A DNA stretch of 64,000 bases from Plasmopara viticola (lineage: Eukaryota > Oomycota > Peronosporomycetes > Peronosporales > Peronosporaceae). This document shows, piece by piece, positions 1 to 64,000 of this stretch. The stretch's first letter is position 1, and each line of letters opens with the position of its first letter. The notes beneath the pieces were generated by a model. The model made no database searches. It was not told the DNA's origin and saw only the letters and a program-made list of their open reading frames with translations. The stretch spans positions 1-64,000 of the forward strand of contig MBPM02000140.1 in assembly GCA_001695595.3 (NCBI GenBank), read 5' to 3'. Both the position numbers and the translations under genes were made by a program.

Positions 1-786
1 AAAAGCAGCGAAGGCTACGTCGATCCAAGAGGTTACCGAGGCAATGATCAATGATGAAAATACTGCCCTGCTTGATACGTTGCCAGATCGTCTTGTGCTT
101 GCAGACGAAAAGGTCGATGGCATGGTCAAGTTACTTGATAATGCATCAAATCCAGACCTTGTGATGAAACGGCAGCTCAATGTCCGATGGCTTTCAACAG
201 TGCGTTGTCCTTAAAATGGCAGGTGACCACCGCATCATCGCTGAAATTGCGCAACTGCATGCAATCAATCGCGTATTATCAGCTACGTACCCGACAGAAG
301 ACACAACTTTTGTTACAAAGTGGAAACGTGTCATGAATATGCCACTACCATCCAACCGCCATGACATCTTCAAGGCATGTGCCAAGTGGTGGACCCACTC
401 TGACACGATTACGGAGCTTGCGCGTGCGTCGAAGGCACTCGGTATATTTGAGCTTGCGCTCATGTCCATTGCTCCGACACTCTTTACTCTTTACAAATGA
501 CCACTGGATTCAATACTTTACAGGCCAGCCAGTCGAATGGATCCCAGCACACCACATGCGCTTTTTGCATCCCAACACACTGCTACGGCTGCTGCGTTCT
601 AAGGTTGGAGAGCTTTGTATGGAGCAGTGGCGTGATGTACAATGGCAAGGTCACCTTCTAGACGATCTCAAAGTGCTCCGCCAGCTTGAAGGATACTATC
701 CGGACGACTCATCGGTGTTAAAGATTCAATTAAATGCTGGCTCCTTGGCTACGACTGTGGCTGGAGCTGTTTCCAGTCGCTGCTAA
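1..786 (+). pseudogene. LINE-1 ORF1, 3' fragment
   Basis: C-terminal part of the LINE ORF1 protein, presumed RNA-binding/RNP protein of the element. Readable blocks include KAAKATSIQEVTEAMINDEN, FVTKWKRVMNMPLPSNRH and ACAKWWTHSD. It ends with SSRC and TAA at 784-786, the same end as in the other copies. Compared with LINE-5 it lacks one C near 170 and has a short duplication near 482-492, so the frame changes twice. No known catalytic motif is seen. Confidence 0.85.
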
Positions 787-3700
787 AGTTGGGTTGAAAG
801 AACAACACGCCTGGAACGCTCTCTCGCTTATGACCGTGAACACAAACGGCATCAAGCGAAATGGTCACCTCTTCATTGACAATCTTTTAGCCAAGCACTC
901 GCTAACATGCGTCCAAGAAACCAAGTTTGCTGACGGCAGCATCTTAATACGTTCAAGTTTCACCTCTGCTCAAATTTTGCCCACAAACTCTTCGTCAATG
1001 ACAGTAACACGCGGCTCGATCGACCCACGCGCGGTCGCAGTAGTGGAGTACTGACACTGCTACGTTCTGATTTTCCTGGTATCGAAACGGCTGCAGAAAT
1101 GGTACACCTGACTGTGCCGGGAAGGTATCTTGTTGTAAAGGTAACGGTTCAACGTGCTCCCGTCTACATTCACAATGTGTACGCGCCTGTCGATAGACAC
1201 GAAAAGCAATCGTTCTTTCTAAACCTTCCAACAGATGGGTTTGAAATGATGCAACGCACTTCGTACTCGGAGATTTAAATACGCCACTTGACCCTCAACT
1301 CGATTGCTCGAAACCTGACTTGCACTACGACCAGAGCGCTCTTCTTGTCTTGAGTGGATTGCCAAACTAGGTGTAGTTGATGCGTGGCGTACCCACCATG
1401 ACTCTAAGCGAGTGTTTACTGGTCCTCTTCCTCGAAAAAATCGATTGGACTACATTCTGATTTCGGAGCAATTCTGCGACCGCTTCTACGAAAATGCCGA
1501 ATATTTCCTGCCAATGCATGCTGGCGATCATCTTGCTCATAGCGTTTCCCTTCGAAGTGGTACGCAGCTACATGGTCGTGGTTATTGGAAATTTCCGCGA
1601 TACCTCCTCGAATATCCGAAGGTTTATCAGCAATTGAAAGGGAGGCCGAGCAGGTCCTGGACCAGCTTCGCCATTCAGAAAACCCCGGAAAAATTTGGGA
1701 AAATTGGAAAAAAAGCATCAAGACTCAGCTTCAAGACGTCCAGAAAAAGCTCAGGCAACAAGACACGCGGGAGATCGAAGATGCTCGCGTCGCATTAGAT
1801 CAAGCAGCCGCCCGATACCGTGCATTGTCAGGCAAAGAATCGAGACTTTTTTGACGATGCTTTACGAAGCTATAAGGATATAGTCACGAGAACCCGCCAA
1901 CACAATCATGATGCTTCTTTTGACTTTCAAGTCAACAACTCGGAACGCTCAACATCTCATTTTTTTCGTCCTCTAGACACAAGTTTGCGACGCGTTTCGA
2001 TTGAGGAGGTTATAACACCAAGTGGAAATGTCTCAACGAATCCTCAAGAAATCTCTCTGCGTTTCTTGGAGCACTGGGGATCTGAGATGGGTGATGTCAA
2101 GAGTCCAATCGAATCGGCCTCTGAGCCAAATGTCGCGCAGCAACGCATACTTCTTGACTCAATTTCGAGAGTCGTCCCAGTCACGAGCTGCACAGCTTTG
2201 GAAGCCGACCTGACCACTGCTGACCTTGCAACTGCAATCCGGCATATGAGAGCGACATCCTCTCCAGGCATGGACGGTTTAACGGCTGGATTTTATCAGG
2301 TGGCACCATCAGTATTTGGCGAGTGCCTCGCGATTGTTTTCAAGGATAGACTGAGGCGCGGCGAGCTTCTAGCGTCTCAGCGTAAATCAGCGGTCGTACT
2401 GCTACATAAGAAAGGTTCACGCGCTGAGCCTGGCAATTATCGTCCAATTGCACTCGTGCCAGTCGACGTGAAGGTGCTGTCAAAAGCACTGACATATCGA
2501 TTACAAAAAGTAATGCTGGACCTGATCCATCCAGACCAAAAAGGCTTCGTCAAGACCCGATCAATTCATCATCATGTACGCTTTCTTGCCGATCTGCAAG
2601 ACCTTGTGACAAATCGAGACGAAGAGGCCTACGCACTTTTCCTGGACTTTCAAAAGGCATTCGACCGTGTAAATTGGTCGTATATGTTTCGGCTGCTGGC
2701 TTGCATGGGCTTCGGACCAGTTTTTATTTCATGGATTCAGCTCTTGTACACCAAACCGAAGGCACACCTGCTCATCAATGGTAATATCCAGCCAGCTTTG
2801 CACCCTACTCGAGGCGTGAAGCAAGGAGACCCTTTGTCGGCACTCCTACTTGTGCTTACAATTGAGCCTCTTGGAAATTTACTTCGCAAACATGACGAAT
2901 ACGGGATATGTCTGAATGCGAATTGTACGGTGACAAGTATGTTTTTCGCGGATGACTCGACGTTGCTCGCGGGTCAATTGATCACGCTCGGGCTCAGCTT
3001 GCATTGTAGACGTGTACTGTGCTGGCTCTGGAGCAAGACTTAATTTGTCCAAGTCGGTACTGCTGGCCCTAAATCGTAGCATGGTGTGTCCTGCACTTCC
3101 CGGGGTCCAAGTTCTTGGACGTTCCGACACCACAAAATACTTAGGCATCCCGTTCGGTCAGGCGTCAGTCAACGACATGATTACCAATTTTTTGGACGCT
3201 CGCTTCTTTGAGAGCATAAAATCATGGTACAGGCGTGCCCGCACACTTCGAGGTAGACTGCTCGTTGCACAGACGATGGTGCTATCGCGTTTGTGGCACT
3301 ACACTCAGCACGCGAATATATCTCGGGTCATTGTGCGGCGTTGGCAATCGATGCTTAACCGGTTTGTTCTGAGTCGTAAGCATGATCGTGACGAAAAGCA
3401 CGTGATGCTCATCCCGAGCGAATTTCTTTATCACAAGCGCACCCACGGTGGTCTTGGTATTCCACGTCTCGATGCCCAGCTCAAAAAGCAACGTCTTGCG
3501 CTGTTATTGCAGTTTATCGGAGCTGTAATTGGTGATGATGAGCAGAACTGGACGGCGGCGAGCATTGAGCTGCTGACGTCTGGATGACCTTGCTATGGCG
3601 GATGTCACGCACTCGACTTTCTTACAATCTCACCGCTTCGTCACGGCAAGCTTATCTCACTTGGCCGAACTGCAATGTGGTGGAGAGAGACGTGGGTGTG

Positions 3701-4938
3701 TTGGTACAAGACACGATGGAATGTCACGTGGTATGACTTGAGTTTGCACGAACGCGCCATGTATGGCCTACATCAGCCAATTTGGCTCCATACTGATGCT
3801 GATCTTCACTACGAGAAGCGAACACGATCCGATACGGTGGTGGTGCATCGACGTTGTCTAGGTATGGTCCGAACCACAACGAAGCTTTCGTCTCCATATC
3901 TCATGTAGCTTCAAATTACGGTCACTCGCTGACTTCAGGTGTGAAGGTGAAGCGTGGCCAGCTGCAACCACCTTCGTACAGCGACATATCGACTACACGC
4001 TTGTCTCAGTGCGACCGTACACACAGATGAAGTGGATGCGCTCGCTGTACCGGGAAGCGACGCAAATTGTTGACCGCCTTGGAGCACGACAACTTGTACG
4101 GGACTCGTCAAGCATAGACGCACACGGATGTCTGCTTCCACGAGTTGGCTACAGAAATAAAGCGAAGATATTCTTGATCCCGAAGATTCCACGGTCAGCG
4201 ATCCTGAAAATTGTCTGGGCGCCTGACCCTCCAAAAAAGCCGCACCCGATGAAAATTTACTCAGAGCGTGTCGACGACCAACAGATTGAAGCATTCGCGG
4301 AGTATCGAAAGCGGCTGCGCCAGATCCTGCTTCCGGTCTTCGAAGACTTGCAATTTCGTCTTGCGTTTCGCTTGCTACCCGTGCGATCGCGCTTCTGGTT
4401 CTTGGAGACGTCACATCCAGGCATCCGTAAATGCGTGCGCGCAGGATGCAAAGCGATAGAGACTGAGAAGCATTTATTTTTCGACTGCACGCTGGCGTCA
4501 AGGCTCTGGTGTCAGATCTTGCAGCTTGTCTCACCATTCTTTGTCTCTCGACCGTCGTGGCTTGATATTGCTCTCGCAAACAAGGTGCACGTACGCGACG
4601 ACTGGGTTCAATGTTCCGGTGTGGTACGAGATGTATGGCATGTGCTTCGAGCTGTGGTACTTCACACGATCTGGACGAACCGCAATCGATGCTTGTTCGA
4701 CGGACGGCAACCGATACCGGTAGCTCCAGCACTCTCAGTCATATTGTCGACTTTCTGTGCGCACATTCGCTTTTTCCAGCGACACCTGTACGACCGGCAG
4801 CTGAGACAAAATCTAAAACAAGTGATTGACTCGCTGAAGACCCATTCCGTGTTTCACAGCTTCACTTGTCAGCACCCGGGCATCACCCATAACCTGCAAG
4901 ACAGCACCATCAAGACCTGTGCGCACATGAACAAATAA
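734..4938 (+). pseudogene. LINE-1 ORF2 (endonuclease-reverse transcriptase), frameshifted
   Basis: Overlaps the end of ORF1 by about 50 bases in another frame. The order of domains is complete: APE endonuclease (TVNTNGI, VQETKFAD, NVYAPVDR, the GDLN block, RLDYILISEQ, AGDHLAHSV), RT (PGNYRPIALVP, FLDFQKAFDRV, TRGVKQGDPLS, MFFADDSTLL, KYLGIPFGQ) and a C-terminal Cys/His motif (CVRAGCKAIET, then HLFFDC). Relative to LINE-5/6 it has one- or two-base deletions near 932, 1245, 1337, 1625, 1845, 2990 and 3868 and a TGA at about 3586, so no full protein can be made. The RT core is open from 1820 to about 3000. Confidence 0.9.
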
Positions 4939-5799
4939 ATAACGTCTAGGAAAGAACACGGTTAACGTCGGCAAATACTGAGTTCATTCCAATCGTTTAA
5001 AAAACCGTCGTCCGAAGATGTGGGTGCTATCTGGTCGGGCAGCCTGCCGGGGGCCCTTACGGGTAAAGCCTCATCACTCGAAGAACGTCCGAATTTTCTG
5101 GGGTCCGCTGCCGCAAGTCTCGCACTTGATGTAGCCATACAGTGCACCTGGAGGGTAACTGGATACGAGCCAGCTGCGTAAAAGACCGGAGTAGGGGGCG
5201 CCTGTAACAAAGCAGTGAGAATGCGGCTTCGTAACTCAAGAGCTTTGTCTTCTGTGAACACTGGGGGCCAAGGGTACCTTGATGAAGTCTGAGAGCTGAA
5301 TCCCAGTGGTTATGGTGACCCGAAGAGGCCTAAAAGGCCAATTTATCTATGGGGCCATACCGGTCACTTTTTTTATCTTTACTATGAGGCCTGGAGAATC
5401 AAGAATTTTTTTCACTCCTCACGACGAATAAGAAGCGAGGGATTTTTATCTTATAAAGTATAACGATCCCAAAAATGGGTCGGCCCACGGATTGGGCTGC
5501 GGATCACGCCGTCGCGAAACGACGCGACAGTGTGCTGAAAGACCGGACTTCCGTTTAAGCCCCTGAAGGCTTGAAACGCGTGAGCATTTGGCATGCAATG
5601 GGCGCTGTATGTGCTGCCTAAGTGCCAAAAGTTGCGGCTGTTGATCGACCGCACTTATCGAGCAACGTTGCCACGCACAAAGGGTCTAAATGGCCTTTTT
5701 CGCCCGAACTTGAAGTCGAAACGGGGGCAAAAGTGTAGAACCGAAACCCTCCCAGCCAGTGATTGGATGAATCCAAAAAATACGTGGCAAACATAAAAT

Positions 5800-5829
5800 A
5801 TGTAATTTCCTTTTTTGAGGAAATTACAT
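5800..5829 (+). other. Conserved inner 3'-UTR hairpin of LINE-1
   Basis: Perfect 11-bp inverted repeat, ATGTAATTTCC (5800-5810) and GGAAATTACAT (5819-5829), with an 8-base loop. LINE-2 (about 11283-11313) and LINE-5 (about 54924-54955) keep most of the pairing; LINE-4 keeps it weakly. Possible RNA signal for the reverse transcriptase; function is inference. Confidence 0.55.
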
Positions 5830-5928
5830 AATTTTTTGTATATTCCTATTTTGGAGGAAATGCATAATTATATATAGTACACTAGAGTAGTAGAACAGAT
5901 ACTACGCCAGGCAAGTTGGTTAGACTTT

Positions 5929-5952
5929 CGCCTATATTACATAATATAGACG
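5929..5952 (+). other. Terminal 3' hairpin of LINE-1
   Basis: Arms CGCCTATATTA (5929-5939) and TAATATAGACG (5942-5952) pair with one mismatch and a 2-base loop. The hairpin lies 5 bases from the element end. The distant LINE-3 has an equivalent hairpin at 29334-29357, which suggests it is the 3' recognition structure for target-primed reverse transcription. Confidence 0.6.
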
Positions 5953-5957
5953 ACCTT

Positions 5958-5976
5958 CAACTGAGCTAGACGGGTA
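5958..5976. repeat. Target-site duplication, right copy of LINE-1
   Basis: CAACTGAGCTAGACGGGTA, identical to the first 18 bases of the tRNA-Lys gene plus one upstream base (tRNA on the minus strand). The left copy is outside the window. Confidence 0.9.
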
Positions 5977-6460
5977 TACTCGAGTTAAGATAATATCAAA
6001 TGTACACAAAAAGAGAAACACAACCAGGAGCAAGCACACCGACAAACACACCAACACCAAGTATAAGCTCTTGGTATGCACGCACGCAACCACATTATTC
6101 TACCCGCATAAGTCGGACAAGAACGTCGTGACAAACGCATGATCGAACAGTCTCTTGCGAAGATCATACATAGTTTTCGTGTTTACGAACAGAATTCTTA
6201 CTGCTAAGTGTAGACAGGCACCCCATTTCCTAACAACGGAAATGGTTTGAATATAGTCGAGCAGAAAATTTTATTCTTTGCTGTTCAAAACAGCTACTTG
6301 CGTCGCTCTTGTAGTCAAGAGTAATCGCACCGTGAACGACCACGACGATTGTTAGACTTAAAGAGAAATCCAAACCAAAATACGAAGAAGGAGCATGTGC
6401 TGCTTTCTAGTATAAATGCATGGCGCACAAATCTTTCACGCACGACTCTTACGCAATTTA

Positions 6461-6533
6461 CACCCCTTGTGGGGCTCGAACCCACGACCACTGGCTTAAA
6501 AGGCCAGCGCTCTACCAACTGAGCTAGACGGGT
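6461..6533 (-). tRNA. tRNA-Lys(UUU), array I
   Basis: The cloverleaf is readable on the minus strand: D-arm GCTC/GAGC, anticodon stem CTGGC/GCCAG with loop CTTTTAA (anticodon TTT), T-arm GTGGG/CCCAC with loop TTCGAGC. The A-box (TAGCTCAGTTGG) and B-box (GGTTCGAGCCC) are intact. Acceptor ACCCGTC pairs imperfectly with AAGGGGT. It may be a pseudogene or a tRNA-like repeat component. Confidence 0.75.
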
Positions 6534-6534
6534 A
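6516..6534. repeat. Target-site duplication, left of SINE-1
   Basis: CAACTGAGCTAGACGGGTA inside the tRNA at 6461-6533, immediately before SINE-1. Confidence 0.9.
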
Positions 6535-6791
6535 GACCCGGTGGCGTGGGTTAGTGGATTATGCTTCTGGTCCTCACGGTGTGTGTTGCGGGTTCGAGCC
6601 CCACATCGGACAAACTTCATAATCAACCAGACTTGGGGAGAGGACGGCACCAAGCGAAATATTTCCGACCCCGATCAAGAATAAGACAATAACAAGACGA
6701 AAAAGAATCTTCAGACTAAAAATGTAAATGTAGAAATTTAGCCAAGCCGAGAAGGTATAGGTTGTGTTAAGATTAAATACATGACAACTTT
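6535..6791 (+). mobile_element. SINE-1: tRNA-headed SINE at the LINE target site
   Basis: 257-bp element flanked by exact 19-bp copies of the LINE target (6516-6534 and 6792-6810). The head (6535-6609) is tRNA-like, with B-box GGTTCGAGCCC at 6591-6601 and a looser A-box near 6542-6556. The anticodon arm is too poor to name an isotype. The body has no reading frame. It ends GACAACTTT, close to the LINE-3 end GACAAACTTT. A second copy at 56807-57062 differs at few positions. Its absence of coding capacity, pol III boxes and shared target fit a SINE moved by the LINE machinery; the partnership is inference. Confidence 0.82.
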
Positions 6792-6810
6792 CAACTGAGC
6801 TAGACGGGTA
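6792..6810. repeat. Shared target copy: right of SINE-1, left of LINE-2
   Basis: One CAACTGAGCTAGACGGGTA serves as the right duplication of SINE-1 and the left duplication of LINE-2, so two elements stand back to back at one target. Confidence 0.9.
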
Positions 6811-6895
6811 CTTCCCAATTTGCCGGCTACTACGCAAGTCAAATCATAGGAAGTGCCCCCTTTCAACCACCTTTTCTACCCTTCGTTCTATCGCA

Positions 6896-9416
6896 ATGGA
6901 CAGCCCTGACATTTCTTCCCGCGCGTTTCGCAAAGAATCTTTCGAAAACGTCAAATCTGTCCCGTCTGCGTTGTTACTTACTGTAAGTAATCATTAATTG
7001 GAGAAGGGACTCGATATAGAGTTGCCTCTGACATCTAGTTCAACTGACGGCGCGGCTACGGTCACGCCGCCGAAACTTAATGCTTCCACCTCGGAAGCGT
7101 TCGCTGGGTCAAGTGCACCTGGTGGTCCGGACAGTGAATCGATTCTCTCCCCTCAGTCAGGCGTCAAGAATGTCTCGTCCCCACCAGATGAAGACATGCG
7201 TCCGACCATGGCTAGCTTACTTGCGCAGCAAGAAACCATTCGTCGGAGCACCGAGGACGTTGACGCTGCGCGTCGGCGTGTAGAAACGCCCAAGCCACTC
7301 GCCTGCGACATTGAAGCAATCGAACGCCAGTACGCTGCTGGCGGGGACTGGTCATGCATCGCCTCTCAGATGGAGCAGGCGCGGCCATATACCTTACCTC
7401 GTGCCAAGTACGATATGGTCATCGATACCGGACGCATGTTTGCAAAAACACTGCTCCAGAAGATTATGGCATCGCTAACGGGCAAGCATCACGGCAACGG
7501 CGTACTTGAACGCCTGTACAGCAAGTTCGAGATAGGCCAAGTGTCCAAACTTCCCGGTGGCAATCTTCGAATTAAAGTTAAGTCGAAGGACGCCTGCATC
7601 GCTCTCGAGCGCACAACGATAAACATCTTAGGGGGTGTATTTATGTTTAAGGAATTCGACGTGCTAGGTGGCAAGTACTTTGTCGATATTTCGAATGTTG
7701 ACTCGGACACGAAAACGGACGTAATGTTGCGCCGCTTGTTTTTGATGGGCTGCAAACCGGTGTACAATATCTTCCGTGAAGTGAATTTGCAACTGGAATA
7801 ACGTCAGCCACCTGGAGAGTATACTTCCTTAGCACGACATGCCCAGGTCCTCTCATTGTGAATGGATCAGTGTGTGACCAGTTCCACTTCGACAACAAGC
7901 TGCACCCCGTGCACGGAAAGAACTCTCCATATCCTTCCGAGCGTTTGCCGTTCGGTTATCGTTCGCATCATTTCATCGACCTGCGCACGAGTGACACCAA
8001 ATTGCAACGTCCAGCCACTCCAACCGGGTCACAGCCACTGCATCCTGTCACAGCTCTTGCTGCAGCAAAACAGGATCATCAAGCGACACCAAAAATAGCC
8101 ATTTCGAAGTCCAAATCGATGACCTCGCTGCAGCGTGCAGTACAGGAATCCAAAGCGAAAAATGATAAGAAGCTTCAACAAGAAGTTCAGCATGGTCTGC
8201 CGCTCAACTGCAATCAGCTTGCAAGTTCCCCAAGCTTCACTGATGATATTCTATCATTTGCAACGTTCGAAGGGTCGGGCGGGAAAATTTCCCCACCTTG
8301 TAGTCCCGAAAGCAGTATTAAGACACCAATGATGTACCTTACCAACGGAGAGACCTCAGACGGATTCGCAACCGTCTTCAACAGCAATAAGCGGAGCCGC
8401 GGAGACATTGACCTCTCGAATCTTCTCACTAAAAAGCAACCGCAATCACTCGACGGAATCGCGACTAAAAACTTTTTTGAAGTCCTGCAGACCATGGAAT
8501 TTGATCTTGAGCTTAAAGACGTCGCGGCAAGCAAGAAGTTTGGCGTGCGCAAGCAGATCGTTCCAGTAGCCGTGGCACGTCCTTCGGGGATAACCACCAG
8601 AAAGGGATCGGTATTTTTCATGGAAAAACATCACACAAAAATAAAAAAAGCAGCAAAGGCTTCGTCGATCCTCGAAGTCACCGAGGCAATGATCAATGAT
8701 GAAAATACTGCACTGCTTGATACGTTGCCAGATCGTCTTGTGCTTGCAGACGAAAAGGTCGATGGCATAATCAAGCTACTTGATAACGCAACAAATCCAG
8801 ACCTTGTGATGAAGCCAGCAGCTCAATGTCCGATGGCTTTCAAAAGCGCATTGTCCCTTAAAATGGCAGGTGACCATCGCATCATCGCTGAAATTGCCCA
8901 ACTGCATGCGATTAACCGCGTATTATCCGCTACGTATCCAATAGAAGACACAACTTTTGTTACAAAGTGGAAGCGTGTCATGAATTTGCCGCTACCATCC
9001 AACCGCCATGACATCTTCAAGGCGTGTGCCAAGTGGTGGACCCACTCTGACTTGATTACGGAGCTTGCGCGTGCTTCGAAGGCTCTCGGTATATTCGAGC
9101 TTGCGCTCATGTCCATTGCTCCGACACTCTTTGAAAATGACCACTGGATTTAATATTTTACAGGCCAGCCAGTCGAATGGATTCCAGCACACCACATGCG
9201 CCTCTTGCATCCCAACACACTGCTACGGCTGCTGCGTTCTAAGGTTGGAGAGCTTTGCATGGAGCAGTGGCGTGACGTGCAATGGCAAGCTCACCTTCTT
9301 GACGACCTTGAAGTGCTCCGCCAAATTATCCAGACGACTCGTCGGTGCTGAAGATTCAATTGAATGCTGGCTCCTTGGCTACGACAGTGGCTGGAGCTGT
9401 CTCCAGTCGCTGCTAA
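6896..9416 (+). pseudogene. LINE-2 ORF1 remnant
   Basis: Begins at the family ATG (MDSPDIS) 85 bases inside the element. A CAA codon has become TAA at 6995-6997. A one-base deletion near 7787 shifts the frame (reading resumes by 7858), a TAA follows at about 9151, and a small deletion lies near 9325. The RRM-like block (YFVDISNVDSDTKTDVMLRR) is at about 7678-7740. It ends at the usual TGC TAA (9411-9416). Confidence 0.88.
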
Positions 9417-10430
9417 AGTTGGATCGGAAAAACAACACGCCTGGAACGCGCTATCTCGCTTATTACCGTCAACACAAACGGCATCAAGCAAAATGGTCAC
9501 CTCTATTGAAAAACTTGTAGCCAAACACTCGCTAACATGCGTCCAAGAAACCAAGTTTGCTGACGTGGAGCATCTCAATACATTCAAGTTTCACCTCAGC
9601 TCAAATTTTGCCCACAAAGTCTTTGTCAATGTTAGTAACATGAGACTCGACCGACCCACGCGTGGTTGCAGTAGTGGAGTTCTGACGCAGCTACGTTCTG
9701 ATTTCCCTGGTATCGACACGGCTGCAGAAATATTAAACCTGTCGGTGCCGGGACGATATCTTGTCGTAACGGTAACAGTTCAACGTGCTCCTGCCTATAT
9801 TCACAATGTGTATGCGCCTGTCGATAGACACGAAAAGCAATCGTTCTTTCTAAACCTTCCAATAGAAGGGTTTGAAGATGATGCGACGCACTTCATGCTT
9901 GGAGATTAAATTACGCCACTTGATCCGCGACTTGACTGCTCGAAACCTGACTTGCACTTCGACCCGAGCCGCTCTGCTTATCTCGAGTTGGTTGCCAAAC
10001 TAGGTGTCATTGACGCGTTGCGTACCCGCTATGACTTTAAGCGAGTGTTTACTGGTCCTCTTCCTCGAAAATATCGACCGGACGACATTCTGGTTTCGGA
10101 GCAATTCTGTGCCCGCTTTAACGAAAATGCCAAATATTTTTCCAGTGCACACTAATGACCATCTTGCTCAAAGTGTTTCTCTTTCGCAGTGGTAAGCAGC
10201 TACATGGTCCTGGTTATTAAAAATTCTTGCGATACCTCCTCGAATATTCGAAGGTTGTGCAGAAATTGAAAGCGAGGCCGAGCAGGTCCTGGACTAAATT
10301 CGCCGATCAGAAACCCCCGACAAATTTGGATAAACTGGATAAAAAGCATCAAGACTCAGCTTTATCACGAACAGAAGAAGTTCAAGCAACAAGATACGCG
10401 GGAGATGGAGCGCACAGGAAAAAATGGGCA
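9364..10430 (+). pseudogene. LINE-2 ORF2 remnant, endonuclease part only
   Basis: Starts at the overlapping ATG (MLAPWLR). Endonuclease motifs are recognisable (TVNTNGI, VQETKFAD, NVYAPVDRHEK, ITPLDPRLD), with stops and indels near 9907 and 10150. After about 10405 the sequence jumps from the endonuclease-RT linker to the last bases of ORF2 (GCGCACA...ACGTCTAGGAAAGAAC). The RT, thumb and Cys/His domains, about 3.1 kb in sister copies, are deleted. Confidence 0.88.
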
Positions 10431-11443
10431 ACGTCTAGGAAAGAACAAGCTTAATGTCGGCATATTGAGTTCAATTCAAATGATTACAATCCGCCTTCAG
10501 ATGCTGAGGTTGCTACCTGGTCGGGCAGCCTGCCTGTTGCCCTTGCGGGTGATGACATATCACTTGAAGAACGTCTGGGTCGCTATGGGGTCTGTCGACG
10601 CAAGCCTCGCACTTGGTGTAGCAATACGGTGAGCCTGAAGGATAATCGGATGCAAACCAGTCGCGCCAGAGGCCGGAGAAGGCGGCGCCTGCTAAAAAGC
10701 AGTGAGAAAGCGGTTTTGTGTTGAAGACGAGGCTTCTGTCTGGTGTGCGCCCCGGGAGGATAGGGTTTTCTTGGTTCAGCCTGGGAGCTGAAACACAGTG
10801 ATTTTGGTAACCCTGCAGGGCCCAAAAACTGTGAGGCCAAAGAGGAAAAAAATATTCGCTGTGAGGCCTGGAGAAAAAAAAAATATTGTCCATGACGAAT
10901 GAGAAGCCAGGGATTTTTACCTCATGTAGTATAAGGTCGAAACCCGATCCCAGTTATGGGTCGGCCCACGGATTGAGCTGCGGGCTACGCCGTTGTGAAA
11001 CGATGCGGCAGTGTGCTAAAAGACCGGACTTTCGTTTAGGCACCTGAAGTCTCGATACGCGTGAACAAGTTGCACGCAATGGGCGCTGTATGTGCTGCCC
11101 AAGGGCCAAAAGTTTCGGCTGTTGATCGACCGCACTTATCGAGCAAGGTTGCCACGCACAGAGGGTCCAAAAGGCCTTTTTCGCCCGAAGTTGAAGTCGA
11201 AATGGGGGCAAAAGTGTAGAGCCGAAACCTTCCCAGGCCAGTGATTGGATGAAATCCAAAAAATACGCGGAACACATAAATTATGTAATTTCCTTTTTTT
11301 ATGAAATTACATAAATTTTTGTATATTCCTATTTTGGAAAAAAATGCAAAACTATATATAGTACACTAGAGTAGTTTAGAACAGATATTACGCCAGGCGA
11401 GTTGGGAAGGCATTCGCCTATATTACATGATATAGACGACCTT
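10431..11443 (+). other. LINE-2 3' untranslated region
   Basis: Homologous to the 3' regions of LINE-1, -4 and -5, about 1 kb, no gene seen. It contains the inner hairpin (about 11283-11313) and the terminal hairpin (about 11415-11438). Confidence 0.75.
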
Positions 11444-11462
11444 CAACTGAGCTAGACAAGTA
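11444..11462. repeat. Target-site duplication, right of LINE-2
   Basis: CAACTGAGCTAGACAAGTA; two differences from the left copy, in keeping with an older insertion. Confidence 0.88.
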
Positions 11463-11976
11463 TACTCGAGATAAGATAATATTAGATGTACACAAAAAGA
11501 GAAACACAACCAGGAGCAAGCACACCGACAAACACACAAACACCAAGTATAAGCTCTTGGTATGCACGCACGCAACCACATTATTCTACTCGCATAAGCC
11601 GGACAAGAACGTCGTGACAAACGCATGATTGAACATTCTTTTGCGGAGATCATACATAGTTTTCGTGTTTACGACAGAATTCTAACTGCTGAGTGCAGAC
11701 AGGCAGCCCATTTCCTAACAACGGAAATGCTTCGAATATAGTCGAGCAGAAAATTTTATTCTTTGCTGTTTAAAACAGCTACTTGCGTCGCTCTTGTAAT
11801 TGCACCGTGAACGACCATGACGATTGTTAGACTTAAAGAGAAATCTAAACCAGAATACGAAGAAGGAGCATGTCTGCTTTTGAGTATAAATGCATGGCGC
11901 AAGAAAGAGCATGTGCTGCTTTCTAGTATTAATGAATGGCGCACAAATCTTTCACGCACGACTCTTAGGCAATTTA

Positions 11977-12049
11977 CACCCCCCGTGGGGCTCGAACCCA
12001 CGACCACTGGCTTAAAAGGCCAGCGCTCTACCAACTGAGCTAGACGGGT
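11977..12049 (-). tRNA. tRNA-Lys(UUU), array II copy 1
   Basis: Consensus array tRNA: loop CTTTTAA, A- and B-boxes intact. Acceptor ACCCGTC against GGGGGGT leaves one G-G mismatch and one G-T pair. Confidence 0.78.
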
Positions 12050-12565
12050 ATACTCGAGTTAAGATAATGTCCAATGTGCACAAAAAAAGGAAACACCACC
12101 AGGAGCAAGCACATCGACAAACACACAAACACCAAGTATAAGCTTCTGGTATGCACGCACGCAACCATATTATTCTACTCGCATAAGCCGGACAAGAACG
12201 TCGGGACAAACGCATGATTGAACATTCTTTTGCGAAGATCATACATAGTTTTCGTGTTTACGACAGAATTCTAACTGCTGAGTGCAGACAGGCAGCCTAT
12301 TTCCTAACAACGGAAATCCTTCGATTATAGTCGAGCAGAAAATTTTATTCTTTGCTGTTTAAAACAGCTACTTGCGTCGCTCTTGTAATTGCACCGTGAA
12401 CGACCATGGCGATTGTTAGACCTAAAGAGAAATCTAAACCAGAATACGAAGAAGGAGCATGTCTGCTTTTGAGTATAAATGCATGGCGCAAGAAAGAGCA
12501 TGTGCTGCTTTCTAGTATAAATGCATGGCGCACAAATCTTTCACGCACGACTCTTAGGCAATTTA

Positions 12566-12638
12566 CACCCCCCGTGGGGCTCGAACCCACGACCACTGGC
12601 TTAAAATGCCAGCGCTCTACCAACTGAGCTAGACGGGT
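12566..12638 (-). tRNA. tRNA-Lys(UUU), array II copy 2, A32 variant
   Basis: Same as consensus except the anticodon loop reads ATTTTAA (C32 to A). The anticodon remains TTT. Confidence 0.77.
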
Positions 12639-13154
12639 ATACTCGAGTTAAGATAATATCAAATGTACACAAAAAGAGAAACACAACCAGGAGCAAGCAC
12701 ACCGACAAACACACAAACACCAAGTATAAGCTCTTGGTATGCACGCACGCAACCATATTATTCTACTCGCATAAGCCGGACAAGAACGTCGTGACAAACG
12801 CATGATTGAACATTCTCTTGCGAAGATCATACATAGTTTTCGTGTTTACGAACAGAATTCTAACTGCTGAGTGCAGACAGGCAGCCCATTTCCTAACAAC
12901 GGAAATGGTTCGATTATAGTCGAGCAGAAAATTTTATTCTTTGCTGTTTAAAACAGCTACTTGCGTCGCTCTTGTAATTGCACCGTGAACGACCATAGCG
13001 ATTGTTAGACTTAAAGAGAAATCTAAACCAGAATACGAAGAAGGAGCATGTCTGCTTTTGAGTATAAATGCATGGCGCAAGAAAGAGCATGTGCTGCTTT
13101 CTAGTATAAATGCATGGCGCACAAATCTTTCATGCACGACTCTTAGGCAATTTA

Positions 13155-13226
13155 CACCCCCGTGGGGCTCGAACCCACGACCACTGGCTTAAAATGCCAG
13201 CGCTCTACCAACTGAGCTAGACGGGT
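13155..13226 (-). tRNA. tRNA-Lys(UUU), array II copy 3, A32 variant, 72 nt
   Basis: Loop ATTTTAA. One C fewer in the C-run at the 3' acceptor side (plus strand CACCCCCG), which further weakens acceptor pairing. Confidence 0.72.
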
Positions 13227-13735
13227 ATACTCGAGTTAAGATAATATCAAATGTACACAAAAAGAGAAACACAACCAGGAGCAAGCACACCGACAAACAC
13301 ACAAACACCAAGTATAAGCTCTTGGTATGCACGCACGCAACCATATTATTCTACTCGCATAAGCCGGACAAGAACGTTGTGACAGATTGAACATTCTCTT
13401 GCGAAGATCATACATAGTTTTCGTGTTTACGAACAGAATTCAAACTGCTGAGTGCAGACAGGCAGCCCATTTCCTAACAACGGAAATGGTTCGATTATAG
13501 ACGAGCAGAAAATTTTATTCTTTGCTGTTTAAAACAGCTACTTGCGTCGCTCTTGTAATTGCACCGTGAACGACCATGGCGATTGTTAGACTTAAAGAGA
13601 AATCTAAACCAGAATACGAAGAAGGAGCATGTCTGCTTTTGAGTATAAATGCATGGCGCAAGAAAGAGCATGTGCTGCTTTCTAGTATAAATGCATGGCG
13701 CACAAATCTTTCACGCACGACTCTTAGGCAATTTA

Positions 13736-13808
13736 CACCCCCCGTGGTGCTCGAACTCACGACCACTGGCTTAAAAGGCCAGCGCTCTACCAACTGAGCT
13801 AGACGGGT
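13736..13808 (-). tRNA. tRNA-Lys(UUU), array II copy 4, T-arm mutated
   Basis: Plus strand reads GTGGTGCTCGAACTCAC, so both T-stem strands are changed relative to consensus (GTGGGGCTCGAACCCAC). The B-box becomes GAGTTCGAGCACC. Probably less active. Confidence 0.65.
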
Positions 13809-14057
13809 ATACTCGAGTTAAGATAATGTCCAATGTGCACAAAAATAGAAACACCACCAGGAGCAAGCACACCGACAAACACACAAACACCAAGTATAAG
13901 CTCTTGGTATGCACGCACGCAACCATATTATTCTACTCGCATAAGCCGGACAAGAACGTCGGGACAAACGCATGAACATTCTTTTGCGAAGATCATACAT
14001 AGTTTTCGTGTTTACGACAGAATTCTAACTGCTGAGTGCAGACAGGCAGCCTATTTC

Positions 14058-14062
14058 CTAAC
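14058..14062. repeat. Copia target-site duplication, left
   Basis: CTAAC; the other copy is CTAAT at 18450-18454. Empty units read CCTAACAACGGAAA here, so a 5-bp duplication with one later substitution explains both flanks. Confidence 0.8.
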
Positions 14063-14268
14063 TGTTAATAATAATAAACACGGGATCGGAATGTTAATAA
14101 AAATAAACTCAGTAAGTTGTATTTGTGCGTTCATCCTTGTCCTACTCTTTGCTGTCTCTCTTGCTGGCCATTCATTCCTTTCGCGCACGATAGCCATTCA
14201 ATCGCATTGACCAATCACTGGTCATAGTAACGTCCGCCTTTCTTCGATCAGCACATCAATCTTTAACA
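14063..14268 (-). repeat. Copia 3' LTR
   Basis: 206 bp, plus strand from TGTTAATAAT to ATCTTTAACA. It matches 18244-18449 base for base by eye. It is short for a copia LTR. Confidence 0.93.
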
Positions 14269-14278
14269 CTCTCCCTTG
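14269..14278 (-). other. Copia polypurine tract
   Basis: Minus strand CAAGGGAGAG, directly next to the 3' LTR, where second-strand synthesis is primed in this family. Confidence 0.75.
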
Positions 14279-14300
14279 ATGTGCGCGCGAAGTGAGCATC

Positions 14301-15659
14301 CTACGCTGCCATCCGTAGACCCGTAAGAAACTTGCTGTGCTTGTCCCTTGCAAGTGCCTTCGTAAATCCGTCCGCGACCATGTCTTCCGTCGGCTTGTAT
14401 TCAAGTGTGATTTCCTCGCGTTCCACTTTCTCGCGCAGGAAATGAAACTTGATGTCGATGTGCTTCGTCCGCGAGTGATAAACAGGATTCTTGGCCAGTG
14501 CGATGCAACCTTGATTATCTTGATAAATCGTTGTTGCCGAATCGACACCGTACTTCATGTCCTTGAGCAGACTTCGGAACCAAAGAGCCTCTTGCGTCAC
14601 ACTGTACAAACTCATGTACTCTGCTTCCGTGCTTGATGTTGCGACCGTCGGCTGACGCTTGGAATTCCACGAAACGGCACTTCCATTCAAGAAGAATACA
14701 TACCCTGTTGTTGAACGTCGCGTGTCGAGGTCTCCTGCCCAGTTTGCATCAGCATACGCAATCAGCTCTCCCTTGCTCGAGCCGTCAAACACAATGCTGA
14801 TATCTAGTGTCGTCTTCAAGTACTTCAGAATTCGCTTGGCCGCCGCCCAGTGTGCCTTGCCGTAACGCTCGCAAAACTTGGCAACTTCACCAACAGCATA
14901 TGCTATGTCCGGGCGCGTACATGTTGCTATGTACATCAAAGCCCCCACCAGTTCGCGATATGGGTACTTCGGCGCAAACGCTTCCTCTTCGGGCAACTTC
15001 GACAACTTGGAGTTACTGTCCGCTGGTGTGTGCACGTCCTTGCATTGATCAACACCAAATTTCTCCGCGAGTCGCTTGATATACGCTTGTTGGTTTATCT
15101 TGATCACATGGTCGTCACGCTTGCGGTGTATCTCGATCCCCAGGCAATACTTGAGCTCTCCGAGTTCTTTGATGCTGAACTCTTCCTTCAGCGCACTCTT
15201 GATGTCCTCAATATGATCCATGGTTTTGCAGAACAGCATCAAGTCATCCACGTAAATGATGACGATGCTGTACTCGTTTCTCGAAACACGAACGAACACA
15301 CATGGGTCTGCCGAGGTACCCTTGAAACCTTGATTCTCCAGATGCTTGGTGAGCTTGCTGTTCCACTGTCGCGCAGCTTGCTTCGTCCCGTAAAGTGCTT
15401 TTTGAAGTAAGCACTTCTTTGCCGGATTTTCTTCATCTTCGAAGCCATCTGGCTGGTCCATGTAAATCTCCTCTTCAACTTCGCCATACAGGAATGCTGT
15501 ATCAACGTCGACATTTTCAGCTTCTAAGTCTTCAGCCGCTGCGATCGCCAACACCGCATTAATCGACTCTTTGCGTGCGACTGGCGCAAACGTCTCATTG
15601 TAGTCAATTCCAGGGCGCTGCGTAAACCCCTTTGCGACTAAGCGTGCCTTGAACTTCAC
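14301..15659 (-). CDS. Copia pol, RT-RNase H part (downstream of TAG)
   Basis: 452 codons in frame with the upstream gag-pol part; only a TAG at 15717-15719 and 19 codons separate them. The RT starts in the KARLVAKGF block. The catalytic motif YVDDLMLF is at about residue 130, preceded by DVDTAFLYGE (about 50). RNase H motifs follow: YADANWAGD (about 300), SSTEAEY and YQDNQGCIALAKN (about 380), ending HSRTKHIDIKFHF. The start at 15659 is only the first Met after the stop, not a likely true start. Product would be the copia reverse transcriptase if the stop is read through. Confidence 0.9.
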   Translation of the reverse strand: MKFKARLVAKGFTQRPGIDYNETFAPVARKESINAVLAIAAAEDLEAENVDVDTAFLYGEVEEEIYMDQPDGFEDEENPAKKCLLQKALYGTKQAARQWNSKLTKHLENQGFKGTSADPCVFVRVSRNEYSIVIIYVDDLMLFCKTMDHIEDIKSALKEEFSIKELGELKYCLGIEIHRKRDDHVIKINQQAYIKRLAEKFGVDQCKDVHTPADSNSKLSKLPEEEAFAPKYPYRELVGALMYIATCTRPDIAYAVGEVAKFCERYGKAHWAAAKRILKYLKTTLDISIVFDGSSKGELIAYADANWAGDLDTRRSTTGYVFFLNGSAVSWNSKRQPTVATSSTEAEYMSLYSVTQEALWFRSLLKDMKYGVDSATTIYQDNQGCIALAKNPVYHSRTKHIDIKFHFLREKVEREEITLEYKPTEDMVADGFTKALARDKHSKFLTGLRMAA

Positions 15660-15716
15660 AATATTGCCACTCGGATCACGCTTGATACGGAAGACCCACT
15701 TGCACCCAACAGCCTT

Positions 15717-18239
15717 CTAATGCTGTGGCATGTCCAATAGCTTCCATGTGTTGTGATCTTCAAGTGACTTCATCTCGCTCTTCATCGCTTCCAGCCACTG
15801 ATCCTTGTATTCGCTCTTCATTACTTCTTCGTAGGTGGAAGCTTGTTCCCCACTGCTCTCCGCGACCAAACAGTGGTGAGAGTCGTACTCTCCCTCGAAG
15901 TCGTCCAGATTGAATTCACCGCGGCGTATGTTCGTGAATTCTTTGTCGTAGCGCACCAGACCACGCTTCTTCCGAACAGGTCGCACCATCCACTCTTCTT
16001 CGCCATCTCGGCCAGGTGTGCTCGATGCACGAGTTGGAACTTGAACGACCACGTTATCTTGCCCGTCGTTCCCCGGCTCCTGGCGTGTTCGCATCGGTGG
16101 TGTCCTCAAAACTTCCTCTTCAAACGGTGCCTCCGTCTCTTCTTCGTCTTCAATCACGTCGACGATCACATTTCTTTTCTTCTCCAGTACCTTCGAGACG
16201 GGATGCTCAGCGAACGTCACACTTCTTGAAATCTTGATTGATCCGTCGTCCGCGTCAAGAAGTCGATACGCCTTGTGTTTCTTCGCATATCCAAGGAAGA
16301 AACACTTCACGCCTGAATCATCCAGTTTCTTGCGTCCCGCCTTCGCCACATGCGCGTAACACTGCGCACCAAATACGCGCATGTGGTCGATACGCGGTTT
16401 CCGCTTAAACACCATCTCGTATGGACTTGATCTCTTGTTCGACGCGTTTGGAAGCACGTTCCGGATGTCTGTCGCTGTCATGAGAGCTTCACACCAGTAT
16501 GACTTGTCGAGTCCACTGTCCTTGATCATGCAGCGTGTCATCTCGATCAGTGTCCGGTTCATGCGCTCTGCCATACCGTTCTGTTCAGGGTTGAACGGTA
16601 CCGTGAACTCTTGTTTGATAAACTTTGCCTTGCAAAAGTTGTCCATCGCCGCGTTCCGGTACTCCCCACCGTTGTCACTTCGAAGAACCTTGACCTTTGT
16701 CCCAGACAGCGTCTTGATCTCTCGGTAAAACCTTGTGAACGCGCTTGTTACTTCGCTCTTCTTCCGCAACGGGAAGACCGTCGTGTACCGGTTTTTCATC
16801 ATGATGAAGCTGACAATGTACTTGTAGCCGGACTTTGAAAGTGGCGTGATTGGCCCGAGTACGTCAGAACACACCACTTCATCGGAACGCGCAGCCTCCC
16901 TGAGCTCTGCGTCTTCCTCACTTGTATTGAAAGACTTTCGCACTTGCTTGGATGTTGCGCACACATCGCATACAAAGTCCATCCTCATCTCTTCTCCCTT
17001 AATTCTTCCATCCTTGACCAGAGCGTTTACCGTGCCATACGATGCGTGACCCAGTCTTCGGTGCCATAGCTCTGCTTCTGTCTCTGCAACATGGCACTCC
17101 GCATCAGCCTCGATGTTGAGGTACATCAGGAAACCCTGTTTCCTTCCCGTGGCAACCGGTGTGCCGCCACGCTTCACCACGCACTCGTCGCGGGTAATCT
17201 CGATCGTCATTCCTCGTGCTGCTGCAGCCGTAAGCGAGAACAAATTCTTCGTCAGTTCTTGAACGTGCAGAGTATTTTCCAGCGTGGCATCGATCCACGC
17301 ATGCCCGGTCCAAACCCGAAGCTTGACCGTTCCGTAGCCGATGACCTTGAGCTTCACATCGTTCTTCGCGCTTGAAACACTGCGCGGCTGTTCAACTATC
17401 TTGTAGTCCACGAAGGATCCTCGATCCTTGCACATATGCGCCGATGCTCCGCTGTCCATGACCCAGCAGTTGCTCGCGTAGCCCTCACTGGCATTGAACG
17501 CGATGTTGGACTGGTCATGGTTTGCTTCTCTTGGAATCCGACTTGAACGGCAATCTCTAGCATAGTGGCCGACCTTGCCACAATTGTAGCACACCCCCGA
17601 CGGTCCTTTGGGACGTCGTCCTTGTTGCTTCTTCGGGTGCTGCTTGACGCTTCGCTTGTTTGTGTAGAGAGCCGTTGCTTCCTCTACTCGTGCCGCCTCC
17701 TTCTGGCGCACTTCTTCAGCAATCAGCTTACTCACGAGACTGCTGAATTCGAAGCTGGTGATCGACATCCGGAACGCCTGCACTAAGCTCTCGTAGCTTG
17801 CAGGAAGGCTCCTTAGCATGACTGCGCATATGTCTTCTTCACTTGGAGCACAGTTTGCACTTCTCATCTTCATCACCAGGTCTTCAAGCTCCATCACATG
17901 TCCACTCATGTTCGACGCCGTGTACTTGAACGAAGCGAACTTCTCCTTCAGCCAAAGCCGATTCGCCATGTCTTGAGTGTGATGAAACCTTGCCAGTCTT
18001 CCCCACGCTTCGGTCGCTGACGTTGCGTCGATCACGTGCATCAGCTGAGAGTCACTCAAGTTGAGCGCGATCGCAGCGTGTGCTTGCTGCTCCTTGACCG
18101 CATTGGGTGCGCCTTCGCCAGAGACGGCTCCCCACAATCCCTTGGACATCAAAGACATCTTCATCTTGTAGCTCCATAACGCGTAGTTGGATCCGTCGAA
18201 TGGCTCGATCTTGACACCGGAGTCGTTACTTGGGCTCAT
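15717..18239 (-). CDS. Copia gag-protease-integrase, ends at in-frame TAG
   Basis: 840 residues from ATG at 18239. The N-terminus is a copia-type gag (IEPFDGSNYALWSYKM). Then come a CCHC zinc knuckle CYNCGKVGHYARDC (about 215-230), aspartic protease DSGASAHM (about 260), GAG-pre-integrase (ELWHRRLGHASYG, then CDVC) and the integrase core with LRSDNGGEY (about 520) and PEQNGMAERMNRT. It ends DMPQH followed by TAG, just before the conserved start of the RT domain. The start codon lies inside the primer-binding site. Confidence 0.93.
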   Translation of the reverse strand: MSPSNDSGVKIEPFDGSNYALWSYKMKMSLMSKGLWGAVSGEGAPNAVKEQQAHAAIALNLSDSQLMHVIDATSATEAWGRLARFHHTQDMANRLWLKEKFASFKYTASNMSGHVMELEDLVMKMRSANCAPSEEDICAVMLRSLPASYESLVQAFRMSITSFEFSSLVSKLIAEEVRQKEAARVEEATALYTNKRSVKQHPKKQQGRRPKGPSGVCYNCGKVGHYARDCRSSRIPREANHDQSNIAFNASEGYASNCWVMDSGASAHMCKDRGSFVDYKIVEQPRSVSSAKNDVKLKVIGYGTVKLRVWTGHAWIDATLENTLHVQELTKNLFSLTAAAARGMTIEITRDECVVKRGGTPVATGRKQGFLMYLNIEADAECHVAETEAELWHRRLGHASYGTVNALVKDGRIKGEEMRMDFVCDVCATSKQVRKSFNTSEEDAELREAARSDEVVCSDVLGPITPLSKSGYKYIVSFIMMKNRYTTVFPLRKKSEVTSAFTRFYREIKTLSGTKVKVLRSDNGGEYRNAAMDNFCKAKFIKQEFTVPFNPEQNGMAERMNRTLIEMTRCMIKDSGLDKSYWCEALMTATDIRNVLPNASNKRSSPYEMVFKRKPRIDHMRVFGAQCYAHVAKAGRKKLDDSGVKCFFLGYAKKHKAYRLLDADDGSIKISRSVTFAEHPVSKVLEKKRNVIVDVIEDEEETEAPFEEEVLRTPPMRTRQEPGNDGQDNVVVQVPTRASSTPGRDGEEEWMVRPVRKKRGLVRYDKEFTNIRRGEFNLDDFEGEYDSHHCLVAESSGEQASTYEEVMKSEYKDQWLEAMKSEMKSLEDHNTWKLLDMPQH

Positions 18240-18243
18240 AACC
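18231..18243 (-). other. Copia primer-binding site (internal initiator tRNA-Met)
   Basis: Minus strand GGTTATGAGCCCA abuts the 5' LTR. It is complementary to TGGGCTCATAACC, the anticodon arm and loop of eukaryotic initiator tRNA-Met, rather than to a tRNA 3' end. This is the half-tRNA priming mode known from Drosophila copia and Ty5. The gag ATG (18237-18239) is inside it. Confidence 0.8.
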
Positions 18244-18449
18244 TGTTAATAATAATAAACACGGGATCGGAATGTTAATAAAAATAAACTCAGTAAGTTG
18301 TATTTGTGCGTTCATCCTTGTCCTACTCTTTGCTGTCTCTCTTGCTGGCCATTCATTCCTTTCGCGCACGATAGCCATTCAATCGCATTGACCAATCACT
18401 GGTCATAGTAACGTCCGCCTTTCTTCGATCAGCACATCAATCTTTAACA
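18244..18449 (-). repeat. Copia 5' LTR
   Basis: 206 bp, identical by eye to the left LTR. It carries the promoter for the minus-strand transcript. No TATA box was assigned; several AATAAA-like runs occur near the U3/R area. Confidence 0.93.
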
Positions 18450-18454
18450 CTAAT
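18450..18454. repeat. Copia target-site duplication, right
   Basis: CTAAT, one substitution from the left CTAAC. Confidence 0.78.
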
Positions 18455-18711
18455 AACGGAAATCCTTCGATTATAGTCGAGCAGAAAATTTTATTCTTTG
18501 CTGTTTAAAACAGCTACTTGCGTCGCTCTTGTAATTGCACCGTGAACGACCATGGCGATTGTTAGACCTAAAGAGAAATCTAAACCAGAATACGAAGAAG
18601 GAGCATGTCTGCTTTTGAGTATAAATGCATGGCGCAAGAAAGAGCATGTGCTGCTTTCTAGTATAAATGCATGGCGCACAAATCTTTCACGCACGACTCT
18701 TAGGCAATTTA

Positions 18712-18784
18712 CACCCCCCGTGGGGCTCGAACCCACGACCACTGGCTTAAAATGCCAGCGCTCTACCAACTGAGCTAGACGGGT
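18712..18784 (-). tRNA. tRNA-Lys(UUU), array II copy 5, A32 variant
   Basis: Loop ATTTTAA as in copies at 12566 and 13155. This unit is the one interrupted by the copia element about 260 bp downstream of the tRNA. Confidence 0.77.
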
Positions 18785-19300
18785 ATACTCGAGTTAAGAT
18801 AATATCAAATGTACACAAAAAGAGAAACACAACCAGGAGCAAGCACACCGACAAACACACAAACACCAAGTATAAGCTCTTGGTATGCACGCACGCAACC
18901 ATATTATTCTACTCGCATAAGCCGGACAAGAACGTTGTGACAAACGCATGATTGAACATTCTCTTGCGAAGATCATACATAGTTTTCGTGTTTACGAACA
19001 GAATTCTAACTGCTGAGTGCAGACAGGCAGCCCATTTCCTAACAACGGAAATGCTTCGATTATAGTCGAGCAGAAAATTTTATTCTTTGCTGTTTAAAAC
19101 AGCTACTTGCGTCGCTCTTGTAATTGCACCGTGAACGACCATGACGATTGTTAGACTTAAAGAGAAATCTAAACCAGAATACGAAGAAGGAGCATGTCTG
19201 CTTTTGAGTATAAATGCATGGCGCAAGAAAGAGCATGTGCTGCTTTCTAGTATAAATGCATGGCGCACAAATCTTTCACGCACGACTCTTAGGCAATTTA

Positions 19301-19372
19301 CACCCCCGTGGGGCTCGAACCCACGACCACTGGCTTAAAAGGCCAGCGCTCTACCAACTGAGCTAGACGGGT
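19301..19372 (-). tRNA. tRNA-Lys(UUU), array II copy 6, 72 nt
   Basis: Consensus loop CTTTTAA; one C fewer in the acceptor C-run. Confidence 0.74.
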
Positions 19373-19887
19373 ATACTCGAGTTAAAATAATATCAAATGT
19401 ACACAAAAAGAGAAACACAACCAGGAGCAAGCACACCGACAAACACACAAACACCAAGTATAAGCTCTTGGTATGCACGCACGCAACCATATTATTCTAC
19501 TCGCATAAGCCGGACAAGAACGTCGTGACAAACGCATGATTGAACATTCTTTTGCGAAGATCATACATAGTTTTCCTGTTTACGACAGAATATTAACTGC
19601 TGAGTGCAGATAGGCAGCCCATTTCATAGCAACGGAAATGCTTCGATTATAGTCGAGCAGAAAATTTTATTCTTTGCTGTTTAAAACAGCTACTTGCGTC
19701 GCTCTTGTAATTGCACCGTGAACGACCATGACGATTGTTAGACTTAAAGAGAAATCTAATCCAGAATACGAAGAAGGAGCATGTCTGCTTTTGAGCATAA
19801 ATGCATGGCGCAAGAAAGAGCATGTGCTGCTTTCTAGTATAAATGCATGGCGCACAAATCTTTCACGCACGACTCTTAGGCAATTTA

Positions 19888-19960
19888 CACCCCCCGTGGG
19901 GCTCGAACCCACGACCACTGGCTTAAAAGGCCAGCGCTCTACCAACTGAGCTTGACGGGT
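19888..19960 (-). tRNA. tRNA-Lys(UUU), array II copy 7, flanking LINE-3
   Basis: A single change (A to T at plus 19952) alters the acceptor/position-8 region. Its 5' flank has been replaced by LINE-3, so any upstream control element is lost. Confidence 0.75.
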
Positions 19961-19961
19961 A
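19943..19961. repeat. Target-site duplication, left of LINE-3
   Basis: CAACTGAGCTTGACGGGTA; one difference from the right copy at 29365-29383. Confidence 0.88.
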
Positions 19962-20058
19962 CTTCTCAATTTGCCGGCAACCCTACAAGTCGACTCTTCA
20001 GAAGAACCCAACCCTCACCCTCCTTCCCAGCCATCTTATTGCTCTCTAGCCAGTATAG

Positions 20059-22774
20059 ATGGAAAATCAAGCTGCAGGAAGTTTCGCAGCCCCCCTTTCC
20101 TACGCCTCCTCGCCATCTGCTGTCCAGTCGCTACGCGACGCAGCCGGATCTTCGCCTGTCTCTGCATCAAGAATCCAGTCGGCACCCAGCAATCTGAGTA
20201 CCTCGGGAAGTCCATCTCCCTCGGATTCTTCAACCGGCTCTGATTATTCTGATGACGCCTCGGCAGCCACCCATCCAGCTGCGCCACCGTCGCCTCTCGT
20301 ACCTTTGTCGCCCCCCTCGTCCGCGCCCTCCGAGCCGCCTGCACCCGCGCTTAAAGACTCGGAAGACGAGCCGATGGATGCGCCTCCGGTTTCTGTTACC
20401 AACGTCGCTGCTGCTGCCGTGTCTGCTGTTGTTCTTTCCCCCGCCAACGCCGTGGACTCCAGCACGACTGTGATCGCAGACCACGATGACGAGCCGATGG
20501 AGTTACCTCCAACTGTTAAAGCGTTGACTACACCTATCGACAAGCGTCCAACGATGGCCGCACTGCTGCGAGAGCAGGAGACCATCCGTCGCGACGAAGC
20601 CAAAGTCGAAGCGAATAGAAGCCGCATCGAGACGCCAAAACCGCTCGCGTGTGACATCGAGTCGATCGAGCGCCAGTACGCTGCTGGGCGTGGCTGGTCA
20701 TTCATCGCCTCGCAGATGGACCAAGCGCGGCCGTACGCATTGCCCCTTGCGCGTTACGACATGGTCATTGACACGGGTCGCACTTTCGCGAAGACTCCGC
20801 TACAGATGATCATGGCGTCGCTGGCTGGTTCGCACCACGGTAACGACGCGCTTGAGAACCTGTACAGCGAGCATGCGATCGGCCAAGTGTCGAAGCTCCC
20901 TGGCGGTAATTTACGCGTAAAGATCAAGACAAAGCAAGCCTGCCTCAAGCTTGAGAGCACAAAAGTGAACATCTTGGGCTGTGTCTTCTTGTTCAAGGAG
21001 TTCGACGTCCTCGCAGGCAAGTACTTCCTCGACATTTCCAACGTCGATTCGAACACCAACACGGACGCGATCCTGCATCGGCTCTTCATCCTTGGGTGCA
21101 AGCCGATCTATGACACGTTCCGCGAGGTAAATATGGCTACCGGCATCACTTCGGCGACGTGGCGAGTGTACTTCCTCTCGAACACGTGTCCACTACAGCT
21201 GATGGTGAACGGCTCGGTATGTGACCAGATCCTGTTCGACAACAAGCTGCACCCAGCTCACGGCAAGAGCGCACCGTTTCAGTCCGAGCGTCTACTGTAT
21301 GGTAATCGCTCGCTCCACGGCATCGACCTGCTCACAAGCGACGAAGTCTTCCCGCGTCCAGACCCTCCGGCCGAGTCGCCGTCGTCGTCGTCACAGCCGT
21401 CGAAGCAACCCAAGAAACATCAACAAGCTATGCCAACGATCCCTACACAAGCTGCGGCGAACGGCAAGCGAATGACCTCGCAGCAGAAGGCAGTTGAGGA
21501 GTCCAAGAAGCGCATGGGAAGCTCCAAAGAGGAGCTCCGCATGGCTCGCCTCCTGGCACCAACCAGCTCGCGAAGATCCCAAGCACCCACGACGACGCTC
21601 TGTCGATCTCAACGTTCGAAGGATTCAACGGCAAAATTTCTCCCCCCGGCAGTCCTAACGGCAAGACGAAAGCTCCGATCTTACTCTTGATGAATGGCAG
21701 CAACGCGGACGTATTCTCGACGGTCCAGAATAAAAAGAGGCGTAGACGCAGTGACATCGACTTCACTGCTTTGCTCACGAAGCAGCAACCGCAGCCCCTC
21801 GATGGCGTCGCGACTGCAAACTACTTCGAAGCACTCCAGTCTATGGAAGTCGATCTCGTGGTCAAAAACGCCACCGCGAACAAGAAGCACGGCGTGCGCA
21901 AGCAGGTCGTGCCGAGCAATGTGAAGCGCCCCGAGGCGCTGACGACCGCAGCGGAGTCGGCATTCTTCGTTGAGAAGCACCACACAAGGATCAAGAAGGC
22001 AGCTAAGGCGTCGCCGATACTTGAGGTGACCGAGTCGATGATCAACGATGAGAATACGGCACTGCTCAACATTCTCCCGGACCGTCTCACAGAAGCAGAC
22101 GCAAAGGTTCCCAGTATGGTGAAGCTCATCGAGAACGCGACAAACCCCGACCACATCGTGAAGTCGGCCGCTGCTTGTCCGCTCGCGTTCAATAGCGCGC
22201 TATCGCTCGCGATGGATGGTGACGGCAACTCGATCGAGGAGCTCGCCCAGCTTCCGCGATCAACCGCGTGTTGTGCGCGACGTATCCTGACGAAGACACA
22301 ACATTTGTGACGAAGTGGAAGCGCGTCATGGGGATGTCGATGTTGCCGAAGCGTCAAGACATCTTCAAGGAGTGTGCCAAGTGGTGGACCCACACAGACG
22401 CGATCACAGAGCTGTCGCGCGCGTCCAAGGCGCTCGGCATGTTTGAGCTCGCGCTCATGTCGATCGCACCGACGCTGTTTAAGAACGACCATTAGGTCCA
22501 GTACGTTACGGGCCAGCCGGTTGAGTGGATCCCGGCGCACCACATGCGTTTCCTGCACCCAAACACGCTGCTCCGACTGCTGCGGTCAGACCTTGGTTCA
22601 CACTGCTTGCAGCAGTGGAGTGAGGTACAGTGGCAAGGTCACTTGCTCGACGACCTAGAGGCGCTGCGAAAGCTCGACGGTTACTACCCGGTCGACTCGT
22701 CGGTGCTGAAGGTCTGCATGGATGCTGACGGCCACGCAATGACGGTAGCGGGAGGCTTGTCCACCCGTTGCTAA
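20059..22774 (+). pseudogene. LINE-3 ORF1
   Basis: Starts at MENQAAGSF, 97 bases inside the element. The first 543 codons are open: a Ser/Pro/Ala-rich acidic N-terminus (residues 1-190), the conserved block ETPKPLACDIESIERQYAAG (about 193-212), and an RRM-like segment KYFLDISNVDSNTNTDAIL (about 320). Frameshifts near 21640 and 22255 and TAG at 22494-22496 break the rest; it ends at TGC TAA (22774). About 905 codons if counted straight through. Presumed RNA-binding protein of the retrotransposon RNP. Confidence 0.88.
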
Positions 22775-22817
22775 AGTTGCCTCGGCTGCACAGCACGCCT
22801 GGAATGCCGTCTCTCTG

Positions 22818-25800
22818 ATGACCGTGAACACCAACGGCATCAAGAAAAACGACCACCTTTTCATTGATAACCTCCTCTCAAAGCATTCGGTGTCGTGCGT
22901 CCAAGAAACCAAGTTTGGCGACTCACAACACCTCTCAACCTTCAATTTCCACCTCGACTCGAGCTTCACGCACAAAATCTTCCTAAATGACCCAAACGCG
23001 TTGCTGGATCGACCCACGCGCGGTCGATGCAATGGAGTCCTGACGCTGTTACGCTCCGATTTCCCCGGCTTCGACACGGCTGCTGAGATATCGCGCCTTT
23101 CAGTGTCAGGGAGGTACCTCGTCGTGAAAGTGACGGTCGAGCCTGCTCCCGTCTACATTCACAACGTATACGCGCCAGTTGATCGCCAAGAGAAGCAACA
23201 ATTCTTCATGAGTCTGTCGACCGATGAATTTGAGGATGACGCGACGCACTTAGTGCTCGGGGACCTGAACACACCGCTTGATCCGCGACTAGACTGCTCT
23301 ACGCCCGATCTGCGCTACGATTCAAGTCGTTCCAGCTGTCTGGAGTGGCTAGCAAAGCTCGGGGTCGTCGACGCCTGGCGGATCCACAATGACACTAAGC
23401 GCGTATTCACCGGTCCGCTTCCACGGAAGAACCGGTTGGACTACATCTTGATGTCGGAACGGTTCTGTGACCGCTTCTACGACAAGTCCAAGTACTTCTT
23501 GCCCAAGCATGCCGGCGACCACCTTGCGCACAGCGTCTCGCTCAGCTCCAGCACACAGCTTCACGGTCGCGGATACTGGAAGTTCCCACGGTATTTGCTA
23601 GACTTCCCACAAATCGTTTCGGCGATCGAGAGGGAGGCAGAGATAATACGTGATCAACTGCGCATCGTGGAGAACCCGGGGAAGATCTGGGAACACTGGA
23701 AGGCGAGCATCAAGAAGCAACTACAAGACATGCAGAAGAAGCTCAGACAGCAAGACTCACGAGCCATCGAGGACTCCCGCGTCGCGCTGGACCAAGCTGC
23801 CACACAGTTCCGTGTGTCGTCGAGTGACTACGACCGCGAGCTCTTCGACGAAGCGATGAGCAACTACAAGGAGACGGTGACGCGGACAAGTCAGTACAAT
23901 CAAGACACTGCGTTCGACTTTCAGGTCGCCAACTCCGAGAAGTCCACTAAGCACTTCTTCCGTACGTTGGACACGAGCTTGCGACGAGTCTCGATCGAGG
24001 AAGTCGTGACACCGAGTGGAGGAGTCTCGACGAACCCTCACGAGATCTCGCTCCGTTTCCTGGAGCATTGGGGTTCCGAGATGGGAGACCTCGACGGTCC
24101 GACAGGAAGACAGGTGCGATCAAGCATATGAAGGCGACGTCATCACCAGGGATGGATGGCTTGACCGCTGGTTTCTTCCAGGTGGTGCCAGTTGTGTTTG
24201 GTGAGTGCTTGGCAATTGTGTTCTCGGACCGACTCCGACGTGGCGAGCTCATGGCGTCTCAGCGCAAGTCGGCAGTCGTGCTACTACACAAGAAGGGCTC
24301 ACGCGCCGAGCCTGGCAACTACCGGCCGATCGCTCTCATACCGGTCGATGTGAAGGTGCTGTCAAAAGCGCTGACGTATCGGTTGCAGGGCGTGATCCCC
24401 GACTTGATTTATCCGGATCAAAAGGGGTTCGTCAAAGGCCGCTCGATACATCACCACGTGCGCTTCCTCTCCGATCTGCAAGATCTCGTCACAAGCCGCG
24501 ACGAAGAGGCATACGCGCTGTTCTTGGACTTCCAGAAGGCCTTCGACCGTGTCAACTGGGACTACATGTTCCGGCTGCTTGAGCGCATGGGCTTCGGACA
24601 GGGCTTCATCAAGTGGATCCAGCTGTTGTACACAAACCCCCAAGCGCACTTGCTGATCAACGGCAACGTCCAGCCAGCATTGCATCCGACGCGCGGCATG
24701 AAGCAAGGCGATCCACTCTCGGCGTTGCTCTACGTGCTCACGATCGAGCCGCTCGGGAACATGCTGCGCGCGCATGAAGAACACGGTGTGTGTCTGAATG
24801 AAGACCACACGGTGACGAGCATATTCTTTGCGGATGACTCGACGCTTCTCGCCAGCTCGATCGTGGATCTTCAAAAGCAACTTGCGTCCGTGGACGAGTA
24901 TTGCCAAGGCTCTGGCGCAAAACTCAACTTGTCCAAGTCTGTGCTGCTGGCGCTTAATCGAAATGCCATATGCCCAGCGATGCCTGGCGTCCATGTTCTC
25001 GCGCTCACGGACACGGTCAAATACTTAGGCATCCCATTTGGACAAGCGCCTCTGGACAACATGATCATCGAGTTCCTTGACCAGCGCTTTTACGACGGCT
25101 TCAAGGCTTGGTCCCGACGCGCGCGCACGCTTCGTGGTCGACTCTTAGTAGCACAGACGATGGTGCTCTCGCGCTTGTGGCACTACACACAGCATGTAGC
25201 GATTCCGCAGACAGTTGTGCGACGCTGGCAGTCGATGCTCAACCGCTTCGTCTTAAGCCGCAAGCACGACCGCGATGCGAAGCATGTGCAGCTCATCCCG
25301 AGTGAGTTCTTGCACCAGCGGCGCAGTGACGGTGGATTGGGAATTTCAAGACTTGATGCGCAGATTAAGTGTCAGCGTCTTGCCTTACTGCTACAGTTCA
25401 TGCAAGCGGCAAGTGCGACGCATGTAAGGAACTGGGCAACGGCGAGCATCGAGCTACTGACATTCATGATGCCTTGCTACGGCAGATGCACCGCGCTGGA
25501 CTTCCTCACTATCTCTCCGCTTCGACACGGCGAGCTAATCAGATGGAGTCAAGCGTCGGTATGGTGGAGAGTAACGTGGACATGGTGGTACAAGACGCGC
25601 TGGGAGATTACGTGGCGCGACCTACCTCCAAACGAGCGCACGATGTATGGTATGAACCAGCCGATCTGGTTTCACGCAGACGCAGAGCTGCACTATGAGA
25701 AGACCATGCGGACAGCAACGACGGAAGCGCATCGACGATGTCTCGGCATGGTCCCCGAGCCACAGCGCAGCTTTCGTCTGCATATCTCGCGTGTGTTTGA

Positions 25801-26791
25801 TCTGCGGTCGCTTGCAGACTTCTGACTCGAGGGTGAGGCGTGGCCGACTTGTGATAACTTCGTTCAACGTCACCTCGACTTCACCTTCGCTCCTGTTCTG
25901 CCGGGTGTACAAGCAAAGTGACTACGTGCACTGCATCGTGAGGCAACGCAAATTGTGGAACGACTTGGTGCACCGCAGCTAGTGCAAGACTCGTTCAGCA
26001 CCAGCTCGCAGCGTCTACTCCCGCACCTGGGATGCACGAAGGGCACGAGGAAGTGCTTGATCCTAGTGATCCCGAGATCGGCGCTTCTGCAAGTCATCTG
26101 GACACCCAAGCTGCCAGGCAAGCCACATCCGATGGCAATCTTCTCTCAGCGTGTCGACAAGCACCGGATCAAGAAATTCGCCGAACACGGCAAGAGACTG
26201 AGTAAGATTTTTCTGCCGGTCTTCGACGACTTGCAGTTTCGACTCGCCTTCCGGCTGCTTCCCGTGCGCTCACGCTTTTGGTTCCTAGAAGCATCACATC
26301 CGGGTGTCCGCATCTGTGTTCGCGACAGCTGCGAAGCAATCGAGACAGAGCAACATCTGTTCTTTGACTGCATGCCCGCATCGCAGGTGTGGAGGCAGAT
26401 CTCGATACTCGTTGCGCCTTTCTTCGTCTCTCGCTCTGGCTGGCTTGACATCGCTCTCGGGAACAAGCTGCGCGTCCGCGAAGAATGGGAAGAGTGCGCT
26501 GACGTAATTCAAGACGTATGGCACGTTCTCCGAGCTGCGACGCTACACAAGATTTGGACGGATCGCAACAGGTGCCTGTTTGACGGAAGACAGCCGACAT
26601 CAGCAGCTCCGGCGCTCGCGGTGATCTTCTCGACGTTCTGCGCGCACGTTCGGTTCTTCCAACGGCGGTTGTACGATCGAGAAGGGAAACGCGAGTTACA
26701 GCGAGTGATCGAAGCGATGAAGACTCATTCAGCATTTGGTGACTTTGCAAATCGGCAACCGGATATCACCAGTGTTCGGGCAAGTTTATAG
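22818..26791 (+). pseudogene. LINE-3 ORF2 (endonuclease-reverse transcriptase), nearly readable
   Basis: Open from ATG at 22818 (MTVNTNGIKKND), 44 bases after the ORF1 stop. The endonuclease is intact in sequence (QETKFGD, NVYAPVDRQEK, VLGDLNTPLDPR, LDYILMSERF, AGDHLAHSV). A deletion or frameshift at about 24095-24115 removes about 50 residues of the endonuclease-RT linker. The RT is open from 24068 to 25825 (FLDFQKAFDRV, TRGMKQGDPLS, IFFADDSTLL, KYLGIPFGQ). TGA near 25823 and an indel near 25920 precede the last part (25955-26791), which holds CVRDSCEAIET and HLFFDC. It acts by target-primed reverse transcription. Confidence 0.9.
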
Positions 26792-27334
26792 CCGACGTCA
26801 TTTGATGGAGAATTTTGAGTTGACATTATGCTGCTCGAGATTTTCGAACCTCCGCCAACGACCGTCTGTTTCCAAACATCTCAATTCCAAGTTCTTACAG
26901 CTCATGCACAAGCAACCCAAGATGTCTCCACAGCACCTTCACGCCTCCGGCCCCGTCGACTTGACCCACGCAGCCTCTTTCGGTTTGACATCTGGCTTCC
27001 CTTTACAGAGTGTATTTTCTCCGGCTGCACCTGATAGGGAGACAATAGGCATGAGCCGAGAGGAAAGCCGGGTGGAGAACTTGGACAAGAGTGATTGGAT
27101 TGAAGTAGAGGAGCCGATAAATGATGAGGGACTGGTCGACTCGAGACCGCGTTTTCTCTCGGATCCAGCAAGAACTCCCACAAGCCCAGTCCGCTTAGCC
27201 CTGTATTCTCTTATGCGGAAGACCGGTTCATGAAACGACAAGTTCTTCTTCTTCACCTCAAAGCTTTATTATCGGTCATTATCACGGGTACTGGACCTGA
27301 TGCTCCTTCCTACACCCAAGCCAAGCCACACTTC

Positions 27335-28939
27335 TTACTTGGTCAGGAGACGAACTCGGTTGACACTGTAGATGTCGAGGAAGAAACTGATCGCATCGTA
27401 AAGTGCAACCCATTCTCCGGCGTCGAAGACTTGAAAACTTCCGCCGATAACCCACAACGCGGCGCAATGTCGCACCAGTCCAGATATCGAGGCATCCAAG
27501 ACATAGACCCCATCCTCTAAGTCCGCAGTCAACATCCACGTCCTCGTTCGAATGCGATTGACGGCTTTTCCCGGTCCGCATACCTGGTTTCTTTTCAGCT
27601 CAACCCAATCAAGCTTGTGCCCGCCAGCGTTGACAGACAACTCCCTCAAGAACGCTCGCAGCTTTACAGCTCCAAGCCCACTTCCTGGTTCCAACTGGTG
27701 CTTCTTCCTAAAGGAATTTCACCTCCAATCCGTTACGCACGCCGACGACCTGGGGACTAGCAACTCATAGATCTCGCGGATCGCGATTAACGTGCACTGC
27801 TGATCTGAACCGGCCTCCATAAACTTGATCTCATTTTTGGTCCCTCGGAACCAGCGCGCGAACGGCATCCTATTGTTCGCCACCTTGATCCAGGTGTCTA
27901 CAGACTGTACCATCTCCTCAAGACCATCCTTCACCAAGTGCCTGCGCCTGTTCCAGTGACGGGTGCCGTCGGTGTACTCAACCTCGTATTCGAGCACACC
28001 ATCCCTAGTCCGGCGATTATGCATGGTGGCTACCACGTAGCGCTCCTCGGTCGCCGACAGCTCCCCTTCCGAGTCCTCAGACGGATGGGCGGCTCGCGAT
28101 ATTGGCACTGATTTTAACGTTTCCTTATACGTCAGCTTGCTTCGCCGAAGCTTATTCTTCGCCTTCTTGGTTCTCGGACTAGGCGGGCCGGTAGGACACG
28201 AGTTTGACTTCACCGCTCCATTCCGATGACGGGGCACCACCTTCTTCTTTATCAAAGCCAAAATCGCCCCACCAGCCGCCACCTCGCCCACAGCATCTAA
28301 GCCACCTTCTTCGAACCTCTCCAATGCTGCCGCCTCTCTATCCATCGCGTCCAACGACACCTCGTCGCTGTCCATTTCATACGACGATGCCCCCTCGCTA
28401 TCCATATCCTCAGCCTCGCCTTCGTCGCCAGCGAGAAGACGCTTGTTATGCTTCAGGATCGCCCTTTCCATCGGTTTTCCTCGTCGTTTCTTCAGCTGGC
28501 CTCGCATGGACGGGATGGGGACATCAACAGCCGCTTCGCTCGAGGGCTTAGGGACTCCCTCCCGTAAAGGGGACGGAGTCGGGGCAGCTTCAACGGAATC
28601 AGACCGCACACACTCCGCACCCCCCAAAGGTAGGGACCCTTCCTCACGCGCACCGCTAACCCCAACCGATTCTGCACAAGCTTCAGGATTACCCACACCT
28701 TGGAGGGTCGTTGCCGTGGCCGCTTCAACGGAATCGGACCGAACACACTCCGAACCCTCCGCCGATAGGGTTCCGTCTTCGAACACAGAACCGGCGATGT
28801 TGCCAACGGACCCATCACGAGGTCCCGAGCTTTCCTCACTGAGGAGGGAAGGAGCCGGGACAGCTTCAACGGAATCAGATCGCACACACTCCGTTCCCTC
28901 CAACAGGTTGGGGCTCTCCTCAAGCGCGGTCGTTGTCAT
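27335..28939 (-). pseudogene. Antisense chromodomain-like protein with possible cysteine-protease-like tail, frameshifted
   Basis: Reading frame on the minus strand from a likely ATG at 28939 (MTTTALEESPN) to 27719, then in another frame from about 27705 to 27335. In order it has three imperfect repeats of about 45 residues with core ECVRSDSVEA; a basic stretch; a Lys/Arg-rich segment (RTKKAKNKLRRSKLTYKE); and a chromodomain-like block YVVATMHNRRTRDGVLEY ... YTDGTRHWNRRRHL. Then come AGSDQQCTLIAI and, after the frameshift, DGVYVL, RHCAALWV and FQVFDAGEW, a Cys...His...Asp order like papain-fold peptidases. The function is unknown. It may be a piece of another retroelement protein. No full-length frame remains. 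Confidence 0.55.
28560..28925 (-). repeat. Imperfect tandem repeats within the antisense gene
   Basis: Three copies about 135 bp apart of a segment containing TCAACGGAATCRGAYCG on the plus strand (about 28590, 28725 and 28865). They encode the repeated ECVRSDSVEA core. Divergence between copies is in frame, which argues the frame was once translated. Confidence 0.65.
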
Positions 28940-29333
28940 CCTAGACCAACAAGAAAAAAAGAGCGTCAGATCAGCGAACTTAGTCGGGACCCAAAATGTA
29001 CCATTTTTTTTGGTACCTCGGGGGTTCTTGGCAAATTCGAAAATGAGAGTTCTTCCGACCACCCACAACGTCGGAATACCTTCCGACAACACTCAAGACC
29101 TGTCAAACTTTTTACCCTGTATCTTTTGAAGACCTTTCAGACATCATACCAAGATCGGACAAGAACCTCACTAAGCGCATATTTTGAGTGGACCACACAA
29201 ATTTTTGTGGTCTACACCATATTAGGTGCTGCAAATTATCCTGAACCCACCGGTGCTGTTCAGGTACTCGTTAGACTGCCTCTTTGTATTATTAGTATAT
29301 ATTTAAAGCTAGGTACAATTGAGAAGTTACACC

Positions 29334-29357
29334 GTCTAAATTATTTATAATATAGAC
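29334..29357 (+). other. Terminal 3' hairpin of LINE-3
   Basis: Arms GTCTAAATTAT and ATAATATAGAC pair with one mismatch and a TT loop, 7 bases before the target copy. Equivalent in place and shape to the hairpin at the ends of LINE-1, -2, -4 and -5, although the surrounding sequence differs. Confidence 0.6.
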
Positions 29358-29364
29358 AAACTTT

Positions 29365-29383
29365 CAACTGAGCTAGACGGGTA
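29365..29383. repeat. Target-site duplication, right of LINE-3
   Basis: CAACTGAGCTAGACGGGTA, perfect target sequence. Confidence 0.9.
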
Positions 29384-29856
29384 TACTCGAGTTAAGATAA
29401 TATCAAATGTACACAAAAAGAGAAACACAACCAGGAGCAAGCACACCGACAAACACACAAACACCAAGTATAAGCTCTTGGTATGCACGCACGCAACCAT
29501 ATTATTCTACTCGCATAAGCCGGACAAGAACGTCGTGACAAACGCATGATTGAACATTCTTTTGCGAAGATCATACATAGTTTTCGTGTTTACGACAGAA
29601 TTCTAACTGCTGAGTGCAGACAGGCAGCCCATTTCCTAACAACGGAAATGCTTCGAATATAGTCGAGCAGAAAAATTTATTCTTTGCTGTTTAAAACAGC
29701 TACTTGCGTCGCTCTTGTAATTGCACCGTGAACGACCATGACGATTGTTAGACTTAAAGAGAAATCCAAACCAAAATACGAAGAAGGAGCATGTGCTGCT
29801 TTCTAGTATAAATGCATGGCGCACAAATCTTTCACGCACGACTCTTAGGCAATTTA

Positions 29857-29929
29857 CACCCCCCGTGGGGCTCGAACCCACGACCACTGGCTTAAAAGGC
29901 CAGCGCTCTACCAACTGAGCTAGACGGGT
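29857..29929 (-). tRNA. tRNA-Lys(UUU), array III copy 1
   Basis: Array consensus, first unit after LINE-3. Confidence 0.78.
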
Positions 29930-30443
29930 ATACTCGAGTTAAGATAATATCAAATGTACACAAAAAGAGAAACACAACCAGGAGCAAGCACACCGACAAA
30001 CACACAAACACCAAGTATAAGCTCTTGGTATGCACGCACGCAACCATATTATTCTACTCGCATAAGCCGGACAAGAACGTCGTGACAAACGCATGATTGA
30101 ACATTCTTTTGCGAAGATCATACATAGTTTTCGTGTTTACGACAGAATTCTAACTGCTGAGTGCAGACAGGCAGCCCATTTCCTAACAACGGAAATGCTT
30201 CGATTATAGTCGAGCAGAAAATTTTATTCTTTGCTGTTTGAAACAGCTACTTGCGTCGCTCTTGTAATTGCACCGTGAACGACCATGACGATTGTTAGAC
30301 TTAAAGAGAAATCTAAACCAGAATACGAAGAAGGGCATGTCTGCTTTTGAGTATAAATGCATGGCGCATGAAAGAGCATGTGCTGCTTTCTAGTATAAAT
30401 GCATGGCGCACAAATCTTTCACGCACGACTCTTAGGCAAATTA

Positions 30444-30516
30444 CACCCCCCGTGGGGCTCGAACCCACGACCACTGGCTTAAAAGGCCAGCGCTCTACCA
30501 ACTGAGCTAGACGGGT
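30444..30516 (-). tRNA. tRNA-Lys(UUU), array III copy 2
   Basis: Array consensus tRNA; 3' flank begins TGTAATTTGCC (one base changed from other units). Confidence 0.78.
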
Positions 30517-31027
30517 ATACTCGAGTTAAGATAATGTCCAATGTGCACAAAAAGAGAAACACAACCAGGAGCAAGCACACCGACAAACACACAAACACCA
30601 AGTATAAGCTCTTGGTATGCACGCACGCAACCATATTATTCTACTCGCATAAGCCGGACAAGAACGTCGTGACAAACGCGTGATTGAACATTCTTTTGCG
30701 AAGATCATACATAGTTTTCGTGTTTACGACAGAATTCTAACTGCTGAGTGCAGACAGGCAGCCCATTTCCTAACAACGGAAATGCTTCGATTATAGTCGA
30801 GCAGAAAATTTTATTCTTTGCTGTTTAAAACAGCTACTTGCGTCGCTCTTGTAATTGCACCGTGAACGACCATGACGATTGTTAGACTTAAAGAGAAATC
30901 TAAACCAGAATACGAAGAAGGGCATGTCTGCTTTTGAGTATAAATGCATGGCGCAGAAAGCATGTGCTGCTTTCTAGTATAAATGCATGGCGCACAAATC
31001 TTTCACGCACGACTCTTAGGCAAATTA

Positions 31028-31100
31028 CACCCCCCGTGGGGCTCGAACCCACGACCACTGGCTTAAAAGGCCAGCGCTCTACCAACTGAGCTAGACGGGT
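31028..31100 (-). tRNA. tRNA-Lys(UUU), array III copy 3
   Basis: Array consensus; shares the 3'-flank change with copy 2, so these two units are direct duplicates. Confidence 0.78.
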
Positions 31101-31574
31101 ATACTCGAGTTAAGATAATGTCCAATGTGCACAAAAAGAGAAACACAACCAGGAGCAAGCACACCGACAAACACACAAACACCAAGTATAAGCTCTTGGT
31201 ATGCACGCACGCAACCATATTATTCTACTCGCATAAGCCGGACAAGAACGTCGTGACAAACGCATGATTGAACATTCTTTTGCGAAGATCATACATAGTT
31301 TTCGTGTTTACGACAGAATTCTAACTGCTGAGTGCAGACAGGCAGCCCATTTCCTAACAACGGAAATGCTTCGATTATAGTCGAGCAGAAAATTTTATTC
31401 TTTGCTGTTTAAAACAGCTACTTGCGTCGCTCTTGTAATTGCACCGTGAACGACCATGACGATTGTTAGACTTAAAGAGAAATCCAAACCAAAATACGAA
31501 GAAGGAGCATGTGCTGCTTTCTAGTATAAATGCATGGCGCACAAATCTTTCACGCACGACTCTTAGGCAATTTA

Positions 31575-31646
31575 CACCCCCGTGGGGCTCGAACCCACGA
31601 CCACTGGCTTAAAAGGCCAGCGCTCTACCAACTGAGCTAGACGGGT
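31575..31646 (-). tRNA. tRNA-Lys(UUU), array III copy 4, 72 nt
   Basis: One C fewer in the acceptor C-run. Confidence 0.74.
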
Positions 31647-32120
31647 ATACTCGAGTTAAGATAATATCAAATGTACACAAAAAGAGAAACACAACCAGGA
31701 GCAAGCACACCGACAAACACACAAACACCAAGTATAAGCTCTTGGTATGCACGCACGCAACCATATTATTCTACTCGCATAAGCCGGACAAGAACGTCGT
31801 GACAAACGCATGATTGAACATTCTTTTGCGAAGATCATACATAGTTTTCGTGTTTACGACAGAATTCTAACTGCTGAGTGCAGACAGGCAGCCCATTTCC
31901 TAACAACGGAAATGCTTCGATTATAGTCGAGCAGAAAATTTTATTCTTTGCTGTTTAAAACAGCTACTTGCGTCGCTCTTGTAATTGCACCGTGAACGAC
32001 CATGACGATTGTTAGACTTAAAGAGAAATCCAAACCAAAATACGAAGAAGGAGCATGTGCTGCTTTCTAGTATAAATGCATGGCGCACAAATCTTTCACG
32101 CACGACTCTTAGGCAATTTA

Positions 32121-32193
32121 CACCCCCCGTGGGGCTCGAACCCACGACCACTGGCTTAAAAGGCCAGCGCTCTACCAACTGAGCTAGACGGGT
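32121..32193 (-). tRNA. tRNA-Lys(UUU), array III copy 5
   Basis: Array consensus, in a 547-bp short unit. Confidence 0.78.
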
Positions 32194-32667
32194 ATACTCG
32201 AGTTAAGATAATATCAAATGTACACAAAAAGAGAAACACAACCAGGAGCAAGCACACCGACAAACACACAAACACCAAGTATAAGCTCTTGGTATGCACG
32301 CACGCAACCATATTATTCTACTCGCATAAGCCGGACAAGAACGTCGTGACAAACGCATGATTGAACATTCTTTTGCGAAGATCATACATAGTTTTCGTGT
32401 TTACGACAGAATTCTAACTGCTGAGTGCAGACAGGCAGCCCATTTCCTAACAACGGAAATGCTTCGATTATAGTCGAGCAGAAAATTTTATTCTTTGCTG
32501 TTTAAAACAGCTACTTGCGTCGCTCTTGTAATTGCACCGTGATCGACCATGACGATTGTTAGACTTAAAGAGAAATCCAAACCAAAATACGAAGAAGGAG
32601 CATGTGCTGCTTTCTAGTATAAATGCATGGCGCACAAATCTTTCACGCACGACTCTTAGGCAATTTA

Positions 32668-32740
32668 CACCCCCCGTGGGGCTCGAACCCACGACCACTG
32701 GCTTAAAAGGCCAGCGCTCTACCAACTGAGCTAGACGGGT
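32668..32740 (-). tRNA. tRNA-Lys(UUU), array III copy 6
   Basis: Array consensus, in a 547-bp short unit. Confidence 0.78.
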
Positions 32741-33253
32741 ATACTCGAGTTAAGATAATGTCAAATGTGCACAAAAAGAGAAACACAACCAGGAGCAAGC
32801 ACACCGACAAACACACAAACACCAAGTATAAGCTCTTGGTATGCACGCACGCAACCATATTATTCTACTCGCATAAGCCGGACAAGAACGTCGTGACAAA
32901 CGCATGATTGAACATTCTTTTGCGAAGATCATACATAGTTTTCGTGTTTACGACAGAATTCTAACTGCTGAGTGCAGACAGGCAGCCCATTTCCTAACAA
33001 CGGAAATGCTTCGATTATAGTCGAGCAGAAAATTTTATTCTTTGCTGTTTAAAACAGCTACTTGCGTCGCTCTTGTAATTGCACCGTGAACGACCATGAC
33101 GATTGTTAGACTTAAAGAGAAATCTAAACCAGAATACGAAGAAGGGCATGTCTGCTTTTGAGTATAAATGCATGGCGCATGAAAGAGCATGTGCGCTTTC
33201 TAGTATAAATGCATGGCGCACAAATCTTTCACGCACGACTCTTAGGCAATTTA

Positions 33254-33326
33254 CACCCCCCGTGGGGCTCGAACCCACGACCACTGGCTTAAAAGGCCAG
33301 CGCTCTACCAACTGAGCTAGACGGGT
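33254..33326 (-). tRNA. tRNA-Lys(UUU), array III copy 7
   Basis: Array consensus, in a 586-bp long unit. Confidence 0.78.
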
Positions 33327-33800
33327 ATACTCGAGTTAAGATAATGTCCAATGTGCACAAAAAGAGAAACACAACCAGGAGCAAGCACACCGACAAACAC
33401 ACAAACACCAAGTATAAGCTCTTGGTATGCACGCACGCAACCATATTATTCTACTCGCATAAGCCGGACAAGAACGTCGTGACAAACGCATGATTGAACA
33501 TTCTTTTGCGAAGATCATACATAGTTTTCGTGTTTACGACAGAATTCTAACTGCTGAGTGCAGACAGGCAGCCCATTTCCTAACAACGGAAATGCTTCGA
33601 TTATAGTCGAGCAGAAAATTTTATTCTTTGCTGTTTAAAACAGCTACTTGCGTCGCTCTTGTAATTGCACCGTGAACGACCATGACGATTGTTAGACTTA
33701 AAGAGAAATCCAAACCAAAATACGAAGAAGGAGCATGTGCTGCTTTCTAGTATAAATGCATGGCGCACAAATCTTTCACGCACGACTCTTAGGCAATTTA

Positions 33801-33873
33801 CACCCCCCGTGGGGCTCGAACCCACGACCACTGGCTTAAAAGGCCAGCGCTCTACCAACTGAGCTAGACGGGT
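33801..33873 (-). tRNA. tRNA-Lys(UUU), array III copy 8
   Basis: Array consensus, in a 547-bp short unit. Confidence 0.78.
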
Positions 33874-34387
33874 ATACTCGAGTTAAGATAATATCAAATG
33901 TACACAAAAAGAGAAACACAACCAGGAGCAAGCACACCGACAAACACACAAACACCAAGTATAAGCTCTTGGTATGCACGCACGCAACCATATTATTCTA
34001 CTCGCATAAGCCGGACAAGAACGTCGTGACAAACGCATGATTGAACATTCTTTTGCGAAGATCATACATAGTTTTCGTGTTTACGACAGAATTCTAACTG
34101 CTGAGTGCAGACAGGCAGCCCATTTCCTAACAACGGAAATGCTTCGATTATAGTCGAGCAGAAAATTTTATTCTTTGCTGTTTAAAACAGCTACTTGCGT
34201 CGCTCTTGTAATTGCACCGTGAACGACCATGACGATTGTTAGACTTAAAGAGAATCTAGACCAGAATACGAAGAAGGAGCATGTCTGCTTTTGAGTATAA
34301 ATGCATGGCGCAAGAAAGAGCATGTGCTGCTTTCTAGTATAAATGCATGGCGCACAAATCTTTCACGCACGACTCTTAGGCAATTTA

Positions 34388-34460
34388 CACCCCCCGTGGG
34401 GCTCGAACCCACGACCACTGGCTTAAAAGGCCAGCGCTCTACCAACTGAGCTAGACGGGT
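34388..34460 (-). tRNA. tRNA-Lys(UUU), array III copy 9
   Basis: Array consensus, in a 587-bp long unit. Confidence 0.78.
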
Positions 34461-34905
34461 ATACTCGAGTTAAGATAATGTCCAATGTGCACAAAAAGAG
34501 AAACACAACCAGGAGCAAGCACACCGACAAACACACAAACACCAAGTATAAGCTCTTGGTATGCACGCACGCAACCACATTATTCTACTCGCATAAGCCG
34601 GACAAGAACGTCGTGACAAACGCATGATTGAACATTCTCTTGCGAAGATCATACATAGTTTTCGTGTTTACGAACAGAATTCTAACTGCTGAGTGCAGAC
34701 AGGCAGCCCATTTCCTAACAACGGAAATGCTTCGAATATAGTCGAGCAGAAAATTTATTCTTTGCTGTTTAAAACAGCTACTTGCGTCGCTCTTGTAATT
34801 GCACCGTGAACGACCATGACGATTGTTAGACTTAAAGAGAAATCTAAACCAGAATACGAAGAAGGAGCATGTCTGCTTTTCTCAAAATAAATGCAGGCAA
34901 TTTAC

Positions 34906-34977
34906 TTCCCCCCGTGGGGCTCGAACCACGACCACTGGCTTAAAAGGCCAGCGCTCTACCAACTGAGCTAGACGGGT
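34906..34977 (-). tRNA. tRNA-Lys(UUU), array III copy 10, T-arm deletion
   Basis: Plus strand CTCGAACCACGACC lacks one C of the T-stem, and the 3' flank is altered by a 70-bp rearrangement (34879-34906) that removes both TATAAATGCATGG motifs. Probably the weakest copy in this array. Confidence 0.65.
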
Positions 34978-35491
34978 ATACTCGAGTTAAGATAATGTCC
35001 AATGTGCACAAAAAGAGAAACACAACCAGGAGCAAGCACACCGACAAACACACAAACACCAAGTATAAGCTCTTGGTATGCACGCACGCAACCACATTAT
35101 TCTACTCGCATAAGCCGGACAAGAACGTCGTGACAAACGCATGATTGAACATTCTCTTGCGAAGATCATACATAGTTTTCGTGTTTACGAACAGAATTCT
35201 AACTGCTGAGTGCAGACAGGCAGCCCATTTCCTAACAACGGGAAATGCTTCGATATAGTCGAGCAGAAAATTTTATTCTTTGCTGTTTAAAACAGCTACT
35301 TGCGTCGCTCTTGTAATTGCACCGTGAACGACCATGACGATTGTTAGACTTAAAGAGAATCTAACCAGAATACGAAGAAGGAGCATGTCTGCTTTTGAGT
35401 ATAAATGCATGGCGCAAGAAAGAGCATGTGCTGCTTTCTAGTATAAATGCATGGCGCACAAATCTTTCACGCACGACTCTTAGGCAATTTA

Positions 35492-35564
35492 CACCCCCCG
35501 TGGGGCTCGAACCCACGACCACTGGCTTAAAAGGCCAGCGCTCTACCAACTGAGCTAGACGGGT
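35492..35564 (-). tRNA. tRNA-Lys(UUU), array III copy 11
   Basis: Array consensus, in a 587-bp long unit. Confidence 0.78.
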
Positions 35565-36041
35565 ATACTCGAGTTAAGATAATATCAAATGTACACAAAA
35601 AGAGAAACACAACCAGGAGCAAGCACACCGACAAACACACAAACACCAAGTATAAGCTCTTGGTATGCACGCACGCAACCATATTATTCTACTCGCATAA
35701 GCCGGACAAGAACGTCGTGACAAACGCATGATTGAACATTCTTTGCGAAGATCATACATAGTTTTCGTGTTTACGAACAGAATTCTAACTGCTGAGTGCA
35801 GACAGGCAGCCCATTTCCTAACAACGGAAATGCTTCGATTATAGTCGAGCAGAAAATTTTATTCTTTGCTGTTTGAAACAGCTACTTGCGTCGCTCTTGT
35901 AGTCATAATGCACCGTGAACGACCATGACGATTGTTAGACTTAAAGAGAAATCCAAACCAAATACGAAGAAGGAGCATGTCTGCTTTCTAGTATAAATGC
36001 ATGGCGCACAAATCTTTCACGCACGACTCTTAGGCAATTTA

Positions 36042-36114
36042 CACCCCCCGTGGGGCTCGAACCCACGACCACTGGCTTAAAAGGCCAGCGCTCTACCAAC
36101 TGAGCTAGACGGGT
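36042..36114 (-). tRNA. tRNA-Lys(UUU), array III copy 12
   Basis: Array consensus. Confidence 0.78.
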
Positions 36115-36589
36115 ATACTCGAGTTAAGATAATATCAAATGTACACAAAAAGAGAAACACAACCAGGAGCAAGCACACCGACAAACACACAAACACCAAG
36201 TATAAGCTCTTGGTATGCACGCACGCAACCACATTATTCTACTCGCATAAGCCGGACAAGAACGTCGTGACAAACGCATGATTGAACATTCTCTTGCGAA
36301 GATCATACATAGTTTTCGTGTTTACGAACAGAATTCTAACTGCTGAGTGCAGACAGGCAGCCCATTTCCTAACAACGGAAATGCTTCGAATATAGTCGAG
36401 CAGAAAATTTTATTCTTTGCTGTTTAAAACAGCTACTTGCGTCGCTCTTGTAATTGCACCGTGAACGACCATGACGATTGTTAGACTTAAAGAGAAATCT
36501 AAACCAGAATACGAAGAAGGAGCATGTGCTGCTTTCTAGTATAAATGCATGGCGCACAAATCTTTCACGCACGACTCTTAGGCAATTTA

Positions 36590-36662
36590 CACCCCCCGTG
36601 GGGCTCGAACCCACGACCACTGGCTTAAAAGGCCAGCGCTCTACCAACTGAGCTAGACGGGT
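36590..36662 (-). tRNA. tRNA-Lys(UUU), array III copy 13
   Basis: Array consensus. Confidence 0.78.
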
Positions 36663-37129
36663 ATACTCGAGTTAAGATAATATCAAATGCACAAAAAGAG
36701 AAACACAACCAGGAGCAAGCACACCGACAAACACACAAACACCAAGTATAAGCTCTTGGTATGCACGCACGCAACCACATTATTCTACTCGCATAAGCCG
36801 GACAAGAACGTCGTGACAAACGCGTGATTGAACATTCTTTGCGAAGATCATACATAGTTTTCGTGTTTACGACAAAATTCTAACTGCTGAGTGCAGACAG
36901 GCAGCCCATTTCCTAACAACGGAAATGCGATTATAGTCGAGCAGAAAATTTTATTCTTTGCTGTTTAAAACAGCTACTTGCGTCGCTCTTGTAATTGCAC
37001 CGTGAACGACCATGACGATTGTTAGACTTAAAGAGAAATCAAACCAAAATACGAAGAAGGAGCATGTGCTGCTTTCTAGTATAAATGCATGGCGCACAAA
37101 TCTTTCACGCACGACTCTTAGGCAATTTA

Positions 37130-37202
37130 CACCCCCCGTGGGGCTCGAACCCACGACCACTGGCTTAAAAGGCCAGCGCTCTACCAACTGAGCTAGACGG
37201 GT
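37130..37202 (-). tRNA. tRNA-Lys(UUU), array III copy 14
   Basis: Array consensus. Confidence 0.78.
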
Positions 37203-37674
37203 ATACTCGAGTTAAGATAATATCAAATGTACACAAAAAGAGAAACACAACCAGGAGCAAGCACACCGACAAACACACAAACACCAAGTATAAGCTCTTG
37301 GTATGCACGCACGCAACCATATTATTCTACTCGCATAAGCCGGACAAGAACGTCGTGACAAACGCATGATTGAACATTCTTTTGCGAAGATCATACATAG
37401 TTTTCGTGTTTACGACAGAATTCTAACTGCTGAGTGCAGACAGGCAGCCCATTTCCTAACAACGGAAATGCTTCATTATAGTCGAGCAGAAAATTTTATT
37501 CTTTGCTGTTTAAAACAGCTACTTGCGTCGCTCTTGTAATTGCACCGTGAACGACCATGACGATTGTTAGACTTAAAGAGAAATCTAAACCAGAATACGA
37601 AGAAGGAGCATGTCTGCTTTTGAGTATAAATGCATGGCGCACAAATCTTTCACGCACGACTCTTAGGCAATTTA

Positions 37675-37747
37675 CACCCCCCGTGGGGCTCGAACCCACG
37701 ACCACTGGCTTAAAAGGCCAGCGCTCTACCAACTGAGCTAGACGGGT
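37675..37747 (-). tRNA. tRNA-Lys(UUU), array III copy 15
   Basis: Array consensus; this short unit keeps the other half of the 40-bp duplication (CTGCTTTTGAGTATAAATG). Confidence 0.78.
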
Positions 37748-38220
37748 ATACTCGAGTTAAGATAATGTCCAATGTGCACAAAAAGAGAAACACAACCAGG
37801 AGCAAGCACACCGACAAACACACAAACACCAAGTATAAGCTCTTGGTATGCACGCACGCAACCACATTATTCTACTCGCATAAGCCGGACAAGAACGTCG
37901 TGACAAACGCATGATTGAACATTCTCTTGCGAAGATCATACATAGTTTTCGTGTTTACGACAGAATTCTAACTGCTGAGTGCAGACAGGCAGCCCATTTC
38001 CTAACAACGGAAATGGTTCGATTATAGTCGAGCAGAAAATTTTATTCTTTGCTGTTTTAAACAGCTACTTGCGTCGCTCTTGTAATTGCACCGTGAACGA
38101 CCAAGACGATTGTTAGACTTAAAGAGAAATCTAAACCAGAATACGAAGAAGGAGCATGTCTGCTTTTGAGTATAAATGCATGGCGCACAAATCTTTCACG
38201 CACGACTCTTAGGCAATTTA

Positions 38221-38293
38221 CACCCCCCGTGGGGCTCGAACCCACGACCACTGGCTTAAAAGGCCAGCGCTCTACCAACTGAGCTAGACGGGT
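38221..38293 (-). tRNA. tRNA-Lys(UUU), array III copy 16
   Basis: Array consensus; same rare short-unit form as copy 15. Confidence 0.78.
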
Positions 38294-38766
38294 ATACTCG
38301 AGTTAAGATAATATCAATGTACACAAAAAGAGAAACACAACCAGGAGCAAGCACACCGACAAACACACAAACACCAAGTATAAGCTCTTGGTATGCACGC
38401 ACGCAACCATATTATTCTACTCGCATAAGCCGGACAAGAACGTCGTGATAAACGCATGATTGAACATTCTTTTGCGAATATCATATATAGTTTTCGTGTT
38501 TACGACAAAATTCTAACTGCTGAGTGCAGACAGGCAGCCCATTTCCTAACAACGGAAATGCTTCGATTATAGTCGAGCAGAAAATTTTATTCTTTGCTGT
38601 TTAAAACAGCTACTTGCGTCGCTCTTGTAATTGCACCGTGAACGACCATGACGATTGTTAGACTTAAAGAGAAATCCAAACCAGAATACGAAGAAGGAGC
38701 ATGTGCTGCTTTCTAGTATAAATGCATGGCGCACAAATCTTTCACGCACGACTCTTAGGCAATTTA

Positions 38767-38839
38767 CACCCCCCGTGGGGCTCGAACCCACGACCACTGG
38801 CTTAAAAGGCCAGCGCTCTACCAACTGAGCTAGACGGGT
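38767..38839 (-). tRNA. tRNA-Lys(UUU), array III copy 17, flanking LINE-4
   Basis: Array consensus tRNA whose 5' flank is now LINE-4, starting two bases upstream of the tRNA end. Confidence 0.78.
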
Positions 38840-38840
38840 A
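38822..38840. repeat. Target-site duplication, left of LINE-4
   Basis: CAACTGAGCTAGACGGGTA. Confidence 0.92.
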
Positions 38841-38925
38841 CTTCCCAATTTGCCGGCTACTACGCAAGTCAAATCATAGGAAGTACCCCCTTTCAACCAC
38901 CTTTTCTACCCTTCGTTCTATTGCA

Positions 38926-41476
38926 ATGGACAGCCCTGACATTTCTATCCGCGCGTATCGCAAAGAATCTTTCGAAAACGTCAAATCTGTCCCGTCTGCT
39001 GTCCCGTCTGCTGTCCCGTCTGCGTTGTTACTTACTGTAAGTAATCATCAATTGGAGAAGGGACTCGATATAGAGTTGCCTCTGACATCCAGTTCAACTG
39101 ACGGCGCGGCTACGGTCACGCCGCCGAAACTTAATGCTTCCACCTCGGACGCGTTCGCTGGGTCAAGTGCACCTGGTGGTCCGGACAGTGAATCGATTCT
39201 CTCCCCTCAGTCAGGCGTCAAAAATGTCTCGTCCCCACCAGATGAAGACATGCGTCCGACCATGGCTAGCTTACTTGCGCAGCAAGAAACCATTCGTCGG
39301 AGCACCGAAGACGCTGACGCTGCGCGTCGGCGTGTAGAAACGCCCAAGCCACTCGCCTGCGACATTGAAGCAATCGAACGTCAGTACGCTGCTGGCGGGG
39401 ACTGGTCATTCATCGCCTCTCACATGGAGCAGGCGCGACCATATACCCTACCTCGTGCCAAGTACGATATGGTAATCGATACCGGACGCATGTTTGCAAA
39501 AACACCGCTTCAGAAGATTATGGCATCGCTTACAGGCAAGCATCACGGCAACAAAGCACTTGAGCACCTGTACAGCAAGTTCGAGATTGGCCAAGTGTCC
39601 AAACTTCCTGGCGGTAATCTTCGAATTAAGGTAAAGTCGAAGAACGCCTGCATCGCTCTCGAGCGCACAAAAGTAAACATTCTAGGGGGTGTATTCATGT
39701 TTAAGGAATTCGACGTGCTAGGTGGCAAGTACTATGTCGATGTTTCGAATGTTGACTCGGACACGAAAACGGACGTAATGCTGCACCGCTTGTTCTTGAT
39801 GGGCTGTAAACCGGTGTACGATACCTTCCGTGAAGTAAACCTTGCAACTGGTATAACGTCAGCAACCTGGAGAGTATACTTCCTTACCACGACATGCCCA
39901 GGTCCCCTCATTGTGAATGGATCAGTGTGTGACCAGCTCCAGTTCGACAACAAGTTGCACCCCGTGCACGGAAAGAACGCTCCATATCCTTCCGAGCGTT
40001 TGCCTTTCGGCTATCGTTCGCATCACTTCATCGACCTGCGCACGAGTGACGACATCTATCGAAGCCCAGCCACTCCAACCGGGTCACCACCACTGCAGCC
40101 TGTCACGGCACTTGTTGCAGCGAAACAGCAGCATCAAACGAACCCAAAACCAGCCACTTCTAAGTCCCAGCCGATGACCTCGCTGCAGCGTGCAGTACAG
40201 GAGTCCACAACGAAAAATGATAAGAAGCTTCAGCAAGAAGCTCAGCATAGTTTACCGCCTAACTGCAATCGACTTGCAAGCCCCCTAAGCTGCACCGACG
40301 ATATTCTGTCAGTTGCGACGTTCGAGGGGTCGAGCGGAAAAATTTCCCCACCCCGTAGTCCCGAAAGCAGTATGAAGAAGCCAACGATGTACCTTACAAA
40401 TGGGGAAAGCTCAGACGGATTCGCAACCGTCTTCAACACCAAGAAGCGGAGCCGCGGAGATATTGACCTTTCGAATCTTCAAAAAGCAGCCGCAATCACT
40501 CGACGGAATCGCGACTAAAAACTTCTTCGAGGTCCTGCAAAACATGGAAGTCGATCTTGAGCTTAAAGACGTCACGGCAAGCAAGAAGTTTGGCGTGCGC
40601 AAGCAGATCGTACCAGTAGCCGTGGCACGTCCTCCGGGGATGGCCACCGCAAAGGAGTCGGTATTTTTCATGGAAAAACACCATACAAAAATTAAAAAAG
40701 CTGCAAAGGCTTCGTCGATCCTAGAAGTCACGGAGGCAATGATCAATGATGAAAATACTGCGCTGCTTGATACGTTGCCAGATCGCCTTGTGCTTGCAGA
40801 CGAAAAGGTCGATGGCATGGTCAAGCTACTTGATAATGCAACAAATCCAGACCTTGTGATGAAGCCGGCAGCTCAATGTCCGATGGCTTTCAACAGCGCG
40901 TTGTCCCTTAAAATGGCAGATGACCACCGCATCATCGCTGAAATTGCGCAACTGCACGCAATTAACCGCGTATTATCTGCTACGTACCCGCAAGAAGACA
41001 CAACGTTTGTTACAAAGTGGAAGCGTGTCATGAATATGCCTCTACCATCCAACCGCCATGAAATCTTCAAGGCATGTGCCAAGTGGTGGACCCACTCTGA
41101 CTCAATCACAGAGCTTGCGCGTGCGTCGAAGGCACTCGGTATATTTGAGCTTGCGCTCATGTCCGCTGCTCCGACACTCTTTAAAAATGACCACAGGATT
41201 CAATACTTTACAGGCCAGCCAGTCGAATGGATTCCAGCACACCACATGCGCTTCTTGCATCCCAACACACTGCTACGGCTGCTGCGTTCTAAGGTTGGAG
41301 AGCTCTGTATGGAGCAGTGGCGTGACGTACAATGGCAAGGTCACCTTCTTGATGACCTTGAAGTGCTCCGCCAGCTTGAAGGGTACTATCCGGACGACTC
41401 ATCGGTGCTAAAAATTCAATTGAATGCCGGCTCCTTGGCTACGACTGTGGCTGGAGCTATCTCCAGTAGGTGCTAA
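38926..41476 (+). pseudogene. LINE-4 ORF1
   Basis: ATG at 38926 (MDSPDISIRAYRKESF). The N-terminus has three VPSA repeats (residues about 22-33). A Ser/Thr/Pro-rich region, the conserved ETPKPLACDIEAIERQYAAG (about 139-158) and an RRM-like segment (about 230-320, with KYYVDVSNV as strand-like core) follow. Frame 1 is open for 530 codons. One indel near 40480 moves the reading to the frame that runs to 41476, and the two frames overlap. About 850 codons in all. Likely nucleic-acid-binding RNP protein; no CCHC motif seen. Confidence 0.9.
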
Positions 41477-44400
41477 AGTTGAGTCGGAAGGACAACACGT
41501 TTGGAACGCTGTCTCGCTTATGACAGTGAACACAAACGGCATCAAGCGAAATGGCCACCTCCTTATTGGAAATCTTTTGGCCAAGCACTCGCTAACATGC
41601 GTACAAGAAACCAAGTTTGCTGACGCGCAGCATCTCAATACGTTCAAGTTTCACCTCTGCTCACATTTTGCGCACAAACTCTTCGTCAATGACAGTAACA
41701 CGCGACTCGACCGACCCACGCGCGGTCGCAGTAGTGGAGTCCTGACGCTGCTACGTTCTGATTTTCCTGGTATCGACACGGCTGCAGAAATGGTACACCT
41801 GTCGGTGCCGGGACGGTATCTTGTTGTAAAGGTAACGGTTCAACGTGCTCCCGTCTATATTCACAATGTGTATGCGCCCGTCGATAGACACGAAAAGCAA
41901 TCGTTCTTTCTAAACCTTCCAATAGATGGGTTTGAAGATGATGCAACGCACTTCGTGCTTGGAGATTTAAATACGCCACTTGACCCGCGACTTGACTGCT
42001 CGAAACCTGACTTGCGCTACGACCCGAGCCGCTCTGCTTGTCTCGAGTGGCTTGCCAAGCTAGGTGTCGTTGATGCGTGGCGTACTCACTATGACTTTAA
42101 GCGAGTGTTTACTGGTCCCCTTCCTCGAAAAAATCGCCTGGACTACATTTTAGTTTCGGAGCAATTCTGTGACCGCTTTTACGAAAGTGCTGAATACTTC
42201 CTGCCAATGCACGCTGGTGATCATCTTGCTCATAGTGTTTCCCTTCGAAGCGGTACGCAGCTACATGGTCGTGGTTATTGGAAATTTCCACAATACCTCC
42301 TCGAATATCCGAAGATTGTATCAGCGATTGAGAGGGAGGCCGAGCAGGTCCTAGACCAACTTCGCCGTTCAAAAAACCCCGGGAAAATTTGGAAAAGTGG
42401 AAAGGAAGCATCAAGACTCAGCTTCAAGACGTACAGAGGAAGCTCAAGCAACAAAGTACGCGAGAGATCGAAGATGCCCGCGTCACATTAGATCAAGCAG
42501 CCGCACGATACCGCGTATTTCCAGACAAAAACAATCGAGACTTCTTTGACGAGGCTCTGCAAATCTATAAAGACACAGTCAAAAGAAGTAGTCAATACAA
42601 TCATGATGCTTCTTTCGATTTCCAAGCCAACAACTCAGAACGTTCAACAGCCCATTTTTTTCGTCCTCTCGACACAAGTTTGCGGCGCGTTTCGATTGAA
42701 GAGGTAATAACACCGAGTGGAAATGTCTCATCGAATCCTCAAGAAATTTCTCTGCGCTTCTTGGAGCACTGGGGTCTGAGATGGGTGATGTCGAAAGCCC
42801 AAACGAATCGGCTTCTGAGCCAAATGGCGCGAAGCAACGCAAACTTCTTGACTCAATTTCGAGAAGCGTTCCAGTCACGAGCTACACAGCTTTGGAAGCC
42901 GACTTGACCACTGCTGACCTTGCAACTGCAATCCGGCATATGAGAGCGACATCCGCTCCAGGCATGGACGGATTGACGGCTGGATTTTATCAGGTGGCAC
43001 CAGTAGTATTCGGGGAGTGCCTCGTCATTGTCTTTAAGATAGGCTGCGACGTGGTAAGCTTTTAGCGTCTCAACGCAAATCGACGGTCGTACTGCTACAT
43101 AAGAAGGGTTCTCGCGCTGAGCCAGGCAATTACCGTCCGATTGCACTCGTGCCAGTCGACGTAAAGGTGCTGTCAAAAGCACTGACATATCGGCTACAAA
43201 GTGTAATGCTCGACTTGATTCATCCAGACCAAAAAGGCTTCGTCATGACTCGATCAATTCATCATCATGTACGCTTTCTTGTCGACCTGCAAGACCTTGT
43301 CACAAGTCGGGATGAAGAGGCATACGCACTTTTCCTGGACTTTCAAAAGGCATTCGACCGTGTAAATTGGTCATACATGTTTCGGCTGCTGGCTTGCATG
43401 GGCTTTGGACCAGTTTTTATATCTTGGGTCCGGCTCTTGTACACCAAACCGAAGGCACACCTGCTCATCAATGGTAACATCCAGCCGGCTTTACACCCTA
43501 CTCGAGGCGTTAAGCAAGGAGACCCTCTGTCGGCACTCCTATTTGTTCTCACAATTGAGCCTCTTGGAAATTTGCTTCGCAAACATGAGGAATACGGGGT
43601 ATGTCTAAATGCGAATAGTACGGTGACAAGCATGTTTTTTGCAGATGACTCGACGCTTCTCGCCGGATCAATTGATCACGTTCAGGCTCAGCTCGAAATT
43701 GTCGACGAGTATTGTGCTGGCTCTGGAGCAAGACTTAATCTATCCAAGTCGGTACTGCTGGCTCTTAATCGTAGCACGGTGTGTCCTGAACTTCCCGGGG
43801 TCCAAGTCCTTGATCGTTCTGACACAACAAAATACTTAGGCATCCCGTTCGGTCAGGCGTCAGTCAACGACATGATCACCGAATTCTTGGATGCTCGCTT
43901 TTTTGAGGGCATAAAGTCATGGTACAGGCGCGCTCGCACACTCCGAGGGAGACTGCTCGTTGCACAGACGATGGTGCTATCACGCTTATGGCACTACACT
44001 CAGCACGCGAATATTTCTCAGATCATTGTGCGGCGCTGGCAATCGATGCTTAACCGATTCGTGTTGAGTCGAAAGCATGATCGTGACGGAAAGCACGTGA
44101 TGCTCATACCGAGCGAATTTCTTTATCTCCGGCGCAATCAAGGTGGTCTTGGAATTCCGCGTCTCGATGCACAGCTCAAGAAGCAACGTCTTTCGCTGTT
44201 ATTGCAGTTTATTGGGGCTGTAAGTGCTGCTGATGAGCGAAACTGGACGGCAGCGAGTGTTGAGCTGCTGGCGTCAGGATTACCTTCCTATGGCGGATGC
44301 CATGCACTGGACTTTCTTACAATTTCACCTCTTCGTCACGGCCAGCTTATCTCACATAGCCGAAGTGCAATGTGGTGGAGAGAGACGTGGGTGTGTTGGT

Positions 44401-45607
44401 ACAAGACTAGATGGAACGTCACGTGGCATGACTTGGATTCACATGAACGCGCCACGTACGGCCTACATCAGCCGATTTGGTTCCATGCTGATGCTCAACT
44501 TCACTACGAGAAGCGAAAACGGTCCGATGCGGCAGTGGTGCATCATCGTTGTCTAGGGATGGTTACCGAACCACAACGAAGCTTCCGTCTCCATATCTCG
44601 CGCGTCTTCAACTTACGGTCACTTTCCGACTTCAGGTGTGAAGGTGAAGAGTGGCCAGCTGCAACTACCTTCGTACAGCGACATATCGACTACACGATTG
44701 GCTCAGTGCGACCGTATACACAGATAAAGTGGCTGCGCTCGCTGTACCGCGAAGCGACACAGATTGTAGACCGCCTTGAAGCACGACAACTTGTACGAGA
44801 CTTGTCAAGTATCGACGCACAGAGATGTCTGCTTCCACGAGTTGGCTACAGGAACAAAGCAAAAATATTCTTGATCCCGAAAATCCCACGGTCAGCGATT
44901 ATAAAAATTGTCTGGGCGCCTGACCCTCCGAAAAAGCCGCACCCGATGCAAATTTACTCGAGGCGCGTTGACAACCACCAAATTGAAGCCTTCGCGGAGT
45001 ATAGCAAGCGACTGCGCCAGATCCTGCTTCCAGTCTTCGAAGACTTGCAGTTTCGTCTAGCGTTTCGCCTGCTGCCTGTGCGATCGCGCTTTTGGTTCTT
45101 GGAGACGTCACATCCAGGGATTCGTAAATGCGTGCGTGCAGGATGCAACGCGATAGAGACCGAAAAGCATTTGTTTTTTGACTGCACGTTTGCGTCACAG
45201 CTGTGGTGCCAGATCCTGCAGCTTGTCTCGCCGTTCTTTGTCTCTCGACCGTTGTGGCTCGATATTGCTCTCGCGAGCAAGCTGCGCGTACGCGACGAAT
45301 GGACTAAATGCTCTGTTGTGGTAAGAGAAGTATGGCATGTGCTTCGGGCTGTAGTGCTTCACACGATCTGGACGAACCGCAATCGATGCTTATTCGATGG
45401 ACGGCAACCGATGCGATAGCTCCAGCGCTCTTGATCATACTGTCGACTTTCTGTGCGCACCTTCGCTTTTTCCAGCGACACCTGTATGACCGACAGCTGA
45501 GCCAACATCTGCAACAAGTGATTGGCTTGCTGAGAACCCATTCCATGTTTTGCAGCTTCACTTGCCAGTATCCAGGCATCACCCAGGAGCGTACTACGCA
45601 GCTCTGA
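41424..45607 (+). pseudogene. LINE-4 ORF2 (endonuclease-reverse transcriptase), four frameshifts
   Basis: Overlaps ORF1 by 53 bases. The endonuclease part is open from 41424 to about 42395. Indels near 42392, 42774 and 43040 break the linker and RT fingers. The RT and C-terminal part is then one 756-codon frame (43149-45419) with FLDFQKAFDRV, TRGVKQGDPLS, MFFADDSTLL, KYLGIPFGQ, CVRAGCNAIET and HLFFDC. A last one-base deletion gives TAG at 45417-45419, about 60 codons early. About 1,395 codons if straight. Confidence 0.92.
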
Positions 45608-46700
45608 CCTGCGAAGCCGGTGTCATCACGACCTGTGCGCACAAGACAAAAAATGGGCGAGGTCTAGGAAAGAACACGGTCAATGTCGCAAATATTGAGT
45701 TCATTTCAATTAATGCCACTTCGCCGTCAGATGTTGTGGCTGCTACCTGGTCGGGCAGCCTGCCGGTTGCCCTTGCGGGTGAAATCGTTTCCTTTGAATA
45801 ACGTCTGGGTTGCTTTAGGGTCCGACGTCGCCGCAAGACTCGTACTTGATGTATCCAAACGGCGCACATGGAGAGCCATCGGGTGCGAGCTAGCCGCGTC
45901 AGAAGCCGGGGAAAGCGGCGCCTCCTGAAAAGCAGTGAGGAAGCGGCTGTGTGTTGAGGCCAGAGCTTTTGTCCTCTGTGCGCCCTGGAAGGCCAGGGGT
46001 TCCTTGGTTCAGCCTGAGAGATGAAACACGTCAGTTTTGGTAACCCTGCAGGGCTTGAGAAGCCAACTTACCTGTGGGGCCATAGAGGCAATTTTTTTTT
46101 ATTTTCGCTGTGGGGCCTGGAGGGACAATTTTTTTTTATCTACCATGACGAATGAAAAGCCAGGGACTTTGCCTTATAAAGTTTAAGGTCGAGACCCGAT
46201 CCCAGTTATGGGTCGGCCCACGGACTGAGCTGCGGGCTACGCCGTCGTGAAACGACGCGACAGTGTGCTGAAAGACCGGACTTCCGTTTAAGCACCTGAG
46301 GTCTCGACACGTGTGAACAATTGGCATGCAATGGGCACTGTATGCGCTGCACATGTGCCCAAAGTTTCAGCTGCTGATTGGCCGCAGTTTCCGAGCAATG
46401 TTGCCACAAACAGAAGGTCTAAACGACCAATTTTGGCCGAAGTTGAAGTCAAAATGGGGGCAAAAGTGTAGAACCGAAACCCTCTCAAGCCAGTGATTGG
46501 ACGAAATCCAAAACCAAAACTAAGGAAAAAACACAAATATATGCACTTTCCTTTTTTGAGGAAAATACATAAATTTATGTAGATTCCTATTTTGGATAAA
46601 AATGCATAATTATATATGTACACTAGAGTAGTTTACAGCAGATATTACGCTTGGCAAGTTGGGTAGACATTCGCCTATATAACTTAATATAGACGACCTT
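45608..46700 (+). other. LINE-4 3' untranslated region
   Basis: About 1.1 kb, homologous to the 3' end of LINE-1, -2 and -5, no gene seen. The terminal hairpin lies at about 46671-46695; the inner hairpin is only partly kept near 46545-46570. Confidence 0.78.
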
Positions 46701-46719
46701 CAACTGAGCTAGACGGGTA
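46701..46719. repeat. Target-site duplication, right of LINE-4
   Basis: CAACTGAGCTAGACGGGTA, identical to the left copy. Confidence 0.92.
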
Positions 46720-47203
46720 TACTCGAGTTAAGATAATGTCCAATGTGCACAAAAAGAGAAACACAACCAGGAGCAAGCACACCGACAAACACACAAACAC
46801 CAAGTATAAGCTCTTGGTATGCACGCACGCAACCATATTATTCTACTCGCATAAGCCGGACAAGAACGTCGTGACAAACGCATGATTGAACATTCTTTTG
46901 CGAAGATCATACATAGTGTTCGTGTTTACGAACAGAATTCTAACTGCTGAGTGCAGACAGGCAGCCCATTTCCTAACAACGGAAATGGTTCCATTATAGT
47001 CGAGCAGAAAATTTTATTCTTTGCTGTTTAAAACAGCTACTTGCGTCGCTCTTGTAGTCAAGAGTAATTGCACCGTGAACGACCATGACGATTGTTAGAC
47101 TTAAAGAGAAATCTAAACCAGAATACGAAGAAGGAGCATGTGCTGCTTTCTAGTATAAATGCATGGCGCACAAATCTTTCACGCACGACTCTTAGGCAAT
47201 TTA

Positions 47204-47276
47204 CACCCCCCTTGGGGCTCGAACCCACGACCACTGGCTTAAAAGGCCAGCGCTCTACCAACTGAGCTAGACGGGT
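47204..47276 (-). tRNA. tRNA-Lys(UUU), array IV, T-stem/acceptor variant
   Basis: Plus strand reads CCCCCCTTGGGGCTC, so the last T-stem base is changed (CCCAA instead of CCCAC). The same change occurs in the tRNA at 57566. Confidence 0.7.
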
Positions 47277-47277
47277 A
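47259..47277. repeat. Target-site duplication, left of LINE-5
   Basis: CAACTGAGCTAGACGGGTA. Confidence 0.92.
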
Positions 47278-47361
47278 CTTCCAATTTGCCGGCAACTACG
47301 CAAGTCAAATCATAGGAAGTACCCCCTTTCAACCACCTTTTCTACCCTTCGTTCTATCGCA

Positions 47362-49903
47362 ATGGACAGCCCTGACATTTCTTCCCGCGCGTTTCGCAAA
47401 GAATCTTTCGAAAACGTCAAATCTGTCCCGTCTGCTGTCCCGTCTGCGTTGTTACTTACTGTAAGTAATCATCAATTGGAGAAGGGACTCGATATAGAGT
47501 TGCCTCTGACATCCAGTTCAACTGACGACGCGGCTACGGTCACGCTGCCGAAACTTAATGCTTCCACCTCGGACGCGTTCGCTGGGTCAAGTGCGCCTGG
47601 TGGTACGGACAGCGAATCGATTCTTTCCCCTCAGTCAGGCGTCAATAATGTCTCGTCCCCACCAGATGAAGACATGCGTCCGACTATGGCTAGCTTACTT
47701 GCGCAGCAAGAAACCATTCGTCGGAGCACCGAGGACGTTGACGCTGCGCGTCGGCGTGTAGAAACGCCCAAGCCACTCGCCTGCGACATTGAAGCAATCG
47801 AACGTCAGTACGCTGCTGGCGGGGACTGGTCATTTATCGCCTCTCACATGGAGCAGGCGCGGCCATATACCCTTCCTCGTGCCAAGTACGATATGGTAAT
47901 CGATACCGGACGCATGTTGGCAAAATCACCGCTCCAGAAGATTATGGCATCGCTAACGGGCAAGCATCACGGCAATGATGTACTTGAGTGCCTGTACAGC
48001 AACTTCGAGATTGGCCAAGTGTCCAAACTTCCCGGTGGCAATTCGAATTAAAGTTAAGTCGAAGGACGCCTGCATCGCTCTCGAACGCACAAAGATAAAC
48101 ATCTTAGGGGGTGTATTTATGTTTAAGGAATTCGACGTGCTAGGTGGCAAGTACTTTGTCGATATTTCTAATGTTGACTCGGACACGAAAACGGACGTAA
48201 TGTTGCACCGCTTATTCTTGATGGGCTGCAAACCGGTGTACGATACCTTCCGTGAAGTGAACCTTGCAACTGGAATAACGTCAGCCACCTGGAGAGTATA
48301 CTTCCTTAGCACGACATGCCCTGGTCCTCTCATTGTGAATGGATCGGTTTGTGACCAGCTCCAATTCGACAACAAACTGCACCCCGTGCACGGAAAGAAC
48401 GCTCCATATCCTTCCGAGCGCTTGCCGTTCGGCTATCGTTCGCATCATTTCATCGACCTGTGCACGAGCGACACCAACTTGCAACGTCCAGCCACTCCAA
48501 CCGGGTCATCGCCACTGCAAACTGTCACGGCACTTGCTGTAGCAAAACAGGAGCATCAAACGAACCCAAACATAGCCATTTCGAAGTCCAAGTCGATGAC
48601 CTCGCTGCAGCGTGCAGTACAAGAGTCCAGAGCGAAAAATGATAAGAAGCTTCAACAAGAAGTTCAGCATGGTCTGCCACACAACTGCAATCAGCTCGCG
48701 AGTCCTCCAAGCTGCACTGACGATATTCTGTCAGTTGCAACGTTCGAAGGGTCGAGCGGAAAAATTTCTCCGCCCCGCAGTCCCGAAAGCAGTATGAAGA
48801 GACCAACGATGTATCTTACAAACGGAGAAACCTCAGACGGATTCGCCACCGTCTGCAACAGCAAAAAACGGAGCCGCGGAGACATTGACTTCTCAAATCT
48901 TCTTACCAAAAAACAGACGCAATCACTCGATGGAATCGCGACTAAAAACTTCTTTGACGTCCTGCAGAACATGGAAGTCGATCTTGAGCTTAAAGACGTC
49001 ACGGCAAGCAAGAAGTATGGCTTACGCAAGCAGATTGTACCAGTAGCCGTGGCACGTCCTATGGGAATGGCCACCGCAAAGGAGTCGGTATTTCTCATGG
49101 AAAAACACCACACAAAAATTAAAAAAGCAGCGAAGGCTACGTCGATCCAAGAGGTTACCGAGGCAATGATCAATGATGAAAATACTGCCCTGCTTGATAC
49201 GTTGCCAGATCGTCTTGTGCTTGCAGACGAAAAGGTCGATGGCATGGTCAAGTTACTTGATAATGCATCAAATCCAGACCTTGTGATGAAACCGGCAGCT
49301 CAATGTCCGATGGCTTTCAACAGTGCGTTGTCCCTTAAAATGGCAGGTGACCACCGCATCATCGCTGAAATTGCGCAACTGCATGCAATCAATCGCGTAT
49401 TATCAGCTACGTACCCGACAGAAGACACAACTTTTGTTACAAAGTGGAAACGTGTCATGAATATGCCACTACCATCCAACCGCCATGACATCTTCAAGGC
49501 ATGTGCCAAGTGGTGGACCCACTCTGACACGATTACGGAGCTTGCGCGTGCGTCGAAGGCACTCGGTATATTTGAGCTTGCGCTCATGTCCATTGCTCCG
49601 ACACTCTTTACAAATGACCACTGGATTCAATACTTTACAGGCCAGCCAGTCGAATGGATCCCAGCACACCACATGCGCTTTTTGCATCCCAACACACTGC
49701 TACGGCTGCTGCGTTCTAAGGTTGGAGAGCTTTGTATGGAGCAGTGGCGTGATGTACAATGGCAAGGTCACCTTCTAGACGATCTCGAAGTGCTCCGCCA
49801 GCTTGAAGGATACTATCCGGACGACTCATCGGTGTTAAAGATTCAATTAAATGCTGGCTCCTTGGCTACGACTGTGGCTGGAGCTGTTTCCAGTCGCTGC
49901 TAA
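47362..49903 (+). pseudogene. LINE-5 ORF1, one frameshift
   Basis: ATG at 47362; two VPSA repeats. A two-base loss at about 48043-48045 (GGTGGCAATTCG against GGTGGCAAAATTCG in LINE-6) separates an upstream 229-codon frame from a downstream frame running to 49903. The RRM-like block is in the second frame (KYFVDISNVDSDTKTD). About 847 codons overall. Confidence 0.9.
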
Positions 49904-52900
49904 AGTTGGGTTGAAAGAACAACACGCCTGGAACGCTCTCTCGCTTATGACCGTGAACACAAACGGCATCAAGCGAAATGGTCACCTCTTCATTGACAAT
50001 CTTTTAGCCAAGCACTCGCTAACATGCGTCCAAGAAACCAAGTTTGCTGACGCGCAGCATCTTAATACGTTCAAGTTTCACCTCTGCTCAAATTTTGCCC
50101 ACAAACTCTTCGTCAATGACAGTAACACGCGGCTCGATCGACCCACGCGCGGTCGCAGTAGTGGAGTACTGACACTGCTACGTTCTGATTTTCCTGGTAT
50201 CGAAACGGCTGCAGAAATGGTACACCTGACTGTGCCGGGAAGGTATCTTGTTGTAAAGGTAACGGTTCAACGTGCTCCCGTCTACATTCACAATGTGTAC
50301 GCGCCTGTCGATAGACACGAAAAGCAATCGTTCTTTCTAAACCTTCCAACAGATGGGTTTGAAAATGATGCAACGCACTTCGTACTCGGAGATTTAAATA
50401 CGCCACTTGACCCTCAACTCGATTGCTCGAAACCTGACTTGCACTACGACCAGAGCCGCTCTTCTTGTCTTGAGTGGATTGCCAAACTAGGTGTAGTTGA
50501 TGCGTGGCGTACCCACCATGACTCTAAGCGAGTGTTTACTGGTCCTCTTCCTCGAAAAAATCGATTGGACTACATTCTGATTTCGGAGCAATTCTGCGAC
50601 CGCTTCTACGAAAATGCCGAATATTTCCTGCCAATGCATGCTGGCGATCATCTTGCTCATAGCGTTTCCCTTCGAAGTGGTACGCAGCTACATGGTCGTG
50701 GTTATTGGAAATTTCGGTGATACCTCCTCGAATATCCGAAGGTTGTATCAGCAATTGAAAGGGAGGCCGAGCAGGTCCTGGACCAGCTTCGCCATTCAGA
50801 AAACCCCGGAAAAATTTGGGAAAATTGGAAAAAAAGCATCAAGACTCAGCTTCAAGACGTCCAGAAAAAGCTCAGGCAACAAGACACGCGGGAGATCGAA
50901 GATGCTCGCGTCGCATTAGATCAAGCAGCCGCCCGATACCGTGCATTGTCAGGCAAAGAGAATCGAGACATTTTTGACGATGCTTTACGAAGCTATAAGG
51001 ATATAGTCACGAGAACCCGCCAACACAATCATGATGCTTCTTTTGACTTTCAAGTCAACAACTCGGAACGCTCAACATCTCATTTTTTTCGTCCTTAGAC
51101 ACAAGTTTGCGACGCGTTTCGATTGAGGAGGTTATAACACCAAGTGGAATGTCTCAACGAATCCTCAAGAAATCTCTCTGCGTTTCTTGGAGCACTGGGG
51201 ATCTGAGATGGGTGATGTCAAGAGTCCAATCGAATCGGCCTCTGAGCCAAATGTCGCGCAGCAACGCATACTTCTTGACTCAATTTCGAGAGTCGTCCCA
51301 GTCACGAGCTGCACAGCTTTGGAAGCCGACCTGACCACTGCTGACCTTGCAACTGCAATCCGGCATATGAGAGCGACATCCTCTCCAGGCATGGACGGTT
51401 TAACGGCTGGATTTTATCAGGTGGCACCATCAGTATTTGGCGAGTGCCTCGCGATTGTTTTCAAGGATAGACTGAGGCGCGGCGAGCTTCTAGCGTCTCA
51501 GCGTAAATCAGCGGTCGTACTGCTACATAAGAAAGGTTCACGCGCTGAGCCTGGCAATTATCGTCCAATTGCACTCGTGCCAGTCGACGTGAAGGTGCTG
51601 TCAAAAGCACTGACATATCGATTACAAAAAGTAATGCTGGACCTGATCCATCCAGACCAAAAAGGCTTCGTCAAGACCCGATCAATTCATCATCATGTAC
51701 GCTTTCTTGCCGATCTGCAAGACCTTGTGACAAATCGAGACGAAGAGACCTACGCACTTTTCCTGGACTTTCAAAAGGCATTCGACCGTGTAAATTGGTC
51801 GTATATGTTTCGGCTGCTGGCTTGCATGGGCTTCGGACCAGTTTTTATTTCATGGATTCAGCTCTTGTACACCAAACCGAAGGCACACCTGCTCATCAAT
51901 GGTAATATCCAGCCAGCTTTGCACCCTACTCGAGGCGTGAAGCAAGGAGACCCTTTGTCGGCACTCCTATTTGTGCTTACAATTGATCCTCTTGGAAATT
52001 TACTTCGCAAACATGACGAATACGGGATATGTCTGAATGCGAATTGTATGGTGACAAGTATGTTTTTCGCGGATGACTCGACGTTGCTCGCCGGGTCAAT
52101 TGATCACGTTCGGGCTCAGCTTGCAATTGTAGACGTGTACTGTGCTGGCTCTGGAGCAAGACTTAATTTGTCCAAGTCGGTACTGCTGGCCCTAAATCGT
52201 AGCATGGTGTGTCCTGCACTTCCCGGGGTCCAAGTTCTTGGACGTTCCGACACCACAAAATACTTAGGCATCCCGTTCGGTCAGGCGTCAGTCAACGACA
52301 TGATTACCAATTTTTTGGACGCTCGCTTCTTTGAGAGCATAAAATCATGGTACAGGCGTGCCCGCACACTTCGAGGTAGACTGCTCGTTGCACAGACGAT
52401 GGTGCTATCGCGTTTGTGGCACTACACTCAGCACGCGAATATATCTCGGGTCATTGTGCGGCGTTGGCAATCGATGCTTAACCGGTTTGTTCTGAGTCGT
52501 AAGCATGATCGTGACGAAAAGCACGTGATGCTCATCCCGAGCGAATTTCTTTATCACAAGCGCACCCACGGTGGTCTTGGTATTCCACGTCTCGATGCCC
52601 AGCTCAAAAAGCAACGTCTTGCGCTGTTATTGCAGTTTATCGGAGCTGTAATTGGTGATGATGAGCAGAACTGGACGGCGGCGAGCATTGAGCTGCTGAC
52701 GTCTGGATTACCTTGCTATGGCGGATGCCACGCACTCGACTTTCTTACAATCTCACCGCTTCGTCACGGCAAGCCTACTCACTTGGCCGAACTGCAATGT
52801 GGTGGAGAGAGACGTGGGTGTGTTGGTACAAGACACGATGGAATGTCACGTGGCATGACTTGAGTTTGCACGAACGCGCCATGTATGGCCTACATCAGCC

Positions 52901-54059
52901 AATTTGGCTCCATGCTGATGCTGATCTTCACTACGAGAAGCGAACACGATCCGATACGGTGGTGGTGCATCGACGTTGTCTAGGTATGGTCGCCGAACCA
53001 CAACGAAGCTTTCGTCTCCATATCTCATGTAGCTTCAAATTACGGTCACTCGCTGACTTCAGGTGTGAAGGTGAAGCGTGGCCAGCTGCAACCACCTTCG
53101 TACAGCGACATATCGACTACACGCTTGTCTCAGTGCGACCGTACACACAGATGAAGTGGCTGCGCTCGCTGTACCGGGAAGCGACGCAAATTGTTGACCG
53201 CCTTGGAGCACGACAACTTGTACGGGACTCGTCAAGCATAGACGCACACGGATGTCTGCTTCCACGAGTTGGCTACAGAAAAAAAGCGAAGATATTCTTG
53301 ATCCCGAAGATTCCACGGTCAGCGATCCTGAAAATTGTCTGGGCGCCTGACCCTCCAAAAAAGCCGCACCCGATGAAAATTTACTCAAAGCGTGTCGACG
53401 ACCAACAGATTGAAGCATTCGCGGAGTATCGAAAGCGGCTGCGCCAGATCCTGCTTCCGGTCTTCGAAGACTTGCAATTTCGTCTTGCGTTTCGCTTGCT
53501 ACCCGTGCGATCGCGCTTCTGGTTCTTGGAGACGTCACATCCAGGCATCCGTAAATGCGTGCGCGCAGGATGCAAAGCGATAGAGACTGAGAAGCATTTA
53601 TTTTTCGACTGCACGCTGGCGTCAAGGCTCTGGTGTCAGATCTTGCAGCTTGTCTCACCATTCTTTGTCTCTCGACCGTCGTGGCTTGATATTACTCTCG
53701 CGAACAAGGTGCACGTACGCGACGACTGGGTTCAATGTTCTGGTGTGGTACGAGATGTATGGCATGTGCTTCGAGCTGTGGTACTTCACACGATCTGGAC
53801 GAACCGCAATCGATGCTTGTTCGACGGACGGCAACCGATACCGGTAGCTCCAGCACTCTCAGTCATATTGTCGACTTTCTGTGCGCACATTCGCTTTTTC
53901 CAGCGACACCTGTACGACCGGCAGCTGAGACAAGATCTAAAACAAGTGATTGACTCGCTGAAGACCCATTCCGTGTTTCACAGCTTCACTTGTCAGCACC
54001 CGGGCATCACCCATAACCTGCAAGGCAGCACCATCAAGACCTGTGCGCACATGAACTAA
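49851..54059 (+). pseudogene. LINE-5 ORF2 (endonuclease-reverse transcriptase), broken
   Basis: ATG at 49851, with an alternative start MTVNTNGI at 49947. Endonuclease about residues 33-290. CGA has become TGA at 50718-50720. One-base losses near 51096 and 51149 hit the linker. The RT is open from 51187 to 52863 (FLDFQKAFDRV about residue 640, FADD about 740), then a frameshift near 52775. The last part is open to 54059 with CVRAGCKAIET and HLFFDC (about residues 1225-1255). About 1,403 codons if straight, the size expected for an APE-type LINE. Confidence 0.92.
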
Positions 54060-55085
54060 TAAACAACGTCTAGAAAAGAACACGGTTAATGTCGGCAAAT
54101 ACTGAGTTCATTCCAATCGTTTAAAAAGCCGTCGTCCGAAGATGTGGGTGCTATCTGGTCGGGCAGCCTGCCGGGCGCCCTTACGGGTAAAGCCTCATCA
54201 CTTGAAGAACGTCCGAATTTTCTGGGGTCCGCTGCCGCAAGTCTCGCACTTGATGTAGCCATACAGTGCACCTGGAGGGTAACTGGATACGAGCCAGCCG
54301 CGTAAAAGACCGGAGTAGGGGGCGCCTGTAACAAAGCAGTGAGAAAGCGGCTTCGTAAGTCAAGAGCTTTGTCTTCTGTGAACCCTGGGGGCCAAGGGTA
54401 CCTTGATGAAGTCTGAGAGCTGAATCCCAGTGGTTATGGTGACCCGAAGAGGCCTAAAAGGCCAATTTACCTGTGGTGCCATACCGGTCACTTTTTTATC
54501 TTTACTGTGAGGCCTGGAGAATCAAGAAATTTTCACTCCTCACGACGAATAAGAAGCGAGGGATTTTTGTCTTATAAAGTATAACGATCCCAAAAATGGG
54601 TCGGCCCACGGATTGGGCTGCGGATTACGCCGTCGCGAAACGACGCGACAGTGTGCTGAAAGACCGGACTTCCGTTTAAGCCCCTGAAGTCTTGATACGC
54701 GTGAGCAATTGGCATGCAATGGGCGCTGTATGTGCTGCCTAAGTGCCAAAAGTTGCGGCTGTTGATCGACCGCAGTTATCGAGCAACGTTGCCACGCACA
54801 AAGGGTCTAAATGGCCTTTTTCGCCCGAAGTTGAAGTCAAATCGGGGGCAAAAGTGTAGAACCGAAACCCTCCCAGACCAGTGATTGGATGAGATCCAAA
54901 AAATTACGTGGAAAACATAAGTTATGTATTTTCCTTTTTTTGAGGAAATTACATAAATTTTTGTATATTTCTATTTTGGGGGAAAATGCATAATTATATA
55001 TAGTACACTAGAGAAGTTTAGAACAGATACTACGCCAGGCAAGTTGGGTAGACATTCGCCTATATCACATAATATAGACGACCTT
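54060..55085 (+). other. LINE-5 3' untranslated region
   Basis: About 1 kb, no gene seen. Inner hairpin near 54924-54955 and terminal hairpin near 55057-55080. Confidence 0.78.
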
Positions 55086-55104
55086 CAACTGAGCTAAACG
55101 GGTA
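55086..55104. repeat. Target-site duplication, right of LINE-5
   Basis: CAACTGAGCTAAACGGGTA; one substitution from the left copy. Confidence 0.9.
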
Positions 55105-55586
55105 TACTCGAGTTAAGATAATATCAAATGTACACAAAAAGAGAAACACAACCAGGAGCAAGCACACCGACAAACACACAAACACCAAGTATAAGCTCTT
55201 GGTATGCACGCACGCAACCACATTATTCTACTCGCATAAGCCGGACAAGAACGTCGTGACAAACGCATGATTGAACATTCTTTTCCGAAGATCATACATA
55301 GTTTTCGTGTTTACGAACAGAATTCTAACTGCTGAGTGCAGACAGGCAGCCCATTTCCTAACAACGGAAATGGTTCGATTATAGTCGAGCAGAAAATTTT
55401 TTTCTTTGCTGTTCAAAACAGCTAATTGCGTCGCTCTTGTAGTCAAGAGTAATTGCACCGTGAACGACCATGACGATCGTTAAACTTAAAGAGAAATCTA
55501 AACAAATACGAAGAAGGAGCATGTGCTGCTTTCTAGTATAAATGCATAGCGCACAAATCTTTCACGCACGACTCTTAGGCCATTTA

Positions 55587-55660
55587 CACCCCCCCGTGGG
55601 GCTCGAACCCACGACCACTGGCTTAAAAGGCCAGCGCTCTACCAACTGAGCTAGACGGGT
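55587..55660 (-). tRNA. tRNA-Lys(UUU), array V copy 1, 74 nt
   Basis: One extra C in the acceptor C-run; arms otherwise consensus. Confidence 0.72.
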
Positions 55661-56175
55661 ATACTCGAGTTAAGATAATATCAAATGTACACAAAAAGAG
55701 AAACACAACCAGGAGCAAGGACACCGACAAACACACAAACACCAAGTACAAGCTCTTGGTATGCACGCACGCAACCACATTATTCTACTCGCATAAGCCG
55801 GACAAGAACGTCGTGAAAAACGCATGATTGAACATTCTCTTGCGAAGATCATACATAGTTTCGTGTTTACGAACAGAATTCTAACTGCTGAGTGCAGACA
55901 GGCAGCCCATTTCCTAACAACGGAAATGGTTCGATTATAGTCGAGCAGAAAATTTTATTCTTTGCTGTTTAAAACAGCTACTTGCGTCGCTCTTGTAATT
56001 GCACCGTGAACGACCATGACGATTGTTAGACTTAAAGAGAAATCTAAACCAGAATACGAAGAAGGAGCATGTCTGCTTTTGAGTATAAATGCATGGCGCA
56101 AGAAAGAGCATGTGCTGCTTTCTAGTATAAATGCATGGCGCACAAATCTTTCACGCACGACTCTTAGGCAATTTA

Positions 56176-56247
56176 CACCCCCCGTGGGGCTCGAACCCAC
56201 GACCACTGGCTTAAAAGGCCAGTGCTCTACCAACTGAGCTATACGGT
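56176..56247 (-). tRNA. tRNA-Lys(UUU), array V copy 2, degenerate 5' end
   Basis: The 5' acceptor reads ACCGTAT instead of ACCCGTCT, and one anticodon-stem base changed (CCAGT for CCAGC). The LINE target is damaged here, and no element is inserted in it. Confidence 0.62.
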
Positions 56248-56732
56248 TAACTCGAGTCAAGATAACTTCAAATGTACACAAAAAGAGAAACATAACCAGG
56301 AGCAAGCACACCGACAAACACACAAACACCAAGTACAAGCTCTTGGTATGCACGCACGCAACCACATTATTCTACTCGCATACAGCCGGACTAGAACGTC
56401 GTGACAAACGCATAATTAAACATTCTCTTGCGAAGACCATACATAGTTTCGTGTTTACGAACAGAATTCAAAATGCTGAGTGCAGACAGGCAGCCCATCT
56501 CCTAACAACGGAAATGGTACGATTATAGTCGAGCAGAAAATTGTATTCTTTGCTGTTCAAAACAGCTAATTGCGTCGCTCTTGTAGTCAAGAGTAATTGC
56601 ACCGTGAACGACCATGCCGATTGCTAGACTTAAAGAGAAATCTAAACCAAAATACGAAGAAGGAGCATGTGCTGCTTTCTAGTATAAATGCATGGCGCAC
56701 TAATCTTTCACGCACGACTATTAGGCAATATA

Positions 56733-56805
56733 CAACCCCCGTGGGGCTCGAACCCACAACCACTGGCTTAAAAGACCTGCGCTCTACCAACTGAGCTAGA
56801 CGGAT
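56733..56805 (-). tRNA. tRNA-Lys-like, array V copy 3, degenerate, flanking SINE-2
   Basis: The anticodon arm is disrupted (plus GGCTTAAAAGACCTGCGC), as is the T-arm (ACCCACAACC). Likely a pseudogene. Confidence 0.6.
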
Positions 56806-56806
56806 A
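56788..56806. repeat. Target-site duplication, left of SINE-2
   Basis: CAACTGAGCTAGACGGATA; one difference from the right copy. Confidence 0.88.
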
Positions 56807-57062
56807 CCCGGTGGCGTGGGTTAGTGGATTATGCTTCTGGTCCTCACGGTGTGTGGTGCGGGTTCGAGCCCCACACCGGACAAACTTCGTAATCAACCAG
56901 ACTTGGGGAGAGGACGGCCCCAAGCGAAATGTTTCCGACCCCGATCAAGAAAAAGACAATAACAAGACGAAAAAGAATCTTCAGACTAAAAATGTAAATG
57001 TAGAAATCCTAGCCAAGCCGAGAAGGTATAGGTTGTGTTAGGATTAAATACATGACAACTTT
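56807..57062 (+). mobile_element. SINE-2: tRNA-headed SINE at the LINE target site
   Basis: 256-bp second copy of the SINE at 6535-6791. It starts two bases later (CCCGGTGGCG). B-box GGTTCGAGCCC is at about 56863-56873. Head 3' side ACCGGAC pairs with CCGGT at the 5' end better than in SINE-1. It ends GACAACTTT before the target copy at 57063-57081. No reading frame. Confidence 0.82.
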
Positions 57063-57081
57063 CAACTGAGCTAGACGGGTA
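57063..57081. repeat. Target-site duplication, right of SINE-2
   Basis: CAACTGAGCTAGACGGGTA, followed by normal array spacer TATACTCGAG. Confidence 0.9.
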
Positions 57082-57565
57082 TACTCGAGTTAAGATAATA
57101 TCAAATGTACACAAAAAGAGAAACACAACCAGGAGCAAGCACACCGACAAACACACAAACACCAAGTATAAGCTCTTGGTATGCACGCACGCAACCATAT
57201 TATTCTACTCGCATAAGCCGGACAAGAACGTCGTGACAAACGCGTGATTGAACATTTTCTTGCAAAGATCATACATAGTGTTCGTGTTTACGAACAGAAT
57301 TCTAAGTGCTGAGTGCAGACAGGCAGCCCATTTCCTAACAACGGAAATGGTTCCATTATAGTCGAGCAGAAAATTTTATTCTTTGCTGTTTAAAACAGCT
57401 ACTTGCGTCGCTCTTGTAGTCAAGAGTAATTGCACCGTGAACGACCATGACGATTGTTAGACTTGAAGAGAAATCTAAACCAGAATACGAAGAAGGAGCA
57501 TGTGCTGCTTTCTAGTATAAATACATGGCGCACAAATCTTTCACGCACGACTCTTAGGCAATTTA

Positions 57566-57638
57566 CACCCCCCTTGGGGCTCGAACCCACGACCACTGGC
57601 TTAAAAGGCCAGCGCTCTACCAACTGAGCTAGACGGGT
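57566..57638 (-). tRNA. tRNA-Lys(UUU), array V copy 4, T-stem/acceptor variant
   Basis: Same CCCTTGGGG variant as the tRNA at 47204; flanks LINE-6. Confidence 0.7.
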
Positions 57639-57639
57639 A
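57621..57639. repeat. Target-site duplication, left of LINE-6
   Basis: CAACTGAGCTAGACGGGTA; the right copy lies outside the window. Confidence 0.9.
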
Positions 57640-57724
57640 CTTCCCAATTTGCCGGCAACTACGCAAGTCAAATCATAGGAAGTACCCCCTTTCAACCACC
57701 TTTTCTACCCTTCGTTCTATCGCA

Positions 57725-60255
57725 ATGGACAGCCCTGACATTTCTTCCCGCGCGTTTCGCAAAGAATCTTTCGAAAACGTCAAATCTGTCCCGTCTGCGT
57801 TGTTACTTACTGTAAGTAATCATCAATTGGAGAAGGGACTCGATATAGAGTTGCCTCTGACATCCAGTTCAACTGACGACGCGGCTACGGTCACGCTGCC
57901 GAAACTTAATGCTTCCACCTCGGACGCGTTCGCTGGGTCAAGTGCGCCTGGTGGTACGGACAGCGAATCGATTCTTTCCCCTCAGTCAGGCGTCAAGAAT
58001 GTCTCGTCCCCACCAGATGAAGACATGCGTCCGACTATGGCTAGCTTACTTGCGCAGCAAGAAACCATTCGTCGGAGCACCGAGGACGTTGACGCTGCGC
58101 GTCGGCGTGTAGAAACGCCCAAGCCACTCGCCTGCGACATTGAAGCAATCGAACGTCAGTACGGTGCTGGCGGGGACTGGTCATTTATCGCCTCTCACAT
58201 GGAGCAGGCGCGGCCATATACCCTTCCTCGTGCCAAGTACGATATGGTTATCGATACCGGACGCATGTTGCAAAAACACCGCTCCAGAAGATTATGGCAT
58301 CGCTAACGGGCAAGCATCACGGCAATGATGTACTTGAGTGCCTGTACAGCAACTTCGAGATTGGCCAAGTGTCCAAACTTCCCGGTGGCAAAATTCGAAT
58401 TAAAGTTAAGTCGAAGGACGCCTGCATCGCTCTCGAACGCACAAAGATAAACATCTTAGGGGGTGTATTTATGTTTAAGGAATTCGACGTGCTAGGTGGC
58501 AAGTACTTTGTCGATATTTCTAATGTTGACTCGGACACGAAAACGGACGTAATGTTGCACCGCTTATTCTTGATGGGCTGCAAACCGGTGTACGATACCT
58601 TCCGTGAAGTGAACCTTGCAACTGGAATAACGTCAGCCACCTGGAGAGTATACTTCCTTAGCACGACATGCCCTGGTCCTCTCATTGTGAATGGATCGGT
58701 TTGTGACCAGCTCCAATTCGACAACAAACTGCACCCCGTGCACGGAAAGAACGCTCCATATCCTTCCGAGCGCTTGCCGTTCGGCTATCGTTCGCATCAT
58801 TTCATCGACCTGTGCACGAGCGACACCAACTTGCAACGTCCAGCCACTCCAACCGGGTCATCGCCACTGCAAACTGTCACGGCACTTGCTGTAGCAAAAC
58901 AGGAGCATCAAACGAACCCAAACATAGCCATTTCGAAGTCCAAGTCGATGACCTCGCTGCAGCGTGCAGTACAAGAGTCCAGAGCGAAAAATGATAAGAA
59001 GCTTCAACAAGAAGTTCAGCATGGTCTGCCACACAACTGCAATCAGCTCGCGAGTCCTCCAAGCTGCACTGACGATATTCTGTCAGTTGCAACGTTCGAA
59101 GGGTCGAGCGGAAAGATTTCTCCGCCCCGCAGTCCCGAAAGCAGTATGAAGAGACCAACGATGTATCTTACAAACGGAGAAACCTCAGACGGATTCGCCA
59201 CCGTCTGCAACAGCAAAAAACGGAGCCGCGGAGACATTGACTTCTCAAATCTTCTTACCAAAAAACAGACGCAATCACTCGATGGAATCGCGACTAAAAA
59301 CTTCTTTGACGTCCTGCAGAACATGGAAGTCGATCTTGAGCTTAAAGACGTCACGGCAAGCAAGAAGTATGGCTTACGCAAGCAGATTGTACCAGTAGCC
59401 GTGGCACGTCCTATGGGAATGGCCACCGCAAAGGAGTCGGTATTTCTCATGGAAAAACACCACACAAAAATTAAAAAAGCAGCGAAGGCTACGTCGATCC
59501 AAGAGGTTACCGAGGCAATGATCAATGATGAAAATACTGCCCTGCTTGATACGTTGCCAGATCGTCTTGTGCTTGCAGACGAAAAGGTCGATGGCATGGT
59601 CAAGTTACTTGATAATGCATCAAATCCAGACCTTGTGATGAAACCGGCAGCTCAATGTCCGATGGCTTTCAACAGTGCGTTGTCCCTTAAAATGGCAGGT
59701 GACCACCGCATCATCGCTGAAATTGCGCAACTGCATGCAATCAATCGCGTATTATCAGCTACGTACCCGACAGAAGACACAACTTTTGTTACAAAGTGGA
59801 AACGTGTCATGAATATGCCACTACCATCCAACCGCCATGACATCTTCAAGGCATGTGCCAAGTGGTGGACCCACTCTGACACGATTACGGAGCTTGCGCG
59901 TGCGTCGAAGGCACTCGGTATATTTGAGCTTGCGCTCATGTCCATTGCTCCGACACTCTTTACAAATGACCACTGGATTCAATACTTTACAGGCCAGCCA
60001 GTCGAATGGATCTTGGCACACCACATGCGCTTTTTGCATCCCAACACACTGCTACGGCTGCTGCGTTCTAAGGTTGGAGAGCTTTGTATGGAGCAGTGGC
60101 GTGATGTACAATGGCAAGGTCACCTTCTAGACGATCTCGAAGTGCTCCGCCAGCTTGAAGGATACTATCCGGACGACTCATCGGTGTTAAAGATTCAATT
60201 AAATGCTGGCTCCTTGGCTACGACTGTGGCTGGAGCTGTTTCCAGTCGCTGCTAA
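57725..60255 (+). pseudogene. LINE-6 ORF1, one frameshift
   Basis: ATG at 57725, a single VPSA unit. One base is lost near 58270 (CATGTTGCAAAAACACC). After that the frame is open from 58294 to 60255 (653 codons), the longest ORF1 segment in the window, with the RRM-like block and the whole C-terminal half (KAAKATSIQEV, ACAKWWTHSD, LLRLLRSKVGELCMEQW). Confidence 0.92.
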
Positions 60256-63200
60256 AGTTGGGTTGAAAGAACAACACGCCTGGAACGCTCTCTCGCTTAT
60301 GACCGTGAACACAAACGGCATCAAGCGAAATGGTCACCTCTTCATTGACAATCTTTTAGCCAAGCACTCGCTAACATGCGTCCAAGAAACCAAGTTTGCT
60401 GACGCGCAGCATCTTAATACGTTCAAGTTTCACCTCTGCTCAAATTTTGCCCACAAACTCTTCGTCAATGACAGTAACACGCGGCTCGATCGACCCACGC
60501 GCGGTCGCAGTAGTGGAGTACTGACACTGCTACGTTCTGATTTTCCTGGTATCGAAACGGCTGCAGAAATGGTACACCTGACTGTGCCGGGAAGGTATCT
60601 TGTTGTAAAGGTAACGGTTCAACGTGCTCCCGTCTACATTCACAATGTGTACGCGCCTGTCGATAGACACGAAAAGCAATCGTTCTTTCTAAACCTTCCA
60701 ACAGATGGGTTTGAAAATGATGCAACGCACTTCGTACTCGGAGATTTAAATACGCCACTTGACCCTCAACTCGATTGCTCGAAACCTGACTTGCACTACG
60801 ACCAGAGCCGCTCTTCTTGTCTTGAGTGGATTGCCAAACTAGGTGTAGTTGATGCGTGGCGTACCCACCATGACTCTAAGCGAGTGTTTACTGGTCCTCT
60901 TCCTCGAAAAAATCGATTGGACTACATTCTGATTTCGGAGCAATTCTGCGACCGCTTCTACGAAAATGCCGAATATTTCCTGCCAATGCATGCTGGCGAT
61001 CATCTTGCTCATAGCGTTTCCCTTCGAAGTGGTACGCAGCTACATGGTCGTGGTTATTGGAAATTTCGGCGATACCTCCTCGAATATCCGAAGGTTGTAT
61101 CAGCAATTGAAAGGGAGGCCGAGCAGGTCCTGGACCAGCTTCGCCATTCAGAAAACCCCGGAAAAATTTGGGAAAATTGGAAAAAAAGCATCAAGACTCA
61201 GCTTCAAGACGTCCAGAAAAAGCTCAGGCAACAAGACACGCGGGAGATCGAAGATGCTCGCGTCGCATTAGATCAAGCAGCCGCCCGATACCGTGCATTG
61301 TCAGGCAAAGAGAATCGAGACTTTTTGACGATGCTTTGCGAAGCTATAAGGATATAGTCACGAGAACCCGCCAACACAATCATGATGCTTCTTTTGACTT
61401 TCAAGTCAACAACTCGGAACGCTCAACATCTCATTTTTTTCGTCCCTTAGACACAAGTTTGCGACGCGTTTCGATTGAGGAGGTTATAACACCAAGTGGA
61501 CATGTCTCAACGAATCCTCAAGAAATCTCTCTGCGTTTCTTGGAGCACTGGGGATCTGAGATGGGTGATGTCAAGAGTCCAATCGAATCGGCCTCTGAGC
61601 CAAATGTCGCGCAGCAACGCATACTTCTTGACTCAATTTCGAGAGTCGTCCCAGTCACGAGCTGCACAGCTTTGGAAGCCGACCTGACCACTGCTGACCT
61701 TGCAACTGCAATCCGGCATATGAGAGCGACATCCTCTCCAGGCATGGACGGTTTAACGGCTGGATTTTATCAGGTGGCACCATCAGTATTTGGCGAGTGC
61801 CTCGCGATTGTTTTCAAGGATAGACTGAGGCGCGGCGAGCTTCTAGCGTCTCAGCGTAAATCAGCGGTCGTACTGCTACATAAGAAAGGTTCACGCGCTG
61901 AGCCTGGCAATTATCGTCCAATTGCACTCGTGCCAGTCGACGTGAAGGTGCTGTCAAAAGCACTGACATATCGATTACAAAAAGTAATACTGAACCTGAT
62001 CCATCCAGACCAAAAAGGCTTCGTCAAGACCCGATCAATTCATCATCATGTACGCTTTCTTGCCGATCTGCAAGACCTTGTGACAAATCGAGACGAAGAG
62101 ACCTACGCACTTTTCCTGGACTTTCAAAAGGCATTCGACCGTGTAAATTGGTCGTATATGTTTCGGCTGCTGGCTTGCATGGGCTTCGGACCAGTTTTTA
62201 TTTCATGGATTCAGCTCTTGTACACCAAACCGAAGGCACACCTGCTCATCAATGGTAATATCCAGCCAGCTTTGCACCCTACTCGAGGCGTGAAGCAAGG
62301 AGACCCTTTGTCGGCACTCCTATTTGTGCTTACAATTGATCCTCTTGGAAATTTACTTCGCAAACATGACGAATACGGGATATGTCTGAATGCGAATTGT
62401 ATGGTGACAAGTATGTTTTTCGCGGATGACTCGACGTTGCTCGCCGGGTCAATTGATCACGTTCGGGCTCAGCTTGCAATTGTAGACGTGTACTGTGCTG
62501 GCTCTGGAGCAAGACTTAATTTGTCCAAGTCGGTACTGCTGGCCCTAAATCGTAGCATGGTGTGTCCTGCACTTCCCGGGGTCCAAGTTCTTGGACGTTC
62601 CGACACCACAAAATACTTAGGCATCCCGTTCGGTCAGGCGTCAGTCAACGACATGATTACCAATTTTTTGGACGCTCGCTTCTTTGAGAGCATAAAATCA
62701 TGGTACAGGCGTGCCCGCACACTTCGAGGTAGACTGCTCGTTGCACAGACGATGGTGCTATCGCGTTTGTGGCACTACACTCAGCACGCGAATATATCTC
62801 GGGTCATTGTGCGGCGTTGGCAATCGATGCTTAATCGGTTTGTTCTGAGTCGTAAGCATGATCGTGACGAAAAGCACGTGATGCTCATCCCGAGCGAATT
62901 TCTTTATCACAAGCGCACCCACGGTGGTCTTGGTATTCCACGTCTCGATGCCCAGCTCAAAAAGCAACGTCTTGCGCTGTTATTGCAGGTTATCGGAGCT
63001 GTAATTGGTGATGATGAGCAGAACTGGACGGCGGCGAGCATGGAGCTGCTGACGTCTGGATTACCTTGCTATGGCGGATGCCACGCACTCGACTTTCTTA
63101 CAATCTCACCGCTTCGTCACGGCAAGCCTACTCACTTGGCCGAACTGCAATGTGGTGGAGAGAGACGTGGGTGTGTTGGTACAAGACACGATGGAATGTC

Positions 63201-64000
63201 ACGTGGCATGACTTGAGTTTGCACGAACGCGCCATGTATGGCCTACATCAGCCAATTTGGCTCCATGCTGATGCTGATCTTCACTACGAGAGGCGAACAC
63301 GATCCGATACGGTGGTGGTGCATCGACGTTGTCTAGGTCTGGTCGCCGAACCACAACGAAGCTTTCGTCTCCATATCTCATGTAGCTTCAAATTACGGTC
63401 ACTCGCTGACTTCAGGTGTGTAGGTGAAGCGTGGCCAGCTGCAACCACCTTCGTACAGCGACATATCGACTACACGCTTGTCTCAGTGCGACCGTACACA
63501 CAGATGAAGTGGCTGCGCTCGCTGTACCGGGATGCGACGCAAATTGTTGACCGCCTTGGAGCACAACAACTTGTACGGGAATCGTCAAGCATAGACGCAC
63601 ACGGATGTCTGCTTCCACGAGTTGGCTACAGAAAAAAAGCGAAGATATTCTTGATCCCGAAGATTCCACGGTCAGCGATCCTGAAAATTGTCTGGGCGCC
63701 TAACCCTCCAAAAAAGCCGCACCCGATGAAAATTTACTCAAAGCGTGGCGACGACCAACAGATTGAAGCATTCGCGGAGTATCGAAAGCGGCTGCGCCAG
63801 ATCCTGCTTCCGGTCTTCGAAGACTTGCAATTTCGTCTTGCGTTTCGCTTGCTACCCGTGCGATCGCGCTTCTGGTTCTTGGAGACGTCACATCCAGGCA
63901 TCCGTAAATGCGTGCGCGCAGGATGCAAAGCGATAGAGACTGAGAAGCATTTATTTTTCGACTGCACGCTGGCGTCAAGGCTCTGGTGTCAGATCTTGCA
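60203..64000 (+). pseudogene. LINE-6 ORF2 (endonuclease-reverse transcriptase), 3' end outside window
   Basis: The endonuclease and linker are open from 60203 to about 61325, without the TGA seen in LINE-5. A one-base loss near 61322 shifts the frame. The RT is open to 63216 with all core motifs (FLDFQKAFDRV, TRGVKQGDPLS, MFFADDSTLL, KYLGIPFGQ). The frameshift near 63128 (GGCAAGCCTACTCACTTGG) is shared with LINE-5. The remaining part reads to the end of the window and includes CVRAGCKAIET and HLFFDC. Confidence 0.92.

Follow-up and report, generated by a model that had tools for sequence, protein, structure and literature searches.

The conserved A-box/D-arm of tRNA genes very probably serves as a family-wide landing site for APE-type LINEs that form one lineage, have two ORFs and may be L1-like, and for a 257-bp SINE, as judged from comparison of their sequences. 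The whole stretch of DNA analysed, 64 kb of contig MBPM02000140.1 (the window), carries on its minus strand 30 tRNA genes according to ARAGORN, which types them as tRNA-Lys(TTT), and 30 according to Rfam, and one position of the tRNA-Lys(TTT) genes is occupied by six LINEs and two SINEs (Table 1). The window holds 37 matches, 32 of them exact, to a 19-mer derived from the tRNA when two mismatches are allowed, against none in 100 shuffles, and its exact form occurs 175 times genome-wide.

Insertions in the tRNA-Lys array

A preliminary description of the window had placed an APE-type LINE lineage inside the tRNA A-box at a fixed base, and this is upheld by the junctions and by the Exo_endo_phos (APE) and RVT_1 domains found in LINE-3 to LINE-6, the four elements covered by the domain search; LINE-1 and LINE-2 were assigned by DNA similarity. 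The junctions also read as described there, but the flanking 19-mer, taken as identical at all LINE junctions of the window, proved inexact at three of ten (11444, two mismatches; 19943 and 55086, one each). SINE-a and SINE-b, lying at the LINE site, were absent from that description. The stacked order tRNA, SINE, fragment, LINE at SINE-a/LINE-2 is compatible with either element having been the second to insert.

Table 1. Elements, junctions and adjoining tRNA genes of the window; each LINE row starts at the 5' end and stops at the 3' end of the element unless it runs beyond the window.
Feature	Position	Strand	Remarks
LINE-1, family A	1..5957	+	5' end beyond window; 3' end adjoins tRNA-Lys 5' fragment
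LINE-1 3' junction	5958..5976	+	CAAC + 14-bp tRNA duplication (5962-5975) + A
Intact tRNA-Lys(TTT) adjoining SINE-a/LINE-2	6460..6534	-	ARAGORN, Rfam
SINE-a, 257 bp	6535..6791	+	Site and duplication as for LINEs
tRNA fragment separating SINE-a from LINE-2	6792..6810	+	Stacked insertions
LINE-2, family A, 4,633 bp	6811..11443	+	Internal deletion
LINE-2 3' junction	11444..11462	+	2 mismatches
tRNA-Lys(TTT) adjoining LINE-3	19887..19961	-	ARAGORN, Rfam
LINE-3, family B, 9,403 bp	19962..29364	+	About 71% identity to family A across aligned part
LINE-3 APE endonuclease reading frame	22818..24131	+	
LINE-3 reverse transcriptase reading frame	24068..25825	+	
LINE-3 3' junction	29365..29383	+	
Intact tRNA-Lys(TTT) adjoining LINE-4	38766..38840	-	ARAGORN, Rfam
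LINE-4, family A, 7,860 bp	38841..46700	+	88.5% identity to LINE-5
LINE-4 APE endonuclease reading frame	41424..42491	+	
LINE-4 reverse transcriptase reading frame	43149..45419	+	
LINE-4 3' junction	46701..46719	+	
Intact tRNA-Lys(TTT) adjoining LINE-5	47203..47277	-	ARAGORN, Rfam
LINE-5, family A, 7,808 bp	47278..55085	+	
LINE-5 APE endonuclease reading frame	49851..50720	+	
LINE-5 reverse transcriptase reading frame	51187..52863	+	
LINE-5 3' junction	55086..55104	+	AAACGGG variant common to LINE-6
tRNA-Lys(TTT) adjoining SINE-b	56732..56806	-	ARAGORN, Rfam
SINE-b, 256 bp	56807..57062	+	At LINE site
SINE-b 3' junction	57063..57081	+	
Intact tRNA-Lys(TTT) adjoining LINE-6	57565..57639	-	ARAGORN, Rfam
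LINE-6, family A	57640..64000	+	Continues beyond window to contig position 65442
LINE-6 APE endonuclease reading frame	60203..61357	+	
LINE-6 reverse transcriptase reading frame	61168..63216	+	

The target in the genome and the anatomy of the junctions

Extraction of junctions from the whole assembly (92.94 Mb, 358 scaffolds), suggested earlier as a check, confirmed that the flanks are not random. All 39 exact LINE-A 3' ends abut tRNA nucleotides 1-14 and are preceded by CAAC (38) or TAAC (1), and a tRNA segment stands at 23 of 24 LINE-B and at 32 of 32 sampled SINE 3' ends. Among the 101 distinct 3' ends examined (45 from LINE-A, 24 from LINE-B, 32 from SINEs), manual reading placed 100 next to a tRNA segment, the D-arm in 99 cases and the T-arm of a tRNA-Ser gene in one; the only end outside any recognisable tRNA gene lies on contig C30. 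Target specificity is strict, in the sense that nearly all copies occupy one position of a repeated target. Counting back from the cut, each of the 99 ends aligned has C at -2 and T at -3, two ends in shifted register being excluded from this unfiltered count, which covers 31 different 14-mers. At the other side of the elements, ARAGORN places a tRNA on the opposite strand, ending at most 5 nt away, for 63 of the 90 distinct 5' ends. The targets represent 9 amino acids and at least 14 anticodon families, three ARAGORN calls that are likely misnamed having been set aside. One tRNA-Thr target on contig C166 is called Ser-CGA by ARAGORN; its 5' sequence is that of Thr. Hence, the assignment of the target to tRNA-Lys genes holds within the window but is ruled out genome-wide by this range of families: what is targeted is the A-box, in tRNA genes of many kinds.

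The elements are oriented antisense to the tRNA, and their 5' end usually stands head-to-head with an intact tRNA gene. The duplicated stretch corresponds to tRNA nucleotides 1-14 (about 14 bp), with a few more nucleotides in some SINEs, whose duplications are frequently 1-3 nt longer than 14. At the 3' junction the element carries a CTT(T)CAAC that it specifies itself, and the target-derived part begins after A14 on the tRNA sense strand. Where the native target does not read CAAC before the cut, the 3' junction shows CAAC in 26 and TAAC in 2 of 29 pairs, and the joint count becomes 27 of 28 when C255, which is out of register, is left aside. A SINE on C52 retains the native CGAC. Since targets with differing native letters read CAAC or TAAC in this way, the CAAC at the 3' side of the duplication is specified by the element, while at the 5' side stands an A that is either ambiguous or part of the element. 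These junctions at non-CAAC targets replace the 19-bp duplication proposed earlier by one of about 14 bp with an adjoining CAAC; likewise, the first nick, formerly assigned to the minus strand after TAGCTCAGTTG, is best placed after TAGCTCA.

An identical exact string of 9-21 nt was shared by both ends in 54 of 65 paired ends; by this exact-string test 11 pairs had none, five of them being rearranged at the 5' side, one (C333) lying at a contig edge and five having point changes. Three of the rearranged pairs have one common breakpoint (C27:35672, C147:25415, C238:50184), the others being C140:78114 and C255:7335; the breakpoint of C140:78114 recurs in the unpaired C147:7256. One of the counted pairs, C8:1576719, is stacked on another element.

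Element proteins, proposed insertion mechanism and history of the copies

An AP-endonuclease-like domain lies upstream of RVT_1, as in APE-type non-LTR retrotransposons. The presence of this APE domain, N-terminal to the reverse transcriptase, differs from the restriction-like endonuclease (NeSL/R2-type) organization, a comparison based on the Exo_endo_phos and RVT_1 matches. Human LINE-1 ORF2p is the top PDB match by sequence for endonuclease plus reverse transcriptase (171 bits, against 85 bits for R2, few clades being represented in PDB), and the best fold match of the predicted endonuclease model is the human L1 endonuclease. Human L1 differs from the present elements in its poly(A) tail and in its nicking sites, which are AT-rich and dispersed. 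Residues E62, Y150, D181, D240, D266 and H267 are invariant, and N36 and N183 nearly so, among 23 sequences (the query and 22 homologues); we take them to be APE catalytic residues, and they align in part with L1 ORF2p. The predicted ORF1 model, of poor quality (mean pLDDT 52), contains an RRM-like region at 195-288; neither Pfam nor NCBIfam assigned ORF1 to a family, a scan for CCHC and C2H2 patterns was negative, and the model had no Foldseek match at E <= 0.001. The predicted hairpin before the 3' end was only modestly better than shuffled sequences (z of -0.7, -1.0, -2.7, -1.0 and -2.6).

The junctions are best read as products of target-primed reverse transcription that starts at a nick in the tRNA sense strand, behind A14. 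The endonuclease would nick this strand after (A/G)GCTCA, and the freed 3' end, terminating in GCTCA, would act as primer on the CAAC end of the element RNA for reverse transcription. A second-strand cut some 14 bp away would fall at nucleotide +1 of the tRNA gene, so that fill-in would restore the gene, usually leaving it intact and head-to-head with the LINE, and the A-box would stay open to renewed insertion. We lean slightly towards a broader proposal, in which the universal A-box would be a genome-wide, self-renewing safe harbour for the LINE lineage and the SINE: each insertion, by duplicating nucleotides 1-14, would restore both gene and target and permit repeated stacking in any tRNA family whose A-box is suitable, and the lineage would be old in oomycetes, with the same target in other genera. 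Related proteins come from Plasmopara halstedii and Globisporangium splendens, with relatives at 70% identity, and from Peronospora and Lagenidium; searches for relatives in viral contigs and genome contigs confirmed none.

The hexamer alone is insufficient for specificity, because AGCTCA occurs 79 times and (A/G)G(C/T)(C/T)CA 248 times within the window, and recruitment may additionally depend on the longer conserved D-arm or on Pol III factors. It is possible, at a rather low probability, that the elements reach their target in the way proposed for Dictyostelium TRE5, by a protein tether to Pol III factors (TFIIIC/TFIIIB), and that the endonuclease itself reads little of the sequence. The commonness of the short sequence and the nature of the A-box, a Pol III promoter element, agree with such a tether, as does the B box needed by TRE5 in the available part of PMC5391098. 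However, the same source gives for TRE5 a window of 23-181 bp upstream, with 80.2% within 47+/-3, whereas the cuts described here are base-precise. Moreover, the tRNA-Ser insertion on C211 lies in the T-arm, where the cut is at GAGTTCA and the 14-bp stagger is unchanged from the A-box, and the three elements read on C166, a small sample, all lie in tRNA-Thr genes and none in the interleaved tRNA-Ser(GCT) genes, which lack GCTCA.

Target choice by the elements themselves has also to be weighed against the alternative that a small number of ancestral insertions in tRNA arrays were multiplied by gene conversion or unequal exchange, which we regard as very improbable as a general account. Sequence likeness indicates that some array copies are duplications rather than insertions, and therefore copy counts do not equal event counts: LINE-5 and LINE-6 are 99.3% identical and agree in 80 nt of 3' flank and in the mutation of the 3' tRNA fragment, contig C27 holds partners of LINE-2 and LINE-3 with matching odd flank letters, and a single 3' flank follows the LINE-A 3' ends on C113, of which the six in the tree form one clade. 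Array spread, raised in the preliminary description as a possible refutation, thus holds for some copies and is refuted as the full explanation. The element tree requires 13 target changes, and full-length copies in a tRNA-Thr(CGT) and a tRNA-Met gene are 99.23% identical across 7.8 kb with unrelated outer flanks; such near-identical copies in different tRNA genes are therefore separate insertions. Insertions on different contigs and in many tRNA families each duplicate their own family's tRNA letters, and one base is used alike by families A and B, which are about 71% identical, and by a SINE unrelated to them.

Relation to known elements

Among the known elements found, in the portions of the sources available, APE LINEs directed to tRNA genes land next to the gene, and those LINEs that do lie within a tRNA gene have a restriction-like endonuclease; titles and abstract openings, with subscription journals thinly covered, contained no APE LINE inside tRNA genes. 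According to the available parts of PMC5911963, PMC5006619 and PMC5391098, the Dictyostelium elements TRE5/TRE3 and NLTR-A/NLTR-B are likewise APE-type, non-LTR and tRNA-directed and leave the tRNA gene itself uncut. TRE5 inserts 40-54 bp upstream and TRE3 40-150 bp downstream of it, and NLTR-A 2-6 bp and NLTR-B 39-64 bp upstream, and an RNase H is present in the NLTR elements. Instead of such distance windows, the elements described here use one base inside the A-box with a tRNA-derived duplication. That they are Dictyostelium-type TRE or NLTR in another host is scarcely credible despite the APE and RT domains, two ORFs and association with tRNA genes, since the target sequence starts after A14 and nucleotides 1-14 are duplicated, inside the tRNA, whereas TRE5 and NLTR-A lie 40-54 and 2-6 bp outside the mature tRNA, and since the tail is CTT(T)CAAC rather than the oligo(A) of TRE5/TRE3 (PMC5911963, available part).

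The following comparisons also refer to the available portions of the papers cited. NeSL-1_TV, LIN15_SM and LIN25_SM are, like the present elements, tRNA-gene-specific LINEs, directed to tRNA-Pro, tRNA-Arg and tRNA-Glu, but are NeSL-related with a restriction-like endonuclease instead of an APE, and each is assigned to one tRNA family as against at least 14 anticodon families here (PMC4640811). The fish LINEs Keno, Mutsu and Dewa are target-specific in small-RNA gene arrays, as here, and Keno has an APE-like endonuclease, as here; their targets are U2, 5S rRNA and a tRNA-Leu spacer, and no A-box target was seen (PMC3706591, PMC4640811). The oomycete Utopia is likewise a target-specific LINE of small-RNA gene arrays, with several families per array, but differs in its restriction-like endonuclease, its U2 snRNA target and the disrupted target genes, which lack the 5' part (PMC4640811). 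Dada DNA transposons also occupy fixed sites inside tRNA genes, but with a DDE transposase, short duplications (GCGTTCA, GCGCAA) and one tRNA family per transposon family (PMC3706591).

LINEs with a specific target serve as models for placing genes at chosen sites by reverse transcription. If the proposal is true, a base-precise A-box site in many tRNA families, with the gene usually spared, would constitute a multi-copy safe harbour with a natural rule of re-use. It would also allow direct reading of DNA by an APE endonuclease to be cleanly distinguished from action via Pol III factors, for which the D-arm sequence, the T-arm off-target and the tRNA-Ser(GCT) genes without the motif are ready substrates and controls.

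The SINE probably moves with the help of LINE proteins acting in trans. Its head was not called a tRNA by ARAGORN or Rfam, and a B-box-like GGTTCGAGCCC was found by eye. Its likeness to LINE-B is limited to a short end (GACAACTTTCAAC versus GACAAACTTTCAAC) and a predicted terminal hairpin.

Position and orientation of the insertions

The six plus-strand LINEs of the window and two SINEs (257 and 256 bp) share one insertion base in the tRNA-Lys genes, as the preliminary description had proposed for the LINEs. The array contains 30 tRNA-Lys(TTT) genes, all on the minus strand, and the 19-mer originally taken as the duplication occurs 37 times in the window (at most two mismatches) against none in 100 shuffles. 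A tRNA gene on the opposite strand lies directly at the 5' end of LINE-3, -4, -5 and -6 and of both SINEs, SINE-a precedes LINE-2, and LINE-1 has its 5' end beyond the window; on their 3' side the elements adjoin no more than the beginning of a tRNA. Pairwise identity is 98.5-99.3% among LINE-1, -5 and -6, 88.5% between LINE-4 and LINE-5, and about 71% between LINE-3, of family LINE-B, and the other window LINEs over the aligned part of LINE-3. Paired family-B-like copies elsewhere measure about 6.7 to 9.5 kb, and two single pairings give 3.6 and 11.1 kb.

Further features of the window
Feature	Position	Strand	Observations
tRNA-Lys array	11860-56142	-	A duplicated 42-bp spacer block occurs in some units and not in others; units repeat at spacings of around 547, 558 and 588 bp
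Copia-type LTR retrotransposon	14065-18453 (approximate)	-	gag, integrase and RVT_2 in two frames; in an array spacer, away from the LINE site; its LTRs are similar where read
Open frame in the long 3' part of LINE-3	27719-29092	-	457 aa; no Pfam match

Searches covered the whole assembly (92,937,831 bases, 358 contigs), in which the window is C140:1-64000. LINE-A 3' ends were found at 39 places by an exact 14-mer and in at least 41 rows by a 300-bp DNA search (40 of 95 candidates scored), LINE-B 3' ends in 27 rows with every candidate scored, and SINE ends at 138 exact places, 100 of them among the matches listed, the DNA search giving the best 40 of 294 candidates. For the heads, or element 5' ends, 40 of 63 family B candidates and 34 of 34 of family A were scored. 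Flanks were read at all 39 exact and six further A-like LINE-A ends, at 24 LINE-B ends (the 27 rows less C29, C6:4 and C147:50349, which stops before the end), at 32 SINE ends, generally a single end or a few from each contig, and at 90 heads. This genome-wide reading, which the preliminary description had called for, placed a tRNA segment by eye at 100 of the 101 distinct 3' ends (exception, C30:418421), always antisense to the element; one of the 100, on contig C211, belongs to the T-arm of a gene for tRNA-Ser. Compared with CAACTGAGC, 86 of the 101 ends are exact, nine have one mismatch, four have two, and two are shifted by one or two bases. The 39 exact LINE-A ends read CAACTGAGC (37), CAACTGAGT (1) and TAACTGAGC (1); their flanks fall into 14 distinct strings, one of them truncated where its stretch ends. 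Ends of further element lineages lie in tRNA genes around position 7832 of stretch L010 (C27:75835) and in L022 (C8:1576719); one tail finishes in TATAGACAACTTTAACC and one junction keeps native ACCAC.

Cut site, duplication and possible mechanism

The letters natively ahead of TGAGC are CCAC in tRNA-Thr, CGAC in tRNA-Ile(AAT), CATT in tRNA-Ala and GATT in the Ser T-arm, and despite these differences the 3' junctions read CAAC. Among 29 paired ends with native letters other than CAAC, a set that includes C255 (out of register), C8:1576719 (stacked) and repeated targets and does not represent 29 independent events, 26 read CAAC, two TAAC and one the native CGAC (C52). Since CAAC stands against differing native letters, it comes from the element, or from RNA that continues into its own flanking sequence, and what derives from the target begins at TGAGC. 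The duplication spans TGAGC to tRNA +1. It measures 14 bp for LINEs in Met (C37), Ile-AAT (C23), Tyr (C163:47819), Thr-TGT (C47, two) and Thr-CGT (C166:67087) genes, the exceptions being C166:25388 with 15 bp and Phe (C6) with 14 and one mismatch; it looks longer wherever the next base agrees by chance, and in SINEs it is often 1-3 nt longer. An exact common string was present in 54 of 65 paired ends and absent from 11, which are rearranged, carry mutations or reach the edge of a contig. The 19-bp duplication initially claimed resolves into these 14 bp plus CAAC plus A, all of which agree in tRNA-Lys.

Because the target-derived duplication begins at TGAGC, the most likely position for the nick is just after A14 on the sense strand. 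Read outward from the cut, the preceding bases are A (97), C (99), T (99), C (97), G (98) and A (82) or G (16), at 99 ends with 31 different 14-mers and no motif filter. The Ser T-arm site, GTGAGTTCA, keeps the 14-bp stagger though far from +1, which suggests, from this one site, that the first cut sets the position of the second. AGCTCA occurs 79 times in the window, and a longer conserved D-arm stretch or Pol III factors must therefore add specificity. Position, orientation, duplication, the element-specified CAAC and target breadth can all be read from the junctions; insertion would proceed by target-primed reverse transcription, the SINE would be mobilised in trans, and tRNA function would survive the insertion.

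Four non-LTR elements in a review table of tRNA-directed retrotransposons (PMC5911963) insert outside the tRNA gene, whereas the P. viticola LINEs lie inside the A-box. Section 10 of another account (PMC4640811) describes tRNA-gene-specific LINEs among NeSL-related elements, each with a single tRNA family, in contrast to the many families entered by the P. viticola APE LINEs. Among the open-access papers searched, none turned up that describes an APE LINE inside the A-box.

Target families and spread of the copies

The target is broader than tRNA-Lys, the gene first named: Met, Phe, Thr, Ile, Tyr, Cys, Ala and Arg genes are also hit. At 63 of the 90 heads an opposite-strand tRNA called by ARAGORN ends no more than 5 nt away; this check took the opposite strand only, and it is therefore the 3' segments that establish orientation. 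The families called were Lys-TTT, Lys-CTT, Met-CAT, Phe-GAA, Thr-AGT/CGT/TGT, Ile-AAT/TAT, Tyr-GTA, Cys-GCA, Ala-AGC/CGC and, at one head only, Arg-ACG. Calls of Pro-CGG (twice) and Ser-CGA (once) are probably misnamed; they start with Tyr and Thr sequences, one with its second letter changed. The 27 heads without a call comprise nine directly behind the 3' junction of an older element (stacks), ten with a tRNA D-arm by eye, missed in that run, six broken elsewhere (C27:35672, C147:25415, C238:50184, C140:78114, C147:7256 and C255:7335), the C211 T-arm and one contig edge (C333). On C166 (L021) tRNA-Thr(CGT) genes alternate with tRNA-Ser(GCT) and the elements read there are in Thr, which may offer a natural control on the choice of target.

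One insertion spread by array recombination, the refuting alternative named in the preliminary description, accounts for part of the copies: LINE-5 and LINE-6 have an odd 3' fragment in common. Against it as a general explanation, full-length copies lodged in genes for tRNA-Thr(CGT), tRNA-Met and tRNA-Lys share 98.5-99.2% identity across 7.8 kb, and the outer flanks of the Thr and Met copies, compared side by side, are unrelated. A tree of 26 LINE-A 3' kilobases requires at least 13 target-type changes (possible minimum, 9), with Met, Ile-AAT and Thr-CGT copies in two separate places each; shuffling gave a mean of 16.2 changes and a number as low as that observed in 2 of 200, and the residual clustering, as read from the tree, shows array spread too. 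There have thus been many separate insertions, with array duplication contributing part of the copy number. The tRNA-Lys arrays of C27 and C140 have LINE-2, LINE-3 and SINE neighbours in common, down to identical unusual flank letters, and may be haplotypes or duplicated arrays.

Encoded proteins and relatives

The longest stop-free frames are 871 aa for ORF1 (L021), when read from the first base of the element irrespective of a start codon, and 1,244 aa for ORF2 (L028). Of 15 copies read, 11 show an overlap of some 50 nt between the two frames, and no complete copy in this set keeps both open along its whole length. ORF2 carries APE and RT domains, and a C-C-H-C near its end is conserved in homologues. 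Protein relatives occur in other oomycetes, where the preliminary description had proposed to look for the family: ORF2 relatives at 50-75% identity come from Globisporangium splendens, Peronospora, Lagenidium and metagenomes, an ORF2 relative in Phytophthora infestans reaches only 30%, and ORF1 relatives (28-72%) also in Plasmopara halstedii, Pythium brassicae, Phytophthora cactorum and Albugo candida. The endonuclease model (pLDDT 87.6, from an alignment of 23 sequences) has the human L1 endonuclease as its best match, with an E value of 7e-16.
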